Assembly: GCA_017443145.1 (NCBI GenBank)
Contig: JAFSPA010000009.1
Span: 124,001 to 188,000, forward strand
DNA length: 64,000 nt
From: Paludibacteraceae bacterium
GTDB taxonomy: Bacteria > Bacteroidota > Bacteroidia > Bacteroidales > Paludibacteraceae
Direction of reading: 5' to 3'
Positions within the stretch are counted from its first letter, which is position 1. Each line of letters opens with the position of its first letter. Under the pieces are notes generated by a model. The model ran no database searches. It saw nothing but the letters and a program-made list of their open reading frames with translations, and was not told the DNA's origin. Made by a program: the position numbers and the translations under genes. Of the stretch, positions 1 to 64,000 are shown in pieces.

Positions 1-366
1 ATTGCGACAAGACTTGGTGTATCTGAAGCTATTATCGGTTTGACTATTGTGGCCCTTGGCACATCTCTTCCAGAATTAGCGACATCGGTCATTGCGGCTT
101 ATAAGCACAACTCGGATATTGCCATAGGAAATGTGTTTGGCAGTAATATCTTTAACGTATTTTTTGTTTTAGGCACGAGTGCATGTGTCAATCCGCTTCC
201 GGCGTATAATGGAATTGAGTTGGATGCTTGCATGGCGGCATTAGGCGGAATCATCACTTGGTTAGTCGTAAAAGCGAACCATGATCGCAAGGTGACCCGG
301 TGGGGAGGAATCATTCTGTTGGTAGTTTATTCGAGCTATTTAACCTACCGATTAATGATGGTATAG
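1..366 (+). CDS. Calcium/sodium antiporter, C-terminal part (cut by window start)
   Basis: The reading frame is open from the first base and ends at TAG 364-366, so only the last ~121 residues are present. The segment GLTIVALGTSLPELATS is the second alpha-repeat signature of the CaCA (YrbG-like) exchanger family, which carries the cation-binding acidic residue. Three or four hydrophobic stretches follow, and the protein ends in a short basic tail (HDRKVTRWGG then a last membrane segment). Expected role is Ca2+/Na+ exchange in the inner membrane. The upstream alpha-1 repeat and the start are outside the window. A weak inverted repeat (GGAAAAA/TTTTTCC, about 390-410) follows the gene and may end its transcript. 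Confidence 0.88.
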   Translation: MATRLGVSEAIIGLTIVALGTSLPELATSVIAAYKHNSDIAIGNVFGSNIFNVFFVLGTSACVNPLPAYNGIELDACMAALGGIITWLVVKANHDRKVTRWGGIILLVVYSSYLTYRLMMV

Positions 367-417
367 GCCATTTTTTGCACAAAATACATGGAAAAATGCA
401 TTTTTTTCCAAAAATAT

Positions 418-448
418 TTTGTCAGTTCAAAAAAAAGCAGTACTTTTG
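418..448 (+). promoter_or_regulatory. Promoter of tRNA-Met
   Basis: TTTG at 418-421, a 19-nt spacer and TACTTTTG at 441-448 fit the Bacteroidetes -33/-7 consensus. The spacer ends in eight A then GCAG, a string repeated in three other promoters of this window (tRNA-Arg/rpoD, typA, tRNA-Asn). Confidence 0.8.
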
Positions 449-458
449 CAGCCGCTTT

Positions 459-532
459 GGCGGGGTAGCTCAGCTGGTTAGAGCGCATGATTCATAATCA
501 TGAGGTCCCCGGTTCAATCCCGGGCCCCGCTA
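459..532 (+). tRNA. tRNA-Met (CAT)
   Basis: Full cloverleaf: acceptor GGCGGGG/CCCCGCT (first pair G-U), D arm GCTC...GAGC, anticodon stem CATGA/TCATG with loop TTCATAA (anticodon CAT at 493-495), T stem CCCGG/CCGGG. The discriminator is A532 and CCA is not encoded. The paired first position argues for elongator rather than initiator tRNA. A lysidine-modified Ile(CAU) cannot be fully excluded. Confidence 0.93.
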
Positions 533-544
533 CAAAGAAGATAA

Positions 545-582
545 AGAGAGCGTATCCAAAGTGGTACGCTCTCTGCTTTTTC
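545..582 (+). terminator. Intrinsic terminator after tRNA-Met
   Basis: AGAGAGCGTA (545-554) pairs perfectly with TACGCTCTCT (565-574); CCA/TGG in the loop can extend the stem. GCTTTTTCT follows. It lies directly downstream of tRNA-Met. Confidence 0.85.
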
Positions 583-614
583 TATCAGTTAAGTTCCGAT
601 GGTCTCAGGATAAT

Positions 615-669
615 AGTGCAGTAATAGTCCAATAATAGTCCAGTAATAGTCCAATAATAGTCCAATAAT
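615..669. repeat. 11-bp tandem repeat, 5 units
   Basis: Five consecutive 11-bp units of the form AGTCCAATAAT (variants AGTGCAGTAAT and AGTCCAGTAAT) fill the gap between the tRNA-Met terminator and the end of rpoD, stopping 9 bp short of the rpoD stop codon. It is one of seven 11-bp arrays in this window; the unit sequences differ but the period is the same. Confidence 0.93.
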
Positions 670-678
670 TACGGGATG

Positions 679-1539
679 TTAGCCGAGATAGGTTTTGAGG
701 ACTTTGTTGCGTTTACCGTCTTTTATTTTCCCGATTGCTTTTTCCTTAATCTGGCGCACGCGCTCACGCGTAAGACCCAGTTCTTCGCCAATCTCTTCAA
801 GTGTTTTCTCGGGAACGCCGATACCGAAGAACTTACGGAGTATTTCCGCCTCGCGCGGTACGAGTAGAGCAAGTGCTCTATCGATCTCGGTTTTGAGGGA
901 TTCGTTGATGAGTCCACGGTCAGCATTAGGTGAGTCCTCGTTGACCATTACGTCGATAAGGCTGTTATCTTCGCCTTCTACGAAAGGCGCATCCACAGAG
1001 ACATGTCGTCCGGACATCTTGAGCGTGTCAGCAATCTTATCAACAGGGATATCGAGTACTTCAGCGAGTTCTTCCGGTGAGGGTTTGCGCTCATGCTCTT
1101 GCTCAAAGCGTTGGAAAGCCTTGTTGATTTTGTTGAGCGATCCGACTTGGTTAAGCGGAAGACGCACGATACGTGATTGCTCCGCTAAGGCTTGTAGAAT
1201 CGATTGACGGATCCACCAAACGGCGTAGGAGATGAATTTAAAGCCACGTGTTTCATCGAATTTCTCAGCAGCTTTAATGAGTCCGAGGTTACCCTCGTTG
1301 ATAAGGTCAGGTAAGCTAAGTCCTTGGTTTTGGTACTGCTTAGCAACAGAGACGACAAATCGCAGGTTGGATTTGGTGAGTTTCTCAAGCGCAGCGCGAT
1401 CTCCTTGTCGGATACGTGCAGCGAGTTCCACCTCTTCCTCGACGGTTACGAGACTTTCGCGACCGATTTCCTGCAGATACTTGTCCAATGAAGCCGACTC
1501 ACGGTTAGTAATCGACTTTGTAATTTTAAGTTGACGCAT
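679..1539 (-). CDS. rpoD: Primary RNA polymerase sigma factor (sigma-70 / RpoD)
   Basis: At 286 residues this matches the short Bacteroidetes housekeeping sigma factor, which lacks region 1.1 and the long non-conserved insert. Visible in order: region 1.2 ([12 protein letters not shown]), region 2.1-2.4 ([50 protein letters not shown]), region 3 (about 130-200) and region 4.2 helix-turn-helix ([19 protein letters not shown]). It directs core RNA polymerase to TTTG/TAnnTTTG promoters such as those in this window. Only 22 bp separate it from the 3' end of tRNA-Arg with no terminator between, so it appears to be co-transcribed from the tRNA promoter at 1675-1706. The ATG at 1539 is the only plausible start. 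Confidence 0.97.
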
Positions 1540-1561
1540 TGTTAGTTATGCTTTAAATACG

Positions 1562-1635
1562 TGATTCGGGCGGGAGTCGAACCCGCGACCCACAGCTTAG
1601 AAGGCTGTTGCTCTATCCAACTGAGCTACCGAACC
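1562..1635 (-). tRNA. tRNA-Arg (TCT)
   Basis: On the minus strand the acceptor GGTTCGG pairs with CCGAATC, the anticodon stem is ACAGC/GCTGT with anticodon TCT, and the T stem is GCGGG/CCCGC. The discriminator is A; CCA is not encoded. It lies 22 bp upstream of rpoD in the same orientation with no terminator, so the tRNA is probably processed out of a tRNA-rpoD transcript. Confidence 0.94.
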
Positions 1636-1674
1636 TTACCCGCCATTTTCACGGCAGGTACACAAAAAAGCGCG

Positions 1675-1706
1675 CAAAAGTACTGCTTTTTTTTGAAATA
1701 ACCAAA
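1675..1706 (-). promoter_or_regulatory. Promoter of the tRNA-Arg-rpoD unit
   Basis: On the minus strand TTTG (1706-1703), a 20-nt spacer and TACTTTTG (1682-1675). The spacer ends in eight A and GCAG, identical to the tRNA-Met, typA and tRNA-Asn promoters. Confidence 0.8.
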
Positions 1707-1750
1707 TTTTTTATACAAAAAAATTACTTTTTGCGGTTTTTGTGTTGGTT

Positions 1751-2065
1751 TTACATCAATGCATCGATGATTTTTTCGAGGTCGGGCTTACGGCAAGCAC
1801 CTACGTGACGATTGACTAATTCTCCGTTTTTGAAGAAGAGCATCGTCGGGATATTCATAATGCCATACTGCTCGCATGTGTCTGGATTTTCGTCCACATT
1901 GAGTTTACCGATGATGACTTTTCCATCGTATTGTTTGGCAAGTTCGTCCACGATGGGGAGCATCATTTTGCAAGGGCCACACCATGGTGCCCAGAAATCG
2001 ATTACCACGGGCTGTGCCGAGGCCAACAGTTGTTGGATGTTGGAATCCGTTACTTCGTACGTCAT
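1751..2065 (-). CDS. trxA: Thioredoxin
   Basis: A 104-residue single-domain thioredoxin with the redox site WCGPC (about residues 28-32), the preceding DFWAPW, and the cis-proline segment NIPTMLFF. It reduces protein disulfides in the cytoplasm. Its ATG (2065-2063) overlaps the TGA stop of the ClpC-like gene (2064-2062), so the two are translationally coupled at the end of a long minus-strand operon. There is no signal peptide, so it is cytoplasmic rather than one of the periplasmic TlpA-like proteins common in this phylum. Confidence 0.95.
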   Translation of the reverse strand: MTYEVTDSNIQQLLASAQPVVIDFWAPWCGPCKMMLPIVDELAKQYDGKVIIGKLNVDENPDTCEQYGIMNIPTMLFFKNGELVNRHVGACRKPDLEKIIDALM

Positions 2066-4323
2066 ATTGATTCAATTTTAATTGTTTTTTTCTTAGGATA
2101 GTTGAGCATGGATTCGGTTATCTTGTCCTCAAGATAAGTCTGAATCGCACGTTTGATAGGTCTTGCGCCATATTGCTTGGTGTCTGATTTGTCAAGCATA
2201 GCAGCTTTGACTTCATCCGTTACTTGCAAGGTATAACCTTGTGTTTTGAGACGTTGGCGCAGTTTGTCGAGTTCGTTGTCCAGGATGATTTGCATCGTTT
2301 CGCGCGAGAGCGATTCGAAGGTGATGACATTGTCAATACGATTCACGAACTCAGGCGGGAAGGTCTTGTTAAGCGCTTTGAGCAATGTTTGCTTTTGCGT
2401 TTTTTCGTCCGTATCTGTTGCGGCAAAACCTACTCCGCTACCGAAGTCTTTGAGTTGGCGTGTGCCGACATTGGAGGTAAGGATGATGATGGTGTTTTTG
2501 AAGTCCACCACATGTCCTTGTCTATCGGTCAATCGGCCTTCATCCAGCACTTGTAGCAGGACATTAAAGATGTCGGGATGTGCTTTCTCTATTTCGTCAA
2601 AGAGGACGATAGAATAGGGTTTGCGGCGTACCGCCTCGGTCAGTTTGCCGCCATCCTCGTGTGCGATATAGCCCGGAGGCGCTCCGACGAGGAGGGAGAC
2701 GGTATGTTTCTCCATATATTCCGACATGTCAAAGCGTACAATAGCATCTTTTGAGCCAAACATCTCTTCCGCCAGACATTGTGCGAGGAAGGTTTTTCCG
2801 ACGCCTGTCGGGCCGAGGAAGAAGAATGTGCCGATAGGACGCCTCGGGTCGCGCAGTCCGAGTCGTGAACGTTGGATGGCTCGCACGACCGTTTGCACCG
2901 CTTCATCTTGTCCAATGACGCGTTTCTTGAGTGTATCGGCCATGGTGCGAAGTCGTTCTGTTTCGGCCTTGCGGACACGCTGAACAGGCACTCCGGACAT
3001 CATAGCTACGACATTGGCCACATCGTCTTTAGTGATTACCGGACGGTTTTCTGCATCCTGTTCGGTGGACTGTTTCTTAGCTCCTGCCTCATCTAAGACA
3101 TCAATGGCTTTGTCCGGGAAAGCTCGATCGGTAATATATCTATCGGCGAGTGTGACGCAAGCGTCCAAAGCTTCGTCGAGGTACGTGACATGGTGATAGT
3201 CGGCATAGCGTCCCGACAGCCGGTGGAGAATTTCCAAAGTCTCGTCGGTATTGGTTGGGCGTACCATAATCTTCTGGAAGCGACGTTCCAAGGCACCATC
3301 TTTTTCAATCGACGTGCGGTATTCGTTGGTAGTAGTTGCTCCGACGCATTGCACTTCTCCGCGTGCCAGAGCGGGTTTGAGGATGTTTGCGGCATCGAGC
3401 GAACCTTGTGCATTACCAGCACCGATGATGGTGTGAATCTCGTCGATAAAAAGGATTATTTCGGGGTGTGATTGCAGCTCTTGGATAACGGATTTCATGC
3501 GTTCCTCGAACTGTCCGCGGTAGGTTGTTCCTGCCACCATGGAGGCGATATCAAGGGTGATGATACGTTTCTCTTTGAGTGTCTCCACCTCGTTGTTGAC
3601 TATTCTGCGTGCCAAACCTTCCACAATGGCAGATTTACCGACACCGGGTTCGCCAATAAGAATCGGGTTGTTTTTCTTGCGACGTGAAAGGATTTGTACG
3701 ACGCGCTCAATCTCCACTTCGCGGCCGACAACGGGATCTAACTTACCTTCTGCGGCTTGGGCCGTCAAATCGCGGCCGTACTTGTCCAATGCTGGCGTAC
3801 CGCTGGGTGATTTGCGCTCTTTCTTCGGACGTGTGGTGTCCGTTTTGCGCGGCTCATCCTCCACTTCGGACGATTGCCCTGTACCGGCTTGTGGCGCGAC
3901 ATGATGCTTAGGATAGAGTTCGGCGATACGCTCGTAGGTGATATCCCATGTGGTCTCAAGGTAGATAGCTGCGTGGTTGATGCGCTCGTGTAAGATGGCT
4001 AATAACAGGTGAATAGACCCTGTAGCCTCGTCGTTGTAACTCTTGGCTTCGTTATCGGCAATACGGAGGATGCGCTCTACTTGCGTTGAACGTGTAATAG
4101 GTTGCACCATATCGGTTGCGCTCTCCTTAAGTGCCTCGTCGAGATTGAGTTTAGCATCCTCGGGCGACCAACCGATACGAACTAATGTATCGTAAGCCGT
4201 ACCCTCTTGCAGTCGTATAATACCGAGCAAGAGATGTTCAGGCAGCACTTCTTTGTTGCACAAACGTCCAGCCTCTTCGCGAGCATAGATGAGAATCTTA
4301 TTTAATCTAACTGTTTGTGGCAT
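2062..4323 (-). CDS. clpC: ClpC-like AAA+ unfoldase lacking the middle domain
   Basis: A 753-residue HSP100 protein. The N-terminal Clp_N double repeat (1-145) is followed by a charged linker (150-180), AAA+ D1 with Walker A GEPGVGKS (about 224-231) and Walker B ILFIDEIH, and D2 with Walker A GPTGVGKT (about 504-511) and [12 protein letters not shown]. After LTSNVG in D2 comes VGF, the tripeptide used for docking to ClpP. The coiled-coil M domain that ClpC proteins carry in the D1 small subdomain is nearly absent: [13 protein letters not shown] runs almost directly into [11 protein letters not shown], as in ClpA. Expected role is ATP-driven unfolding of substrates for ClpP. It lies 6 bp after the porin gene and overlaps trxA by ATGA. 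Confidence 0.92.
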
Positions 4324-4329
4324 AGGCTT

Positions 4330-6336
4330 TTATCTGTAAAAATACCAAGACAGTCCTGCGCGGAACACGTCTGGGTTATATGGATAATTCGGCATAATTT
4401 GGCAATCTGTATTCTTTCGCATAAACAGGTGATTGAAGTGGGTGTAATGGGCAAAGAAATTCAAGTGCAGGTACCGCACAAAGAAATTCAAATACACATT
4501 CATGACGGGGTAATTACCTATTTTCACTTGGTCCTGCGAGCAGAACTGTCCTGTGGCAGGATTGAGAATCGGCGAGTAGTATTTGGTGAAATACCGCAAG
4601 TCCACACCAATCTGCGCATCCAACGCCTTGAACCACGTACCGTGGTAGTAAAGGTTATGGTAAAGCGTAATGGCTGGAACAGCTATTATTGACGAGGACG
4701 AGTGCTGGTAAACGACATGATTCTCCAAGTTCACCCAAGGCGTAGTGATGTCACATCGCACATTCGCTGCAAACAGTTGCACGTTTCCGTCGTATTGATG
4801 GGGCAAGCCATCCGTAGCTGCAAACCAAATAGGCCGTGTCACATTCTCAAAGTCAATGTTCACTCTCGGCTTGACCCAAGTGGTAGGATAAGCGACTTCT
4901 CCTCCCACATTAAATCGCATCGGCTTCGAGAAATCGTTGTTCCAGATAAAGTGGTTGGAGGTATAGTGCTGAAGGTAATAGGATGGTGTTTCGTTTCTAA
5001 AAGAAACGCGTGCCGAAAGAGACATGATATCCTTACCCACCGGAATAAATCCCGTGACGTTTCCGTTGATTTGGAATTGCCCTAACTTATATCCCAGCAC
5101 GCACACATCGCCGTTCGCGCTATAGTGCAAGTACTTACCTCGTTTTTTGAAGATCGAACCACCGACGAAGGTGTTGTTTGTCCACTGGTAACGACCTGTA
5201 TCCAAGCGCTGGAAGGTCATACCTACCGACATAATCGTATCCGCGGTATTGTTTATCTCGGGCAGGTCAACCGGATTAACGCCAATCGGGTAGTAGAAGC
5301 GCTGGCACTCGTTCTTTGCATAAACAGTCGCGCCAAACTGTAGCAGCTTATTGAACTCTTCTTCGAAAGTCACAGCCAATGTGTTACTGATTGTCAGCAC
5401 GTCCGACGAATCGCGTGTCTCCGACCAGTTGCGATAAGTGTTACCATAATAACTCGACTGGTTTTCCTGCTCAATATAACGACGGTTGGAGTTATTGATA
5501 TCGATGGTATGCGCAAAGGTTATCATCGGAATATGTTCTATGCGAATCGTGTCCCTAATCTCCTTCTCGCCGAAGTTGTTGGTCACCTCGATGGAATCGT
5601 GATGTTCCTCTTCCTTAGTGATGGAATAGTAATGGTTCACGTATCCGCTGAGGTAACGATAAGCCGACATACCTTTCATCTGCACTGGAATATCCTCCGG
5701 TTCCAGGGTACCTTTTAGGTCTTCCAAATCGTTAATACCTCCGTTTTCGAAGTTGCTTATTCGCGCCCACATAAACGCTGCCTGCAAGGAGTAATTATTG
5801 CCGTTATACGAACCGAATACAGCACCATTAAACAGTTTATTCTCCTGATTCAGATAGTGTCCTGCCGCATTGAGGTAGTTCATCTGCAGACCGAGGTTGA
5901 TGCGCCTGTTGATATTTCCGGTAAACAGGAAATTCACCTCATTCTCCTCGTGGTATGTGGTAAAGCCTTTCTTGTACGCAACATTAGAGAACGGCAAGTT
6001 CGTACGATAAAATCGTATATTAGCTGGCGTAATCAGGTATGGCGTATATTGTTTGCCAAAGAAATCCTCTACCAAATCGGTCTTGGTGAAATACAACCGC
6101 GACTGCACAGGAGAAATAAGCGAACCGTTCCAAACATTGGAAATACTGTGCACATAAACCGGTTCGCGCATAGGCAGATTGAGATAACCCGTGTCAACTG
6201 GCACGGTGTCTGCTAAGTACGTAGGGGAAGGCAACTGCCAAGAACGGATATCCGTCTTGACAGTCTCTTTCTTCGCACAAAGCGGGCCGATGAAAACCAT
6301 CAGCGCACAGACTATTACCCCAATCTTTTTTACCAC
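4330..6336 (-). CDS. Putative outer-membrane porin (Porin_10-like)
   Basis: 668 residues starting with GTG at 6336, with a clear signal peptide (VKKIGVIVCALMVFIGPLCA). The body is rich in Tyr, Asn and alternating hydrophobic residues and ends in an aromatic strand (LSWYFYR), typical of an outer-membrane beta-barrel. The segment LITPANIRFYRTNLPFSNV is what I recognise from the Bacteroidetes putative porin family (Porin_10/DUF). Substrate is unknown. It sits 3 bp after GH57 and 6 bp before the ClpC-like gene, so it is part of the glycogen operon transcript. No ATG lies near the start, and the next Met is inside the signal peptide. Confidence 0.8.
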   Translation of the reverse strand: MVKKIGVIVCALMVFIGPLCAKKETVKTDIRSWQLPSPTYLADTVPVDTGYLNLPMREPVYVHSISNVWNGSLISPVQSRLYFTKTDLVEDFFGKQYTPYLITPANIRFYRTNLPFSNVAYKKGFTTYHEENEVNFLFTGNINRRINLGLQMNYLNAAGHYLNQENKLFNGAVFGSYNGNNYSLQAAFMWARISNFENGGINDLEDLKGTLEPEDIPVQMKGMSAYRYLSGYVNHYYSITKEEEHHDSIEVTNNFGEKEIRDTIRIEHIPMITFAHTIDINNSNRRYIEQENQSSYYGNTYRNWSETRDSSDVLTISNTLAVTFEEEFNKLLQFGATVYAKNECQRFYYPIGVNPVDLPEINNTADTIMSVGMTFQRLDTGRYQWTNNTFVGGSIFKKRGKYLHYSANGDVCVLGYKLGQFQINGNVTGFIPVGKDIMSLSARVSFRNETPSYYLQHYTSNHFIWNNDFSKPMRFNVGGEVAYPTTWVKPRVNIDFENVTRPIWFAATDGLPHQYDGNVQLFAANVRCDITTPWVNLENHVVYQHSSSSIIAVPAITLYHNLYYHGTWFKALDAQIGVDLRYFTKYYSPILNPATGQFCSQDQVKIGNYPVMNVYLNFFVRYLHLNFFAHYTHFNHLFMRKNTDCQIMPNYPYNPDVFRAGLSWYFYR

Positions 6337-6339
6337 GCT

Positions 6340-7617
6340 TTATTTCTTAGCCTTTTTGCACTCTTTGAGTTCTTTCTCAAGGCGTGCAATCTCTTTCTCT
6401 TGACCGTTAATGGTCTTGAGCAGCGAGTTCAATTCTTCATTCTCAATCGTTGTCGGATATTGCTCCTCAACGAGTTGCAGGAAGTCGGACAGTATGTTCA
6501 TATAGTTAATGAATGCGTCATAAGCCGATTCGTAGTTGGTCGCACCTTGATCAATATGGTTCATGAAGTGCAGGTAGTTCAAGTCTTGCAGCATCAACCA
6601 GTCGCGTTTGAGACGTTTATCCGAGCACAGATGTACGCGTTCGGCTACGGCATAGAGTTTGTTAATAGCCTCTTGTTGCAGATCGTTACCGGCATAGATG
6701 CTCAGGTCTTTTGCCTCACCCGCCCAAGTCATCGGGAACGGAACTGGAATAACATCCTTCGCAGGCAGTTTCTTTGCAGCCTCAGCAGGAGTAACAAAGC
6801 CCAGACCATTCTCAAGAGCATAGTACGGCAACGCCTTAAGGAAGTCAAAGATTCCTGTTTCAGCACGTTGTCTGCTGCCAAATGTCTCTGCTCCAAGCCA
6901 AATGTTTACCAACTCTTCATCTTCCGGAAGTGCGGCCAGGTTCTTCGCATATTTCTCTGCATCCATCGGGAAGTTCACCCAGTTCGGATCCGAGAAATGG
7001 AATGCCAACTCATCGCTCAAAGCTACGTTACGTAGCAGCACTTTCATCTTGTTCGATGCGGCAGACTGATACATGAAGTTCGGCGACTTCCAGCTCAGTA
7101 CGTGCTTTGCACCTTCGGCCATGGCTACTTTATAACCCCATTTCTGCAGGTTGTAAGCAATCTCATCCGAGTACAGCAACTCCGCGTTGCAAACGGTTGT
7201 CGGCTTCACCTCGAACAGGCTGGTGATGACTTGCTCTTGTTTCTCAAGCTGATCACGGAACTCGTTCTCGTTGTACTCAGCTGCCAGCGTATAGGAATAC
7301 GGAACAGCCAAGAACTCTACGCATTTCGTCTGTGCCAACTCGCGCAGCACGTCAATCATCTCCGGAGCAAACTGCTCAAATACTTCCAGCATCGAGCCGG
7401 TAACAGCTATCGCGCAGTGGAATTTGCCCTTCGACAGACGAATCATCTCTTTCAACGTCTGGCACAATGGCATATACGAGTTTTCAACTAACCAACCGAT
7501 GCGCTCTTCCGTCTCAGAGTCATCGTAGTAATAGTGATCTTGACCAATATCGAAGAAACGGTAACGTTTCAGACGATAAGGTGCATGCATTTGGATTACA
7601 AAACAAATATTTTTCAT
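6340..7617 (-). CDS. Glycoside hydrolase family 57 (alpha-amylase-like)
   Basis: 425 residues. The N-terminus (ICFVIQMHAPYRLKRYRFFDIG) and WLGAETFGSR resemble GH57 amylases and 4-alpha-glucanotransferases. The C-terminal ~60 residues form a coiled coil ending in Lys-rich sequence (NGQEKEIARLEKELKECKKAKK region). No signal peptide is present, so it acts in the cytoplasm on glycogen or maltodextrins. It is the third gene of the debranching enzyme - glycosyltransferase - GH57 block, an arrangement well known from Bacteroides. Spacing is 11 bp to the upstream gene and 3 bp to the porin. Confidence 0.88.
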   Translation of the reverse strand: MKNICFVIQMHAPYRLKRYRFFDIGQDHYYYDDSETEERIGWLVENSYMPLCQTLKEMIRLSKGKFHCAIAVTGSMLEVFEQFAPEMIDVLRELAQTKCVEFLAVPYSYTLAAEYNENEFRDQLEKQEQVITSLFEVKPTTVCNAELLYSDEIAYNLQKWGYKVAMAEGAKHVLSWKSPNFMYQSAASNKMKVLLRNVALSDELAFHFSDPNWVNFPMDAEKYAKNLAALPEDEELVNIWLGAETFGSRQRAETGIFDFLKALPYYALENGLGFVTPAEAAKKLPAKDVIPVPFPMTWAGEAKDLSIYAGNDLQQEAINKLYAVAERVHLCSDKRLKRDWLMLQDLNYLHFMNHIDQGATNYESAYDAFINYMNILSDFLQLVEEQYPTTIENEELNSLLKTINGQEKEIARLEKELKECKKAKK

Positions 7618-7628
7618 AACTATAAATT

Positions 7629-8888
7629 TTAGCGATGGTTAATAACTTTATCATAAACGGCACGCACTTTCAATCCTGCGTCATACCATTTGATATTATT
7701 GACTTCCTTCATTCCGAGTTCGTGGAGTGACTTATACATGGCCGGATACTTGACAATCGCGTAGATAGCATCTGCCATCGCGTCGATGTCCCAGTAATCG
7801 GTCTTAATAGCATGTTGCAGAATCTCTGCGCAGCCCGACTGATGCGATATAATCGAGGGGCAGCCGACTTGCATCGCTTCCAGTGGCGAGATACCGAACG
7901 GCTCACTCACGGATGGCATGATATACACATCCGAATCTGCCAGAATCTCTTGCACCTGTTTGCCACGCATGAAGCCCGGGAAGTGGAAACGGTCTGCTAT
8001 ACCGCGTTTGGCTACAAGTTCAATCATCTCTGCCATCTTATCGCCACTACCTGCCATCACAAAACGAACGCCATCGGTCTTATCCAGCACGCGAGCCGCA
8101 GCCTCAACAAAGTACTCCGGACCTTTCTGCATCGTGATACGACCGAGGAAAGTCACCAGTTTGTCTTTGCGTTTATGCTTAACGAACTCATCGGGATTAG
8201 CCAGCGGTTCAACAGCATTGTGTACAGTCGAAACCTTCGACGGATCCTGGCCGTATTTCTCAATAACGGTCTGACGAGTCAGGTTACTTACGCACATGAT
8301 ATGGTCCGCCATATCCATTCCGCGACGCTCTATCGCATAAACGGTCGGATTCACATTACCACGACTACGGTCAAAATCGGTCGCGTGAACATGAATTACC
8401 AGCGGCTTGCCGGAAATCTGTTTCGCAAACACACCCGCAGGATAAGTCAACCAGTCGTGCGAGTGGATGATGTCAAAGTCCAAACTATTCGCTAACACGC
8501 TGGCCACTGCCTCATAGTTGCCAATCTCTTCTACCAGGTTATCAGGATAACGACCCGAGAAATTGATGCAACCAAGGTCATCCGTTCCTATACGACGATA
8601 GTCGTAACGAATACCGTCGCGGTAGTGATAATACTCTTCAGGAGACATACGACCTTCCATGCGCTGGCGAACATAGTCATAATCATTGTCCTTCCATACA
8701 ACAGGTATGGAGTTCGCTCCGATAATCTTCAGGAACGACTGGTCTTCGTCGCCCCAAGGCTTCGGAATAACAAAAGTAATCTGCAAATCCTCTTGCTGGG
8801 ACATACCACGAGTCAGACCGTAACTCGCTGTTCCCAAACCGCCGAGGATATGGGGAGGAAACTCCCAACCAAACATTAGTGCTTTCAT
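7629..8888 (-). CDS. Glycosyltransferase, glycogen-synthase-like (GT-B fold)
   Basis: 419 residues. It begins MKALMFGWEFPPHILGGLGT; the Gly-rich N-terminal loop (FPPHILGGLG) corresponds to the nucleotide-sugar/acceptor loop of glycogen synthases. The C-terminal half is Glycos_transf_1: VTFLGRITMQKGPEYFVEAA and the donor-binding E-x7-E region SEPFGISPLEAMQVG. In Bacteroides the same three-gene block carries this gene as the likely glycogen synthase. It follows the debranching enzyme by 1 bp. Whether it uses UDP- or ADP-glucose cannot be told; no glgC is in the window. Confidence 0.86.
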   Translation of the reverse strand: MKALMFGWEFPPHILGGLGTASYGLTRGMSQQEDLQITFVIPKPWGDEDQSFLKIIGANSIPVVWKDNDYDYVRQRMEGRMSPEEYYHYRDGIRYDYRRIGTDDLGCINFSGRYPDNLVEEIGNYEAVASVLANSLDFDIIHSHDWLTYPAGVFAKQISGKPLVIHVHATDFDRSRGNVNPTVYAIERRGMDMADHIMCVSNLTRQTVIEKYGQDPSKVSTVHNAVEPLANPDEFVKHKRKDKLVTFLGRITMQKGPEYFVEAAARVLDKTDGVRFVMAGSGDKMAEMIELVAKRGIADRFHFPGFMRGKQVQEILADSDVYIMPSVSEPFGISPLEAMQVGCPSIISHQSGCAEILQHAIKTDYWDIDAMADAIYAIVKYPAMYKSLHELGMKEVNNIKWYDAGLKVRAVYDKVINHR

Positions 8889-8889
8889 A

Positions 8890-10830
8890 CTATTCTTGGT
8901 ATTTTTTCATGGTATCCATAACTGAGATAACAGCCGCTACACTCGGAGCATAAGACATGCCGCCGTGCCCTTTATATGGAGGGTTGCCATCGTATAACTC
9001 ATTGAGCGTGCCTATGCAATGTTCGCTCATCTCTACCTCAAAGCCAACCAACATGCGTTGCATGAAACTCAGGCCGCTTTGCTTGTAAATGGTCATGTAA
9101 GCGCGGGAATAGGCCGCAATCGTATTCGGCCAAACAGGACCGTTGTGGAAGTTGCGATCACGCTCCAACTGACCACCAACATAAATCGGACGATAATCGC
9201 CGCTCTTCGGAGACAGTGTACGCAAGCCGCGAGGCGTCAGCAACTCTCTCGTGCAGATATCCACTACCGCTTTCTGCTGCTTGCGATCCAGTGGACTGTA
9301 CGGCAATCCAACGGCCCAAATCATGTTCGGACGAACTTCCTTATTATGGTAGTTGTCTACTACATAGTCATCCAAATAGAAACCATTCCAGAACGTCTTT
9401 ACAAACGCTTCACGACAAATCTCTGCCTGGTACTCCATCAAATCTGCGCCAATCTCCTTACCTGCTTCACGCATCAACTCGGCCGTGAAACGCATAGCGT
9501 TGTACCACAGCGCATTAATCTCAACCACATAACCCGTTCGCGGAGTAATAGGCCAGCCGTTTTCCGTCGCGTTCATCCAAGTTGCCGGAACACGTGTGCC
9601 ATCCACCCAAATCAGTCCATTCTGATGAACCCATGCACGCGGATGGTGCTGCTTGCGATAATACGAGATAATATCTTCGCACAATCCAGCATACTTGTCT
9701 GCAGCTTGCTTAACCGTATATTTATGCGCGTACTTCTGCAAAGCACGAACAAACCACAATAACGCATCCGGCTCATCCATTCCTGTGATTCGCGACTTAT
9801 AACTACTATCTGCCATAAACGCACGAACTTCACCTATGGCCGTCTGATCAATAATCGCATCCCAATATTCAGGACGATCTATATCTAACGTGCAACTCGG
9901 TGTCGACATAAACTCCTCACGTGCTGAAGCGTGAAACCAGGGATAACCTGCTAACAAATAGCACTTATCTCCTTCGCGTTTGTAGAACTGCGATGCCGCA
10001 TTACGCAAGCACTCGAACATGTCCGTACGCGCATTACGACGCTCCAACTCTTTCTTCCACAATGCCTTCAGACTTGCCGGCTTCACTTCGCTGATACCTG
10101 CTGCAAAAATCAAACTCTCACCTTTCTTCATCGGCACCTCAAAATAACCCGGTACCAATAAATCTTCCTTATACTCATAACCCCGCTCTTGCTCCTTCTG
10201 GTACTCTATATTCTTGTACCACATCGGGTTATGCGAATAGGTGATAGCCTTCGAGAACTGCATAAACAGCTGCGGAAACTCCGGATACAGGCAGTTTACA
10301 CGACCGTTCTCGCAATCGTTCATATCCGCATTCGCGCGGTTGTTCTCATGCGTCAACTCATTCACGCTGCGGAAAGCCAGAAACGGACGAAAACGCATCG
10401 TCACAGGTGCACCACACTCCACTAACGTATAACGTATCAGCACGCGAGGCTCAAAACTTACCAGCAAACGCTCTTTCGTCAAAACCACACCACCTACACG
10501 ATACGTCGTCTTCGCAATCACTTCGCAATCAAACTCACGAATGTACTTGTGACCATTCGGCGAAAAATGATTCTCACCATACTTGTGCAAGCCAAGATTG
10601 AACTCAGCCCCATGCTGAATCACCGTCTCATCTAACGAACTCAGCAGTACATAGTTGTCATCACCCAACTGAGGCAACGGCAACACCAGTTGTCCATGAT
10701 ATTTACGTGTGTTACAATCAACTAAAGTCGTCGAATTGTACACACCGGCACGGTTCGTCCGAAGCATCTCTTTCTGCAAAGAACGCTCCAAATTCACCAT
10801 CAACGCCTTGTCAAAATTTAAGTAACTCAT
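8890..10830 (-). CDS. Glycogen debranching enzyme (amylo-alpha-1,6-glucosidase family)
   Basis: 646 residues. The N-terminal beta-rich domain (1-270, including RTNRAGVYNSTTLVDCNTRKYHG) matches the bacterial/archaeal GDE_N domain. The C-terminal (alpha/alpha)6 toroid (about 300-640) contains DEPDALLWFVRALQKY, ATWMNATENGWPITPRTGY and NGPVWPNTIAAYSRAY; its acidic residues are expected to be catalytic. It hydrolyses alpha-1,6 branch points of glycogen. It is the first gene of a six-gene minus-strand operon and has its own promoter at 10875-10906 in a divergent region shared with the YhcH gene. Confidence 0.9.
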   Translation of the reverse strand: MSYLNFDKALMVNLERSLQKEMLRTNRAGVYNSTTLVDCNTRKYHGQLVLPLPQLGDDNYVLLSSLDETVIQHGAEFNLGLHKYGENHFSPNGHKYIREFDCEVIAKTTYRVGGVVLTKERLLVSFEPRVLIRYTLVECGAPVTMRFRPFLAFRSVNELTHENNRANADMNDCENGRVNCLYPEFPQLFMQFSKAITYSHNPMWYKNIEYQKEQERGYEYKEDLLVPGYFEVPMKKGESLIFAAGISEVKPASLKALWKKELERRNARTDMFECLRNAASQFYKREGDKCYLLAGYPWFHASAREEFMSTPSCTLDIDRPEYWDAIIDQTAIGEVRAFMADSSYKSRITGMDEPDALLWFVRALQKYAHKYTVKQAADKYAGLCEDIISYYRKQHHPRAWVHQNGLIWVDGTRVPATWMNATENGWPITPRTGYVVEINALWYNAMRFTAELMREAGKEIGADLMEYQAEICREAFVKTFWNGFYLDDYVVDNYHNKEVRPNMIWAVGLPYSPLDRKQQKAVVDICTRELLTPRGLRTLSPKSGDYRPIYVGGQLERDRNFHNGPVWPNTIAAYSRAYMTIYKQSGLSFMQRMLVGFEVEMSEHCIGTLNELYDGNPPYKGHGGMSYAPSVAAVISVMDTMKKYQE

Positions 10831-10874
10831 ATCACAAAAAGTTATATTAAGCGCAATTTCATAATAAACGGCTG

Positions 10875-10906
10875 CAAAAATACAACAATTATTTCACATA
10901 CGCAAA
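10875..10906 (-). promoter_or_regulatory. Promoter of the glycogen/porin/clpC/trxA operon
   Basis: Minus-strand TTTG (10906-10903), 20-nt spacer, TATTTTTG (10882-10875). The spacer begins CGTATGTGAAATAATTG and the leader is ~40 nt to the ATG at 10830. It is divergent from the YhcH promoter about 35 bp away. Confidence 0.78.
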
Positions 10907-10941
10907 TATTTCGTAAAATATTTCACTTTTTTTATACTTTT

Positions 10942-10973
10942 CTTGCATATATTATGCAAATGTTGTAACTTTG
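10942..10973 (+). promoter_or_regulatory. Promoter of the yhcH gene with an embedded inverted repeat
   Basis: CTTG at 10942-10945, 20-nt spacer, TAACTTTG at 10966-10973. A perfect inverted repeat, TTGCATA-TAT-TATGCAA (10943-10959), overlaps the -33 element and half the spacer, a position suited to an operator. Confidence 0.75.
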
Positions 10974-10994
10974 CACGCCAAAAATTAAAATATT

Positions 10995-11453
10995 ATGATA
11001 CTTGACAAACTCGAAAACGCTGACCTATATTACGACAGCGTACCAAGACTCGAACAGTTCATGCACTTCTTCAACAACAACGACCTTGAAGAATTCGCCG
11101 CAGGAAAAATCAAACTCGATGCCGACGACCTCTTCGTCAACATCATCGACCTCAAAGGAAAAGACGAAAAATCGCTCCCATTCGAGGCTCACAAAGACTA
11201 TATCGACATCCAAATCCCTCTCACAGCAGACGAACAAATGGGATGGAAAGCACTCGAGGACTGCCAGAATGTAACCGCTGAGTACGACGAAGGAAAAGAC
11301 GTCGAACTCTACAAAGAAAAAGCTACAACCATGCTCAATGTCCCCGTTGGTCACTTCGTCGTCTTCTTCCCTTCCGATGCACACCAACCCGGTATCGCTG
11401 AAAAAGGCAAAGAATTCCGCAAACTCATCGTCAAAACTCGCGTCGAAAACTAA
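10995..11453 (+). CDS. YhcH/YjgK/YiaL family protein (DUF386)
   Basis: 152 residues, a small cupin-like fold. Family marks seen: YIDIQIPLTADEQMGW, VPVGHFVVFFPSDAHQPG (metal-binding His) and RKLIVKTRV near the end. Members include sialic-acid and sugar anomerases (NanQ/EbgC type) that help catabolise amino sugars and beta-galactosides. Its location upstream of glgB and nagB (glucosamine-6-phosphate deaminase) supports a role in sugar or amino-sugar use; the substrate cannot be deduced. It has its own promoter, and a six-unit 11-bp repeat array separates it from glgB. Confidence 0.88.
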   Translation: MILDKLENADLYYDSVPRLEQFMHFFNNNDLEEFAAGKIKLDADDLFVNIIDLKGKDEKSLPFEAHKDYIDIQIPLTADEQMGWKALEDCQNVTAEYDEGKDVELYKEKATTMLNVPVGHFVVFFPSDAHQPGIAEKGKEFRKLIVKTRVEN

Positions 11454-11467
11454 TATAACAAACAGTT

Positions 11468-11533
11468 AAACACCCGTTACAACCGTACGATAACCGTAGG
11501 ATAACCGTAAGATAACCGTACGATACCCGTAAC
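11468..11533. repeat. 11-bp tandem repeat, 6 units
   Basis: Six contiguous 11-bp units, central ones ATAACCGTACG, ATAACCGTAGG and ATAACCGTAAG; the first (AAACACCCGTT) and last (ATACCCGTAAC) are degenerate. It fills most of the gap between the YhcH stop and the glgB start. Confidence 0.93.
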
Positions 11534-11574
11534 ATATAGCCAATATCATGCTAACCAACTAATACCCAAATACT

Positions 11575-13608
11575 ATGGCAAAACATCTCAAACTAGTCAA
11601 ATCTGACCCGTATCTGCAACCCTACGAGAGTGCGTTGCAAGGGCGCTATGATTACGCCATCAACAAAGAGCAGGAAATAACCGGAGGAAAAACCCTCAGC
11701 GATTGGGCAACCGGTTACCTCTATTTCGGACTGCACCATACCAACAACGGTTGGGTGCTACGCGAATGGGCGCCAAATGCCACTGCCATCTACATCAAAG
11801 GCGACATGAACAACTGGTCCAAGGATGAGAACTATCGCCTTCAACCCGTTGGAAACGGCGTATGGGAAGCCAATCTCCCCGAGAATGCCATGCAACATGG
11901 ACAACTCTACAAACTGCTCGTCGAGTGGAACGGCGGCTACGGAGAACGCATCCCGAGCTATGCTCGACGCGTCGTACAAGACGACAACACCAAGATCTTC
12001 TCCGCACAAGTCTGGGCGCCGGCTGAATATAAATGGAAACATAAAACCATCAAAGGTGGCAAACAGAAAGAGGAACCGCTCTTTATCTACGAGTGCCACA
12101 TCGGTATGGCGGGAGATGCAGAGAAAGTCTCTACTTACGAGGAGTTCCGTCAGAACGTCCTTCCGCGTATCGCCAAACTCGGATATAACTGCGTGCAGAT
12201 CATGGCCATCCAAGAGCATCCTTACTACGGCTCCTTCGGTTACCATGTGTCCAACTTCTTCGCAGCTTCGTCACGTTTCGGAACACCCGAAGAACTCAAA
12301 GCTCTCATCGATGATGCACACTCCCGCGGCATTGCCGTTATCATGGACCTCGTGCACTCACATGCCGTCAAAAACGAACTTGAAGGACTCGGTAACTTCG
12401 ATGGTACGCCATACCAATACTTCCACGACGGAGCACGCCGCGAGCATCCCGCTTGGGATAGTCTCTGCTTCAACTACGCCAAACCCGAAGTGCTGCATTT
12501 CCTCCTTTCCAACTGCAAGTTCTGGATGGACGAATATGGCTTTGACGGCTTCCGTTTCGACGGCGTTACATCTATGATGTACCTCAGCCACGGACTGGGC
12601 GAAGACTTCAACGGATACGGCTCATACTTCAACGGCAACGAGGATGGCGATGCAATCATGTATCTCACGCTTGCCAATAAGCTTATCCACCAGGTTAAGA
12701 AAAACGCCATCACCATTGCGGAAGATATGTCCGGAATGCCCGGTCTCGCTTGCCCGCAGAAAGATGGTGGCGTCGGGTTCGACTACCGCCTCGCAATGGG
12801 AATACCTGATTTCTGGATCAAGTATATCAAGGAAGTGAAGGACGAAGATTGGAAAGCAGGACATATCCTCTACGAAATGACCAACCGTCGCCAAGACGAG
12901 AAAACCATCTCGTATGCCGAGTCGCACGACCAGGCACTTGTCGGAGACAAAACCATCATCTTCCGTCTCATCGATGCCGATATGTACTGGCACTTCGAAC
13001 ATGGCCATTCAACCTATATGGTGGACCGCGGAATAGCATTGCACAAGATGATTCGCCTCATCACCGCTTCTACCATCAACGGCGGATACCTCACCTTCAT
13101 GGGTAATGAGTTTGGACATCCCGAATGGATTGATTTCCCGCGCGAAGGAAACGGCTGGAGTTACAAGTACGCTCGCCGCCAATGGTCACTCGTGGACAAC
13201 CAGAACTACTTCTTCGCGGACCTCAACCGCTTTGATGCCGCAATGGTAGAACTGCTTCGTAACAACCTCCATATGGTTAAGGATGAAAACGGCACGCACC
13301 TGCCTTGGGTTTATACGCTTTGGGATAACGAAGGCGACCAAGTGGTAGCTTATCGTCGCGACAAGCTTGTCTTCGTCTTCAACTGGAATGGACAAAAATC
13401 CTTCTCCGACTACGGCATCCTTACCGCCGAAGGTAAGTATCGCGTCGTGCTTAATACCGACGCTAAGGAGTTCGCAGGATTTGGACTTTCCGACGATTCC
13501 ATCGAACATTTTACCCAACCTGACCCACTCTATAAAAAGGACCACAAAGGCTGGCTGAAACTGTACTTACCTGCCCGTTCCGCTGTCGTCCTCGAGCAAG
13601 TGAACTAA
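11575..13608 (+). CDS. glgB: 1,4-alpha-glucan branching enzyme
   Basis: 677 residues, GH13 of the eukaryote-like GlgB type. An N-terminal CBM48 (about 50-150, with LREWAPNATAIYIKGDMNNW) precedes the (beta/alpha)8 barrel: region I DLVHSHAVKNE, region II GFDGFRFDGV (nucleophile Asp, about residue 330), region III TIAEDMSG (acid Glu) and region IV AESHDQA. A C-terminal all-beta domain ends the protein. It introduces alpha-1,6 branches into glycogen and complements the synthase/debranching operon transcribed in the opposite direction just upstream. nagB follows after 34 bp. Confidence 0.97.
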   Translation: MAKHLKLVKSDPYLQPYESALQGRYDYAINKEQEITGGKTLSDWATGYLYFGLHHTNNGWVLREWAPNATAIYIKGDMNNWSKDENYRLQPVGNGVWEANLPENAMQHGQLYKLLVEWNGGYGERIPSYARRVVQDDNTKIFSAQVWAPAEYKWKHKTIKGGKQKEEPLFIYECHIGMAGDAEKVSTYEEFRQNVLPRIAKLGYNCVQIMAIQEHPYYGSFGYHVSNFFAASSRFGTPEELKALIDDAHSRGIAVIMDLVHSHAVKNELEGLGNFDGTPYQYFHDGARREHPAWDSLCFNYAKPEVLHFLLSNCKFWMDEYGFDGFRFDGVTSMMYLSHGLGEDFNGYGSYFNGNEDGDAIMYLTLANKLIHQVKKNAITIAEDMSGMPGLACPQKDGGVGFDYRLAMGIPDFWIKYIKEVKDEDWKAGHILYEMTNRRQDEKTISYAESHDQALVGDKTIIFRLIDADMYWHFEHGHSTYMVDRGIALHKMIRLITASTINGGYLTFMGNEFGHPEWIDFPREGNGWSYKYARRQWSLVDNQNYFFADLNRFDAAMVELLRNNLHMVKDENGTHLPWVYTLWDNEGDQVVAYRRDKLVFVFNWNGQKSFSDYGILTAEGKYRVVLNTDAKEFAGFGLSDDSIEHFTQPDPLYKKDHKGWLKLYLPARSAVVLEQVN

Positions 13609-13615
13609 TTGTTGA

Positions 13616-13630
13616 AATCATAAATCATAA
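13616..13630. repeat. Short 7-bp direct repeat between glgB and nagB
   Basis: AATCATA is repeated twice and followed by a partial copy (AATTT). It is a small example of the heptamer repeats also found at 34721-34769 and 42177-42211. Confidence 0.5.
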
Positions 13631-13642
13631 ATTTGAAATACT

Positions 13643-14434
13643 ATGCGAGTAATTATTCAACCCAACTACGATTTGCTTTCTAAATGGGCTGCAAACTACG
13701 TAGCAAAACGTATCAACGAGTTCGGACCCAAAGAGAGCCGCCCGTTCGTTCTTGGTTGCCCGACCGGAAGTAGCCCGCTCGGCATGTACAAAGAACTCAT
13801 TAAACTCTACGAAGCTGGAAAAGTAAGCTTCCGTAATGTCGTTACCTTCAATATGGATGAGTACGTAGGTATTCCCGAAAACCATCCGGAGAGCTACCAC
13901 AGCTTCATGTGGAACAACTTCTTCTCACATATCGACATCCGCAAAGAGAATGTGAACATCCTCAACGGTAATGCCGCCGACCTCGAAGCAGAGTGCGCAC
14001 GCTACGAAGAGAAAATCAAGAACTACGGTGGTATTCACCTCTTCCTCGGTGGAATCGGTCCTGACGGACATATCGCTTTCAACGAACCGGGCTCATCTCT
14101 TACCAGTCGTACCCGCAAGAAAGACTTGACGACCGACACTATCATCGCCAACTCTCGCTTCTTCGATAACGACATCAACCAAGTGCCCAAAACGGCTCTC
14201 ACCGTAGGTGTCGGTACCGTTATGGATGCCAAGGAAGTGCTCATCGTCGTTAACGGACACAACAAAGCACGCGCTCTCCAACATGCTATCGAAGAGCCGA
14301 TTAGCCACATGTGGACCGTTTCTGCGCTCCAGATGCACCAACATGGTATCATCGTTTGCGACGAAGCCGCTTGCGACGAACTCAAAGTCGGCACATTCAA
14401 TTACTTCAAAGACATCGAGAAAGACAACCTATAA
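13643..14434 (+). CDS. nagB: Glucosamine-6-phosphate deaminase
   Basis: 263 residues, full length for the single-domain enzyme. Seen: the phosphate-binding [15 protein letters not shown], the catalytic segment [20 protein letters not shown], and [18 protein letters not shown]. It converts glucosamine-6-phosphate to fructose-6-phosphate and ammonia in the cytoplasm. Bacteroides often carry a long NagB fused to a deacetylase-like domain; this is the short form. It is followed by cysS after 1 bp. Confidence 0.96.
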
Positions 14435-14435
14435 T

Positions 14436-15908
14436 ATGCTCCAAATCTATAATACACTATCCCGACAGAAAGAGTATTTTCGACCATTGCACGAGGGACG
14501 CGTAGGCATGTATGTCTGCGGTCCCACCGTGTATGGCGATGCACACCTCGGACATGCTCGTCCCGCTATCACCTTTGACTTACTGTTCCGCTATCTCCAA
14601 TTCCTCGGATATAAGGTTCGCTATGTCCGCAACATCACGGATGTTGGACACCTCGAACACGATGCCGATGAAGGCGAGGATAAGATAGCAAAGAAAGCAC
14701 GGCTCGAACAACTCGAACCCATGGAAGTGGTACAGTATTATACCAACCGTTATCACCATGACATGGAAGCTCTCAACGTCCTTCCGCCGAGTATCGAACC
14801 GCATGCTTCGGGGCATATCATCGAGCAAATAGCTTTCGTGCAACGTATTCTTGACCATGGATATGCTTACATATCCAACGGTAGTGTATATATGGATGTG
14901 GAGAAATATGCCAAGGACTTCCCATACGGCAAACTCTCTGGTCGTAATCTCGAAGATATCGTTACCGATACCCGCGAACTCGACGGACAAGACGAGAAGA
15001 AACACTCCTACGACTTCGCCCTCTGGAAGAAAGCCGCGCCGGAACATATCATGCACTGGCCTTCACCATGGTCTGAAGGCTTCCCGGGTTGGCATATGGA
15101 ATGCTCAACCATGGGAACCAAATACCTCGGCGAAGAATTCGACATCCATGGTGGCGGAATGGACCTTATGTTCCCGCACCACGAAGCCGAAATAGCGCAA
15201 TCGTGTGCCGCGCTCGGTCATGAAACCGTCCACTACTGGATGCACAATAACATGATTACCATTGCCGGTAAAAAAATGGGTAAGTCATACAATAACTTTA
15301 TTACCCTTGAGCAGTTCTTCAAAGGCGAACATCCACTGCTGACAAAGCCGTTCTCTCCGATGACGATTCGTTTCTTCATCCTCATGGCGCACTATCGCTC
15401 AACCGTGGACTTCTCATCCGAAGCACTCGAAGCAGCGGAGAAAGGTTTTGCTCGTCTTCAAGAGGCATATGCTCGCTTGCTCAAACTCCAACCAAGCGAC
15501 AAAACATCCGGTGAAATCGAAGAAATTCGCATCTTACGCACCAAATGTCAAGAAGCGATGGATGACGATCTCAATAGCCCGATTGTGCTCCAGGCACTCT
15601 TCGATTCGGCACGTGTCATCAATACCATCCACGACCAAAAAGCCTCGATTTCATCGGAAGATTTGGACGAATTGCGCAAAGTCTGGAAAGACTATGCCAT
15701 CGACATCCTCGGCCTCAAATTAGAGGAGAATGATGCCGATGACAATAAGTTGAAAGCTTTCAACACTGCTGTCGACCTGCTCCTTGACATCCGCTTAGAT
15801 GCCAAGCGCAACAAAGACTGGGCTACAAGCGACAAAATTCGTAATAACCTCACTGAACTTGGATTCCAAATAAAAGACACCAAAGACGGTTACGAGTGGA
15901 CTTTGTAA
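14436..15908 (+). CDS. cysS: Cysteinyl-tRNA synthetase
   Basis: 490 residues from the ATG at 14436, 1 bp after the nagB stop. The reading frame stays open upstream to 14208, but that part overlaps nagB, and [15 protein letters not shown] is the usual start of the family. Class I aminoacyl-tRNA synthetase marks: [20 protein letters not shown] (zinc Cys and HIGH-like motif), GWHMECSTM, the zinc ligands around [10 protein letters not shown], and KMSKS as [10 protein letters not shown]. It charges tRNA-Cys, whose gene also lies in this window (51155-51225). Its last 13 bp overlap the GTG start of the giant secreted protein. Confidence 0.96.
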
Positions 15909-18900
15909 AAGCTAAGAAACATATCATCTTTTTCTTTCTCTTTCTCCTTGCTGCGAACTCCTTCGCGTGGGGAGACACTATTCCGTGGTATCCGGGCGAG
16001 ACCATAGAACTTCTTCCCGCACTTATCGAACAGCAAGAGCAGCCGCAGCAACCACAAAGCATTCCACAGCTAAAAAAAGCAACCGCTACCTTGGATGAAG
16101 CAACACTCGAAATCATCATAGATTCCGTCTATTTCCTCTATTCCGGCAATTACGACGGCACCTCTGCCTATATCAACATTGGAGCTAAACTCACCAATAC
16201 GGAGAATGTAGTCTTACCGCTCAATTACCGCTACGAAATATTCAGTGATGCGGCACTGACAAAACTCGTCACATATCAAACTTTTACCAATGTAACTAAT
16301 ACGCAACAATACGTATCTTTATACGCAGGCTCTTTTTCAGGAGTTTACTATTGGCGAGTAATCGTAGTGGAAGCGGGGACAGATTTCAATGACGTATCCA
16401 AGCGTGTCGTCAGCCCTGCTAAGCGGGTCATCTTATATACGGATAGAGAGATTTGTCGAAAAGGTAACTTACTCTTCCGAGAAGACTTCGGAGGCAACGA
16501 ACCTACCGATGACGCTGTGCGACAAACAACCGTGCCCGGACTCTTTGATCCTGCTTTCTATGGTGGAACAAATAAGTACCACCAAGTCCTGAACGACGAG
16601 TATAGTACCTCGTCCGAAATGTTTCAGCCCAATAACTACATCATCCTTAAGAAAGGTTTCTTCTATAAGGACAGACCATCCGCAGCATGGTCCGGATGGT
16701 ACCTACAAACGGACCACACCTTCCCCGATGATGAAACAAAAGGCTATTTCTTGGAAGTCAATGGCGCAGCCGGAACAGAGAAAATATATTCCACTCGGCT
16801 GGACAACCTCTGTCCTCAGTCGAAACTCACTTTTACTGCCTATTTCGCCAATATCGTTACGCGATATCAGGCGAATCGATGGACAAACACCAATCCTGCT
16901 TTCCGTATGGAAGTACGCGATGCAGTAGCCGATACCGTAATCATGGATATCCACTCCAAACCACTAAGTCTCCGTGGGGGATACGACTACTCGACAGCCT
17001 ATCAAAGCTCATCACCATGGAACTTAATCGGATTTCCTTTTGAGGTGCCGGATGGTGTGACATCTATAGATTTTGCTATCTACAATGATATCGAATCAGG
17101 AGCAAATGGTATGGACTATGCCTTGGACGATATTGAGGTTCGACGATGCGATATCCCAACTCCTACCATTACATCGCCCGAAGGAGCCTGCACGGACGAT
17201 GCATACCAGTTTACATACACCTTCGATGCTTTCGCTTTCGATCATTCATACCGCTGGCAACAACTCACCGGCGAACATCAATGGACCGACCGTAGCACCG
17301 ACCCTAACTGGCGAATTGAGCATGTGCAACACTCCGACAATGGCTGGTATCGACTAATCATCGGAGAAGCAAGCACCATCCATAATCCGAACTGCTGTGC
17401 TATTAGCGAACCGTTCCGTCTCACCGTCACCGATTGCCCTGCCCAATACACGGACGAAGCATTCTGCCCGGACGGAACAATCAAGCTCGCGCAGCACTAC
17501 GACCAAGTCACGCATGCGAACATCCAGTTTACAGATATCTATCCGGGACTACCTTATAATATTTACGCACGCGTGAAGAAACAAACCACTTCGCCTACCG
17601 GCGCGCGTATCACCGTCTCCGAATCCTCTTCACACCGACTCGTCGCGCAGTTCGATAGCGACCCGCTTCTAGGTAATGAATGGCACGAGATAGCCACTTC
17701 TTTTGTCGTTCCTGACTGGACATTCAATGTGGATGTGGATGTGACTCAATCAGGCACAGCTCCTATCCTCGTCGACAGTATCGCTATTCGTCTTTGCGCA
17801 CCGAAAATAACTTTAACAACCAGTGCCGAGGCACTATGCGCAAGTAATCCCTATATCGCCTTCATTCCGCATTATACGGATGACGGAACATTCAATCACA
17901 ACTGCTACTATGCTTACGAGTACTCCGCCGATGGCATCACTTGGAACGATGTCACAAACCACCACTCGGTGGTCTTTGTACAGCGACCTATGAAATATAA
18001 TCTTCCTACCCAGAGAAACCTGCCCGAAGGATGGTATAGAGTGAGTGTCACAGAAAGAAGTCTTATCGATAAACCTAACTGCAGAGCTTCGAGCGAACCT
18101 GTCTATATGCGTTGGGAAGATGAATGTCCGCCTTTCCCGCAAACACCACAAGACGAAGAATCACCTTACGTCTGCGAAGATGGTACACTTCTCTTCCGCG
18201 AGGACTTCGGTGGAAACGAACAAACTGCTCCATCCCAGAGTCAAACCCCCGTACCGCAGATGGCGGCAAGCGGATATAGGTTCATCAAAAATGACATTAT
18301 GGGTTCTTCAGGCAGCTATCGAGTCGTTAAATATGGCGCACAAAACAGCCGCAATAGCTCTAACACCGCCGGATTAAACTCACAGTGGCATATACAGGAT
18401 GACCATACATATCCCAATGACTATACACGAGGATATTTCCTCGAAATTGATGGTAACGGAAGTAATGTACCTTTCTATACCACGGATATCAATATCTGCC
18501 ACGAAATGGAACTCTCTTTCTCTGCTTATGTGGCGAACGTCATGGGAGCCGAGAATACCAAAGGCAGGTCTGGTATCGTCCTCCCTAAAGTCAGGTTTAT
18601 TATCGAAGACGCTAACGAAGATACGGTCATCCATGAGACAATCACAGACCCTATTGATTATTCATGGGAGTATTTGGACGTTCCTTATTCCACTATGTAC
18701 ACCTCCTCTAACTGGCACTTGGTAGGTACTTCGTTCCGAGTTCCAAAAGACGTGGAGAATGTTCGCCTATCTATCTTCAATGCCGCAGTAGGCTCCGATG
18801 GTAACGACTTCGCGCTCGACGATATCGAAATCAAACTCTGTAACCCGCAAGTGGAAATACGTTCGGAGAATGAAGCCTGCTTGGGTCACGACTACACATT

Positions 18901-20356
18901 TATTACAGGTCTATCCGGCAATAACCCATTTACGCCGCCTTATGAGTATTGGTGGCAGTTCGCTAAAGACTCGCTTGCCTGGGACAGCCCCGATTGGACC
19001 ACAGTTCAAAGTGGCTCAACAGAGCAGTTCACCATCAATAACATCACTCCCGATCACGATGGATGGTATCGACTCACCGTCTCCGGAACCGGAAATATGG
19101 ATAACACCTACTGCCGCGCAAGAAGTAAACCTTTCCATCTCCATGTAATCGACTGCGCACCACCTACGCTGCCGGAGTTAACAGTCGTATCGCCGTCGGT
19201 CGTTTGTCTTGACTCGACCTATTGCTTTGCATTGGATACACTCAATAAATCTACTCTTACGCCTTTCAACCATTCACCATATACCTTACACCAGTCTTGG
19301 GAGTTCTCTGCCGATGGAACCGTTTGGACCGAAGTCGCTACGACCAAAGACTACTGCTTCACCGCCACCAAAAACGTTCAGGGCTATTATCGTCCTGTCA
19401 TCACCTATCAGGATAAGTGGAATGACATCCGCAAGGAGTATGATCCCTTCTATTTAGAAGCAAAGGACTGCAACCCGCCACCACTGCCCGATGCCGATAT
19501 CTCCTCACCCGAGCTCGCATGTCTCGACTCCGCTTACTGCTTCGAACTCACTATTCGAAACGCAGACGCTGTTCCCGATACAGTCGTCTATACATATCAA
19601 TGGCAGTTCTCAAATAACGGACGAATATGGGGCGATTTATCGAATGAAAAAGACCTGTGTATCCCTGTCCTTACGGCAAACGATGCACGATGGTACAGAC
19701 TCGTTATCGGTTTCCTCAATAGCCGCTGGACGGGAACCTACACCTCCTACCCGTTCTTACTTACTGTAAAGGATTGTCCGGCACCACCACAGCCCGATCC
19801 GGATCCAGATCCCGACCCAGACCCTGATCCCGATCCGCAACCAGACCCGGACCCTGACCCAGATCCGGACCCACAACCTGATCCCGGGCCGGAACCGAAT
19901 CCGGAACCCGGTCCGTATCCCGAACCCGAACCGGATCCTACACCCGTTTGGCCAGAGAATAGACTTTACGAACTGATTGTTAATAAGTACAACTGGCTCA
20001 TCCTATGTGATAATACGCGCTTGGCAACATATTTTCCGGACAATAAAGCCACCGCGTATCAGTGGTATAAAAACGGGCAACTCGTACCTAATGCCACCGA
20101 CGACGATTACTCCGAACAGAATGAATTAAACGGTTCATTCCAACTATGTCTTACTTTGGATAATAACAAGCAGATTCGCTCAAATATACTGTATATCCGA
20201 GCCGGTTCACCGCAGGAAGAACTCATCGCTATCTATAACTTTATGGGTACGCCGATTGATATCCACACGCCTGTAAGTTCGTTACCTACAGGCATATACA
20301 TTTTTGTTTATCAATCCGGCAACCAGACGCGCACCGAACAAGTCTTTATACCGTGA
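15896..20356 (+). CDS. Giant secreted multidomain protein with type IX secretion-like tail
   Basis: 1486 residues, starting with GTG inside the end of cysS; no other start precedes the signal peptide ([18 protein letters not shown]). A ~240-residue module occurs twice (about 186-425 and 760-1010), each opening with [11 protein letters not shown] and closing with a [12 protein letters not shown] or [12 protein letters not shown] motif, probably a jelly-roll, carbohydrate-binding-like fold. Between and after them are Cys-containing Ig-like repeats marked GWYRL/GWYRV. A Pro-Asp repeat linker (PDPDPD..., about 1298-1350) precedes a last ~130 residues ending [13 protein letters not shown]...TRTEQVFIP, which resembles a T9SS sorting domain. 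Likely surface-anchored or secreted; no catalytic domain recognised. It is coupled to the next gene by a GTGA overlap. Confidence 0.75.
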
Positions 20357-21258
20357 AAAAATTCGTAGTCATAGTGTTTCTGTTCTTCGCGCTCGTTCCT
20401 ACGTACGCAAGGCATTTTCTCGAAGTAGGTGCCCGAGTAGGTTTATCAGGCTTAACCTACCAAACGGGCTACGGATCCACTGTACCGGGTTATCACGCAG
20501 CTCTGGATGTTGGTTACCTATACAAATCGCCCTATTGGGTAGCTTTTCGCGTTGGAGCGACTGTTGAAACGGCTTCCTCTTCCTACCGCAAGGCTCATTA
20601 CGAAGATGCTTATACCGTAACGGATGTGGAGAATGAAACGATGACGGTCCAATATAATATAGGTGTTCTGCGTGAACGCCACTACTCCTATACCGCGTCA
20701 TTCCCTATTCAACTCGGCTTCCATATTCAGCATTTCACTTTCCTCATCGGTCCGCGATTCTCGCTCCCGTTCAAGGGCTCCTATAAACAAACCGCATCCG
20801 ATGCAGCATTAGCCGTTTATTACCCCAAGTACGATAACCTCGTCGAGGAGTCGTTTCCGCTTGCCGCCAGCCGCAATTTTGAAATGGAGAATAAAGGCGA
20901 CCTCCCGCTTCCAAAATGGCAATGCTCACTCGCAGGAGAGCTGACCTACGATTTTCTTATTGCCTCCCAATACGGCAAAGCGGAGTCCTTTATCTCCGTC
21001 GGTGTCTACTTTGACGCAGGACTCACCTCCGCGCCCACATATCCCGATGCCGACCGGCACGGAATACTCTACTTGACGGACACGCGAGACGGTTTCCCGC
21101 TCAGTCGAATTATGACTCCTGTCCTTCAAGCGTGGCGCGAAGAGACTCCACTCGTCGCTAAGTTCGGCAACTTCGCCGTTGGCTTCAAGGTCGCCTACCG
21201 ACTCACTTCCGCTCCACGACAAAAACGCACCGCCCACGGATGTAACTGCGACGAGTAA
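20353..21258 (+). CDS. Outer-membrane beta-barrel protein, unknown function
   Basis: 301 residues, GTG start at 20353 overlapping the TGA of the giant protein (GTGA). A signal peptide ([18 protein letters not shown]) is followed by alternating hydrophobic strands: HFLEVGARVGLSGLTY, FPIQLGFHIQHFTFLIGPRF, FGNFAVGFKVAYRL. The tail is HGCNCDE, unusual for a barrel because the last strand is not C-terminal. The tight coupling suggests co-production with the giant T9SS-type protein, perhaps as a partner or anchor; this is inference. No family name recognised. Confidence 0.7.
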   Translation: MKKFVVIVFLFFALVPTYARHFLEVGARVGLSGLTYQTGYGSTVPGYHAALDVGYLYKSPYWVAFRVGATVETASSSYRKAHYEDAYTVTDVENETMTVQYNIGVLRERHYSYTASFPIQLGFHIQHFTFLIGPRFSLPFKGSYKQTASDAALAVYYPKYDNLVEESFPLAASRNFEMENKGDLPLPKWQCSLAGELTYDFLIASQYGKAESFISVGVYFDAGLTSAPTYPDADRHGILYLTDTRDGFPLSRIMTPVLQAWREETPLVAKFGNFAVGFKVAYRLTSAPRQKRTAHGCNCDE

Positions 21259-21288
21259 GACTCCTTTAACGTATAGGTAAGACCAGCC

Positions 21289-21310
21289 GTATTGTCTAGG
21301 TATTGTCTAG
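21289..21310. repeat. 11-bp tandem repeat, 2 units
   Basis: GTATTGTCTAG occurs twice in direct succession, between the outer-membrane barrel gene and the promoter of the M3 peptidase gene. Confidence 0.85.
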
Positions 21311-21359
21311 GATTTCCCAAAGAAATTTAGAAGATTTTTTATACTATTTCTGCTAATTA

Positions 21360-21391
21360 TTTGTGTATATGCTAAAAAAGTTGTACCTTTG
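21360..21391 (+). promoter_or_regulatory. Promoter of the M3 peptidase gene
   Basis: TTTG 21360-21363, 20-nt spacer (starting TGTATATGC), TACCTTTG 21384-21391. The ATG follows 36 bp after the -7 element. Confidence 0.8.
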
Positions 21392-21426
21392 CACGCTGAA
21401 CGTGCAAATAAACAACAAGTAATCAT

Positions 21427-23526
21427 ATGAAAAAGTTAAACATTATCCTATTGGTAAGCATTTTATTTATGGCTTGCACACAACAAAATCCATTACTCAA
21501 TCAACCGCAGACACCTTTTGGCGCACCTGCGTTTGACCAAGTTCAACTCAAGCACTATCTGCCTGCTTTCAAAGAGGCTATTCGTCTCAATCAGGCAGAG
21601 ATAGATGCTATCGTTAATAACCCCGAAGAGCCGACTTTCGCCAATACACTTGAGGCATTGGACCGTAGTGGTGCGGTATTAGAGCGCGTAGCTGGCGTGT
21701 TCTACAATGTGCTTGAAGCGGATGGAAATGAGAAGATGGACGCTATTGCCAACGAAGTGGCACCTCTGTTGTCCGACTTCCAAAATGGTATCCTGCTTAA
21801 CGAAGGCTTATTCGCTCGTATCAAGGCCGTTTATGACCAACGTGAGAGCCTGAACCTTAATGCAGAGCAGATGCGTCTGTTGACCGAGACCTATAAGAGT
21901 TTTGCGCAAAACGGTGCTAACCTGCCGGCAGACAAGAAAGAGCGTCTGAAAGAAATCAATAGCCAATTGGCACTTCTCTCTTTGCAGTTCGGACAGAACG
22001 TAGTGGCAGAGACCAATTCGCCTGACGTACAACGTTTCATTACCGACGAAGCAGAGTTAGAAGGTCTGCCTGAATCGGCAAAGGCCGCAGCCAAAGAGGA
22101 AGCCGCAGCAGCAGGTCGTCCCGAGGCATGGCTCTTTACCCCCAAGCGCACGTCCTTCACTCCCGTTTTGCAATACTGCAAGAATCGCGAGCTGCGCAAA
22201 CAGTTGCTGATGGATTATACAACCCGTGGCAATCATGATAACGCGAACGACAACAAGTCCGTCATCAACCAGACGATGCGTCTGCGTCTCGAGAAAGCAC
22301 AGATGCTCGGCTACGATTGTCCCGCGAACTACATTCTGGCAGACTGCATGGCTAAAGATGCCAAAACGGTTGATGCTTTCCTGCAGTCGGTTTGGGAACC
22401 GAGTCTGGCCGCAGCCAAACGTGAAGCAGCCGAGTTGCAGAAGTTACTCGAGCAAGACCTACCGGGCGAGAAACTGCAGCCCTGGGATTGGTGGTACTAC
22501 ACAGAGAAACTGCGCAAGGCGAAATACGACTTGGATGAAGAAACTATCAAGCCGTACTTTGAGTTGAGTAACGTACGTCGCGGAGCATTCCAGTTGGCAC
22601 ATAACCTATATGGTCTGAACTTCGAGCAACTGAGCGATATGCCGGTTTATAATCCCGAAGTGGAAGTGTTCAAAGTGACTGACGCGGATGGTTCGCTCGT
22701 GGGAATTCTCTATACCGACTATTTCCCACGCGCAGGCAAACGTCCGGGAGCTTGGATGAATAATATCGCCAATCAGTTTGTGGATGCGGATGGTGTGGAT
22801 CATCGTCCCGTCATCATCAATGTGGGTAACTTCAACAAGCCGACTCAAGGCAATCCGTCTCTTCTCTCGCTGGACGATGTAGAGACGCTGTTCCATGAGT
22901 TTGGTCACGCCTTGCATGGTCTGATGTCCAAGGCCACTTATAAGACCTTATCGGGAACGAATACGCCTCGCGACTTTGTGGAATTGCCATCGCAATTCAT
23001 GGAGAACTACTGCTATGAGCCGCAGATTCTGAAGACCTATGCGCTTCACTACCAGACAGGCGAAGTGATTCCTGACGAGCTGGTGGAGAAGATTAATAAA
23101 GTCGGCAAGTTCAACCAAGGCTTTGTGACGACCGAGTTACTCTCGGCATCGATACTGGATATGGATTATCACGAATTGACGAACTGCGACACGATAGACG
23201 TGAATGCTTTTGAGGCAGCGTCGATGGCCAAGATGCACATGATTCCGGAGATTATCGTTCGCTATCGTTCGACGTTCTTCAACCACATCTTCACGACAGG
23301 CTACGAAGCAGGATACTACTCCTACACATGGGCAGCCGTGCTGGATGCTGATGCTTTTGCGGCATTTAAAGAGACAGGTGATATCCTCAATCCGGAAGTG
23401 GCTAAACGTTTCCGCCATTTGTTAGAGCAAGGCGGCACACGTGACGCTGCCGAACTGTATCAAGAATTCCGCGGCAAAGAGGCTGATCCGAAATACCTGC
23501 TTCAACGCAAAGGGTTTATTGATTAA
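21427..23526 (+). CDS. dcp: M3 family peptidase, dipeptidyl carboxypeptidase-like lipoprotein
   Basis: 699 residues. The N-terminus is a lipoprotein signal (MKKLNIILLVSILFMAC, lipobox Cys at 17). The zinc site HEFGHALHGLM (about residue 490) is the M3 HExxH, with the third ligand in the downstream FVELPSQFMENYC segment. The family cleaves dipeptides from peptide C-termini; lipidation places this copy in the periplasm or on an outer-membrane face. Length fits Dcp (about 680). The TAATG overlap with the next gene shows coupling. Confidence 0.92.
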   Translation: MKKLNIILLVSILFMACTQQNPLLNQPQTPFGAPAFDQVQLKHYLPAFKEAIRLNQAEIDAIVNNPEEPTFANTLEALDRSGAVLERVAGVFYNVLEADGNEKMDAIANEVAPLLSDFQNGILLNEGLFARIKAVYDQRESLNLNAEQMRLLTETYKSFAQNGANLPADKKERLKEINSQLALLSLQFGQNVVAETNSPDVQRFITDEAELEGLPESAKAAAKEEAAAAGRPEAWLFTPKRTSFTPVLQYCKNRELRKQLLMDYTTRGNHDNANDNKSVINQTMRLRLEKAQMLGYDCPANYILADCMAKDAKTVDAFLQSVWEPSLAAAKREAAELQKLLEQDLPGEKLQPWDWWYYTEKLRKAKYDLDEETIKPYFELSNVRRGAFQLAHNLYGLNFEQLSDMPVYNPEVEVFKVTDADGSLVGILYTDYFPRAGKRPGAWMNNIANQFVDADGVDHRPVIINVGNFNKPTQGNPSLLSLDDVETLFHEFGHALHGLMSKATYKTLSGTNTPRDFVELPSQFMENYCYEPQILKTYALHYQTGEVIPDELVEKINKVGKFNQGFVTTELLSASILDMDYHELTNCDTIDVNAFEAASMAKMHMIPEIIVRYRSTFFNHIFTTGYEAGYYSYTWAAVLDADAFAAFKETGDILNPEVAKRFRHLLEQGGTRDAAELYQEFRGKEADPKYLLQRKGFID

Positions 23527-24041
23527 TGACCTACAATCAACGCATACTCCTTCGTCGCCTACTGCCGGCAATCTTCTGGTTGCTGGCTTTAGGTGGCAGT
23601 ATTGCGATACCGTTTATTTTTCGGTTGAATCTTCCTACGAACTATTGGTGGGGCTTTATTCCTGCCGCTTTCGTACTACTTTGCATCGTGATTGCCAAAC
23701 ACATCGATCGGCATGAACCGTACGTGAGTCAGATGTTCCAAATAACGGTACTACTGGGAATAGCGTCTTACTGGCTGCCGACAATTCTGTTTGCCATTGT
23801 ACCATTTTATATCTATGCCATTTGGAAGGGAACGATGAACTTCCGCGCTTTTCTGGCTATACTCATCGCCTTGACTATGGACGCACTTTATGCCACCATC
23901 TTTATCTATTTAGGATGGATAAACAACACCTGGATGCATTTCTTTGAACCCGATTATGCTTGGGGTTGGATTCCTGTAGGAGCTATTTTTATCGCGTGGC
24001 TGGCTTCTACCATTGTACGACAAATCCTGCGTGAACGTTAA
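23526..24041 (+). CDS. Small polytopic membrane protein, unknown
   Basis: 171 residues with about five predicted membrane segments (15-33, 42-60, 70-93, 103-127, 145-163), a basic N-terminus (RILLRRLL) and a basic C-terminus (RQILRER). Its ATG overlaps the TAA of the M3 peptidase (TAATG), so it is translated with it. Its last 35 bp overlap the end of the TonB-receptor gene on the other strand. No motif allows a function; the family is not recognised. Confidence 0.75.
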   Translation: MTYNQRILLRRLLPAIFWLLALGGSIAIPFIFRLNLPTNYWWGFIPAAFVLLCIVIAKHIDRHEPYVSQMFQITVLLGIASYWLPTILFAIVPFYIYAIWKGTMNFRAFLAILIALTMDALYATIFIYLGWINNTWMHFFEPDYAWGWIPVGAIFIAWLASTIVRQILRER

Positions 24042-26226
24042 TTCCCGCTTGTGCGTAGTACCACGGACTATAATAGCGTGACCCGTCTTCAAACTGGCAC
24101 ATCCAGTTACCTCCATTTGATTCGTACGCACTATTGAACAAGTTATTAGCCTGCGCCATTAACTCGATATTTGGCCATTTTTTCGGCAGAGGTAATTGGT
24201 AGTGCAGCGTGAGATTAGTCACCGTATAGGGCTTGAGAATCGCCTCTTCCGACATGGTATTATCCAAATACTGCTTGCTCACAGCAATCGTTTGGATATC
24301 TGCACGGAAGCCTGCATAGTTGAAGGTAAACATATTACTGAATATCACCGACGGCGAGAAAGCAATCGTCACATTACCGAAATCGACTTCTTTCTGCGGC
24401 AGTTCTTCCCAGTTCTCATCGTACATCGTTACCCAATCGGTATAATTGAGAATCTTATTGCGCGAGAGCGTCAAATTAGCCTCCCACTGGAACCACGGAG
24501 CTGGATTCCATCGACCTGTCAACTCGATACCTGCGCGGTAGCTCTTGTCCACGTTACGGGTCAGATATGCACCTGTATCGGAATACTTGCCCGTCAGAAC
24601 AAGTTGGTTCTTGTAATCCATGAAATAGATATTGATACCTGCGAACCATTTCTTGCCGGAATAGGTATAACCTAATTCGTAGTCATACAGTTTTTCGGGA
24701 CGAGGAATATCGTGTTCGCCGGCTTCGGTGAAATTCTTACGGCTGGGTTCGCGGTTGGCCAAGGCAAAATTGAAATAGACTTGGTGTCCATGGTCCTCGT
24801 AGGTGATACCGGCCTTCGGATTAAAGAAGTGGTAGTGGCGCGTCACATTCAGCGGCTTTAAATCCTCGTCGTTGATACCACCTATATGATAATAGACATA
24901 GCGGTATTGCAAGTCGCCATACAGAGTCAGGCGTCGTTGGGCCTTGTTAATCACGCGCCAATTGGCTTTGGCATAGATATTACCTTCAGCCTTAGTGCCG
25001 TTACTGCGGTAATATTCGTGCGCCGTAACATCCTGATAGATATAATCGCTCACAAGTCCCCAGTGCTTACCCATATAATGACTTCCTGAGCCGCCAATAG
25101 TCAAATCAGCCGGTTCGGAGCGATAGTTAATGGTAAACACACCGCCATAATAGTGGTTATCCAGATGTTTAAAGCGAATAAAATCCGAACTCTCAACGAA
25201 TGTCGTATCGTCAATTTCATGGTCCGGCAAACCGAAGGATTTATAATCCTTGTCCGCTTTTATCTGCTCATAGTATCCTGCGCCATGCGTATAGTGGAGT
25301 GTCGCATTCAGACTCCATTGCGGTGCAAGACGCTGATTGAGATTGAGTTGGAAGTGTTGCTGCTTGTAGTTGTCGTTTTGGTTGGGATAATACGCTACAT
25401 TACCATTTGCATCAATATACTCGCCGGCAGGATTATAGCGTCTGTCCGTAAGCAAACTCTTGGCACTAACACCATCCCACGCCATATATGTTTTCTCCGT
25501 ACCGCCAAAAGCCGAGAGTGTGACGTTGGTCTTTTTGCCATAATAACCAACGGCTCCGTAGTAGGAGAATAAGTCCGAAGAGGCACGATAGAGATAGCCG
25601 TTTGAGTTTACTTTGCTCAATCGCGCTTCCACCCAGAAATTCTTAGGTAGCTGTGCGCGAACAGCCACCCGCTCACGGAAGGTTTTATACATACCGCCGT
25701 TGAACTGTAACGCCACATGTACCGGCGTAGAGTCATTGAGCATTTGCTGAGTAGGCAACGTCGCCATGTTAATGGATGCGCCAAAAGAGGAAGAGCCGTT
25801 AGTGGAAGTACCGACACCTCGTTGCACATTAAGCGATGTAAGGGACGAAGCCATATCGGTCATGTTCACCCAGAAAACAGTTTGGGACTCAGCGTCATTC
25901 AACGGCACATCGTTTACCGTCATGTTAATACGCGTGTGGTCCGTTCCGCGAACGCGAAAATAGGTGTAGCCCACACCCAAACCATCGTCGCTGGTGGCAA
26001 GTAAAGACGGCGTGGATTGCAGCAGATACGGCAGATTCTGACCCGTGTTGTCACGATTCAGCTCCTCGCCCGATAACTTCTTGTGCGTGTCAGTAGGTTG
26101 TTCCAAACGAGCTACGACTTCCACTTGCGGAATGTCGCGGCCTTGAATTAATAACGTGTCGTTACTCTGCGCCATGAGCATTGTGCCGGACGCAAACAAA
26201 GAAAGCAGTAAAAGTTCTTTTTTCAT
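24007..26226 (-). CDS. TonB-dependent receptor under TPP riboswitch control (thiamin uptake candidate)
   Basis: 739 residues from the second ATG (26226). The in-frame ATG at 26241 lies inside the conserved 3' end of the riboswitch, and the protein from 26226 starts with a good signal peptide (MKKELLLLSLFASGTMLMAQ). The plug domain (about 30-150) includes YFRVRGTDHTRINMTVNDVP and FGASINMATLP; a barrel of ~590 residues ends in an aromatic C-terminus (GFVVQW). It lacks the N-terminal carboxypeptidase-like extension of SusC proteins. Because a TPP aptamer precedes it, the likely cargo is thiamin or a precursor, as in the OMR1 receptors known from Bacteroidetes. Confidence 0.88.
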   Translation of the reverse strand: MKKELLLLSLFASGTMLMAQSNDTLLIQGRDIPQVEVVARLEQPTDTHKKLSGEELNRDNTGQNLPYLLQSTPSLLATSDDGLGVGYTYFRVRGTDHTRINMTVNDVPLNDAESQTVFWVNMTDMASSLTSLNVQRGVGTSTNGSSSFGASINMATLPTQQMLNDSTPVHVALQFNGGMYKTFRERVAVRAQLPKNFWVEARLSKVNSNGYLYRASSDLFSYYGAVGYYGKKTNVTLSAFGGTEKTYMAWDGVSAKSLLTDRRYNPAGEYIDANGNVAYYPNQNDNYKQQHFQLNLNQRLAPQWSLNATLHYTHGAGYYEQIKADKDYKSFGLPDHEIDDTTFVESSDFIRFKHLDNHYYGGVFTINYRSEPADLTIGGSGSHYMGKHWGLVSDYIYQDVTAHEYYRSNGTKAEGNIYAKANWRVINKAQRRLTLYGDLQYRYVYYHIGGINDEDLKPLNVTRHYHFFNPKAGITYEDHGHQVYFNFALANREPSRKNFTEAGEHDIPRPEKLYDYELGYTYSGKKWFAGINIYFMDYKNQLVLTGKYSDTGAYLTRNVDKSYRAGIELTGRWNPAPWFQWEANLTLSRNKILNYTDWVTMYDENWEELPQKEVDFGNVTIAFSPSVIFSNMFTFNYAGFRADIQTIAVSKQYLDNTMSEEAILKPYTVTNLTLHYQLPLPKKWPNIELMAQANNLFNSAYESNGGNWMCQFEDGSRYYSPWYYAQAGINVHAGFVVQW

Positions 26227-26227
26227 T

Positions 26228-26292
26228 TTCTTTAGCAGCATTACCTGCTCAAGTTCAACGGGTATTATCTCAGCCCTTCGGCACCCCGAACG
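26228..26292 (-). promoter_or_regulatory. TPP riboswitch (THI element)
   Basis: Read on the minus strand: GGGGTGC (26287-26281), GGGCTGAGATAATACCC (the THI box CTGAGA at 26273-26268), then GAACTTGAGCAGGTAATGC. The last helix is AGCAG-GTAAT-G-CTGCT, equivalent to the consensus CTGG..CCAG hairpin. The aptamer fills the gap between the upstream barrel gene stop (26311-26309) and the receptor ATG (26226), leaving no room for a terminator, so control is probably by hiding the translation start. Confidence 0.93.
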
Positions 26293-26308
26293 AATTTGAG
26301 AGCGTTAA

Positions 26309-27076
26309 TTAAAAGCGGTAGCAGAAAGTAACGAACCAACCCCATTGCCACATGTGTTGGTCAGAAACGACCTTCTTGCGAACCATATTATTCAGGCCGA
26401 ACTGATAGCCGGCTTGTAGTCTGTACTTATCCCATTCTAAGCCGCCACCGACGCCCCATTGAATATTGACGCGGCTTACTTCCTTGCTCAAACGGTCGTA
26501 CTCTTCGGTCTCGTAGCCGTTGGCCTGCAGCCACGACTCCACCTTGGCACTCAAATGTGGCTTTACAAAATCATGCTCCGTCAAGCCAATACCTAACTGC
26601 GGACCCGTAAAGAAGAACATGTTCAACTGCTTCCACAACGGGATATTATAGTACACGCGGACCGGAATAGTCAAATAACTCTGCAGAATACGATGTGTCA
26701 GGAACTCTTCCTGCACACTCGGAGCATCCAAACTGCGCCAATGTTCGTCGCGCTTGCCAAACGTCAGATCTATCAGCAGACCCGTTTGCATTGAGAAATG
26801 CTTCGGCAGCATGAAGTCAAACGTCGCCCCCACGCGGCCACCATGGAAGAACATATCCATAAAATTCTCCTTACGCGACCATTGGTAGTTCTGGGCATAG
26901 CCAATTTCAAAACGATACTCCACGCTAAACGTATAATCTTCAGCCTTCACCTCTTTGCGAGTCGGGTCAAAAATATCACCATCTGCCGTTTGCAGGTCAG
27001 GACGCTTAATCGCTTCTTGCGCATATACGCACGCACAGGCGCAAGCGATTACTATTAAGGAGAGAATTTTACGCAT
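26309..27076 (-). CDS. Outer-membrane beta-barrel protein (porin-family-like)
   Basis: 255 residues from the ATG at 27076. A longer frame to 27136 exists, but its first 20 codons lie upstream of the promoter -7 element (27103-27096), so the start must be MRKILSLIVIACACACVYA, a signal peptide. The body alternates hydrophobic strands: YTFSVEYRFEIGYAQNY, HFSMQTGLLIDLTFG, LNMFFFTGPQLGIGL. It ends in Phe (FVTFCYRF), as barrel proteins do. It is upstream of the riboswitch-controlled receptor and may share a transcript with it. Substrate is unknown. Confidence 0.75.
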   Translation of the reverse strand: MRKILSLIVIACACACVYAQEAIKRPDLQTADGDIFDPTRKEVKAEDYTFSVEYRFEIGYAQNYQWSRKENFMDMFFHGGRVGATFDFMLPKHFSMQTGLLIDLTFGKRDEHWRSLDAPSVQEEFLTHRILQSYLTIPVRVYYNIPLWKQLNMFFFTGPQLGIGLTEHDFVKPHLSAKVESWLQANGYETEEYDRLSKEVSRVNIQWGVGGGLEWDKYRLQAGYQFGLNNMVRKKVVSDQHMWQWGWFVTFCYRF

Positions 27077-27095
27077 ATCGCACCATTTTAGGCCG

Positions 27096-27127
27096 CAAAA
27101 GTAGTAAAAATTAACGATATATGCAAT
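27096..27127 (-). promoter_or_regulatory. Promoter of the barrel protein gene, with palindrome
   Basis: Minus-strand ATTG (27127-27124), 20-nt spacer, TACTTTTG (27103-27096). The inverted repeat ATGCAA-TTTT-TTGCAT (27121-27136) covers the -33 element. The -7 element shows that the true ATG is 27076. Confidence 0.75.
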
Positions 27128-27162
27128 TTTTTGCATAAAAAATCACTTTTTTTACAAAAAAA

Positions 27163-27194
27163 TTTGTGTAGTTCAAACTTTTGTTGTACTTTTG
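27163..27194 (+). promoter_or_regulatory. Promoter of tRNA-Glu / rpsT
   Basis: TTTG 27163-27166, 20-nt spacer, TACTTTTG 27187-27194, 19 bp before the tRNA. No terminator lies between tRNA-Glu and rpsT, so both are probably transcribed from here. Confidence 0.8.
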
Positions 27195-27213
27195 CACCCG
27201 CTTTCCGCGAAAT

Positions 27214-27285
27214 GGCCTATTCGTCTATCGGCTAGGACGACAGATTTTCATTCTGTAAAGAGCAGTTCGACTCTGCTATAGGCTA
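27214..27285 (+). tRNA. tRNA-Glu (TTC)
   Basis: Acceptor GGCCTAT/ATAGGCT (first pair G-U), anticodon stem ACAGA/TCTGT with anticodon TTC, T stem AGCAG/CTGCT, discriminator A27285. CCA is not encoded. It is followed 45 bp later by rpsT on the same strand. Confidence 0.93.
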
Positions 27286-27329
27286 CTAATTAACTGAACA
27301 AAAAATTTATTATTAACTAATCACGAAAG

Positions 27330-27584
27330 ATGGCAAATCATAAATCATCTTTGAAACGTATCCGCCAGACCGCTACGCGTAAGGCACACAATCATTATTA
27401 CGCTAAAACTGCTCGCAACGCCGTTCGCGACTTGCGCGCTACTAACGAAAAGGCTGCTGCCGCTGAGGCATTACCAAAAGTTAGTTCCATGTTGGACAAA
27501 CTGGCTAAACGCAACATTATTCATAAGAATAAAGCTGCTAACCTCAAGTCCAAACTGGCTGTTTACGTTAACAAGCTCGCTTAA
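27330..27584 (+). CDS. rpsT: 30S ribosomal protein S20
   Basis: 84 residues, the normal length. It is Lys/Arg/Ala rich with the family pattern [14 protein letters not shown] at the start, [20 protein letters not shown] and [12 protein letters not shown] at the end. It binds 16S rRNA early in small-subunit assembly. It lies between tRNA-Glu and an intrinsic terminator. Confidence 0.97.
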
Positions 27585-27607
27585 GTATTAGCTTAGCTCA
27601 TAACACA

Positions 27608-27636
27608 GGGGCTGCCTTTCGGTAGCCCCATTTTTG
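27608..27636 (+). terminator. Terminator after rpsT
   Basis: GGGGCTGCC (27608-27616), loop TTTC, GGTAGCCCC (27621-27629) with one G-U pair, then ATTTTTG. The hairpin may also serve the convergent rpe operon ending at 27657. Confidence 0.9.
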
Positions 27637-27656
27637 TGTATATATCGCTCTCAAAA

Positions 27657-28301
27657 TTATTGAAGCATCTGATGAATCGCGTCTTCTGGCGATGGAGCAT
27701 TAAACACGGCACTTCCAGCAACCAGCACATCTGCACCTGCTGCAAATAACTCGTGTGCGTTATCTTTATTCACACCGCCGTCAATCTCAATCAATGTCTT
27801 GAGGCCGCGAACTGTAATCTGCTCTTTCACATAACGTAGTTTATCCATCGTCTCCGGAATAAACTTCTGTCCGCCAAAACCAGCAAACACAGACATCAGC
27901 AGCACCATATCCACCTTGTCCAAATACGGATCCAAACGCTTTACGTCGATATCGGGATTGATAGTCAAGCACGTACGAACACCTTTTGCCTTAATGAGGT
28001 CCAATATCGGCAGCGGATCATCCACAGCCTCCAAATGGAAACCAACCGACCAAGCGCCAGCATCGCAGAAACGCTCAACATACTTCTCGGGATGCACAAT
28101 CATCAGATGCACATCCAACGGCTTAGTTGAATACTTGCGCAACGGCTCCATCACAGGAAAACCGAACGATATATTCGGCACAAATGTTCCGTCCATCACA
28201 TCCACATGAACCCATTCAGCTTCACTGCGGTTCAACATCTCAATGTCGCGTCTCAAATCGCCAAAATCGGCACTCAAAACAGAGGGAGCAATAATCTTCA
28301 T
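27657..28301 (-). CDS. rpe: Ribulose-phosphate 3-epimerase
   Basis: 214 residues, a complete TIM barrel. Family marks: APSVLSADFGDL at the start, WVHVDVMDGTFVPNISFG (metal His/Asp), HLMIVHPEKY, MSVFAGFGGQKFIP and the final IEIDGGVNKDNA. It interconverts ribulose-5-phosphate and xylulose-5-phosphate in the pentose phosphate pathway. It is the last gene of the minus-strand typA-tig-mpl-deaminase-ctp-rpe series, 23 bp after the protease gene. Confidence 0.96.
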   Translation of the reverse strand: MKIIAPSVLSADFGDLRRDIEMLNRSEAEWVHVDVMDGTFVPNISFGFPVMEPLRKYSTKPLDVHLMIVHPEKYVERFCDAGAWSVGFHLEAVDDPLPILDLIKAKGVRTCLTINPDIDVKRLDPYLDKVDMVLLMSVFAGFGGQKFIPETMDKLRYVKEQITVRGLKTLIEIDGGVNKDNAHELFAAGADVLVAGSAVFNAPSPEDAIHQMLQ

Positions 28302-28324
28302 AGCACTATTCTATCAGTTAAGCG

Positions 28325-29932
28325 TTAGTTATTCGTTAAATATTCTACTGCTTTCTTCGTGATTTCATCGTCACGTTCAAACAATGGGAAGAAGCCTTCA
28401 TCGCCTAAGATATTACGGACGATATAGGCATTGATGAGTCGCGTAATCAGCGGCTTCGACTTTGCTATCTGCGCTTGGTCCGGCTCAATGCCCTTACTCT
28501 TGGCAAATGCTACAAACTCAGGCAACCAATTAGCCGCCAGCAGATGTTTCTCGAGCGACTGCCAATCCTTGAACTTCTTCAATTCAGCCCGATGTTTGTC
28601 CGTATATTGGTAAGCAAACTGATACGTATAAGCATGATTCACACAACGGTTGTACCACGGCGTATTGAGTGTCGTATCGCGGCCAACAAAGATGTCCGGC
28701 ATGATTCCACCACCTCCGTAAACCACACGCCCCGAAGCTGTATAATACTTTGTCGTATCAGCCAAGTGAACCGAGTCCTTCGAATAGAACTCACCATGCT
28801 CATAACGATCTAACAAATCTTTGTCATAATCCTCCTGATCTCCCAACGTATATGGTTTCTGAATACTTCTGCCCGAAGGTGTATAGTATCTGGCCACCGT
28901 TAGACGCACTGCCGAACCATCAGGAAATGGCATCTGTTGTTGCACTAATCCCTTACCAAACGACCGACGACCAATAATCGTAGCGCGATCATTATCCTGC
29001 ATCGCACCCGAGAAAATCTCAGAAGCTGAAGCCGAAAAGTTATCAATCAGTACCACCAGCGGCACATTCTTAAACCGTCCGCCTCCATTGGCCTTAGCGT
29101 CATATCGCGGATAAGCACGACCTTCCGCATACACAATCAAGTCGCCAGAATTAAGAAACTCGTTACACATCTTAATCGCCTGGTCCATGTATCCGCCGGA
29201 ATTCTCGCGCAAGTCGATGATATACTTCTGTGCGCCTTGTGCTTTCAGTTCGGCCAAAGCCTGAATAAACTCGTTATAGGTATTCTCGCCGAATTTGTTC
29301 ACGCGAATAAAACCAATATTCGGCTTAATAACAAACTTCGCATCCACAGAATGCACAGGAATATCGCCACGAGTAATCGTATAGGACAAAATCTCATCCG
29401 TACCCGCACGCTTAACGCCGATAGTCACTTTCGTTCCTTTCTCGCCGCGCAAAGTATGCATCACTTTCTCGTTATTGATGCCCTTGCCTGTGAAGTTCGT
29501 ATCGTTGACGGTTACAATCTTATCTCCTGCCAGCACACCTACACCTTCACATGGTCCGCCTGAAATAACGGCCACAATCGAAATCGTATCATTTTGAATC
29601 GAGAACTGCACGCCAATTCCAGAGAACGACGACGATAACTCGGAGTTAACGAGTTCCAAATCCTTCTTCGGAATATACGACGAGTGCGGGTCAAGTTTCT
29701 TGACAATTTCGGACATTGCCTCATCGGTTATCGAATCCATATTCAGCGGATCCACATACGCACTCTGCATCAGTTGTAGCAGCTGATCCACTTTCGATTC
29801 GGGCTGTGCAAACAATTGTCCGTTCTGAATATAAAAACGTTGTGCGTTCGCTTTGTTACTAATCGCATTCCCGATAAGGAAACCGATTAACAGGCAAACA
29901 ATCGTGACGGTTGGTAGGATGTACTTTTTCAT
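28325..29932 (-). CDS. S41 family C-terminal processing peptidase
   Basis: 535 residues. The N-terminal membrane anchor or signal (ILPTVTIVCLLIGFLIGNAI) precedes a PDZ domain (about 95-185, SSSFSGIGVQFSIQNDTISI and GVGVLAGDKIVTVND). The S41 core has YIIDLRENSGGYMDQAI, the catalytic Ser in DNFSASASEIFSGAMQDN and the Lys in GRRSFGKGLVQ. The ~180-residue C-terminal extension is typical of Bacteroidetes CtpA homologues. It trims periplasmic or envelope proteins at their C-termini. It lies 10 bp after the deaminase gene. Confidence 0.93.
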   Translation of the reverse strand: MKKYILPTVTIVCLLIGFLIGNAISNKANAQRFYIQNGQLFAQPESKVDQLLQLMQSAYVDPLNMDSITDEAMSEIVKKLDPHSSYIPKKDLELVNSELSSSFSGIGVQFSIQNDTISIVAVISGGPCEGVGVLAGDKIVTVNDTNFTGKGINNEKVMHTLRGEKGTKVTIGVKRAGTDEILSYTITRGDIPVHSVDAKFVIKPNIGFIRVNKFGENTYNEFIQALAELKAQGAQKYIIDLRENSGGYMDQAIKMCNEFLNSGDLIVYAEGRAYPRYDAKANGGGRFKNVPLVVLIDNFSASASEIFSGAMQDNDRATIIGRRSFGKGLVQQQMPFPDGSAVRLTVARYYTPSGRSIQKPYTLGDQEDYDKDLLDRYEHGEFYSKDSVHLADTTKYYTASGRVVYGGGGIMPDIFVGRDTTLNTPWYNRCVNHAYTYQFAYQYTDKHRAELKKFKDWQSLEKHLLAANWLPEFVAFAKSKGIEPDQAQIAKSKPLITRLINAYIVRNILGDEGFFPLFERDDEITKKAVEYLTNN

Positions 29933-29942
29933 AGTTTACATA

Positions 29943-30368
29943 TTATTGTTCGTCAAATGGCATAAAATCCACTCGTATTCCTGCGCGCTCCAACAGTTCC
30001 ACACCATCCATAAGACGGTATTTCTCACCATAAACAACTCTTTTGATACCAGACTGAATAATCAGTTTCGAGCATTCCATACATGGCGATGCCGTAACAT
30101 AAAGCGTCGCACCGTTGGACGAGTTATTCGAGCGCGCAATCTTTGTTATCGCATTAGCCTCAGCATGAAGCACATACGGTTTCGACACATTATTCTCATC
30201 TTCGCAGATGTTCTCAAAACCCGAAGGCGTTCCGTTGAAGCCATCAGAGATAATCATGTTATCTCTTACCATCAATGCCCCTACTTGGCGACGCACGCAG
30301 TACGAATTCTCTGCCCACGTACGTGCCATTTTCATGTAGAGGTGATCTCGCTTAAGTTGCTTATCCAT
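29943..30368 (-). CDS. dCMP deaminase family protein
   Basis: 141 residues, cytidine/deoxycytidylate deaminase superfamily. The zinc motif is HAEANAI...PCMECSKLI, with the catalytic Glu in HAEA. The N-terminal RQVGALMVRDNMIISDGFNGTP is typical of ComEB/dCMP deaminases. Expected reaction is dCMP to dUMP for dTTP supply. It overlaps the end of mpl by 8 bp, so the two are coupled. Confidence 0.9.
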   Translation of the reverse strand: MDKQLKRDHLYMKMARTWAENSYCVRRQVGALMVRDNMIISDGFNGTPSGFENICEDENNVSKPYVLHAEANAITKIARSNNSSNGATLYVTASPCMECSKLIIQSGIKRVVYGEKYRLMDGVELLERAGIRVDFMPFDEQ

Positions 30369-31680
30369 TACTCAGTAATTCTTTTGCAAACTGGTTAATA
30401 TTGACTCCGTCAAATGTGCCGCTCGACATCATTAACAATGCGGTGTTCTTATACTCCAGCGAACGAAGCTTATCTTGCAACTGCTCGCTATCCGTGAACA
30501 CTTCCACATTCGCGGTCCCAAAAGCCTCTTTCACTTCTTCCGCAGTTATTGGTGTCAGACGCTTGTGCTCAATCACTTTTGGATTGAAATACACAAACGC
30601 CTTATCCGCTTGTGCCATACAACCCTTATACTGCGGCAGAAAATCAGCCATCAGCGACGAGAAAGTATGCAACTCCATCGCAGCTACCAATTGTTTTTCC
30701 GGATACCGTTCGCGAACAGCGTTAACGGTTGCTTTCAACTTCGACGGAGAATGTGCAAAGTCTTTATATGCCACACTATCTGCCGTTTCGCAAATCTTCT
30801 CCAGACGGTTACTTGCGCCAGTAAACGATGCTATCTCGCGGTAGAAATCTTCCGGCTTAACGCCGATGCTATGACATGCCAACATCGCAGCTTGCAAGTT
30901 CTGCATATTATGTTTGCCAAACACTTGCATCTCCACATCGCCTGTATATTCCTTGTACGGAACACACGTCAGACTCTTCGGAGCCTCAGCTGCCAATTGC
31001 CGCAAATTCTCATCCCCTTCGTAGTAGATAAACGTATCTTCTATCGTATTCACGAACTTTCTGAACGTCTCCACATATTCCGGGAATGTTGGGAACACAT
31101 TGATATGATCCCACGCGATCCCCGTCAAAATAGCATAGTGCGGATGATACCACAAAAACTTACTGCGCAAATCCAGCGGACTAGTCAGATACTCATCGCC
31201 TTCGAAAACAGCATACTTAGCCGTATCGCTCAGACGTACCATGCGTTCAAAGCCTTCTATCTGCGCACCAACCATATAATCGGCTTCAATGCCTAAACGG
31301 TTAAGCACAAACAAAATCATCGATGTGGTGGTTGTTTTTCCATGCGAACCGCCTACCACGATACGAATCTTATCTTTTGTCTGCTCGTATAGATATTCCG
31401 GGAACGAATAAATCTTGATGCCCAATTCGCGAGCACGCACCAATTCCGGATTATCTTCCCGAGCATGCATTCCAAGTATTATTGCATCTATATCCGACGT
31501 GATTCGCTCAGGATGCCAACCCATTTCGTCTGGCAAAAGACCGGCTTCGCGCAAGTGCGTGAGAGCAGGATCGAAGATCTCGTCATCCGAACCTGTCACC
31601 ACGTATCCTTGCTTGCTGGCTACAGCCATTGCCAGATTGTGCATAGCTGCGCCTCCTATGGCGATGAAGTGTATCCGCAT
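30361..31680 (-). CDS. mpl: UDP-N-acetylmuramate:L-Ala-gamma-D-Glu-meso-DAP ligase (Mpl)
   Basis: 439 residues, a Mur-ligase-type protein. The N-terminal Rossmann part begins MRIHFIAIGGAAMHNLA; the ATP loop is VVGGSHGKTTTTSM (about 107-120). The central domain has FEGDEYLTSPLD and GIAWDHINVFPT; the C-terminal domain has ASNRLEKI and DFAHSPSKLKATV. The GGAAMHNLA opening and DFAHSP distinguish Mpl from MurC. It recycles murein tripeptide into UDP-MurNAc precursors. Its ATG overlaps the last base of the trigger factor stop. Confidence 0.92.
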   Translation of the reverse strand: MRIHFIAIGGAAMHNLAMAVASKQGYVVTGSDDEIFDPALTHLREAGLLPDEMGWHPERITSDIDAIILGMHAREDNPELVRARELGIKIYSFPEYLYEQTKDKIRIVVGGSHGKTTTTSMILFVLNRLGIEADYMVGAQIEGFERMVRLSDTAKYAVFEGDEYLTSPLDLRSKFLWYHPHYAILTGIAWDHINVFPTFPEYVETFRKFVNTIEDTFIYYEGDENLRQLAAEAPKSLTCVPYKEYTGDVEMQVFGKHNMQNLQAAMLACHSIGVKPEDFYREIASFTGASNRLEKICETADSVAYKDFAHSPSKLKATVNAVRERYPEKQLVAAMELHTFSSLMADFLPQYKGCMAQADKAFVYFNPKVIEHKRLTPITAEEVKEAFGTANVEVFTDSEQLQDKLRSLEYKNTALLMMSSGTFDGVNINQFAKELLSNG

Positions 31681-32768
31681 TAGTCCTTAAACAATTTGCC
31701 GAAGTCCTCGTGAGAAATCTTCTTTTCGTCTACTTTCACAACGCCCTTAACGGCCTCGTAAATCTTATTCTCTGCCACGCGTTCAACGATACCGCGAAGT
31801 TGGTTCTCATTCTTCAGCATCTCGTTTGCATAGTTGGTCAGATATTGGTCATCGATATGCATCAAACCGTATTGCGTGAACTGGAGACGTGCCACTTCTT
31901 TCGCGAAGTTCTCTACATCTTCCTTCTCCACTTTGATGTCAAAAGCTTTCATCAGTTGGTCTTTTGCCAGATGCCATTTCAGCTCGTTAAGCATAGCGTC
32001 AAAGTCCTTATCCACTTGCTCTTCGGTCATTTCTTTGTTCGTGGCCAATACCCAACGACGAAGGAATGCTTTCGGGAATTCCACTTTCTCCATCTTCTTC
32101 AAGATAGCTGCTTTCACATCCAAACCGAACTTATACTCGCAGTCTTTCCCCAGGCTTTGAGCAATATCCTCTTTCACTTTCGCGCGGAACTCTGCCTCAT
32201 CTTTCGGAGCATTCTCGCCATACACTTTTGCGAACAACTCAGCATCTACTTTGCAAGGCTTAACCTCTGCTTTCGTGCCTTTCTCCTTATCTTCAGGAAT
32301 ATACTCGCCAAAACGGTTCGCATAAGCCTCAACCTGTTTGTTAATCATTTCGTCGGTCACCTCAATCTCATATTTCGGCAACTTCGTCTTACCGTCGAGT
32401 TTCGCATCAAACTCAGGCGCAACAGCGATATCGAACGCAAAAGTGAATGTGTCTTGGTTGTCCAGATCCATCTCCGGAGTCAACTCTTCGTTTGGCAGCG
32501 GGTCACCCAGTATATTCAGCTTCTCAGCCTCAATATACTCGCCTAATTTAGCGCCGATCGTCTTGTTAATAACCTCAGCAAGAACTCCCTTGCCATACAT
32601 TTTCTTCACCATGCCCATCGGCACCATTCCAGGACGGAAACCAGGAATATTCGCCTTTTGACGAATGTGACGCAGTTCTTTCTGCACTTCTTCTTGATAA
32701 TCTGCCGGCTCTACTACCATCGTGATAACACCGGTTAAGTCTTTAATTTCAGATTTTGTAATTTGCAT
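31680..32768 (-). CDS. tig: Trigger factor lacking the PPIase domain
   Basis: 362 residues, against about 430-450 for typical trigger factors. The N-terminal ribosome-binding domain is intact (NIPGFRPGMVPMGMVKK signature, about 40-56). After EVTDEMINKQVEAYANRFGE, where the FKBP-like PPIase domain should be inserted, only a short Lys/Glu-rich stretch follows before FAKVYGENAPKDEAEF of the C-terminal substrate-binding domain. The loss is clean and in frame. The remaining C-terminal domain (about 190-362) looks complete. It should still act as a ribosome-bound holdase. It lies 11 bp after typA. Confidence 0.93.
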   Translation of the reverse strand: MQITKSEIKDLTGVITMVVEPADYQEEVQKELRHIRQKANIPGFRPGMVPMGMVKKMYGKGVLAEVINKTIGAKLGEYIEAEKLNILGDPLPNEELTPEMDLDNQDTFTFAFDIAVAPEFDAKLDGKTKLPKYEIEVTDEMINKQVEAYANRFGEYIPEDKEKGTKAEVKPCKVDAELFAKVYGENAPKDEAEFRAKVKEDIAQSLGKDCEYKFGLDVKAAILKKMEKVEFPKAFLRRWVLATNKEMTEEQVDKDFDAMLNELKWHLAKDQLMKAFDIKVEKEDVENFAKEVARLQFTQYGLMHIDDQYLTNYANEMLKNENQLRGIVERVAENKIYEAVKGVVKVDEKKISHEDFGKLFKD

Positions 32769-32779
32769 ATAATTAAAAT

Positions 32780-34588
32780 TTATCTGTTTGCACGTTTTCT
32801 CTCGAGTTCATCGAGAATAATCTTACGAATACGCATAAAGTGAGGCGTTACCTCCACGTATTCATCCACTTTGATATATTCCAGCGCTTCTTCCAGCGAG
32901 AACTTGACTGCCGGAGCCAAGACAGCTTTGTCGTCGGCAGACTTTGTACGCATATTGGTCAGGTTCTTTGCTTTCACGACATTGATAACGATATCGCCTT
33001 CTTTCGCATTCTCGCCCACCACTTGTCCGGCATATACATCTTCCTGCGGCTCGATAAAGAATCGTCCACGGTCTTGTAGTTTGTCTAATGCATAAGCTGA
33101 AGCCGTTCCGCCTTCCATAGCAATCAGACTGCCGTTCACGCGTGTCGGCATCTCGCCTTTATACGGCTGATACTCCAGGAAACGGTGTGCCATAATCGCT
33201 TCACCCGCACTCACGTTCATTACATAAGTACGCATACCCATGATACCGCGGCTCGGAATAGTGAACTCAAGCTGTACTCGGTCATTCACCAACTCCATAC
33301 GCGTCATTTCGCCTTTGCGAACCGTCACGAACTCAATAATCTTGCCCGAACACTCTTCCGGCGTATTCACCGTCAGTTGCTCTACCGGTTCGCATTTCAC
33401 ACCATTAATCTCTTTGATGATGACTTGCGGCTGACCGACTTGCAACTCGTACCCTTCACGACGCATGGTCTCAATCAGTACCGACAGATGCAGCACGCCG
33501 CGACCAAACACCGTCCAAGATGAATCATTCACACTTGGTTCTACACGCAGCGCCAAGTTCTTCTCCAACTCTTTCATCAAACGGTCATGAATATGACGAC
33601 TCGTCACATACTTACCGTCTTGACCGAAGAACGGACTATCGTTAATCGTGAACACCATCGACATCGTCGGCTCGTCAATAGCAATTGGATCTAACGGTTC
33701 AGGATTCTCCACATCGCATATCGTATCGCCGATCTCGAATCCTTCTATACCGATAAGCGCGCAGATATCGCCACTACTTACCGCATCGGTCTTCACATGT
33801 CCCATGCCTTCAAAAGTATGCAACTCTTTTATCTTTGTCCGCACTTTCGTTCCGTCCTTCTTCGCCAGACAAACCGTCTGTCCGTCACGCAGTGTTCCAC
33901 GATGCACACGGCCGATGGCTATTCGGCCCACATATGGGTTGTAGTCCAGCGACGTAATCAGCATCTGCGGCGTACCTTCCAGCACTTCCGGCTCGGGAAT
34001 ATACTCGATAATGGCATCCATCAGCGCCGTCAAATCCGTCGTCGGCTTGCGATAATCGGTACTCATCCAGCCGTTCTTGGCTGAACCGAAGATAGTCTGG
34101 AAGTCCAACTGATCGTCGTTCGCGTCCAAGTTCACCATCAGGTCAAACACGGCTTCTTGCACCTCGTCCGGACGGCAATTGAGCTTATCCACTTTGTTAA
34201 TCACCACTATCGGCTTCAAGTTCAACTCTAACGCTTTCTGCAGCACAAAACGTGTCTGCGGCATCGGACCTTCGAACGCATCAACTAACAGCAATACGCC
34301 GTCAGCCATGTTCAGCACACGCTCTACTTCACCGCCAAAATCCGCGTGACCCGGAGTGTCAATGATGTTAATCTTGTAACCCTTGTAGTTAATCGCTACG
34401 TTCTTTGCAAGAATAGTAATGCCGCGTTCACGTTCCAAGTCGTTGTTATCCAAAATCAACTCCTTGTTCGCCACACCTTCTTGCCGCGATTCTTGAACCA
34501 CTTTCGCCGTGTAAAGCATCTTGTCCACCAGCGTCGTCTTGCCGTGGTCCACATGAGCAATAATTGCTATATTTCGTATCTTTTGCAT
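32780..34588 (-). CDS. typA: GTP-binding protein TypA/BipA
   Basis: 602 residues from the ATG at 34588 ([20 protein letters not shown]). A GTG two codons upstream is less likely. G1 [10 protein letters not shown]2 RGITI, G3 [13 protein letters not shown]4 NKVD and G5 GSAKNGW are all present, followed by EF-G-like domains III and V and the TypA-specific C-terminal domain. It is a translational GTPase needed for ribosome assembly or stress adaptation. It opens the typA-tig-mpl operon; the promoter (34646-34677) carries an 18-bp palindrome. Confidence 0.95.
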
Positions 34589-34645
34589 AGTCACTATAAA
34601 TTACGTCTTCGTGCGCGCACAATACGCATTATACAATTTAGCCCG

Positions 34646-34677
34646 CAAAAGTACTGCTTTTTTTTGACATATGCAAA
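34646..34677 (-). promoter_or_regulatory. Promoter of the typA operon with an 18-bp palindrome
   Basis: Minus-strand TTTG (34677-34674), 20-nt spacer with eight A and GCAG, TACTTTTG (34653-34646). The palindrome TATGCAAA-CA-TTTGCATA (34670-34687) is centred on the upstream edge of the -33 element, where a repressor or activator could sit. Confidence 0.8.
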
Positions 34678-34685
34678 CATTTGCA

Positions 34686-34718
34686 TAAAAAAGTGCAGAA
34701 ATCCTCAAATTCCTGCAC
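34686..34718 (-). terminator. Terminator of the 34853-35185 gene
   Basis: On the minus strand GTGCAGGAA pairs with TTTCTGCAC (34718-34710 with 34701-34693), followed by six T. It sits immediately upstream of the typA promoter and separates the two units. Confidence 0.75.
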
Positions 34719-34720
34719 AT

Positions 34721-34769
34721 TCTTTCATTTTTCATTTTTCATGTTTCACTTTTCACCTTTCGCCTCCCG
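34721..34769. repeat. Degenerate 7-bp tandem repeat, about 7 units
   Basis: Successive heptamers TCTTTCA, TTTTTCA, TTTTTCA, TGTTTCA, CTTTTCA, CCTTTCG, CCTCCCG. The array sits in the 3' untranslated part of the 34853-35185 gene, just before its terminator and 15 bp from an 11-bp array. Confidence 0.75.
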
Positions 34770-34784
34770 TTCCCCTCCCGCTTC

Positions 34785-34828
34785 CAATGGCTGCTCAATG
34801 GTTGCTCAATGGCTGCTCAATGGCTGCT
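34785..34828. repeat. 11-bp tandem repeat, 4 units
   Basis: Four 11-bp units CAATGGCTGCT (second unit CAATGGTTGCT) between the heptamer array and the stop codon of the 110-residue orphan gene. Confidence 0.93.
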
Positions 34829-34852
34829 TATCCCGAGACAAATATAACTGAA

Positions 34853-35185
34853 CTATGAGTGAAACACTTCGTGACGCACGAAATCGCACAGCCGTCCTTG
34901 AATTTTCTTACCATGTCGGCTCGCTTCACGTTTTGCCTCATCGTAACGAGCTTGCCAGATTGCACGCTGTTCCGGATCATGAAGTATCACCTTACATGCT
35001 GCAATCTTCTCCGCAAAGCGCTTTGTCGTCGGATGTTCTGCACGTTGTTTCGCCAATTTCTTACTAATCTCCGGCTTACTGCATACCGCTGCCCACTCAT
35101 CGTCACCCGGAATCCGACGAACATATTGCCGAACTCCCAAATCACCATGCGCTTCACCTACCAACTCTATCCACTTCACTTTCAT
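34853..35185 (-). CDS. Conserved-looking hypothetical protein, 110 residues
   Basis: The frame opens at 35221, but the promoter -7 element lies at 35218-35211, so the start is the ATG at 35185 (MKVKWIELVGEAHGDLGVRQ). The protein is basic, has no signal peptide or membrane segment, and is rich in Arg/Lys and Ala. The segment VILHDPEQRAIWQARYDEAK loosely resembles the last helix of a J-domain, but there is no HPD motif, so this is not a J-protein. A clean promoter and terminator support that it is expressed. Function unknown. Confidence 0.65.
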   Translation of the reverse strand: MKVKWIELVGEAHGDLGVRQYVRRIPGDDEWAAVCSKPEISKKLAKQRAEHPTTKRFAEKIAACKVILHDPEQRAIWQARYDEAKREASRHGKKIQGRLCDFVRHEVFHS

Positions 35186-35210
35186 ACTTCTAACATTTAT
35201 TTTTCCGCTG

Positions 35211-35242
35211 CAAAAGTACAAAAATTAATTGATATACGCAAA
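35211..35242 (-). promoter_or_regulatory. Promoter of the 110-residue orphan gene
   Basis: Minus-strand TTTG (35242-35239), 20-nt spacer beginning CGTATATC, TACTTTTG (35218-35211). It fixes the start of the gene downstream at 35185. Confidence 0.78.
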
Positions 35243-35476
35243 TAATAAGTAATAAAATATGAGCATTTAATGCAATTTTATGCAATAAATAATCAAATGT
35301 GAGTAATTATATGAAGTCTTGTCGGCCGCAAGAAGGTACAATGCAAATATTTATTATTTTATTCTTGCACCTTGGGTGTTGAAGAGGTGGCCGTTGTGCT
35401 TACAGTCGATAAGTTTCTGAAGGTAAATTGGATTTTCGGCCTAAAGGGACTATTTTTTTGAGAGTATATACATCAA

Positions 35477-35502
35477 CAAAGCGACCCTTTCGAGCCGCTT
35501 TG
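35477..35502 (-). terminator. Hairpin after the CsgG/LPP20 operon
   Basis: On the minus strand CAAAGCGGCTC, loop GAAA, GGGTCGCTTTG: an 11-bp stem with two G-U pairs. On the plus strand those two positions would be A-C mismatches, so the structure belongs to the minus-strand transcript. It lies 35 bp after the stop of the 35538 gene. The following sequence is not a T-run, so it may be a 3' protective hairpin rather than a strict terminator. Confidence 0.55.
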
Positions 35503-35537
35503 CTTAATAATTTTGGTTGGTTATACAGGCTTTATCA

Positions 35538-36581
35538 TTAAAACTGAAAAGCTATTCCCAATCCATTCTTCCCTGCACATAAAGATAATAAAACGGGGGT
35601 GTTCATTGATTTTACACATTGTTGGTTATAGGTATTTACAGATTTCTTTTTCATTACCGAACCAACAACTAATAAAGGTATGCTTCCTGCCAATGCTATG
35701 GATCCAATTGAGACGAACGCTGCGCCAGCACCGATAAGTCCATCATCACCACCTTCTTCTCCTCCCACCGCCATTAACGGAGCACCTACAACTATTCCGA
35801 ATAGTCCACCAGCGAAACAGCCCCACCCGGCGCCTGTTAATTTTTTCCCGGTGTTGAATTGTTTATACGCCGCAGGGCAGTTTTGACGCAACAGATTCTC
35901 GTATCCTCCTGCGTTCATTTTAATACCCATATATGTATATTCCTTCGCACTGTAACGCGTTACCAATCCTGTTTGTGTTGGTGAAGAAGTTTGCTTAGTT
36001 GCGGTTTTTGTTGGCACTTGTTGCTGTACTGGCTTTTGTACAGGAGCTTGACTTTGCGATTGTGTCTGTGCAGTTAGCAAGGGGTTAACAACAATTTGTT
36101 TCTTGGAATTCTTCTTTTTACTTAATAGTGCGGATGCCAAATTTTCGCACCCTTCTTGCATTTGTGTTGCAGACATGCCCATCATAGCATTATCAGTCAT
36201 TTCGACCTTACCGGTCTCCACATTTAATAATTTAACTGATACAAAGATATAATTATCACCTGCTAATGCCCCTTCAGAAACCAATATATAAGATACTCCA
36301 GTCATTTGTCCCAGTTTCTGAATTTCGTCATCGCTGACCAAACCAGTTCGTTGGAAATCTTGTTCACCCATAATCGCATCAACATCGGAACGGTCATATG
36401 CTTCAAACCCTGTGGTATTCGTGACGGCCTTTGCTAAATTACTGCGGAGCATTAATTTTTGACCATAGGTTAATTTTCCTTCATGGTCCACTGGTTCCAA
36501 AATAGCAACCTTTTTTGTTTCGAGAGCATATGTGCCAATTGTTATGGCTAACATGCTGCAAATTATGAGAATTTTTTTCAT
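35538..36581 (-). CDS. CsgG/FlgO-like protein with a Gly-rich C-terminal membrane domain
   Basis: 347 residues. A signal peptide (MKKILIICSMLAITIGTYA) precedes a CsgG/FlgO-like domain (about 20-155) with the pattern FEAYDRSDVDAIMGEQDFQ, a LGQMTGVSYILVSEG strand, and LLNVETGKVE. A Gln/Pro/Thr linker (165-205) leads to a Cys- and Gly-rich hydrophobic region (about 250-310, GWGCFAGGLFGIVVGAPLM and GAAFVSIGSIALAGSIPLL) that could form two membrane helices. It is paralogous in its N-half to the 37742-38257 protein. Likely in the envelope, function unknown; such proteins are sometimes labelled LpoB- or CsgG-like. It is last in the trio. Confidence 0.72.
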   Translation of the reverse strand: MKKILIICSMLAITIGTYALETKKVAILEPVDHEGKLTYGQKLMLRSNLAKAVTNTTGFEAYDRSDVDAIMGEQDFQRTGLVSDDEIQKLGQMTGVSYILVSEGALAGDNYIFVSVKLLNVETGKVEMTDNAMMGMSATQMQEGCENLASALLSKKKNSKKQIVVNPLLTAQTQSQSQAPVQKPVQQQVPTKTATKQTSSPTQTGLVTRYSAKEYTYMGIKMNAGGYENLLRQNCPAAYKQFNTGKKLTGAGWGCFAGGLFGIVVGAPLMAVGGEEGGDDGLIGAGAAFVSIGSIALAGSIPLLVVGSVMKKKSVNTYNQQCVKSMNTPVLLSLCAGKNGLGIAFQF

Positions 36582-36653
36582 AAATAGTTATTATTTTCAC
36601 CTACTCTTCATCGGATTTTCGGCAACCTCCGTTTTCATATTGAATTATTTGTC

Positions 36654-37718
36654 TTATTGCTTAATTTGTTGTTGAATAATGGCACTTAGTTTATGCGTCA
36701 TATCTTTGTAAGCGGTGATACCCGCATGAATATAATCGCCAGTATCTCCACCTTTGCAGGAGAGATTGTTAGCATATACTACTTGTCCGGTTTTTGCTTT
36801 TTTTATGCTTATATTAGAATCTACATATGCGAAGTATGTCGTGGCCGAGCTATATCTCACTTGACTAAATTCACGTGCTGCAGAATTGATGGTTACAATC
36901 CAGTCTGCTTCTGCATCCTTTTGCGTAAACGTACAACCTAATGATGATAAGTTGCCTTTGATTTGTTCAGCCATTGCATCATAGGAACCGTTAAATAAGT
37001 CGGAGTTACAATGAAGTGCCACATACACACCATTTTTCAAGGCGGCTTTCATTTTCATGTAACGTTGCTGCAAAACCTTTGCTTCATTCAATTGCAGACT
37101 TTCTGCGTCCGCATTGGCATCAACAGCGAGAAGGAGTTCTTGATTTTTTTCAACAGGCAGAAAATCTTTGACAATAGGCTCAATGCGAGAGCGTGCTTCC
37201 ATCTTCAGACCATTGTTCATCAACTCTTCGATATTGTCCAATTGGGTTTCAATACGGGTTAAGCCCATTGTAATTTGTTTCTCTAACTGGCGCTTAAGAT
37301 CACTCCTTTTCACATAGGCAAACGCTGCAACAATGTTACCTTTTTTATAGCTATCTATCTTTAGTCCGGGAATATCCATCTTTGTGGCTAAAGTAGTGCT
37401 GGAACTAAATTGTTGATACACCTCTTCCACGTATTTGGACATAGTTTGGTACGATTCAGAGCGTGTTTTGTCTTGCTTAACGCTATTAACATATACTTGG
37501 ATTGTAGAGACGGCCTCTGCTCGCGCAGCGGCTTTTACATGTTCCAGGCCTGCTTCCACATCCGCTCCCTTCCGTAATTCATCCATGACAAAACCAGAGA
37601 AGAATACATTTGTCGGATAGAAAGCCATTCTATTTTTAGACTCAAACCAGTCGGGTTCTTGAGCCAAGACACTCAAACCCAAACTCAAGCAAATTGTAAA
37701 AAGAAACGATTTTTTCAT
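36654..37718 (-). CDS. LPP20-like secreted protein
   Basis: 354 residues with a signal peptide (MKKSFLFTICLSLGLSVLA). After PDWFESKNRMAFYPTNVFFSG comes an LPP20-like domain (about 45-150) with VKAAARAEAVSTIQVYVNS and a final strand IVAAFAYVKRSDLKRQLE. A coiled region follows (155-235, MGLTRIETQLDNIEELMNNG). The C-terminal third (240-340) has DAEADWIVTINSAAREF and YFAYVDSNISIKKAKTGQ, resembling TolB/CsgG-like assembly folds. There is no lipobox Cys. It lies between two CsgG/FlgO-like genes, recalling the FlgO-FlgP-FlgT set of vibrios, though no flagellar genes are here. Confidence 0.7.
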   Translation of the reverse strand: MKKSFLFTICLSLGLSVLAQEPDWFESKNRMAFYPTNVFFSGFVMDELRKGADVEAGLEHVKAAARAEAVSTIQVYVNSVKQDKTRSESYQTMSKYVEEVYQQFSSSTTLATKMDIPGLKIDSYKKGNIVAAFAYVKRSDLKRQLEKQITMGLTRIETQLDNIEELMNNGLKMEARSRIEPIVKDFLPVEKNQELLLAVDANADAESLQLNEAKVLQQRYMKMKAALKNGVYVALHCNSDLFNGSYDAMAEQIKGNLSSLGCTFTQKDAEADWIVTINSAAREFSQVRYSSATTYFAYVDSNISIKKAKTGQVVYANNLSCKGGDTGDYIHAGITAYKDMTHKLSAIIQQQIKQ

Positions 37719-37741
37719 ATGTGAATTTTGGTATGTACTAA

Positions 37742-38257
37742 TTACTTACTATAATCATATTGTCGTGCTGGAATGACTATAGATGGTTTTCTACCGAGCA
37801 GTTCCATTGAGAGAGCCTTGCATACAGGAAGAATATTTGAGAACTTGCCATTGACCAATTCGCCATATTGAGAGGCAGGACTTGACATCTGGCCTGTTTC
37901 AATGTCAATGAGATATGCCTCCAAATAGAACTCGCCGCTGGCTTTGGTGATAGTCGTTACGCAGATATAGTCTGCACCTGTCATTTCACCCAGTTTGTGG
38001 ATGGTGGCTTCACTTACATTTCCTGAACGTTGGAAACCTTGTTCATTCATCATCTGGTCGATGTCGGAACGACTAAAGGCTTCGTAGCCGTCCATTTGGA
38101 CTAATGCCTTACGCATTTCGCCACGAATCATAGCCTTTTCCATTGCAGCAATAGGCTCCGAACCTTCACCGGCACGCGCCTCTAATAAGGCGACCTTCTT
38201 TTGTGCAAATCCCGTGATAGCAAATGCTAAACACAATAATGTAATAATTTTTCTCAT
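37742..38257 (-). CDS. CsgG/FlgO-like secreted protein
   Basis: 171 residues from the ATG at 38257, which opens a signal peptide (MRKIITLLCLAFAITGFAQ); the longer frame to 38308 only adds an unlikely leader. The domain carries YEAFSRSDIDQMMNEQGFQ, HKLGEMTGADYICVTTITK and YLIDIETGQ, closely parallel to the N-half of the 35538-36581 protein, so the two are paralogues. It is the first gene of the trio, 23 bp ahead of the LPP20-like gene, and has a ~355-nt leader from the promoter at 38619-38650. Function unknown. Confidence 0.72.
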   Translation of the reverse strand: MRKIITLLCLAFAITGFAQKKVALLEARAGEGSEPIAAMEKAMIRGEMRKALVQMDGYEAFSRSDIDQMMNEQGFQRSGNVSEATIHKLGEMTGADYICVTTITKASGEFYLEAYLIDIETGQMSSPASQYGELVNGKFSNILPVCKALSMELLGRKPSIVIPARQYDYSK

Positions 38258-38613
38258 AAGTATGTATATTAGTTGTTCATTTGTTCGACGAATATAAGCT
38301 AATGACATTTATCGCATAAACTTATGGGCACAATAAAAGCGTAGACCTCGTGTTGCTTACTTACACACGAGGCCTAGCATACCTAATAGTTCAAATAAAC
38401 AACAAGAAACCTACGCCGATATGACAATACCTGCCGAGAAATGGCAAGTCATATAAAGTCATACCCATAGGCATCTATTGCTCACTTTGGTTTTGAACTA
38501 TTTTGTGAAAATTGCTAGTTTTCGTGTGTCAAACACAAAGCGTCAATAAACGCTATTCAATATGTCTGAACCTACCCCGATTATGAGAGACATTTCCCTC
38601 CAGCGTAGAATTC
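38258..38613 (-). ncRNA. Candidate structured leader or small RNA upstream of the CsgG/LPP20 trio
   Basis: This follows a good minus-strand promoter and contains several perfect helices. The pair 38492-38502 with 38385-38395 (TTTGAACTATT/AATAGTTCAAA) encloses a hairpin whose arms are 38448-38454/38419-38425 and 38443-38447/38431-38435. A second hairpin, CCTCGTGT/ACACGAGG (38346-38353 with 38365-38372), is followed on the minus strand by ACGCTTTTATT, like a terminator. CTACGC at 38411-38416 can pair with GCGTAG at either 38339-38344 or 38603-38608. It lacks tmRNA, RNase P and SRP RNA signatures. It could be a 5' leader, a trans-acting sRNA, or 6S-like. Confidence 0.45.
38543..38593 (-). CDS. 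Possible 16-codon leader peptide
   Basis: In the leader of the CsgG/LPP20 trio, GGAGGG (38601-38596) is followed after two bases by ATG (38593) and 16 codons (MSLIIGVGSDILNSVY) to TGA. A Shine-Dalgarno-like sequence is rare in this window, but spacing is very short. This is a weak candidate, listed because of its position within the structured leader. Confidence 0.2.
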   Translation of the reverse strand: MSLIIGVGSDILNSVY

Positions 38614-38618
38614 GGCTG

Positions 38619-38650
38619 CAAAATTACAATTATTTTTTGAAACATGCAAA
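38619..38650 (-). promoter_or_regulatory. Promoter of the CsgG/LPP20 operon and its leader
   Basis: Minus-strand TTTG (38650-38647), 20-nt spacer (starting CATGTTTC), TAATTTTG (38626-38619). Transcription would start near 38613, giving a leader of about 355 nt. Confidence 0.78.
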
Positions 38651-38716
38651 TTTTATTGCATTTTATTGCATTTTATGAGGAAAAAGTCAGAAAAATGAAA
38701 AAAAGTTGCCCAAAAA

Positions 38717-38749
38717 TTTGCAAAAAGGCAAATGTTTAACGTATCTTTG
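38717..38749 (+). promoter_or_regulatory. Orphan promoter with no gene downstream
   Basis: TTTG 38717-38720, 21-nt spacer, TATCTTTG 38742-38749. No ORF follows; the nearest gene, gpmI, has its own promoter 300 bp further on. It is divergent from the promoter at 38619-38650. Confidence 0.65.
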
Positions 38750-38755
38750 CAGCGG

Positions 38756-38872
38756 AAAGAGCAGAAGCATGGTCGCTTAGGTGGAGAGTTGGCGGGTCGG
38801 ACGGTGCGGCATCTGTGGGACTATATCCGAGTTAGGATGGCCATGAATAATCCGCTATAGTGACGGTGGAGT
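38756..38872 (+). ncRNA. Candidate untranslated transcript (G-rich)
   Basis: The ~117 bases after the orphan promoter are strikingly G-rich compared with the AT-rich surroundings and contain only tiny reading frames. A short hairpin ATCC-GAGTTA-GGAT and GCGG/CCGC pairing options exist, but no known RNA family is recognised. The segment ends at the first of two 11-bp repeat arrays. It may be a small RNA or a degraded gene. Confidence 0.3.
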
Positions 38873-38916
38873 TATAGTTAAGTCATAGTTAAGTCATAGT
38901 TGAGTCATAGTTGAGT
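38873..38916. repeat. 11-bp tandem repeat, 4 units
   Basis: Units TATAGTTAAGT, CATAGTTAAGT, CATAGTTGAGT and CATAGTTGAGT, directly after the G-rich candidate transcript. Confidence 0.93.
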
Positions 38917-38926
38917 CAGGAGTGAA

Positions 38927-38970
38927 AACCTATCAGGAACCTATCAGAAACCTATGAGGAACCTATGGCC
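38927..38970. repeat. 11-bp tandem repeat, 4 units
   Basis: Units AACCTATCAGG, AACCTATCAGA, AACCTATGAGG and AACCTATGGCC, 10 bp after the previous 11-bp array but with an unrelated sequence. Confidence 0.93.
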
Positions 38971-39050
38971 GGTGGTGGAGAAGTCGTGTCTTACTAAATG
39001 ATTAAAAACATTCTTCTATGTGAGCATAATTCGATTTTTTTACCGATTTA

Positions 39051-39082
39051 TTTGGTACTTCCATTTTTTTGTAGTAATTTTG
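39051..39082 (+). promoter_or_regulatory. Promoter of gpmI
   Basis: TTTG 39051-39054, 20-nt spacer, TAATTTTG 39075-39082, with the usual CAGCC start region; the ATG is 34 bp further on. Confidence 0.8.
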
Positions 39083-39115
39083 CAGCCGGTTTTGAGATAA
39101 ATAACTAATCGACAT

Positions 39116-40666
39116 ATGAAAGCATTATTAATGATTCTTGATGGTTGGGGAATCGGCCAAAAAACAGCCGCCAATGCCATCTATTCAACGAACACGCCTC
39201 ACTGGACTGCGTTACTGGAGAAGTATCCGAACTCGCAACTGCAAGCCAGCGGCGAAAACGTCGGTCTGCCTGACGGACAAATGGGTAACTCGGAAGTAGG
39301 CCACCTCAATATCGGTGCCGGACGAGTAGTGTATCAGGACTTGGTGAAGATTAACCGTGCTTGCAAGGACGGTTCGATTCGCCAGAATCCGGAAATCATC
39401 TCCGCCTTCAGCCATGCGAAAGAGAGTGGTAAGAAGTTGCACATCATGGGTTTGACCTCTAATGGTGGTGTGCATAGTTCGCTGGACCATCTGTTCTACC
39501 TGCTTCAGATAGCAAAGGAATACGGTCTGGATGGTCGCACGTTTGTACATTGCTTCATGGACGGTCGTGATACGGACCCGCGTTCGGGTATCGGATTCAT
39601 CGATCAGCTTGAGGAGCAAATGGCCAAAACTACCGGTGAAATCGCAACAATTCAAGGACGGTTCTATGCGATGGACCGTGACAAACGTTGGGAGCGCGTG
39701 AAGATTGCGTATGACTGTTTGGTTCATGGCAAGGGTGCTAACTTTGAGAATATGCACGAAGCGATGCAAGCATCCTACGACGCCGATGTGACGGACGAGT
39801 TCATCAAACCGATTGTGCATGTGCGTAACGGCCAACCGCTCGCTAAAATCGAGGAAGGCGACGTGGTTATCTTCTTTAATTATCGTAACGACCGCGCACG
39901 CGAAATGACGATTGTGCTCACGCAGCAAGATATGCCGGACCAAGGCATGATGACGATTCCTAATCTGGACTACTACTGCATGACGCCTTACGAGTCCACT
40001 TTCACGGGTTTACATATCCTCTTCCCGAAAGAGAATGTGCAGAATACTCTCGGTGAAATCGTAGCAAAAGCGGGTATGAAGCAACTGCGTATCGCCGAAA
40101 CGGAGAAGTTCGCGCACGTGACATTCTTCTTCTCCGGTGGACGTGACGCACAGTTTGAGAACGAGGACAGAATTCTTATTCCGTCCCCGAAAGTGGCGAC
40201 CTACGACTTACAGCCTGAGATGTCTGCACCGGAAGTTGCTGCGGCCTTGAACGAAGCGCTGGATAGTCAGAAGTATGACTGCATCATGCTCAACTTCGCC
40301 AACGGCGATATGGTAGGCCATACAGGCGTGTATAACTCAATTCAGCAGGCCGTTGTGACGATTGATATCTGCGTGGACCGCGTAGTCAAAGCAGCTCGCA
40401 AGAACGGATATGAAGTGATTATTATTGCCGACCATGGCAATGCGGATAATGCGGTTAACCCGGACGGAACACCGAACACAGCGCACTCACTCAATCCGGT
40501 ACCGTTCGTTTATATCCCTGCTGACAGCAAGGAGAAAGACGGTAAGTTCCCATATACCTGTGAAGATGGTATCTTAGCAGACGTCGCTCCGTCTATCTGC
40601 CACATCTTAGGTATCGAACAACCTGCCGAGATGACAGGTCATTGCCTCATTCACGAAGTGAAGTAA
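39116..40666 (+). CDS. gpmI: 2,3-bisphosphoglycerate-independent phosphoglycerate mutase
   Basis: 516 residues, full length. The alkaline-phosphatase-like metal site is seen as LMILDGWG and [18 protein letters not shown] (phosphoserine at QMGNSE), with [10 protein letters not shown] and [10 protein letters not shown] near the end. The inserted phosphotransferase domain includes [11 protein letters not shown] and [17 protein letters not shown]. It interconverts 3- and 2-phosphoglycerate in glycolysis and needs Mn2+. It has its own promoter and ends 2 bp from the convergent sirtuin gene, with no terminator visible between. Confidence 0.97.
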
Positions 40667-40668
40667 GA

Positions 40669-41370
40669 CTATTCGGCAAACCGTTTAATTAGCATATCGA
40701 CTAATTCAGGCACACCTTCGGAAGCTTTCTTCCGGAGGTGCTGTATTCTATCGCGGTAGATTCCGAACTCCGGCATGCCCGGATCGACGACGTAAATAGT
40801 CGATGAAATCGGAGCATATTGCAACAAACTGGCCGCGGGATAGACATTGAGACTGGTACCGACAACCACTAAGATATCTGCTTCAGAAGCGATGGCACAA
40901 GCCTGTGAGAAATACGGAACTCCTTCGCCAAAGAAGACAATATACGGCCGCAGCAATGAACCGTCCGGATGACGATCGCCGTAGTGTTGTTCCCAACCTT
41001 GCAGCGGAACGGTAGCTAATTCATCGTTCTCCGAGCGTAATTTCACGATTTCACCGTGCAAATGTACAATATCTTTGCTACCTGCTCGCTCGTGCAAATC
41101 GTCTATATTCTGCGTGATTATGCGAGTGGTGGGAATAGCTTCCTGCAAGCGGGTAATGGCATAATGTGCCGCATTAGGCTGTGCAGCCAACGTGTCGCGA
41201 CGCCGCGCATTGTAGAAATCTACGCACAACTGCGGATTACGCAGCCACGCCTCATGCGTACACACATCCTCAATACGATACTTCTCCCACAAACCGTCAG
41301 CATCACGGAATGTTCCTAAACCACTTTCTGCAGACACCCCTGCGCCGGTAAAAACTACAATGTTTTTCAT
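40669..41370 (-). CDS. cobB: NAD-dependent protein deacylase (sirtuin, CobB-like)
   Basis: 233 residues from the ATG at 41370 (MKNIVVFTGAGVSAESG). The frame is open to 41598, but that extension would run through the promoters and antisense to tsaB. Sirtuin marks: GAGVSAESGLGTFRD (NAD loop), TQNIDDLHERAG, the catalytic HLHGE and VVGTSLNVYPA. The Cys4 zinc ribbon is absent, as in the zinc-less class III sirtuins that prefer acidic acyl-lysines (succinyl/malonyl). It removes acyl groups from lysines using NAD+. It is divergent from tsaB with interlocked promoters. Confidence 0.92.
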   Translation of the reverse strand: MKNIVVFTGAGVSAESGLGTFRDADGLWEKYRIEDVCTHEAWLRNPQLCVDFYNARRRDTLAAQPNAAHYAITRLQEAIPTTRIITQNIDDLHERAGSKDIVHLHGEIVKLRSENDELATVPLQGWEQHYGDRHPDGSLLRPYIVFFGEGVPYFSQACAIASEADILVVVGTSLNVYPAASLLQYAPISSTIYVVDPGMPEFGIYRDRIQHLRKKASEGVPELVDMLIKRFAE

Positions 41371-41401
41371 ATAATTCGTAATTTTTTGTTTAAATTTAGG
41401 G

Positions 41402-41449
41402 CAAAAATACACAAAAATTTGCATATATCCAAAAAAAAGTGTATTTTTG
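41402..41449. promoter_or_regulatory. Interlocked divergent promoters of cobB and tsaB
   Basis: Plus promoter: TTTG 41418-41421, 20-nt spacer, TATTTTTG 41442-41449 (tsaB). Minus promoter: TTTG 41433-41430, 20-nt spacer, TATTTTTG 41409-41402 (cobB). They share 16 bp (41418-41433), each -33 element lying in the spacer of the other, so RNA polymerase cannot occupy both at once. Confidence 0.82.
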
Positions 41450-41467
41450 CACGCTAAAAGTGCAAAG

Positions 41468-42175
41468 ATGACGGTATTTTCGATAGAAACGAGCACGCGT
41501 GTTTGCTCCGCAGCCCTTTCGGTGGACGGACAGACGATAGCTTCGCGCATGAACCGCGAAGACAGCAACCATGCTCGGTTTTTGTCCATTTTTGTCAATG
41601 AACTGCTCGACGAATTGAACGCCCAATCGCTGTCTCTTGACGCTGTTGCCTTATCGGAAGGGCCTGGTAGTTACACGGGCTTGCGCATAGGTGCCAGTAC
41701 GGCTAAAGGACTATGCTACGGATACGATATTCCGCTTATCCCTATTGCTACGACGGAAGTGTTATGTGCATCCTTAATGGCGAAGAAAGAGCTGCAAGAT
41801 GGTGATTACTTACTGCCGATGATTGATGCGCGACGCATGGAAGTATATACGGCGTTGTACCAACTGCAGAACGGACAATTCGTGCTAGAAAACGATATTG
41901 CGGCCAAGGTGATTGACTCGGCAGAGGCATTGGTATATGGGAATGGAAGAAACGTATTCTTCGGAGACGGAGCTGCCAAATGCAAAGATATATTGTCGCA
42001 AAACGCCGATTTCATCGATGCTATTGTGCCGGATGCAGCCGATATGGGATTGCTGGCATTGCGGCATTTGCAGGATAAACGAACGTGCCGTACGGCAACT
42101 GACCTTGCGTACTACGAACCGTTCTATCTCAAAGAGTTTATTGCGGCACAAAGTCATGTGAAAGGACTGGTGTGA
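41468..42175 (+). CDS. tsaB: tRNA threonylcarbamoyladenosine biosynthesis protein TsaB
   Basis: 235 residues. The start is the ATG at 41468 (MTVFSIETSTRVCSAAL), 19 bp after the -7 element; earlier in-frame codons lie within the promoter. The ASKHA-fold core is seen: FSIETSTRVCSAALSVDG, the ALSEGPGSYTGLRIG loop, and MIDARRMEVYTALY. It is the scaffold partner of TsaD and TsaE in making t6A37 of ANN-decoding tRNAs; tsaE is at the right end of this window. Its stop is immediately followed by the porW-like gene. Confidence 0.94.
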   Translation: MTVFSIETSTRVCSAALSVDGQTIASRMNREDSNHARFLSIFVNELLDELNAQSLSLDAVALSEGPGSYTGLRIGASTAKGLCYGYDIPLIPIATTEVLCASLMAKKELQDGDYLLPMIDARRMEVYTALYQLQNGQFVLENDIAAKVIDSAEALVYGNGRNVFFGDGAAKCKDILSQNADFIDAIVPDAADMGLLALRHLQDKRTCRTATDLAYYEPFYLKEFIAAQSHVKGLV

Positions 42176-42176
42176 T

Positions 42177-42211
42177 TGTGTAATGTGGAATGTGGAATGT
42201 GTAATGTGGAA
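42177..42211. repeat. 7-bp tandem repeat at the start of the porW-like gene
   Basis: Five heptamers TGTGTAA, TGTGGAA, TGTGGAA, TGTGTAA, TGTGGAA start one base after the tsaB stop codon and run into the first codons of the next gene, supplying its candidate GTG/ATG starts. Confidence 0.9.
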
Positions 42212-44821
42212 AGGAAGATAGTATTTTTGTTGGTATCGGGATTGATTGTCTTGATGGCATCGGGCTGTTCGACGCAGAAGAATACTGCGGCGAATCGGTC
42301 GTTCCACCAGACGAAGGTCAAATACAACATCTTCTACAACGGCAATATCGCTTTCCAGGAAGGCCAACAAGCGACGATAAAGGCACACGAAGACGATTTC
42401 ACGACCGTGATTCCGTTGTATCCTGTGAGCGATCACAAAGCAGCTGAGGCATCCACGTCACAAATGGATAAGATGATAGAGAAGTGCCGTAAGTGCATCA
42501 AACTTCACTCCATAAAGGCTAAACCCAAACCCGATCCGAAGAAGCGTCAGGACCCGAAATACAAGAAATGGCTCGAGCAAGAAGAGTTCAATAACCAGAT
42601 GGACAAGGTATGGATTCGTTTGGGTGAATCGGAGTTTAGTAAGGGTGATTTTCTCGGTTCCATCGGTACTTTTACCTATATCATCAAGCACTACGACTAC
42701 GATCCGGATGTGGTAGCACAGAGTCAACTGTGGATGGCGCGCGCCTATGCTGAATTAGGATGGCAATACGAGGCGGAAGACTTGATTAATAAAGTCAACG
42801 TGGATGCACTTAGTCGCAAGCACTCGTCCCAGTATGCTTCCGCCAAAGCGGATGTCCTGCTCAAAGGTAAACAATACCACGAGGCGATACCGTTTATCAA
42901 GCTGGCTCTTCCCGACCAGAAGCGTAACTTCTACAAACCGCGTTTCCAGTTCGTGTTGGGACAGATTTATCAGTTAGAAGGTCGCAACAAGGAAGCTGTT
43001 GATGCGTACAAGAAGTGCATCAAGATGATTCCTCCGCAAGACATGGAGTTCCAAGCACAAATCAACAAAGCTATTCTGCAAGGCAAGTCTTCTATCCGCA
43101 GCCTTCAAAAGATGGCGAAGTTGAGCAAGTATAAAGATCAGTTAGATAATATCTACGGCGCCATCGGAGATATCTACCTTGCCAATGGCGATACCGCCAA
43201 AGCCGTAGAGAGCTACCAAACGGGTATAGACAAAGCGACACAAACCGGTTCAGCCAAAGCGGCTATACTGATTAAGGCGGGTGATATCTACTATATGCAA
43301 CGCAATTACGAGAAAGCCCAGCCGTGCTATCAGGAAGCGATGTCTATTATCTCAGCAGAGCACGAGGACTACGCGCGACTGCGCAAACTATCTTCTACCT
43401 TGGATGCGTTGATTGCCGAGTATAATGTGGTCGTGTTGCAAGACTCGTTGCAAGCACTCGCCAAACTCTCGCCGGAAGAACAACGCAAAGTGGCGGAAAA
43501 GATTGTTGCCGACTTGATTGAAGCAGAGAAGAAAGCTGAGGAAGAAGCCCTTATTGCACAACGCGAAGCTGAGAACAGCGGCTTGCAGAGTGTCGATACA
43601 CGTAATATGCTCGGCGGCCCGGGTGGTGCAGCAGCTGATTGGTACTTCTACAACGAGCAACTGATTCGCTCGGGTAAACAACAGTTCACCAAGAAATGGG
43701 GCAACAGACCACTCGAAGATAACTGGAGGAGAATCAGTAAAGCCGTTATGGCATCGTTTATGAGTGACACCAACGAGGATGACTTAACCAATAGCAATGA
43801 CTCGATTTCTACCGATTCCATCGGACAAAATGGATCGAAAATAGAAACGGATAATCATAAGCCGGAGTTCTATCTGCAACAGATTCCAAAGACGGAAGAG
43901 GACTTTGCAATTTCGGACAGTTTGATTGCAAATGCGCTGTTTAATCTGATTTTCATCTATCAGGACGAAATAGGCGACCAAGAACTTGCGGATGAGTCAT
44001 TTGCCGAGTTCCAACGTCGATTCCCTAACGATCCGCGAATCGCAGAAATCAATAACCAACGTAATCCGGATCCGGAATATATCGCCAAGTTACGGAGAAT
44101 GCTCGCTGAGCAAGATTCGATTTATGAGTTGACGTATAATGCGTACAAAAAGAGCGAGTTTGCTACCGTTAAGACGAACAAAGTGTATGCGGAAGAGACG
44201 TTCCCGATGTCACCGTTGATGCCGCGTTTCCTTTTCCTTAATGCCGTGGCAGTTGCGCGTACGGACGGGCAGGATGCGTTCGTGGTCGCACTCAAAGATA
44301 TGGTAACGCGCTATCCCGAGAACGAGTTGAGTGCGATGGCCAAGGATATGTTGGCTATGATGGGACAAGGAATGGAGAGCCAGACGGGCGAACTCAAATC
44401 CGACCTGGAACAGATGCGTGCCGAATCCGAGGAAGAGACAGCTCCAACCGACGAAACGGTTGCCTTCTCGACTAACCGCAACACACAAAGTCTCATTCTG
44501 CTGGCATTGCCGGAAGCTGACGAGACCAAGCTGAATAAGTTGCTCTATGAAGTGGCGCTGTTCAACTTCTCGCAGTTCCTTATCCGCGACTTCGACCTGC
44601 AGAAGATGCCTGTATGGGCCGATGGCTGTGCGCTACGTATATCCGGATTCGAGAGTCTGGACGAAACGACGTGGTATCTGTCGCTTGTTGCCAAGAACGA
44701 AGAACTGAGCCGGTTCATCGGCAAGGAACATATCACTTCGCTATGCATTACCGAAGAGAATTACCAACTTATACCGTCGAAACTGAGTCTTGAAGACTAT
44801 AACATATTTATTAACAAATAA
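42197..44821 (+). CDS. porW: PorW/SprE-like TPR lipoprotein (type IX secretion)
   Basis: 874 residues from the ATG at 42197 (MCNVERKIVF); a GTG at 42206 is also possible, and the frame is open to a TTG at 42176. The lipobox is VLMASGC (Cys about 24). TPR-like helical repeats span about 60-430 (YKKWLEQEEFNNQMDKVW, WMARAYAELGWQYEAEDL, IYLANGDTAKAVESYQTG), followed by a Lys/Glu/Ala coil and a long C-terminal region. Size, lipoprotein nature, the NAFHQTKVKYN-type start (here RSFHQTKVKYNIFYNG) and repeats match PorW/SprE, an outer-membrane-linked component needed for T9SS and gliding. The first codons are made of 7-bp tandem repeats. Confidence 0.82.
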   Translation: MCNVERKIVFLLVSGLIVLMASGCSTQKNTAANRSFHQTKVKYNIFYNGNIAFQEGQQATIKAHEDDFTTVIPLYPVSDHKAAEASTSQMDKMIEKCRKCIKLHSIKAKPKPDPKKRQDPKYKKWLEQEEFNNQMDKVWIRLGESEFSKGDFLGSIGTFTYIIKHYDYDPDVVAQSQLWMARAYAELGWQYEAEDLINKVNVDALSRKHSSQYASAKADVLLKGKQYHEAIPFIKLALPDQKRNFYKPRFQFVLGQIYQLEGRNKEAVDAYKKCIKMIPPQDMEFQAQINKAILQGKSSIRSLQKMAKLSKYKDQLDNIYGAIGDIYLANGDTAKAVESYQTGIDKATQTGSAKAAILIKAGDIYYMQRNYEKAQPCYQEAMSIISAEHEDYARLRKLSSTLDALIAEYNVVVLQDSLQALAKLSPEEQRKVAEKIVADLIEAEKKAEEEALIAQREAENSGLQSVDTRNMLGGPGGAAADWYFYNEQLIRSGKQQFTKKWGNRPLEDNWRRISKAVMASFMSDTNEDDLTNSNDSISTDSIGQNGSKIETDNHKPEFYLQQIPKTEEDFAISDSLIANALFNLIFIYQDEIGDQELADESFAEFQRRFPNDPRIAEINNQRNPDPEYIAKLRRMLAEQDSIYELTYNAYKKSEFATVKTNKVYAEETFPMSPLMPRFLFLNAVAVARTDGQDAFVVALKDMVTRYPENELSAMAKDMLAMMGQGMESQTGELKSDLEQMRAESEEETAPTDETVAFSTNRNTQSLILLALPEADETKLNKLLYEVALFNFSQFLIRDFDLQKMPVWADGCALRISGFESLDETTWYLSLVAKNEELSRFIGKEHITSLCITEENYQLIPSKLSLEDYNIFINK

Positions 44822-44833
44822 AATCTCATTACT

Positions 44834-45586
44834 ATGCAACACACTAATCTCTGGCGCGCATTAGGGCGCAACACTCTGATTTCGATTCTCCTTTTTGGAG
44901 CATTATTGGGCCTATTATGGCTAGCTGAACTGATTTTCCCGAGTATCACCTTGCTTAAATGGCACGACACCGCTTGGGTAGTTGGAATTCCCGCCTCCGT
45001 TATCGGTGTTGCTTATATTTTGACTATTCGCGACCCGCAGAACTTCACCGGTTTCTTTGCCGGAATCGTTATGTCCATCCTGTTAGGTGTACAGTTTATT
45101 TTACAGGGCAGTTATGACAGTACGTTCCTGTATTTCTGCATTTTTATTCCGTTCCAGATGATGTCCATATACAAGTGGAGCCGCAAGAAGGAGGATGGTG
45201 GTGCGAGCTTTGAACCTAAGTTCTTGGAGACTATTCGTATGTGGATGTCAGTAGGAATCTGCTTATCTATCACGGTAGGTGATTTTCTTCTTCAGACATA
45301 TGCTATCCAGCACAACGGCTTATGGGACAACTGGGCGATTAAGCTGTTCAACGGCTTGATGATTGCCTCGTCTTTCCTGGCCAACTACTGGCTTATTTAT
45401 CGCAAGAACGATGCGTGGATATACTGGTTTATCTACAGCGTAGCCGGAATCGGATTATTCATTATTTTAGGAAACGCATTCTCAATTGTGCTGTTCATTT
45501 TCTTCCTCGTTATCAACTCGATGGCCGGTATCGCATGGATTAAGAACACCAAACCGGAAAACCTCGGCTGGGTGAAAGGCAAATAA
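44834..45586 (+). CDS. pnuC: PnuC-family vitamin transporter
   Basis: 250 residues with about seven hydrophobic segments. The PnuC marks are FQMMSIYKWSRKK and the paired NYWLIYRKNDAWIYWFIYS, with Trp/Asn residues that line the substrate pore. Family members facilitate nicotinamide riboside (PnuC), thiamin (PnuT) or riboflavin (PnuX) uptake. No riboswitch lies in the 12-bp gap before it, so thiamin cannot be inferred here. It follows the porW-like gene and precedes an AraC-type regulator by 25 bp. Confidence 0.87.
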   Translation: MQHTNLWRALGRNTLISILLFGALLGLLWLAELIFPSITLLKWHDTAWVVGIPASVIGVAYILTIRDPQNFTGFFAGIVMSILLGVQFILQGSYDSTFLYFCIFIPFQMMSIYKWSRKKEDGGASFEPKFLETIRMWMSVGICLSITVGDFLLQTYAIQHNGLWDNWAIKLFNGLMIASSFLANYWLIYRKNDAWIYWFIYSVAGIGLFIILGNAFSIVLFIFFLVINSMAGIAWIKNTKPENLGWVKGK

Positions 45587-45611
45587 TTGGAATTGATTAA
45601 AACGAACAACT

Positions 45612-46463
45612 ATGCAACAAAAGAAAAACATCCCCTTATTAGATTGTCCGGTAGATTATCTTATAGGAGACGGAAGTGGTAAGATCATGAATGAATACGG
45701 ACGTTTTCCGTGTAAAATCATGTGTGGTGTATATGCGTTTATGGTGCGCGGAACAGCTTCTGCGACCATCAATATCACTAAATATGAGTTTCGCGAGAAC
45801 GATGTGTTACTTCTCGAGCCGGGCAGTTTCTTACTTATACACCAGTTCTCGGAAGATGCATTGGTATATTATATTCTTTTCTCGTCTTCCTTCCTGGAGA
45901 AAAACACGTTTAATAGCCGGATGTCTCTGTCTTCGTTGCAGTTACATTCGCCGATAGTCCATTTGTCGGCAGAACGCGCAGAAGTCATCAAAGATTTCGC
46001 AGCGCTTATGTTCAAGGCTACGAATACGGAACCGTCTATGCTGAATTTGGAAAAGATGGTTCATGTGTTCAACCTACTGCAAACAGCCTATGCGAACTAC
46101 GCACAGAGTCAGGAAGAATATATCATCAAGCCGCTGGATCGCAAGATGGAAATCTACCATGACTACTGCCAACTGGTGATGAAACATTACCAGGAATGGC
46201 ACCATGTATCGCAATACGCAGAAGCTATGCGCATCACTCTGCCGCACTTATGTTCGACCATCCGTTCGGCAAGTGAACGAACAGCCGGAGATATCATTAC
46301 GGAAGCAATCTTGACCGATGCCAAAGCCCAATTAAAACTAACAACGACGCAAATCAAAGAGATCTCGTCGTCGTTAGGATTTGATAATGTAGCGTTCTTT
46401 AACCGCTTCTTCAAATCGCACATGGGATTGACTCCCAAGGCATATCGAAACGCACAGGTTTAG
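45612..46463 (+). CDS. AraC-family transcriptional regulator
   Basis: 283 residues. The N-terminal two-thirds is a cupin-like sensor (TASATINITKYEFRENDVLLLEPGSF). The C-terminal ~100 residues form the double helix-turn-helix (TTTQIKEISSSLGFDNVAFF then NRFFKSHMGLTPKAYR), the classic AraC signature. It lies downstream of pnuC on the same strand and may regulate it or an external regulon; ligand unknown. Its last 4 bp overlap rfbB tail to tail. Confidence 0.92.
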   Translation: MQQKKNIPLLDCPVDYLIGDGSGKIMNEYGRFPCKIMCGVYAFMVRGTASATINITKYEFRENDVLLLEPGSFLLIHQFSEDALVYYILFSSSFLEKNTFNSRMSLSSLQLHSPIVHLSAERAEVIKDFAALMFKATNTEPSMLNLEKMVHVFNLLQTAYANYAQSQEEYIIKPLDRKMEIYHDYCQLVMKHYQEWHHVSQYAEAMRITLPHLCSTIRSASERTAGDIITEAILTDAKAQLKLTTTQIKEISSSLGFDNVAFFNRFFKSHMGLTPKAYRNAQV

Positions 46464-47530
46464 CGATTGGAGTACATCGATTCGTAGTATTTCTCGTACT
46501 CACCGGAAGTGATGTTATCCATCCACTCTTGATTATCCAGATACCAACGAACGGTACGTTCGATACCTTCCTCAAACTGCAAACTGGGCTCCCAACCGAG
46601 CTCAGTTTTCAATTTGCGTGAGTCGATAGCATAGCGCAAATCATGTCCAGCACGGTCTGTCACGAACGTGATGAGATCCATATCTTCACCTTCCTTGCGA
46701 CCGAGTAAACGGTCAACAGTATTGATTACGACTTTAATGATATCAATATTCTTCCACTCGTTGAAACCGCCGATATTATATGTTTCAGCCACTTTACCTT
46801 TGTGGAAAATAAGGTCGATAGCTCTTGCGTGATCCTCGACGAACAGCCAATCGCGCACATTCTCTCCCTTGCCGTAAACCGGTAACGGTTTGCGATGACG
46901 AATATTATTGATAAAGAGCGGAATAAGTTTTTCCGGGAACTGATACGGGCCGTAGTTATTGGAGCAGTTCGTTACGATAGTCGGCATGCCGTATGTATCG
47001 TGGAAAGCGCGTACAAAATGGTCACTCGAAGCTTTGGAAGCACTATACGGGCTATGCGGTTGGTACTTGGTTGTTTCGGTAAATAACTCTTCGGGATGAT
47101 CGAGTCTCAACGCCCCATATACCTCATCGGTTGAGATATGGTAGAAGCGCTTTCCTTCGTACTTCTCGGGCAGAGTCTCCCAATAGAGCTTGGCGGCTTG
47201 CAGCATACTCAAAGTTCCCATCACGTTCGTACGGGCAAAAGTGAACGGGTCCTTAATCGAGCGATCGACATGACTCTCTGCTGCCAAATGGATGACTCCA
47301 TCCACATGCTCTTCTTGCATTAAGGCATAGATAGTGTCGAAGTCGCAGATATCTGCTTTCACGAAACGATAGTTCGGTTTATCCTCAATGTCTTTCAAGT
47401 TGGCCAAATTGCCTGCATAAGTGAGTTTATCCACATTGATAATGCGGTACTCGGGATACTTGTTTACAAAAAGGCGCACTACGTGACTACCAATAAATCC
47501 GGCTCCACCGGTAATAATAATGCTTTTCAT
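46460..47530 (-). CDS. rfbB: dTDP-glucose 4,6-dehydratase
   Basis: 356 residues, extended short-chain dehydrogenase. NAD-binding ITGGAGFIGSHVVRLF at the start, HLAAESHVDRSI, the catalytic STDEVYG and YSASKASSDHFV (Tyr-x3-Lys), and NNYGPYQFPEKLIP. It converts dTDP-glucose to dTDP-4-keto-6-deoxyglucose for deoxysugars such as rhamnose. The other rml/rfb genes are not in the window. It is the last gene of the sufB-dacB-birA-rfbB series, 1 bp after birA. Confidence 0.95.
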   Translation of the reverse strand: MKSIIITGGAGFIGSHVVRLFVNKYPEYRIINVDKLTYAGNLANLKDIEDKPNYRFVKADICDFDTIYALMQEEHVDGVIHLAAESHVDRSIKDPFTFARTNVMGTLSMLQAAKLYWETLPEKYEGKRFYHISTDEVYGALRLDHPEELFTETTKYQPHSPYSASKASSDHFVRAFHDTYGMPTIVTNCSNNYGPYQFPEKLIPLFINNIRHRKPLPVYGKGENVRDWLFVEDHARAIDLIFHKGKVAETYNIGGFNEWKNIDIIKVVINTVDRLLGRKEGEDMDLITFVTDRAGHDLRYAIDSRKLKTELGWEPSLQFEEGIERTVRWYLDNQEWMDNITSGEYEKYYESMYSNR

Positions 47531-47531
47531 A

Positions 47532-48272
47532 TTACAGTATAAATTGTATTTCCTTAAAATGATATTTCTTCTTTTTGTTTTCCAGTTGCAACACTAATTC
47601 GCCTTGTTCGGTTACATCGGTTATTATTGCCTCAAAAGCATTCTGCTGATGACCGATTAATATCTTCGACGGAAGGACATTAACTTCGCGCTCGGCATAC
47701 AAGGCTTTTTGTCCGAATCTATATAAGACAGCCAAATACTGTTTTTTCAGTTCATCGGGTCGTGCTAAAAGGTGTTGACTCTCTCGCAGACTCTGCTCTA
47801 TAGCGGCACTTACCTGTTCAATATCTGTCTCTACACCGCTTATCTGCTTCACACTTGTTGGATTCGGCGCTCCGCTCATCCATTGGGTCTGATTGACATT
47901 CAGCCCGATACCGATAATCGCTTCCTCTACGGCTTTGTCCACAATACGATTCTCTATCAGTATGCCGCAAATTTTCTTGTCTGACACATAGATATCGTTC
48001 GGCCACTTAATCGTCACATCTTCGTTCGGCAGTAACGATTGCACCACTTTTTGCACAGCCAGACTAACCATCATCGTTAGTGCAAACTGCTTATCTACAG
48101 CTACTTGCGGTTTTGTCAACCGCATAGAAAAGAGCACATTCTTGCCAGCTTCACTCTCCCAACTGTTTCCTGCTTGACCACGACCGGCTGTTTGCCACGA
48201 TGTCCACACGACATCACAATCAGGATGTTCCTTGAGCCACGAATTCGTACTATTGGTTTGACTTATATACAT
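47532..48272 (-). CDS. birA: Biotin--[acetyl-CoA-carboxylase] ligase
   Basis: 246 residues, the catalytic plus C-terminal domains only; the N-terminal DNA-binding domain of E. coli BirA is absent. Seen: TNSWLKEH, WQTAGRGQAGNSWESE (the GRGRxGxxW biotin-AMP loop), IKWPNDIYVSDKKICGIL and IIGIGLNVNQT. It transfers biotin to carboxylase carrier proteins. Its start lies inside the end of dacB (23-bp overlap), which shows coupled translation. Confidence 0.94.
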   Translation of the reverse strand: MYISQTNSTNSWLKEHPDCDVVWTSWQTAGRGQAGNSWESEAGKNVLFSMRLTKPQVAVDKQFALTMMVSLAVQKVVQSLLPNEDVTIKWPNDIYVSDKKICGILIENRIVDKAVEEAIIGIGLNVNQTQWMSGAPNPTSVKQISGVETDIEQVSAAIEQSLRESQHLLARPDELKKQYLAVLYRFGQKALYAEREVNVLPSKILIGHQQNAFEAIITDVTEQGELVLQLENKKKKYHFKEIQFIL

Positions 48273-49638
48273 CCAATAAATAGTTCTGTATAACCGTTTG
48301 TACGTTCTTGGCTTTTCCTTGCGCGCTATTCACCAAAATCGCGAATACCCATTGTTTGCCGTTTGGCAAATCTATATATCCGGCAAAGTTTTTTGTTCCA
48401 GCTATGGTTCCGCTCTTGGCATGAATCTTTCCTTCCAACTCGGTTCCACGACATAAACTGCTCAACGTGCCGTTTTTATTGCCGCTTATAGGTAGTGATT
48501 GCATCCACACTTCGCGGTATTTGCTATGATTCATGTATTGCAACAACTCCACCAACGCCTCAGCACTTATAGCACCTTGTGGCGCCAAGCCGCAGCCATC
48601 TTTAATAAGTGCACCTTTGACCGTTACACCACGCATTCTCCAAAACTCTCGGAGCACATCGCAGGAGTTATGTATCGTTCCGGGTTTGCCGTAATTCAAA
48701 CCCAGATAGCGGAAGATAGCCTCCGCATAGAGGTTGTTACTATACAAATTTGTTTCCGCTATCAAAGCTCCCAACGAATCGGACTTATGCTCGTAAATCA
48801 TGGTTCGCACGCCTGTATCTAATTGACTCTCAGCAATAAACGAAGCCGGTTTAGTCACTTTGACACCACTCTCTTGCAGATATTTGGTCAGATGGGTTGC
48901 CAGCAACCATCCGGGATTGGGCATATCACTTCTAACACCAAACTGTCCGCGGTTACTCGGCACACTACCTGTCAAATACCGCTCATTCGAATAGGGCAGG
49001 CCATGCACATACGCGCCATCATACGTGATTTCCGTGCACCGAATATGGTTGATCGTTTGTAGTCCCGGATATTCGGGTTCGGTACGAATCACTTCCGCTA
49101 CACTTCCTACTTCGGCACTACGCAAAACGATATTGAGCGTATTGCTCATATAATTGAGCGCAAAGATGCCTGGTGCATAGTAATTGCCCGTATCTTCCCA
49201 CAACCATGAGGGATTCGCTGCATCACCATCCAATAGACTCAAGTCGGCAATGACAGCACCATCGATTGAACGTATCCCTGCGGCTTTAATGGCTTTAATC
49301 CAGCGGAAGATAAACGCTTGTGTTCCTTTTAGATTGCCCAACGACGGATCACATCCACCACGGATATATAAATCACCATGCAGCACGCCGTTCTCGATAT
49401 ATCCCGTATATTCCAACGTGGTAGTGAATCGGAAACTTGGTCCCAACATCTCCAAAGCAGCACCTGTAGTCAGCAGTTTCTGGACGCTGGCAGGTGGAAC
49501 GACATTGTCCGGACGATAGGAGTCAATCACTTTTCCTGTTTCGGCATCTTTAATCAACACACTTATATTTGCCTGCTGGCAGTTTGGTGCATCGGTTAAA
49601 ATAGAAATCGCCAATAATATAGTAGCAAGTATTTTCAT
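48250..49638 (-). CDS. dacB: D-alanyl-D-alanine carboxypeptidase/endopeptidase (PBP4, S13)
   Basis: 462 residues, with a short signal peptide (MKILATILLAISILTDA). The S13 active-site triad motifs are PPASVQKLLTTGAAL (SxxK), TNLYSNNLYAEAIF (SxN) and HAKSGTIAGTKNFAGY (KSG). The insert domain between SxxK and SxN is present. It trims or cross-links peptidoglycan peptides in the periplasm. It directly abuts sufB (0 bp between) and overlaps birA by 23 bp. Confidence 0.94.
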   Translation of the reverse strand: MKILATILLAISILTDAPNCQQANISVLIKDAETGKVIDSYRPDNVVPPASVQKLLTTGAALEMLGPSFRFTTTLEYTGYIENGVLHGDLYIRGGCDPSLGNLKGTQAFIFRWIKAIKAAGIRSIDGAVIADLSLLDGDAANPSWLWEDTGNYYAPGIFALNYMSNTLNIVLRSAEVGSVAEVIRTEPEYPGLQTINHIRCTEITYDGAYVHGLPYSNERYLTGSVPSNRGQFGVRSDMPNPGWLLATHLTKYLQESGVKVTKPASFIAESQLDTGVRTMIYEHKSDSLGALIAETNLYSNNLYAEAIFRYLGLNYGKPGTIHNSCDVLREFWRMRGVTVKGALIKDGCGLAPQGAISAEALVELLQYMNHSKYREVWMQSLPISGNKNGTLSSLCRGTELEGKIHAKSGTIAGTKNFAGYIDLPNGKQWVFAILVNSAQGKAKNVQTVIQNYLLDVYKSNQ

Positions 49639-51072
49639 CTATCCAACAGTTCCTTCCAAGGACACTTGTAATAATTTCTGGGCTTCGACGGCAAACTCCA
49701 TCGGCAGTTTATCCATCACTTCCTTAGCATATCCGTTCACGATCAGCCCAACCGCATCTTCCACACCTATGCCACGTTGGCGACAATAGAAGAGCTGGTC
49801 TTCGGAAATCTTAGAAGTTGTTGCCTCATGCTCAATCGTCGCCGTTGGATTGGCAATCTGCATGTCCGGGAACGTGTGTGCGCCACATTTGTCTCCTAAT
49901 AGCAAGGAGTCGCATTGGGAATAGTTACGCACATCTTCTGCACCCGACACCACTTTAATCAATCCGCGGTATGCATTTTGGGAGTGTCCTGCAGATATAC
50001 CTTTACTAATAACGCGCGAGCGCGTGCGCGAGCCGAGGTGTATCATTTTGGTTCCGGTATCGGCTTGTTGGTAGTTGTTTGTGACGGCAACGGAGTAGAA
50101 TTCTGCCGAGGAATTATCGCCTTTCAAGATACAACTCGGATATTTCCACGTAATAGCCGAACCTGTCTCAACCTGCGTCCAGCTCAAACGAGCATTCTTA
50201 TAGGTAATACCACGTTTGGTCACGAAATTATAGATGCCGCCCTTACCATCTTTATCACCCGGATACCAGTTTTGCACAGTCGAATACTTCACTTCGGCAT
50301 CATCGTGCACAATAATCTCCACTATCGCAGCATGTAACTGATTCTCATCCCGCATCGGAGCTGTACATCCTTCCAGATAACTCAGATATGCACCTTCGTC
50401 GGCAATCAACAAAGTCCGTTCAAACTGCCCGGTATTACCGGCATTGATGCGGAAGTATGTCGATAACTCCATCGGGCAACGAACGCCTTTCGGGATATAG
50501 ACAAACGAACCGTCCGAGAACACCGCCGAGTTAAGTGCCGCATAAAAATTGTCGCTATAAGGAACAACTGAACCAAGATATTTCTTCACCAATTCAGGAT
50601 GTTCTTTAACTGCTTCGGATATGGAGCAGAAGATAATTCCCTTTTCGGCCAACGTCTCGCGGAAAGTTGTTTTAACGGAAACGGAATCCATCACAGCATC
50701 AACCGCCATGTTTCCTGCCAATGCCGCACGTTCTTCCAGAGGAATACCCAATTTGTCGAACGTCTTCATCACTTCCGGATCTATCTCTTTGTTTGTGGAT
50801 TCAGACTTTGCCTTTGGAGCAGCATAATAGGAAATAGCCTGAAAATCAATCTCGGGAATATCCAGATGTGCCCAAGTTGGCACTTCCATCGTCAGCCATT
50901 TACGATACGCCTTCAGCCGGAACTCCAACAGCCAATCCGGTTCGCCTTTCTTCGCAGAGATAAGGCGAATGACATCCTCATTCAGTCCGGTCGGAATGAT
51001 GTCTGTTTCGACATCTGTCGTGAACCCGTACTTATAGTCCTGATTCGTAATATCTTTTATAACGTCTTCCAT
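49639..51072 (-). CDS. sufB: Fe-S cluster assembly protein SufB
   Basis: 477 residues, normal for SufB. The beta-helix core contains [53 protein letters not shown] and the conserved tail [19 protein letters not shown] (Cys and His ligands). It is the scaffold of the SufBC2D complex. In most Bacteroidetes sufC and sufD follow; here dacB follows directly and neither is in the window. There is no recognisable promoter; an 11-bp repeat pair lies just upstream of the ATG. Confidence 0.95.
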
Positions 51073-51084
51073 TGTCTAATCCTT

Positions 51085-51106
51085 GCGTATCCCTAGCGTA
51101 TCCCTA
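51085..51106. repeat. 11-bp tandem repeat, 2 units
   Basis: GCGTATCCCTA twice in a row (a third copy starts GCGC...), 12 bp upstream of the sufB ATG on the minus strand and 15 bp downstream of the tRNA-Cys terminator. Confidence 0.88.
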
Positions 51107-51119
51107 GCGCTTTTTTATA

Positions 51120-51146
51120 GCAAAAAACCGCCAGTTTTGGCGGTTC
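51120..51146 (-). terminator. Terminator of tRNA-Cys
   Basis: AACCGCCA (51126-51133), loop GTTT, TGGCGGTT (51138-51145). On the minus strand the stem is followed by six T. It separates tRNA-Cys from sufB, so sufB needs its own promoter or readthrough. Confidence 0.9.
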
Positions 51147-51154
51147 TTTAAGTG

Positions 51155-51225
51155 AGGTCGGTAGCAGATTCGAACTGCTGTCCCCGGTTTTGCAGACCGA
51201 TCCCTAACCACTCGGGCAACCGACC
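51155..51225 (-). tRNA. tRNA-Cys (GCA)
   Basis: Minus-strand acceptor GGTCGGT/ACCGACC, anticodon stem CGGT/ACCG with loop containing GCA, T stem AGCAG/CTGCT, discriminator U (typical of Cys). It is 71 nt; CCA is not encoded. Confidence 0.93.
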
Positions 51226-51243
51226 ATTTCTCATTTGCGGCTG

Positions 51244-51275
51244 CAAAAGTACAACAATTATTTGAACTGTGCAAG
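51244..51275 (-). promoter_or_regulatory. Promoter of tRNA-Cys
   Basis: Minus-strand CTTG (51275-51272), 20-nt spacer, TACTTTTG (51251-51244). The -7 element and transcript start (51227-51252) are identical over 26 bp to the tRNA-Asn promoter at 53135-53160 in the opposite orientation. Confidence 0.78.
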
Positions 51276-51313
51276 TTTTTGCGCAGAATAATTGCATTTT
51301 TTCTTAAATACGC

Positions 51314-52030
51314 CTATTTTTGTATGTTTTTTATCACCTCTTCCCGTATCATTTCGATGGTAGTCATCGGATTTTCCTTATCGAACTGCTCAGGCAAGAT
51401 AGGTTCTCCGATATGCATATGAACAGGATGCCATGTGACATATTTGGCTTTTCTGTTCATAGCTTCGTAGCACCCCGAGAGGGAAATAGGAATAATTGGC
51501 AGATTCAGTTCAAGCGCTATTTGGAAAGCACCCCGTTTGAATCGTCCGACTTCTCCGTTGAACGTACGTGTTCCTTCGGGGAAAATAACGGTACAGATGC
51601 CGTTAGTTAACACTTTTTCAACTTCCTCCAAGCTCTTTTTTGCAGCCATAGGCGAAGACCTATCGACAAATACATGTCCTGCGGCTTTACATGCAGAACC
51701 GACAAATGGTACTTTGCGCAGTTCGGCTTTCATCAGCCACTTGAAGATAACCGGCAACCAACCGTAAATAATCCACACATCCAACATGGATTGGTGGTTT
51801 GCAACAAAGACATAGGATTGTCCGGGCTTGATATTCTCCTTGCCTGTGATGGTAACCGGTAAGAAAAGCATCCAGCCAAACGAACGAGACCATAGTTTTT
51901 GCACCCAGTTGACAAATGCGCAGTTTGGCCACGGGAACAAGATGATTGTAATAATGGCCGTTAACATCGTCAACACCCACAAAATGGGAAAAGCGATGAG
52001 ATATTGATAGATGATATAAAGGTATTTCAT
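51314..52030 (-). CDS. plsC: 1-acyl-sn-glycerol-3-phosphate acyltransferase
   Basis: 238 residues. Two N-terminal hydrophobic segments (about 5-32) precede the acyltransferase motifs NHQSMLDVW (HX4D), a second block KAELRKVPFVG, FPEGTRTFNG (acceptor phosphate) and LPIIPISLSG. It makes phosphatidic acid from lysophosphatidic acid at the inner membrane. It lies 8 bp after the kinase gene and forms an operon with it. Confidence 0.93.
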   Translation of the reverse strand: MKYLYIIYQYLIAFPILWVLTMLTAIITIILFPWPNCAFVNWVQKLWSRSFGWMLFLPVTITGKENIKPGQSYVFVANHQSMLDVWIIYGWLPVIFKWLMKAELRKVPFVGSACKAAGHVFVDRSSPMAAKKSLEEVEKVLTNGICTVIFPEGTRTFNGEVGRFKRGAFQIALELNLPIIPISLSGCYEAMNRKAKYVTWHPVHMHIGEPILPEQFDKENPMTTIEMIREEVIKNIQK

Positions 52031-52038
52031 ATTATATA

Positions 52039-53043
52039 TTAATTAGGTGTATATCTTAACATAAATCCGCGATACATAGCACAGATACGTCTAATCTCGT
52101 CCCAAGTTTCTTCTGGCAGTTTGGTACCGATGATTTCCACCACTCGTCCGGCAGCAATAGTACCGATTTCACCGCATCTTCTGATGTCAAATCCATCGCT
52201 TAAAGCATGCAAGAATCCACCTGCATACAAGTCACCGGCACCGGTAGAATCGGTACAAGCCGTAGTAATCGCACCAATATGATAGACTTTATCTGCTTGT
52301 TGTACGTAACTTCCTCGTTTACCAACTTTTACAATTGCGATATCGCACTCTTTTGCTATTTGCGCCACAGACTCTTCGGCAGCTAAACCGGTATAGGCAA
52401 ACGACTCATCCTCGTTGGCAAAAACGATATCTACATACTTGTGTATCAAGCCTTTAAGGAATTCATGATTCTCGGACACGACGTTATAACTTGCCAGATC
52501 GAGCGATACGGTACAACCGGCTTCTTTAGCTAAACGCATGGCTTTTTCGATGAGCTGATGGTCCTGAACAAGATATCCCTCAATGTGACAGATATCATAT
52601 CCGATAAATGCCTCACGATTGATGTCATCTGCTCTCATATCCGCCGCAGCACCAAGATACGTAGCAAAAGTACGTTCTCCATCGGGTGTAATGAGCACAA
52701 TACAACATCCGGACATTTTGTCGGGAGAAGTTAACAATAGCGGTTTTACGCCATTCTTAACCATGTCTTCCCGGTAAAAATCACCCACTTCGTCGTTACC
52801 GACTTTTCCGATAAAGGCAGCATTACCGCCAAGTTGTGTGATTGTTGTCACGGTGTTGCTTGCACTTCCACCAGCAACAAGTCGTTTTCTAAGACTCGCA
52901 AACCGGAACTGAATCTGCTCCGTTTGCTCCATCGAAATCAAATTCATACTTCCTTTCGGGAGTCCTAATTCACGTAAGTCATCCTCGGATACTTGGATCA
53001 ACATATCCGTCAATGCATTACCCAAACCTAACACTTTTTTCAT
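52039..53043 (-). CDS. PfkB-family kinase, adenosine kinase-like
   Basis: 334 residues. The ribokinase-fold marks are VAGGSASNTVTTITQLGG (substrate motif 1), FIGKVGNDEVGDF and the C-terminal DSTGAGDLYAGGFLHAL (catalytic Asp in the GAGD loop). Substrate could be adenosine, a ribose-like sugar or a fructose phosphate; residues around GLGNALTDMLIQVSE fit the adenosine kinase subgroup best. It has TATCTTTG at 53091-53084 as a possible -7 element but no clear -33. Confidence 0.88.
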   Translation of the reverse strand: MKKVLGLGNALTDMLIQVSEDDLRELGLPKGSMNLISMEQTEQIQFRFASLRKRLVAGGSASNTVTTITQLGGNAAFIGKVGNDEVGDFYREDMVKNGVKPLLLTSPDKMSGCCIVLITPDGERTFATYLGAAADMRADDINREAFIGYDICHIEGYLVQDHQLIEKAMRLAKEAGCTVSLDLASYNVVSENHEFLKGLIHKYVDIVFANEDESFAYTGLAAEESVAQIAKECDIAIVKVGKRGSYVQQADKVYHIGAITTACTDSTGAGDLYAGGFLHALSDGFDIRRCGEIGTIAAGRVVEIIGTKLPEETWDEIRRICAMYRGFMLRYTPN

Positions 53044-53111
53044 AAATTTTGCCTCTTTGAGGTGTAAAAATCAAAAATTTGTGCAAAGATAGTAATTTTT
53101 TTTGAAATAAA

Positions 53112-53143
53112 TTTGGTAGTTTAAAAAAAAAGCAGTACTTTTG
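53112..53143 (+). promoter_or_regulatory. Promoter of tRNA-Asn
   Basis: TTTG 53112-53115, 20-nt spacer ending in a run of A and GCAG, TACTTTTG 53136-53143, followed by CAGCCGCAAATGAG as in tRNA-Cys. Confidence 0.82.
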
Positions 53144-53189
53144 CAGCCGCAAATGAGAAAATAACCTCAAAAATTGCGAAAAAAATGAT

Positions 53190-53263
53190 GCTTCCTTAGC
53201 TCAGTCGGTTAGAGCATCTGACTGTTAATCAGGGGGTCCTAGGTTCAAGTCCTAGAGGGAGCG
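53190..53263 (+). tRNA. tRNA-Asn (GTT)
   Basis: Acceptor GCTTCCT/AGGGAGC (one G-U), D arm GCTC/GAGC, anticodon stem CTGAC/ATCAG-type with anticodon GTT, T stem CTAGG/CCTAG, discriminator G. CCA is not encoded. A strong terminator follows after 2 bp. Confidence 0.93.
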
Positions 53264-53265
53264 CG

Positions 53266-53302
53266 AACGAGATGACAAAAAATGGTCATCTCGTTTTTTT
53301 TT
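53266..53302 (+). terminator. Terminator of tRNA-Asn
   Basis: AACGAGATGAC (53266-53276) pairs perfectly with GTCATCTCGTT (53285-53295) across an A-rich loop, followed by a run of nine T. Confidence 0.95.
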
Positions 53303-53320
53303 GAAAAAAATTTATTTTCA

Positions 53321-53352
53321 TTTGCGTATATGAAAAAAATGTTGTAACTTTG
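53321..53352 (+). promoter_or_regulatory. Promoter of the mreB operon
   Basis: TTTG 53321-53324, 20-nt spacer (CGTATATGAAAAAAATGTTG), TAACTTTG 53345-53352. The ATG of mreB is about 70 bp downstream. Confidence 0.82.
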
Positions 53353-53421
53353 CGCAATTTTACACATTTTGTGTAAATTTGCCTGCAAAAATGCCAAAAT
53401 TGGACAAAAATTGATAAAAAT

Positions 53422-54441
53422 ATGGGACTTTTTTCATTTACGCAAGAAATTGCCATTGATTTGGGAACGGCGAACACGATTATCATTTGCGACGATCAAG
53501 TTGTAGTTGATGAGCCGTCTGTAGTTGCAATCAGCATGGCAGACAACAAGATGGTAGCTGTGGGCCGTAAAGCACAGCAAATGATTGGCAAGGGTGGTTC
53601 GATGATTCGCACAGTTCGCCCACTCAAGGATGGTGTGATTGCAGACTTCTATGCCTGCGAGATGATGATTCGAGGCATGATTAAGATGATGCCAAAACAA
53701 TCACGCCTGTTTGCGCCGAGTATTAAAATGGTCGTGTGCATTCCTTCCGGTTCGACTGAAGTGGAGATTCGTGCCGTACGTGACAGTTCGGAACACGCCG
53801 GAGGTAGAGATGTGTACATGATTTACGAGCCAATGGCTGCTGCCATCGGAATGGGTATCGATGTTGAGAGTCCGGAAGGATGTATGGTTGTTGATATAGG
53901 TGGTGGTACGACAGAGATTGCCGTTATTTCTCTTGGTGGTATCGTTTCCAATAAATCCATCAAGATTGCAGGTGACGACTTCAACATGGATATTGTGGAG
54001 TATATGGGTCGTATGCACAACCTCAAAATAGACGAGCCAACGGCAGAACGGATTAAGATTCAAGTAGGTTCTGCCCTTCCTGAATTAGAAGATGCTCCGG
54101 AAGACTATATGGTTATAGGTCCTAATAAAGTGACAGCACTTCCGATGCAGGTTCCGGTTAGCTATCAGGAGATTGCACATTGCTTGGAGAAGAGTATCGC
54201 CAAAATCGAAGGCGCTATCTTACAAGCATTGGAGTCTACTCCGCCTGAATTATATGCCGATATCGTAAACCGCGGTATCTACCTGGCAGGTGGTGGCGCA
54301 CTCTTACACGGTTTGGCTAAACGCCTTACGGACAAAATCACCATACCTTTCCACGTGGCAGAAGATCCACTCCGTGCTGTTGCACGCGGAACAGGTATAG
54401 CATTAAAGAATGTAAATAACTTCGGCTTCCTGATTAGATAA
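53422..54441 (+). CDS. mreB: Rod-shape determining protein MreB
   Basis: 339 residues, full length. Actin-fold nucleotide motifs: EIAIDLGTANTIII (phosphate 1), VVDIGGGTTEIAVISLGG (phosphate 2) and GIYLAGGGALLHG (adenosine motif). An N-terminal amphipathic MGLFSFTQ is typical for membrane binding. MreB filaments guide lateral cell-wall synthesis. It is first in the mreBCD-mrdA-rodA operon; mreC starts in its stop codon (TAATG). Confidence 0.97.
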   Translation: MGLFSFTQEIAIDLGTANTIIICDDQVVVDEPSVVAISMADNKMVAVGRKAQQMIGKGGSMIRTVRPLKDGVIADFYACEMMIRGMIKMMPKQSRLFAPSIKMVVCIPSGSTEVEIRAVRDSSEHAGGRDVYMIYEPMAAAIGMGIDVESPEGCMVVDIGGGTTEIAVISLGGIVSNKSIKIAGDDFNMDIVEYMGRMHNLKIDEPTAERIKIQVGSALPELEDAPEDYMVIGPNKVTALPMQVPVSYQEIAHCLEKSIAKIEGAILQALESTPPELYADIVNRGIYLAGGGALLHGLAKRLTDKITIPFHVAEDPLRAVARGTGIALKNVNNFGFLIR

Positions 54442-55265
54442 TGCAAAGCTTGCTCAAATTTATACAGAAATACAGCAACTTCCTGGTTTTTCTAAACTTG
54501 GAAGTTGTTGCATTTTTGCTTTTGACAAGCTATAATGAATATCCACAAAGCAGCCTCTTTTCTACAGCCAACCGCATTGTGGCATTTAATTACCAAGTTG
54601 GAAACAATATCTCTTCCTACTTTCATCTTAAGGCTACCAATGAAGCATTGGAAGAAGAAAATGTGGCTTTGCGCAACCAGATAACTGTTCTGCAAAATCA
54701 ATTAGAGGACTCTATCGAACATAGCGCATATACCTATTCCCATTTAGAGTATACCTATATACCTGCAAAAGTCATTCAACTGACAACTAATAAACGCAGT
54801 AACTATCTGACTATCAACAAGGGACGACGCGATAGTGTCTATCAAGGCATGGGTATTCGCAACGCGGAAGGAGTAGTAGGAATTGTGTCCACAGTGGGAG
54901 AAAAATTCTCCATTGTGCTACCAATCATTAATACCAATAGCCATATAAGTTGCAAATTTACCAAAAATGGCTACTACGGAACCATCGAATGGGATGGTGT
55001 TAACTGTCAATACGCGCAATTAGCGGATGTGGCCTCGCACTTATGTGTGGAAACGGGGGACACGATAGTAACCAGCGGTTTATCTCCCGTCTTTCCGGAA
55101 GGAATACCCATTGCAATTGTAGAAAAGGCAGAGCTCAAAGAAGGTGCTTCATATTACACGATACGCGTACGATTAAATACCGACTTCCGCAAAATTGAAT
55201 ACGTGCAACTCATTAATAATCAAACATATAAGGAATTGAAAGAGTTATCCGATGAAACAGATTAG
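54441..55265 (+). CDS. mreC: Rod-shape determining protein MreC
   Basis: 274 residues. One N-terminal membrane helix (about 13-33), a coiled coil (KATNEALEEENVALRNQITV, about 65-95) and two beta-barrels with VVGIVSTVGEKFSIVLPIIN and DTIVTSGLSPVFPEGIPIA. It is a periplasmic scaffold linking MreB to PBP2/RodA. It overlaps mreD by 14 bp. Confidence 0.94.
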   Translation: MQSLLKFIQKYSNFLVFLNLEVVAFLLLTSYNEYPQSSLFSTANRIVAFNYQVGNNISSYFHLKATNEALEEENVALRNQITVLQNQLEDSIEHSAYTYSHLEYTYIPAKVIQLTTNKRSNYLTINKGRRDSVYQGMGIRNAEGVVGIVSTVGEKFSIVLPIINTNSHISCKFTKNGYYGTIEWDGVNCQYAQLADVASHLCVETGDTIVTSGLSPVFPEGIPIAIVEKAELKEGASYYTIRVRLNTDFRKIEYVQLINNQTYKELKELSDETD

Positions 55266-55746
55266 CGTGGTCATACAATGGTTTATTGCTATAGCCCTGC
55301 AGGTTTTACTCTTCAATAACTTGCAGTTCTGGGGTTTATGTCAACCACAGGTGTACTTGCTATGCCTACTGATGTTTCCCATCACGCTTCCACGTTGGGC
55401 TGATATGCTTATCGGAATGGCATTAGGCCTATTTATGGATATTCTCTGCAACTCGATTGGTGTCCATATGGCGGCTTGCATCTTTATTATGTTTGTTCGC
55501 CAACCTCTCATTGCCTATTTTGTGCAAGAACATGAGCGCTTAACGGGAGAAATAAGCCTGCAGACAATTAGCATGGATGCCTTCCTGAAATACACACTTA
55601 TTTTGGTATTTCTTCACCAAATATGCATAAGTATGCTCAGCGCCTGGACCTTCCACCACTTCGGAATGACTATCCTGCAAATAGTTATTAGTGCCACTGT
55701 TGCAGAGGGATTGATATTAGGATATAATATTATTCGCGCTCGATAA
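55252..55746 (+). CDS. mreD: Rod-shape determining protein MreD
   Basis: 164 residues, a polytopic membrane protein (five or so helices). Family features: the NLQFWGLCQPQVYLLCLLMF start and GLFMDILCNSIGVHMAACI. It is identified mainly by position between mreC and mrdA and by length. It ends exactly one base before the mrdA ATG. Confidence 0.9.
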   Translation: MKQISVVIQWFIAIALQVLLFNNLQFWGLCQPQVYLLCLLMFPITLPRWADMLIGMALGLFMDILCNSIGVHMAACIFIMFVRQPLIAYFVQEHERLTGEISLQTISMDAFLKYTLILVFLHQICISMLSAWTFHHFGMTILQIVISATVAEGLILGYNIIRAR

Positions 55747-57585
55747 ATGATTAACGATAAGTACTATAATAGACGGTATGTTATCAGCGGCATAGCCGTT
55801 GTGATAGTACTTATTTATATCATCAAACTCTTCGTTGTGCAGATTATTGACCAGTCTACCAAAGAGAAAGCGGATAACAACGCACTCGTTAGACAAACAA
55901 TCTATCCCTCTCGCGGCCTTATCTACGATCGTAACGGCGAGTTGCTCGTCTTCAATCAGCCCATCTATGATGTGACTTTAGTCATGCGCGAGATGGGAAA
56001 GGATTTTGATACATTGGCTTTTTGCGATATATTAGGTATTAATCAACAGGATTTTGACAATCGCATCAAAGAGATTAGCAACAAACGCAAAAATCGCGGT
56101 TTCTCTCGCTATACGCCACAAGTTTTCATGTCGCAACTCACAAAAGCTGATGTCGCTCCACTCCAAGAATCACTATACCGTTTCCCAGGTGTCACCTTAC
56201 GGAAACGCACACTTCGAGATTATACGTACAAAGCTGCAGCACAAGCTCTCGGCAGCGTTGGAGAAGTGAACCAAAGAGACTTGGATAACGATACATACTA
56301 CGTGCTTGGAGACTACTCCGGACGCGATGGAATCGAGAAAACTTACGAGTCTATCCTGCGTGGAGTGAAAGGAGAAGAGATTCTTATGCGGGACTCTCGC
56401 GGAAGAATACAAGGACAATACAAAGACGGCAAATACGATGTTCCTGCACAAGCCGGAACAGATATAACCCTTACTATCGATATCCAACTGCAGCTTTTAG
56501 CGGAACAATTACTTTCGGGCAAAATCGGTAGTGTTGTAGCTATTGAACCGTCCACCGGTGAGATATTAGCAATTGCTTCCAGTCCAACATGGAACCCACA
56601 ACTTTTAGTAGGTAAAGTACGATCCGCCAACTATAACTCCTTGCTACAAGACAAAACCAAACCATTACTGAACCGCGCTACCCAAGCGACCTACTCCCCT
56701 GGTTCCACATTCAAAGTGCTGCAATCATTGGTCTGCCTGCAAGAAGGAGGCATCACGCCCAATACCAAATATCCGTGTAGCGGACCCCAATCTACGCCTA
56801 TCAAATGTACCCACCACCACGGAAGTCCCGTCTCGCTGGAGGAAGCCATCGAACAAAGCTGCAACCCATATTTCTGGTGCGCATTTCGGGATATGCTGCA
56901 GAAAAATGGCTACGGAGACAATAATGAAACATTCAGGAAACGCTATCAATTATGGCGTGACGATGTTATGCAATTCGGTTTGGGACAACGCTTTACCAAT
57001 TCAGATTTATCCGAGCAATCAAGCGGCAGTATTCCTTCCATCGCCTACTACGACCGCTATTACGGTAAAACCGGATGGAAAGCCATCACCATACGCTCAC
57101 TTAGTATTGGACAAGGCGAAGTGCTGGTTACACCCCTTCAACTGGCAAACGAAGCAGCTATTGTTGCTAATAGCGGCTATTACATAACCCCGCACCTCAA
57201 CAAAGATTTTCCGGTGGAATCGAATAAAATTACCACTTCTATCGATCCAAAATACTTCTCTATCGTCCAAGAAGGTATGAATCGGGTGATGACCAACGGA
57301 ACGGGTCGCTGGTACCAAATAGATTCTATACAAACGTGCGGCAAAACCGGAACAGTTCAAAACCCACATGGAAAAGACCACGCCATCTTTATAGGTTTTG
57401 CACCAAAAGAGAATCCGCAGATAGCCGTGGCAGTTGTAGTTGAGAATGCCGGATTCGGCGCCACTTGGGCTGCTCCTGTAGCAAGCCTTATCATGGAACA
57501 ATATCTAACCGGAACTATTACACGAACGGGGTTGCGCGATAGAATAGCCAATTCTGTACTAAACGAAGATGTCAAGGAATGGTAG
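55747..57585 (+). CDS. mrdA: Penicillin-binding protein 2 (elongation transpeptidase)
   Basis: 612 residues, class B PBP. A membrane anchor (about 10-32) and dimerisation domain with IYPSRGLIYDRNGELLV precede the transpeptidase domain with YSPGSTFKVLQSL (SxxK, catalytic Ser), QSCNPYFWC (SxN) and CGKTGTVQNPHG (KTG). It cross-links new peptidoglycan during elongation together with RodA. It overlaps rodA by 17 bp. Confidence 0.96.
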   Translation: MINDKYYNRRYVISGIAVVIVLIYIIKLFVVQIIDQSTKEKADNNALVRQTIYPSRGLIYDRNGELLVFNQPIYDVTLVMREMGKDFDTLAFCDILGINQQDFDNRIKEISNKRKNRGFSRYTPQVFMSQLTKADVAPLQESLYRFPGVTLRKRTLRDYTYKAAAQALGSVGEVNQRDLDNDTYYVLGDYSGRDGIEKTYESILRGVKGEEILMRDSRGRIQGQYKDGKYDVPAQAGTDITLTIDIQLQLLAEQLLSGKIGSVVAIEPSTGEILAIASSPTWNPQLLVGKVRSANYNSLLQDKTKPLLNRATQATYSPGSTFKVLQSLVCLQEGGITPNTKYPCSGPQSTPIKCTHHHGSPVSLEEAIEQSCNPYFWCAFRDMLQKNGYGDNNETFRKRYQLWRDDVMQFGLGQRFTNSDLSEQSSGSIPSIAYYDRYYGKTGWKAITIRSLSIGQGEVLVTPLQLANEAAIVANSGYYITPHLNKDFPVESNKITTSIDPKYFSIVQEGMNRVMTNGTGRWYQIDSIQTCGKTGTVQNPHGKDHAIFIGFAPKENPQIAVAVVVENAGFGATWAAPVASLIMEQYLTGTITRTGLRDRIANSVLNEDVKEW

Positions 57586-58837
57586 CATATTAAAGAATCT
57601 GGATTGGATAACTATCCTTATCTTCTTGGGGCTGACTTTTTTTGGTTGGCTCAACATCTACGGTGCCAGCTATAACTTCGAACAAAGTAGCATCTTTGAC
57701 TTCTCTAACCGTGCTGGTAAACAATTCGTTTGGATAATGAGCGCGCTCTTCTTAGGTAGTATCATCCTGCTCATAGATGCCAAAACATACGATTTATTCG
57801 CGTATATAGCATATGCCGTCACTATCGTTGTACTACTCATAACACCATTATTAGCGCATAATGTCAAAGGATCCTATTCGTGGATTACCCTGGGACCGAT
57901 AAGCTTACAACCGGCAGAGTTCGCTAAATGTTTTACCGCACTCGCATTGGCCAAATACATGGGACGATATGAGTACCATTTTAGGGGATGGAAAGATCTG
58001 TATATTCCATTCGCAATCATCGGCTTGCCAATGGCTATCATCATGGTATTGCAACAAGAAACCGGAACAGCACTCGTCTTTTCCGCATTCTTATTAGTTT
58101 TCTACCGACAAGGTATGAGCGGAATGGTGTTGTGGGGCGGCATACTGGCAGCCATCATTTTTATCATCGTCATCCGCTTCTCCATCTGGCCGGCAATAGC
58201 TCTGCTTACCGTATGTTTCGGTATTCTCGCATGGAGAACATGGAAAATAAAACGATACTATAAATGGTTAGTTTTGCTCGCTTTCATCGTATATATCGGT
58301 TTCTCTGCCGCATGTGACGTGGTATTCACTAAAGTGCTGCAACCTCACCAACGCGTACGTATTGAAGTACTGCTCGGAATGAAAGATGACCCGTCCGGCG
58401 CAGGATATAACGTGGCACAATCCATGATTGCCATCGGCTCAGGACGTTTCCTCGGCAAAGGATATCTGCAAGGAACCCAGACAAAACTGCACTTCGTCCC
58501 GGAACAAGATACAGACTTTATCTTCTGTACCGTAGGCGAAGAATGGGGATTTGTTGGCTCCGCAGGCGTACTGATACTTTATCTGATCTTCATTCTTCGA
58601 CTAATCGCCATAGCAGAACGACAACGCGATAACTTCAGCCAGATATACTGCTACTCTGTAGCTTGTATCTTTATGACACACTTGATTATTAACGTCGGAA
58701 TGGTTCTTGGATTACTACCGGTTATCGGCATCCCATTACCATTCTTCAGTTATGGAGGTAGTTCCATGATGGGATTCTCACTACTACTGTTTATTTTACT
58801 TAAATTGGATGCCACCCGAGTGGAAAAATTGCATTGA
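57569..58837 (+). CDS. rodA: Peptidoglycan polymerase RodA (SEDS family)
   Basis: 422 residues with about ten membrane helices. SEDS marks: LGPISLQPAEFAKCFTALA, QQETGTALVFSAF, FVPEQDTDFIFCTVGEEWG (catalytic-region Asp) and the C-terminal GIPLPFFSYGGSSM. It polymerises lipid II glycan strands with PBP2. Its stop overlaps the next gene as TGATG. Confidence 0.96.
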   Translation: MSRNGSILKNLDWITILIFLGLTFFGWLNIYGASYNFEQSSIFDFSNRAGKQFVWIMSALFLGSIILLIDAKTYDLFAYIAYAVTIVVLLITPLLAHNVKGSYSWITLGPISLQPAEFAKCFTALALAKYMGRYEYHFRGWKDLYIPFAIIGLPMAIIMVLQQETGTALVFSAFLLVFYRQGMSGMVLWGGILAAIIFIIVIRFSIWPAIALLTVCFGILAWRTWKIKRYYKWLVLLAFIVYIGFSAACDVVFTKVLQPHQRVRIEVLLGMKDDPSGAGYNVAQSMIAIGSGRFLGKGYLQGTQTKLHFVPEQDTDFIFCTVGEEWGFVGSAGVLILYLIFILRLIAIAERQRDNFSQIYCYSVACIFMTHLIINVGMVLGLLPVIGIPLPFFSYGGSSMMGFSLLLFILLKLDATRVEKLH

Positions 58838-59283
58838 TGGACTCAAAACCGGAACATATTGCCATAGGACAAAAAGGTGAACAAATGGCTGCCGAATTAC
58901 TGGAGAAAAAAGGATACAAGATTCTTCATCGTAACTGGAGAATGGGCCATCTGGAAATGGATATCATCGCCGCCAATAAAAAAGATATAGTCTTCGCGGA
59001 AGTCAAAACACGCACGTCCACATTTTGTGGCCAACCCGAAGAAGCCGTTGACATAATCAAACGAAAACGAATGGTGGCGGCAGCTAATGCCTATATAAAA
59101 TACTATAAAGAAGAACGGAATCTGCGATTTGATATTATAGGAATACTCATCAATAAGGACGGTGAAATCGAGCAAATCACGCACCTTGAGAATGCTTTTG
59201 TACCATCTCTTAAGACTATCCACGAAAGTAGTTTTACAGGGTCGTGGAGATGGCACCACCGCAGAAAAGTAATTAAGAAGTAG
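58837..59283 (+). CDS. YraN family protein (UPF0102)
   Basis: 148 residues. The start is the ATG at 58837, overlapping the rodA stop (TGATG). The nuclease-like core is seen as [35 protein letters not shown] and FAEVKTRTS (the D-x-E-x-K arrangement of PD-(D/E)XK enzymes). Biological role of the family is unsettled. It lies 4 bp before mnmG. Confidence 0.92.
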
Positions 59284-59287
59284 AACA

Positions 59288-61162
59288 ATGGATTTTAAAT
59301 ACGATATCATAGTGGTCGGAGCAGGACATGCTGGCTGTGAAGCAGCATCCGCCGCAGCACGTCTTGGCAGCAAGACTCTTCTCATTACTATGGACATGAA
59401 TACCATAGGACAAATGAGTTGTAATCCTGCCGTCGGAGGAATAGCTAAAGGTCAGATAGTCAGAGAAATAGATGCTCTCGGAGGACAAATGGCCCAAGTA
59501 ACCGATCGTTCGGCTATCCAGTTCCGAATGCTCAATCGCTCCAAAGGTCCGGCTATGTGGAGTCCCAGAAGTCAAAGTGATCGCAAACAGTTCATTAAAG
59601 AGTGGATTAAAACGCTCACTAATACCGATAATCTGTCCATTTGGCAAGATGTCGTAACCGAATTAGTTATTAAAGACAATAGTGTCTGCGGAGTAAAAAC
59701 TCGACTTGGCATAGAGATGCAGGCTAAAGCTGTCATCCTTACCAATGGCACTTTCCTTAACGGCCTGCTACATTTCGGACGAGCACAGATTCAAGGTGGA
59801 CGTATAGCCGAACCAGCCAGCTATGGACTCACCGAACAATTGGTTCAACTAGGTTTCAAAGCGGACCGAATGAAGACCGGTACTCCGGCACGAATAGATA
59901 AAAGAAGTATCGATTTCACCGCACTTATTGAACAACCAGGAGACGATGATTGGCATCAGTTCTCGTACCTAAATACCGTACACCGCCAACTCAAGCAAAT
60001 GAGTTGCTGGATTACCTACACCAATCCATCCACACACGAAGAATTACGCAAAGGACTACCGGAATCACCACTTTATAATGGACAGATTCACAGTATTGGA
60101 CCACGTTACTGCCCAAGCATAGAAACGAAAATTATCACTTTTGCTGATAAGGATGCGCACCAACTCTTCTTAGAGCCGGAAGGTGTCGATTCCAACGAGT
60201 ATTACGTCAACGGATTCTCCTCCAGCTTGCCATGGCAAGTGCAACTCGCAGCCATGAAAACCGTTCCCGGATTGGAAAACGTCGTCATGTACCGTCCCGG
60301 ATATGCCATCGAATACGACTTCTTTGATCCCACTCAATTGCATCACACTCTCGAGACAAAACGCATCAAAAACCTCTTCTTTGCCGGACAAATCAACGGA
60401 ACAACCGGCTACGAAGAAGCTGCAGGGCAAGGAATAATAGCAGGTATCAATGCGCACCAAAATATCATTGGAGCCGCTCCTTTCACACTCGCACGTGACG
60501 AGAGTTATATAGGCGTCTTAATCGATGATTTGGTGAATAAAGGTGTAGATGAACCCTACCGCATGTTCACCTCTCGCGCCGAATATCGCATCCTACTCCG
60601 ACAAGACAATGCCGACGAACGACTAACCGAAAAGGCATACCAAATAGGTCTGGCCGACAGTACAAGATACCAACTCTTCACTTCCAAACAAGAACAGGTA
60701 AACCACTTACAACAGTTCCTGCAAGACACCAAAGTCAGAGCCGAAGAAGTAAATAGTTGGTTAGCAGCACAAAATATCAGCCCGCTTCAACATGGTTGCA
60801 AGCTCCACGACCTAGTCATGCGGCCACAAATAACCATCAACTCTTTAGCAGAGGTTACGCCAACCTTGCGCTGCCTGTTAGACACTTTGGGTGACAGAAA
60901 AGACGAGATTGTTGAGGCCGCAGAAATTAACATCAAATATGCCGGCTATATCGAACGCGAAAAAATAGCTGCCAACAAACTACAACGGTTGGAGCAAATC
61001 TATTTATCCGAGACTTTCGACTACGAAAGCGTCCAATCGCTATCCACCGAAGCACGACAAAAACTTACCCGTATACGCCCGAAAACCATAGGCGAAGCAA
61101 GCCGTATCCCGGGTGTTAGCCCAAACGATATAAGTGTACTTTTGGTACTAATTGGTAGATAA
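59288..61162 (+). CDS. mnmG: tRNA uridine 5-carboxymethylaminomethyl modification enzyme MnmG
   Basis: 624 residues, full length. FAD-binding [55 protein letters not shown] and [20 protein letters not shown] are conserved family blocks; the C-terminal helical tRNA-binding domain (about 550-624) ends in [20 protein letters not shown]. With MnmE it installs cmnm5 at U34. The gene is often near the replication origin (gidA), and a parS-like site lies 28 bp downstream. Confidence 0.97.
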
Positions 61163-61183
61163 TTTGTTTACAAAGTAAACAAA
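61163..61183. repeat. Inverted repeat after mnmG
   Basis: TTTGTTTAC (61163-61171), AAA, GTAAACAAA (61175-61183): perfect 9-bp arms directly after the mnmG stop. No T-run follows, so a protein-binding site is as likely as a terminator. Confidence 0.7.
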
Positions 61184-61190
61184 AATAATA

Positions 61191-61206
61191 TGTTCCACGT
61201 GGAACA
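61191..61206. other. parS-like centromere site
   Basis: TGTTCCACGTGGAACA is a perfect 16-bp palindrome that matches the ParB-binding consensus TGTTtCACGTGaAACA at all but one position per half; B. subtilis parS sites also carry TTCC in a half-site. It lies between mnmG and apt, where origin-proximal parS sites are often found. No parA or parB is in the window. Confidence 0.8.
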
Positions 61207-61240
61207 ATAACAAAATAGATTAACAAAAATAACTAACAAT

Positions 61241-61780
61241 ATGACTATCGAAGAACTGAAACAACACGTTCGTAATGTGCCCGATTTCCCCATTCCGGGA
61301 ATCCAATTCAAAGACATTACCACGGCCTTAGCACATCCCGAATGCCTCAAATGTATGCGTGATGAGTTAGTTAACCGGTACAAAAACCTGGGTATAACCC
61401 AAGTTGTCGGCATCGAATCAAGAGGATTTATCATCGCTCCTGCCGTAGCTATGGAAATCGGAGCGGGATTTGTGCCCATCCGTAAACCGGGCAAATTACC
61501 TGCAGAAACCATCCAAATCAGCTATGCTAAAGAGTACGGACTCGATACCATTCAAATGCACAAGGATGCATTGAACGAAAATGACATAGTCCTGATTCAC
61601 GATGATATTTTAGCTACCGGTGGATCCATGGCCGCAGCGATAGAATTAGTCAAAAAGACAGGTGTCAAAAAGATTTACGTGAACTGTCTGATAGAGTTAG
61701 TGGGACTTGGAGGACGCAAACTTCTGGAAGGAAAAGCTGATTCAATAGATTGTCTTCTCGAAATTGAAGTAGACGAATAA
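61241..61780 (+). CDS. apt: Adenine phosphoribosyltransferase
   Basis: 179 residues, normal length. VPDFPIPGIQFKDITTAL at the N-terminus, VGIESRGFIIAPAVA and the PRPP loop LIHDDILATGGSMAAAIEL. It salvages adenine to AMP. It lies 3 bp before uvrC and follows the parS-like site. Confidence 0.96.
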   Translation: MTIEELKQHVRNVPDFPIPGIQFKDITTALAHPECLKCMRDELVNRYKNLGITQVVGIESRGFIIAPAVAMEIGAGFVPIRKPGKLPAETIQISYAKEYGLDTIQMHKDALNENDIVLIHDDILATGGSMAAAIELVKKTGVKKIYVNCLIELVGLGGRKLLEGKADSIDCLLEIEVDE

Positions 61781-61783
61781 ATA

Positions 61784-63604
61784 ATGCCTAACATAGATAA
61801 CCATATCGCCCTCCTATTAAAACGCATACCGGAGAATCCGGGCGTGTACCAGTACTTCAACAAGGACGGGCAGATTATCTATGTCGGTAAGGCTAAAAAC
61901 CTGCACAGACGGGTTAATAGCTACTTCCAGAAAGATCAGCAAACCTACAAAACCAAACAGCTCGTCAAGCACATTGCCGACATTAAGTATATCGTCGTTA
62001 ACTCGGAACAGGACGCATTCTTGCTCGAGAATAACCTCATCAAACAACATCAACCTCACTACAACATTCTCCTCAAGGATGGCAAATCCTACCCGAGCAT
62101 CTGCATAACCAAAGAGGCTTTTCCACGTATCTTCAAAACTCGAAATATAGACAAACGAGTCGGGGAATACTTCGGTCCTTACAGCTACAGTAATGTGGTA
62201 GATTTGCTGCTCGAACTCATCCACAAACTCTATCCTTTGCGCACGTGCCAGATGGCTATAACCAAAGATAGCATCGCTAAAAACAAACATAAAGTGTGCC
62301 TGAAATACCACCTAGGTACTTGCTGCGGTATTTGCGAGAATAAGGTGTCGCAAGACGAATATACAAACTGGATACGATCCGCCAAACAAATAATTCAAGG
62401 TAACGCGCAAGAGATAGAGAAAGAACTGCAACAGCAGATGCTCACTCTTTCGGACCAAATGAAATACGAAGAGGCTGCACTCGTAAAAGAGAAATACGAA
62501 CTGCTCGAACGATTCCGCAGCAAAACCGTTATCTCCAACACAAACGCCGGTGAAATCGACGTTTTCGGATATGCGGAAGATGGAGACAAAGTGTATATCT
62601 CAATCCTCCACCTCAATCATGGTAGCATCGTCAAAGGACAAACAGTTGAATATCGCAAGCAGCTGGATGAACCCAAAGAGGAGATGTTAGCCTTTGGTAT
62701 GCAAGAACTGCGCGAACAACTAAACAGTCAAACCAAAGAAGTCATCGTACCGTTTATCCCCGATGTAATCGACGAAAACTTACATATCCACGTCGCCATC
62801 TCCGGAGACAAAAAGAAACTCTTAGACTTGGCCAACCGCAATGTCGAGCAATATAAACAGGATCGAATTAAACAAAACGACAAACTCAATCCCGAACAAC
62901 GGGCAACGCGCATTTTAGGACAACTGCAAACACTCCTACAACTTCCAACTTTGCCCGTATTCATCGATAGTTTTGATAACTCCAACATCCAAGGCAGTAA
63001 TCCGGTTGCTGGCTGCGTGGTCTTCAAAAAAGCCAAACCCTGCAAATCCGAATACAAACGATTCCAGATAAAAACCGTTGTCGGAGCCGATGATTATGCC
63101 AGCATGCGAGAAGTTGTTCGGCGTCGCTACCAGCACCTCATTGACGAAAATCAGCCACTTCCCAACCTCATCATAGCTGACGGTGGAATCGGGCAAATGC
63201 ACGCCATACGTGAAGCCGTTGAGGATCAGTTAGGTCTTAACATACCCATCGCCGGATTGAAGAAAGATAGCCACCATCGAACCCAAACACTCCTCTACGG
63301 ATTTCCTCCCGCAGAAATAGACATGCCTATCACGAGCGAAGTGTTCCGATTTATGACGCAAATACAAGACGAAGTACACCGATTCGCAATATCCTATCAT
63401 AAAAGCAAGCGAAGCAAGGCACAAATAAAGAGCCAACTTGATGATATACAAGGAGTTGGACCCGCTTACAAGCAAAAACTACTCCGACATTTTGGCTCAA
63501 TAAGCAAAATTAAAAGCGCATCCATCGATGAACTAACAGAAATCGTCGGAACTGCCAGGGCATCAAGCATTTACGAGTTTTTTAACGGCAATTTATCGCT
63601 CTGA
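61784..63604 (+). CDS. uvrC: Excinuclease ABC subunit C
   Basis: 606 residues. N-terminal GIY-YIG nuclease (PENPGVYQYFNKDGQIIYVGKAKNL), Cys cluster LKYHLGTCCGICENKVS, UVR motif (about 205-240, QMKYEEAALVKEKYELLERF), RNase H-like C-nuclease (PVFIDSFDNSNIQGSNPVAG, LIIADGGIGQMHA) and tandem helix-hairpin-helix at the end (LDDIQGVGPAYKQKLLRHF). It makes the two incisions in nucleotide excision repair. Confidence 0.97.
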   Translation: MPNIDNHIALLLKRIPENPGVYQYFNKDGQIIYVGKAKNLHRRVNSYFQKDQQTYKTKQLVKHIADIKYIVVNSEQDAFLLENNLIKQHQPHYNILLKDGKSYPSICITKEAFPRIFKTRNIDKRVGEYFGPYSYSNVVDLLLELIHKLYPLRTCQMAITKDSIAKNKHKVCLKYHLGTCCGICENKVSQDEYTNWIRSAKQIIQGNAQEIEKELQQQMLTLSDQMKYEEAALVKEKYELLERFRSKTVISNTNAGEIDVFGYAEDGDKVYISILHLNHGSIVKGQTVEYRKQLDEPKEEMLAFGMQELREQLNSQTKEVIVPFIPDVIDENLHIHVAISGDKKKLLDLANRNVEQYKQDRIKQNDKLNPEQRATRILGQLQTLLQLPTLPVFIDSFDNSNIQGSNPVAGCVVFKKAKPCKSEYKRFQIKTVVGADDYASMREVVRRRYQHLIDENQPLPNLIIADGGIGQMHAIREAVEDQLGLNIPIAGLKKDSHHRTQTLLYGFPPAEIDMPITSEVFRFMTQIQDEVHRFAISYHKSKRSKAQIKSQLDDIQGVGPAYKQKLLRHFGSISKIKSASIDELTEIVGTARASSIYEFFNGNLSL

Positions 63605-63626
63605 GAATTGAATATTTGTTACGATT

Positions 63627-64000
63627 ATGACTAACTACACAATAAAAAAAGACGAAAAAGACCACATCCAATTGGTAAATGGTGATGGACAAGTGGTGAA
63701 TCCCGCAACTATCCTGTCTCATCATCCTGACTCGCGTGTCTATGCCTTCCATGCTCCGATGGGTGCCGGCAAGACGACTTTCATCAGCGAGCTGTGTCAC
63801 GCGATGGGAACAGATGACGTAACAAACAGCCCGACTTTTGCCATCGTCAATGTGTACGAAACCAAACAGGGCAACGAGATCTACCACTTCGATTGCTATC
63901 GACTCAAAGATATCCGCGAGGCCTTGGACTTCGGAGCCGAAGAATATCTCTATAGTGGCAACTACTGCTTTATCGAATGGCCGGAAATTATCGAACCTAT
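63627..64000 (+). CDS. tsaE: tRNA threonylcarbamoyladenosine biosynthesis ATPase TsaE (cut by window end)
   Basis: From the ATG at 63627 the frame is open to the end of the window (about 124 residues). The Walker [17 protein letters not shown], the switch segment [12 protein letters not shown], the [11 protein letters not shown] block and the FIEWPE near the cut end are TsaE hallmarks. It drives the t6A37 cycle together with TsaB, whose gene is at 41468. The N-terminal ~35 residues ([20 protein letters not shown]) precede the usual core. Stop codon and last residues are outside the window. Confidence 0.93.

Follow-up and report, generated by a model that had tools for sequence, protein, structure and literature searches.

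The locus analysed here raises the question of why tandem repeats that lie between genes should keep exactly one unit length and yet be built from different words. The window, a stretch of 64,000 nucleotides from a Paludibacteraceae bacterium, contains seven such arrays (Table 1), all of which were recovered where the initial annotation had placed them, each with a period of 11 and each outside the genes predicted by our home-made caller. Tandem Repeats Finder shifted the borders of some of them (610-669, 11481-11531, 21289-21311, 38870-38918, 38927-38966 and 51081-51109), and our in-house scan assigned a period of 22 to the array at 38927..38970. Two further period-11 runs of two copies were found within open frames (10510-10531 and 56406-56427).

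Table 1. Period-11 arrays of the window and the SP gene beside one of them.
Feature	Position	Strand	Context or basis
11-bp array, family F3 (TAATAGTCCAA), ~5.5 units	610..669	+	9 nt off 3' end of sigma-70-type gene (679-1539, -)
11-bp array (ATAACCGTACG)	11468..11533	+	between yhcH/DUF386 gene (10995-11453, +) and alpha-amylase-type gene (11575-13608, +)
Two-unit array (GTATTGTCTAG)	21289..21311	+	upstream of peptidase M3 gene (21427-23526, +)
11-bp array (CAATGGCTGCT)	34785..34828	-	24 nt from 3' end of SP gene; upstream of BipA-type gene (32780-34594, -), with a promoter-like stretch in between
SP gene, divergent member, 110 aa	34853..35185	-	profile match
11-bp array (CATAGTTAAGT/CATAGTTGAGT)	38870..38918	+	divergent genes on either side: 37742-38308 (-), 39116-40666 (+)
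11-bp array (AACCTATCAGG/AACCTATCAGA/AACCTATGAGG)	38927..38970	+	adjoins array 38870..38918
Array of ~2.6 units (GCGTATCCCTA)	51081..51109	+	8 nt upstream of sufB-type gene (49639-51072, -)

The period exceeds its chance level by a wide margin. In a sample of the same genome (the window and 19 further stretches, 429,657 of 1,900,379 bases, including 45.5 kb of intergenic DNA), 27 intergenic arrays of period 11 were counted, whereas 20 dinucleotide shuffles gave 0.05 on average and at most 1. The same intergenic sample held 3 arrays of period 10 and 1 of period 12, so that period 11 stays commoner than its neighbours, the comparison on which the initial annotation had made its proposal depend. 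Periods 7 and 8 were likewise enriched, with 22 and 13 arrays, and 11 is thus not the sole favoured period. Array density was alike in convergent, codirectional and divergent spacers, and spacers bearing promoters showed no excess by density; a promoter-operator reading based on density alone is accordingly unsupported. The mismatch pattern in four families hinted at a sub-period of 3.67 nt within the units, which did not reach significance over 43 arrays (p 0.15), and in the search for a flank word common to all arrays the commonest words were A/T- or promoter-like.

Period-11 intergenic arrays are, in the samples taken, a trait of one genus of gut Bacteroidales. The intergenic DNA sampled from 35 genomes of the genus (241 kb) contained 99 arrays, compared with 2 arrays in 50 kb from ten genomes outside it. 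Runs of three successive cores of the unit family F2 (CGTRTATC) were present in 63 of 178 genomes of the genus, where the reversed control gave 0, and in none of 197 genomes from elsewhere in the order. The literature on 11-bp intergenic tandem repeats in Bacteroidetes, judged largely by title, yielded no description of such arrays. Within the genus, arrays are often absent or changed at orthologous places: the spacer orthologous to that of 11468..11533 carries other units in two genomes (G121 and G174) and no array in a third (G131), and the site of 51081..51109 holds different arrays or none in other species. One array differs by a single unit gained or lost (L311 versus L318). This turnover and the single-unit indel, together with the equal density over spacer types and the enrichment of periods 7 and 8, are consistent with a copying process of the genus that spans roughly one helical turn, by slippage or by template switching, and would yield unread 11-bp duplications in non-coding DNA; words shared between loci would then reflect a sequence preference of the process and copying between loci. 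Such neutral duplication is in our judgement a rather unlikely explanation. Of the slippage invoked by the initial annotation, the gain or loss of one unit within an existing array is borne out, but neutral slippage alone leaves shared unit families unexplained.

These families became apparent on comparison of the unit words. The earlier statement that the units share no common sequence is correct for the seven units of the window and breaks down beyond it, where units recur. The unit of array 610..669 and the unit family of 51081..51109 each recur at three further sampled loci. Counted by word, AGTCCAATAAT has three additional loci, GCGTATCCCTW likewise three, of which one carries a mismatch, and GTATTGTCTAG and ATAACCGTACG have one each. 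Arrays related to 21289..21311 lie at L092 and in genome G002, and ATAACCGTACG is common to 11468..11533 and the array that precedes an SP gene (see below) at G000:C22:550-656. At least five recurring unit families were distinguished in the own genome. Between genomes, 18 unit pairs lay within one mismatch, compared with 0.42 and 0.85 expected from two controls, and the notion of a conserved length without conserved sequence therefore fails at the scale of the genus, where several species have unit families in common. In F1 (25 arrays) and F2 (12 arrays), changes between neighbouring units hit the same positions in independent arrays, and none of 5000 rotations was as uneven. Two G002 arrays figure in the F1 list as well as in the F2 list. 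Families crossing species far in excess of shuffles, the F2 cores, for which the reversed control was empty, and identical variable positions in independent arrays all argue against neutral duplication. In codirectional spacers F2 kept a single orientation in 24 of 28 cases and F1 in 13 of 14; this bias might reflect strand composition, as neutral duplication would allow, since the units are purine-rich in the sense direction in 35 of 50 cases.

Similarity between loci in some cases extends beyond the repeat, as it would in a dispersed MITE-like family spread by copying, with the 11-bp minisatellite as its internal body. The window at 11477-11583 matches C22 over 107 bases at 82%; the segment 38891-38975, comprising the right part of array 38870..38918 and array 38927..38970, recurs as a single block at L095 (88 bases, 87.5%); and two loci of G002, L165 and L253, agree over 198 bases at 81%. 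A weak leader and trailer are common to the F2 arrays, with T enriched on the left at ~5.5-nt steps. The shared stretches, however, start and stop at varying distances from the array, a 9-nt inverted match between 80-nt flanks was present in only 2 of 39 F2 arrays (a raw count with no shuffled control), and the empty G131 spacer shows, by eye, no clean excision. We hence consider a MITE-like origin improbable.

The arrays are associated with a family of small basic proteins, SP, chosen after inspection of the genes flanking arrays and with members of pI 8.6-10.5. An array lies within 250 nt upstream of 7 of 16 SP genes, compared with 38 of 1470 other genes; the remaining 9 of 16 include the window's member, which has array 34785..34828 on its 3' side. 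Of the 89 F2 arrays listed, 17 precede an SP start and all of these share one orientation; after removal of six loci used to build the profile, 11 of 83 F2 arrays precede an SP start against 0.03 expected. The SP subfamily tracks the unit family, and protein distance correlates with unit distance (Mantel r 0.76, 0 of 20000 permutations) among 13 members that are related by descent. This coupling in one orientation likewise speaks against neutral duplication, but it may be accounted for simply by co-inheritance of gene and array. Across genomes SP and arrays co-occur only partially: strong SP-A matches were found in 34 of 63 F2-positive genomes, yet also in 25 of 115 F2-negative ones, and G033, the genome richest in F2 cores, has only a partial SP-A match. 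Comparison of 21 SP members with Pfam revealed no significant match, ribbon-helix-helix included, and a single-sequence model of the window's member was poor (mean pLDDT 66.6) and all helical, which speaks against a parS-like array with a ribbon-helix-helix ParB encoded nearby. The model found no fold match in the PDB (best E 5.1), and no SP match at E<=1 was obtained in a sample of other Bacteroidales that comprised 90 loci with 677 called genes over 887,546 bases. A phage or plasmid origin of SP was set aside, as no relative was found in viral contigs (profile A1) or in plasmids or phages (one member).

Taken together, we tentatively favour the explanation that the arrays are head-to-tail 11-bp recognition sites, with SP as the leading candidate reader. 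Because their families cross species and often precede SP genes, they probably serve as landing sites on which a protein binds and did not arise as mere accidents of copying. Of the two explanations offered by the initial annotation, recognition of phased DNA by a protein is, on sequence grounds, the better supported. The period, its restriction to the genus in the samples taken, the shared families, the constrained positions of two families, the orientation bias, the SP coupling and the single-unit indel were observed, while binding, regulation and SP as the reader are what we infer. Weighing against this explanation are the absence of a density preference for promoter-bearing spacers, the frequent loss of arrays at orthologous places and the incomplete co-occurrence with SP. 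The arrays would act in cis. Each 11-bp unit would probably hold a single sequence-specific protein, and successive bound proteins would be stacked on the same face of the helix or on one strand of RNA; the nucleic acid bound may be DNA or RNA. Different words would be read by different proteins, which would give one fixed length and several words, and the likeliest readers would be paralogous SP, whose own starts often have arrays in front. Whole units would be gained and lost and some arrays copied to new places, so that arrays would stay clean yet differ between species. It is possible, albeit doubtful, that SP is a diversified, perhaps genus-specific family in which each subfamily reads its own 11-nt word before its own genes and at further sites, protein and word co-evolving, as a new kind of many-member protein-array system, possibly on leader RNA. 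If SP read the arrays, one genus would provide a natural collection of proteins matched to their words in a fixed 11-nt register and a direct route to how a small protein switches its target word. Even without SP, a lineage in which fixed-length repeats of several shared words are scattered between the genes of many species makes the origin and use of bacterial minisatellites testable.

Comparison with published descriptions places the arrays beside several known systems. BrickBuilt of Porphyromonas gingivalis, present in many copies with leader and tail parts, is also an intergenic minisatellite of a Bacteroidales genome; contrary to its 23-nt unit and inverted-repeat ends (PMC4596501), the present arrays have 11-nt units in several families, and inverted ends were not found in F2 flanks. 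The 10-11 bp periodicity of bacterial genomes is similarly a non-coding period near one helical turn (PMC516772, PMC4132750, PMC1242344); it is a weak phasing of A/T runs, whereas the arrays repeat at exactly 11. The genus has strong A-tract phasing at 10.4-10.5 bp, but A-tract curvature was rejected as the cause, since the arrays repeat exact 11-mers in which A-runs are mostly lacking, and the phasing persists after masking of the arrays together with 40 nt of surrounding sequence.

The window arrays, as 11-nt direct repeat units set head to tail, have the layout of operators bound by ordinary OmpR/PhoB-type response regulators, and this layout agrees with the PHO boxes of Streptomyces PhoP, in which two such units precede pstS and four core and two weaker units precede pitH2 (PMC7866108). 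That the arrays are such operators is nevertheless very unlikely: Trans_reg_C matches number 2 in the own genome (1-4 in the 36 other genus genomes searched, 1-16 in outside genomes), too few for its recurring families, and density shows no promoter preference. The arrays resemble PHO boxes in 11-nt units placed head to tail before genes and in a core group with weaker units outside it; unlike one regulator with one consensus, they comprise several words, with ~30 arrays in the 433 kb sampled from a single genome. Finally, parS of pSM19035 consists of short non-palindromic repeats over promoters, including that of the binding protein itself, with one Omega dimer per repeat (PMC9499535). Runs of short repeats in front of the candidate reader's own gene are a feature common to both, whereas the Omega/ParB heptads have a 7-bp period, both orientations and the single consensus WATCACW.

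The seven intergenic period-11 arrays that the initial annotation placed between positions 615 and 51106 of the window are all present with the period confirmed, all are located outside called genes, and the original observation stands. The window covers 64 kb of a 1.9-Mb assembly, and the nearest relatives of its SufB-type protein belong to Bacteroidales and Paludibacteraceae MAGs, the titles of some of which name rumen, rectum or cecum samples. A period scan of the source genome over 429,657 bases, 45.5 kb of them intergenic, revealed 27 intergenic period-11 arrays versus 0.05 per shuffle; in the comparison of neighbouring periods asked for in the annotation, period 11 was well above periods 10 and 12 (3 and 1 arrays, respectively). 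Period 7 was represented by 22 arrays, and period 8, likewise enriched, by 13.

The genus sample, comprising stretches of 35 genomes (2.04 Mb, 241 kb intergenic), contained 99 arrays of period 11, 95 of period 7, 38 of period 8, 11 of period 10 and 5 of period 12, with at least one period-11 array in the sampled piece of 21 of the 35 genomes. This sample is not fully random: the source genome supplied 30 of the 99 period-11 arrays, two of its contigs were picked for carrying the first unit searched, part of the stretches were picked for one array locus, and many others surround matches of that locus's flanking genes. Outside the genus, 49.6 kb of intergenic sequence from ten genomes of the order, one of which belongs to the same family, yielded 2 arrays of period 11 and 3 of period 7, and 70 other Bacteroidales loci (55 kb intergenic) yielded 13 period-7 arrays and none of period 11. 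Because of these counts inside and outside the genus, period 11 is considered a genus trait as far as sampled, and period 7 is distributed more widely. The 7-bp arrays hug gene 3' ends in codirectional spacers (median 3 nt past the upstream gene, 63 arrays), and 8-bp units like GTTAAATC are present in more than one species. Once the arrays are masked, intergenic sequence of the genus sample shows a 10.4-10.5 bp phasing of A- and T-runs that extends to beyond 50 bp; this signal was clearly weaker in an outside sample about a quarter of the size.

The units had been described as unrelated, a conserved length without conserved sequence; this now becomes one length, several shared words and one genus. 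Among 73 distinct units, 18 cross-genome pairs were within one mismatch, versus 0.42 expected from shuffled and 0.85 from Markov units. Four families were defined by core word (Table), two arrays of genome G002 being counted in both F1 and F2. Three consecutive F2 cores were detected in 63 of 178 genus genomes, the source genome included, and in none of the reversed controls; among 198 genomes drawn from the order, only the source genome carried them. Three F1 cores were found in 114 of the 178, a count less clean than that of F2 because the reversed control gives hits too, in some genomes at a nearly equal or higher rate. In both F1 and F2, changes between neighbouring units hit the same positions in independent arrays.

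Near the sufB start of 29 genus loci, period and unit vary by eye, or no array is seen. Loci L311 (G080) and L318 (G093), 95% identical over 210 columns, differ by one 11-bp unit inside the array. Sequence blocks extending beyond the repeat, with variable ends, are common to some arrays and other loci.

Table. Unit families and located features
Feature	Location	Sequence or period	Remarks
F1	8 genomes	core GTGATT	one mismatch to core allowed
F2	8 genomes	core CGTRTATC	one mismatch to core allowed
F3	3 genomes	core AGTCCRA	one mismatch to core allowed
F4	3 genomes	core CCGACNGTC	one mismatch to core allowed
yhcH-amylase spacer	source genome	unit ATAACCGTACG	
yhcH-amylase spacer	G121 and G174	unit ACGATAGATAY	
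yhcH-amylase spacer	G131		no array
11-bp array	window 11468		unit recurs in array before SP gene elsewhere on same contig
11-bp array	window 34785		adjoins divergent SP gene
7-bp arrays	window 13615-13632, 42177-42208; many genus loci	e.g. TAATGAA, GTTTAGC, AGTCGAA	
Promoter-like block, 40-75 nt	window 34635-34711	TTTGC...AAAAAAA...TACTTTTGC	repeated at about fifteen other places in sampled genome, 75-91% identity
Coding repeat array	window 19793-19938	18, 30 and 36 bp	within long open frame 15896-20356
Inverted copies, ~0.3 kb	L089 13949-14273, 18820-19140, 17979-18274	8, 11, 19, 20 and 21 bp	repeat-rich non-coding DNA
SP gene	L157 (G033) 553-909		adjoins 11-unit F2 array of F2-richest genome; fits profile at positions 1-72 of 126 only, later residues unlike family

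Array density per kb was much alike in convergent (0.49), codirectional (0.37) and divergent (0.44) spacers. Strand within families is not random: on the coding strand of codirectional spacers F2 reads GATAYACG in 24 of 28 cases, most of these loci being retrieved by the F2 pattern and some orthologous, and F1 reads GTGATT in 13 of 14. The -7-like boxes within 120 nt of 39 F2 arrays all share one direction (9 towards the array, 3 away, 0 opposite), and direction agrees too for the only 4 such boxes near F1. Among 50 codirectional arrays, 15 carry the word YGATW exclusively on the sense strand and 2 exclusively on the antisense strand; the word was picked after inspection of F1 and F2, both of which are part of this set. 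Units of 35 of the 50 are purine-rich in sense, and strand composition may contribute to the orientation bias.

Clustering of 217 unique array-flanking proteins revealed as largest cluster the small basic protein family SP (12 members, some orthologous and 7 from loci retrieved for F2), whose start faces the array in 12 of 12. No significant match to SP was found in Pfam (21 members), PHROGs and NCBIfam (4 members), PDB sequences, viral contigs, or plasmids and phages (one member searched), and neither Pfam nor a poor single-sequence model of the window's member and its structure search revealed a fold or motif marking SP as nucleic-acid binding. An array was located within 250 nt upstream of 7/16 SP genes versus 38/1470 other genes (p-value 1.4e-7), in a test that omitted stretches retrieved for one array locus and concerned a family selected after looking at flanking genes; with at least 100 nt of upstream room, the figures were 7/13 and 38/690. 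In a second set (89 F2 arrays among the matches listed, G100 left out), 17 were within 400 nt before a listed SP start, with F2 on the strand opposite SP in all 17; minus the six profile-building loci, 11 of 83 listed arrays preceded an SP start versus 0.03 expected.

SP of the RTRNGRTHAY type is paired with F2 and the longer RDxxGRVI type with F1; G011 carries F1 at both of two SP paralogues of 41% identity. Of the 178 genus genomes, 161 match SP-A, the profile of F2-type SP, the source genome 13 times. Strong matches (E below 1e-35, a cut of our choosing) occurred in 34/63 F2-positive versus 25/115 F2-negative genomes (p-value 2.4e-5), and in 28/57 F2-positive ones without the six profile genomes (p-value 4e-4). 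Counting against SP as the reader, this co-occurrence is an association and no rule; G033, the genome richest in F2, has a partial SP-A match only. Joint inheritance of gene and array may be the source of the SP-array coupling.

The arrays are best read as putative head-to-tail recognition sites in an 11-nt register, with SP proteins as the first candidates to test as their readers. As for known systems, membership in the PhoB class was rejected for too few regulators and in BrickBuilt-like MITEs on the inverted ends, an inverted flank match being seen in only 2 of 39 F2 arrays. In layout, the arrays resemble the repeat units of PHO boxes and the heptads of parS.

Follow-up and report, generated by a model that had tools for sequence, protein, structure and literature searches.

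Results

A structured leader upstream of a CsgG/LpoB-like gene

The window, i.e. the whole stretch of 64,000 nucleotides that we analysed, belongs to a Bacteroidota genome (1.9 Mb, contig 22 of 22) whose relatives are uncultured Paludibacteraceae of herbivore guts. On its minus strand a promoter of the Bacteroidota type, a structured leader of ~280 nt, an intrinsic terminator and a gene for a CsgG/LpoB-like protein (ATG at 38257) follow each other in this order. TTTG, 20 bases and TAATTTTG make up the promoter type known for Bacteroides, and we infer that transcription would start at ~38611. The features are as follows.

38650-38619 (-): promoter of the Bacteroidota type, TTTG-N20-TAATTTTG, from the sequence
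38647-38650 and 38619-38626 (-): promoter boxes, TTTG at -33 and TAATTTTG at -7, respectively, from the sequence
38603-38608 (-): distal 5' copy CTACGC, conserved in the genus and able to pair with GCGTAG in the middle
38539-38554 (-): small conserved hairpin AGCGTTTATTGACGCT (GGCGUUUACUUACGC in other Bacteroidales), 99% paired in the genus
38523-38529 (-): 5' strand of P1, ACACACG; covariation at E=0 under a phylogeny-aware null
38507-38523 (-): hairpin A, GAAAACUAGCAAUUUUC, with a GAAA..UUUC stem that is 97% paired
38513-38518 (-): loop strand of hairpin A, predicted from the alignment to kiss hairpin B
38466-38500 (-): strand 1, including the 5' part of P3, which pairs with strand 2 into the long arm (putative antiterminator); covariation
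38430-38448 (-): variable apical hairpin of the long arm, from the minimum free energy (MFE) fold; lost in short forms of ~140 nt
38393-38417 (-): strand 2, the switching strand GGCGUAGGUUUCUUGUUGUUUAUUU, which contains the 38411-38416 copy and pairs with strand 1 or strand 3
38370-38384 (-): hairpin B, AGGUAUGCUAGGCCU, with an AGGY..RCCU stem that shows C-G/U-A covariation
38374-38379 (-): loop strand of hairpin B, UGCUAG, predicted from the alignment to kiss hairpin A
38363-38369 (-): 3' strand of P1, CGUGUGU; covariation under the phylogeny-aware null
38338-38362 (-): strand 3, AAGUAAGCAACACGAGGUCUACGCU, which contains the 38339-38344 copy and forms the terminator stem with strand 2, by complementarity
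38331-38338 (-): U-tract of the intrinsic terminator and predicted 3' end of the short transcript; the T-run is kept in nearly all copies
37742-38257 (-): downstream gene, 171 aa, secreted CsgG/LpoB-like protein (Pfam CsgG E 2e-4, LpoB E 3e-4)

The leader folds far more stably than its composition would predict. The MFE of the minus strand from 38613 to 38255 is -110.4 kcal/mol, compared with -80.3 +/- 5.2 in dinucleotide shuffles (z -5.75), and none of 100 shuffles is as stable; the plus strand folds more weakly (z -3.7).

Other regulatory features were observed in the window. At 38735-39115 (+) lie the ~350-nt leader of a phosphoglycerate mutase gene and a divergent promoter, with TATCTTTG near 38743; this leader carries tandem repeats, AGTTAAGTCAT-like and CCTATCAGGAA-like, at about 38868-38965 and a second promoter-like TAGTAATTTTG near 39071. 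A TPP riboswitch is found at 26211-26298 (-) with 56.2 bits.

The fold is supported by covariation

The core consists of hairpin A, the long arm and hairpin B in this order, closed by P1. We aligned 96 non-redundant copies from the genus, in which 91.5% of the cells are paired in this fold and 29 of the 45 pairs show changes on both sides, giving 422 double-change cells compared with 142 in shuffles. When the partners were slid against each other, the pairing fell to 39-46%. Since the fold was derived from these same sequences, the double changes and a tree-based null weigh more than the percentage paired. Under this null, which replays the substitutions along the tree, seven pairs in the genus and nine at the order level reach E=0; all are Watson-Crick pairs and lie in P1, the kissing helix and, in the genus only, P3. 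For part of the 1:2 arm the helix of our second covariance model is one column off, and the 54% paired there is no measure of the arm; the genus alignment is.

The loops of hairpins A and B are complementary to each other over 6-7 bases. This helix is paired in 98.4% of the cells in the genus and in 99.3% over 82 divergent sequences from across the order and class, where 141 double-change cells are seen and six of the seven positions change on both sides. As both hairpins and the pairing between their loops are all supported, a kissing loop is more likely than a plain helix, an inference that we draw from the alignment. An aptamer-like fold (P1, hairpins A and B, kissing loop and long arm) is conserved in the 5' leader, which meets what a riboswitch requires of its fold. 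The small hairpin AGCGTTTATTGACGCT/GGCGUUUACUUACGC stands upstream of P1 in most of the order-level copies.

Two mutually exclusive pairings, one of them a terminator

Strands 2 and 3 can form base pairs at 24 of 25 positions, and the resulting helix ends at the U-tract. The 2:3 stem abutting TTTT has the form of an intrinsic terminator and is kept in nearly all copies. Because strand 2 is complementary to strand 3 as well as to strand 1, the pairings 1:2 and 2:3 exclude each other. Over the 96 copies 95.7% of the 2:3 cells are paired, with 20 double-change cells compared with 4.8 in shuffles. This covariation inside the genus is modest and counts against our main reading; at the order level strands 2 and 3 are exchanged jointly (GGG/CCC, GAG/CTC, AGG/CCT). 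The duplex energies agree with specific partners for both pairings, with -27.4 kcal/mol for own strands versus -22.3 +/- 0.2 for mismatched pairs in 2:3, and -25.7 versus -21.3 kcal/mol in 1:2, where the mismatched controls leave relatedness in. The element hence has two exclusive, conserved and co-varying pairings, one of which is a terminator, as a cis attenuator should; one strand with two conserved partners is the classical sign of attenuation. A local hairpin, CCTCG/CGAGG, was also considered as the main terminator and rejected: it is 88.5% paired with weak covariation, and the longer 2:3 stem fits the conservation better.

The original prediction was a structured leader or small RNA between promoter and gene, with a helix enclosing a bulged hairpin, a hairpin before a T-run, and a strand able to pair with either of two distant copies. 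All these features are present, on the minus strand, including the CTACGC/GCGTAG copies at 38603-38608, 38411-38416 and 38339-38344, of which two turn out to be parts of strands 2 and 3, while the 5' copy is specific to the genus. Both alternative pairings of the middle strand are conserved in the family, each at 97% or more over 144 genus sequences: 97% of the cells are paired with the 5' copy and 99.3% with the 3' copy. The former copy is missing from several distant members, and the latter pairing exceeds the claim, being part of the long helix directly before the U-tract. The suggested comparison of relatives showed strong compensatory change in the helices. The possible terminator holds as a conserved terminator sequence, its action in vivo being inferred. 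The idea of an attenuator or riboswitch is largely supported as an attenuator-type leader and no further, because there was no test of ligand sensing, which remains an inference at most.

Leader-peptide attenuation through a short ORF, of 27 aa here and with its ATG near 38474, would be another way to use such a leader. An ATG is kept at that place in 114 of the 144 copies. However, the frame and the length vary freely, from 3 to over 44 codons. We rejected coding potential for this ATG, as reading frames inside the element are not conserved, and consider the explanation very unlikely and already disfavoured.

The leader belongs to a multi-copy RNA family

The element is wider than had been claimed: the leader is a member of a multi-copy RNA family so far unlisted in Rfam 15. 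A DNA search gave matches in 57 of the 61 genomes of the genus, some of them to the promoter part only, and mostly several per genome. We fetched 90 copies for the first comparison. Their conservation runs from the promoter to the T-run, with TTTG/TANNTTTG found again at the promoter site in nearly all of them, and their flanks are unrelated. Our first covariance model found five good copies in the source genome; it also found copies in at least 90 of the 393 Bacteroidales genomes, spread over 51 of the 206 sampled genera. Scoring was limited to a few candidates per genome, which makes such counts minimum values. Twelve genomes that were searched more fully have 1-22 copies each, and 11 of them have 6-22. 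With the second model, genomes here and there in the remaining orders of Bacteroidia, which comprise both gut and environmental bacteria, gave a single copy each, ~140 nt long; beyond the class there were copies in only two genomes, both of one family. Carriers with a species name are plasmids from Phocaeicola dorei and P. vulgatus, together with a single one from Bacteroides finegoldii.

No Rfam 15 family matched the element in a scan of the window, a permissive scan of 37700-39150 or scans of 29 homologous loci. The strict genus pattern had no match in viral contigs; among phage records, a single unannotated one shared a match of 40 bases, and the P. dorei copy had no match there. We found no description of this RNA in the open-access literature on DUF805b, Paludibacteraceae riboswitches and Bacteroidota attenuators, bioRxiv and subscription papers being outside the search.

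Two copies (L217 and L338) were observed before RibD_C (dihydrofolate-reductase-like) genes within about 1.5 kb of matches to the rteR sRNA, and therefore probably lie on CTnDOT-like conjugative transposons.

A family of this kind could be a dispersed mobile DNA repeat (MITE-like or a recombination element), its promoter and terminator being carried by chance. The up to 22 divergent copies per genome, and those on plasmids and beside the rteR sRNA of conjugative transposons, would fit. Against it, the flanks have no shared ends, the orientation to the gene is fixed, the copies differ by compensatory RNA changes rather than by decay, and there is no reason at the DNA level for kissing hairpin loops. 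We regard this explanation as already disfavoured and very unlikely.

The copies precede genes on the same strand

Of the 215 copies with an ORF within 450 nt, 207 have this ORF on the same strand, at a median distance of 70-80 nt past the U-tract, whereas upstream ORFs are divided 125 to 65 between the strands. A free-standing sRNA family with its own promoter and terminator that acts in trans, with the downstream gene being coincidental, is unlikely given these data. Promoter and terminator are indeed kept in nearly all copies of the initial set of 90, and strands 2 and 3 could pair in trans between copies. But the position independent of genes that such an sRNA would show is not seen, and a DUF805b motif or a GGGA-loop hairpin often follows the element before the start codon. 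The small-RNA half of the original prediction is hence not favoured.

A DUF805b-like motif lies between the element and the start codon in 39 of the 144 genus copies. DUF805b RNA itself (RF02914, 36.6 bits) was observed at 36598-36632 (-), before a second CsgG-like gene (35538-36581), and has five matches in the source genome, one directly behind a short attenuator copy. In order- and class-level copies (L239, L310, L332 and L334, for example), another small hairpin, whose loop reads GGGA or GGA, was seen ~100 nt past the U-tract and just ahead of the start codon. GGGA loops with a stem of at least 4 occur in 23 of 86 copies, compared with 2.4 in shuffles, and this hairpin might be a companion element in translation or stability.

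The downstream proteins are very diverse. BspA-type leucine-rich repeats are found in 15 of 200, and other types include CsgG, PEGA, SPFH, FHA, helicase/restriction-type and abortive-infection proteins and glycosyltransferases. Among proteins of at least 120 aa, 73% look exported, compared with 43% of the other ORFs at the same loci (Fisher p 7e-12). The target genes are hence predicted to be enriched for exported proteins, using a simple and crude N-terminal rule applied alike to both groups. Three copies (L076, L080 and L245) lie near genes for SRREFFKKAAKAALP-type small proteins that resemble peptide precursors, the one near L245 being cysteine-rich.

Discussion

We consider it likely (about 0.78), in the absence of expression, probing or termination data, that this leader attenuates transcription in cis and that its folded core resembles a sensor. 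After the polymerase leaves the promoter, P1, the kissing hairpins A and B and the long arm (1:2) could form. Together they would withhold strand 2 from strand 3, and transcription would continue into the gene. Should the core or the arm fail to hold, strand 2 would pair with the newly made strand 3 into a stem of ~24 bp right before the U-tract, and transcription would end near 38333. The folds, their mutual exclusion, covariation, conservation and the position in cis are shown by comparison and computation. Function of the terminator in living cells and a deciding role of the core are inferred. The signal could be a small molecule, a protein that binds RNA or acts in antitermination, or simply kinetics, and neither it nor the favoured state is identified. 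As no ligand is known, we class the element as a riboswitch-like attenuator rather than a riboswitch.

Two points need to be weighed against the attenuator. For the full leader of the window the 1:2 state has -98.2 kcal/mol versus -87.8 for the 2:3 state, without the kissing loop; across copies nearest-neighbour energies, again omitting that loop, favour 1:2 by a median of 5 (genus) to 12 (order) kcal/mol. The terminator may therefore need a trigger or form rarely, and read-through may be the default. The order of events during transcription and the core could possibly shift this balance. The second point is that several copies closely follow an upstream gene and lack a clear promoter, among them two in the source genome (L211 and L214, on contigs 17 and 22), at ~90 nt from that gene. 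A CCGCGAGG..CGCG hairpin opens the spacer in these two, so they might be attenuators inside operons.

Targets this diverse argue against simple metabolite feedback. They fit better with a global signal or with a protein factor, both of which remain possible. A polar terminator overridden by a dedicated antitermination factor, e.g. a UpxY-type NusG paralogue, is a possible alternative, in which the kissing core would be the recognition site of the factor rather than of a small molecule; there are no binding data. In Bacteroides, NusG paralogues of the UpxY type are known to act on 5' leaders, and the very diverse targets, including surface, defence and mobile-element genes, are unlike a metabolite regulon. 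However, that 1:2 and 2:3 exclude each other and are both conserved points to a switch based on RNA at the same terminator.

Going beyond the attenuator reading, the family could be a new class of sensing leaders, in which a kissing-loop core, joined to a terminator switch of three strands, answers to one diffusible signal. We lean slightly against this bolder reading. If true, as many as about twenty genes per genome, with surface, signalling and defence functions, would be controlled in this way throughout Bacteroidia. Few RNA switches are known in this dominant gut class, and the family is abundant, backed by covariation and absent from Rfam 15. It occurs in genetically workable species, Phocaeicola dorei and Bacteroides finegoldii. 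Once identified, its ligand or partner would define an undescribed regulon of surface and defence genes.

Comparison with known systems

DUF805b RNA (RF02914) is likewise a cis element of Bacteroidota. It was rejected as the identity of our element, being a separate 35-nt motif that the element does not match. Flavo-1 (RF01705) is a multi-copy Bacteroidota RNA located at some 5' regions (PMC9723704). The leader does not match its 76-position model, and Flavo-1 was rejected as well, neither the source genome nor the searched members of the genus giving a match. Fremin and Bhatt 2021 (PMC8040213) computed 3161 RNA candidates from human microbiomes, many from Bacteroidetes, and the kissing-loop family may be among them. 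The c-di-GMP riboswitches (GEMM) are present in many copies per genome before diverse genes of surface and secreted proteins, and the regulon logic of the bolder reading would resemble theirs. They are an analogue of the regulon only, as the fold of our element differs and has no Rfam match to these families.

The closest systems are the riboswitches that attenuate transcription. Our element differs from them in having no match in Rfam 15, an order of hairpin A, long arm and hairpin B with a predicted A-B kiss, no metabolic theme in its genes and no known ligand. Kissing loops are also known in the purine and lysine riboswitch classes. Like our leader, the attenuating riboswitches place a closed multi-helix core with a loop-loop contact in the 5' leader, followed by an antiterminator and a terminator that exclude each other.
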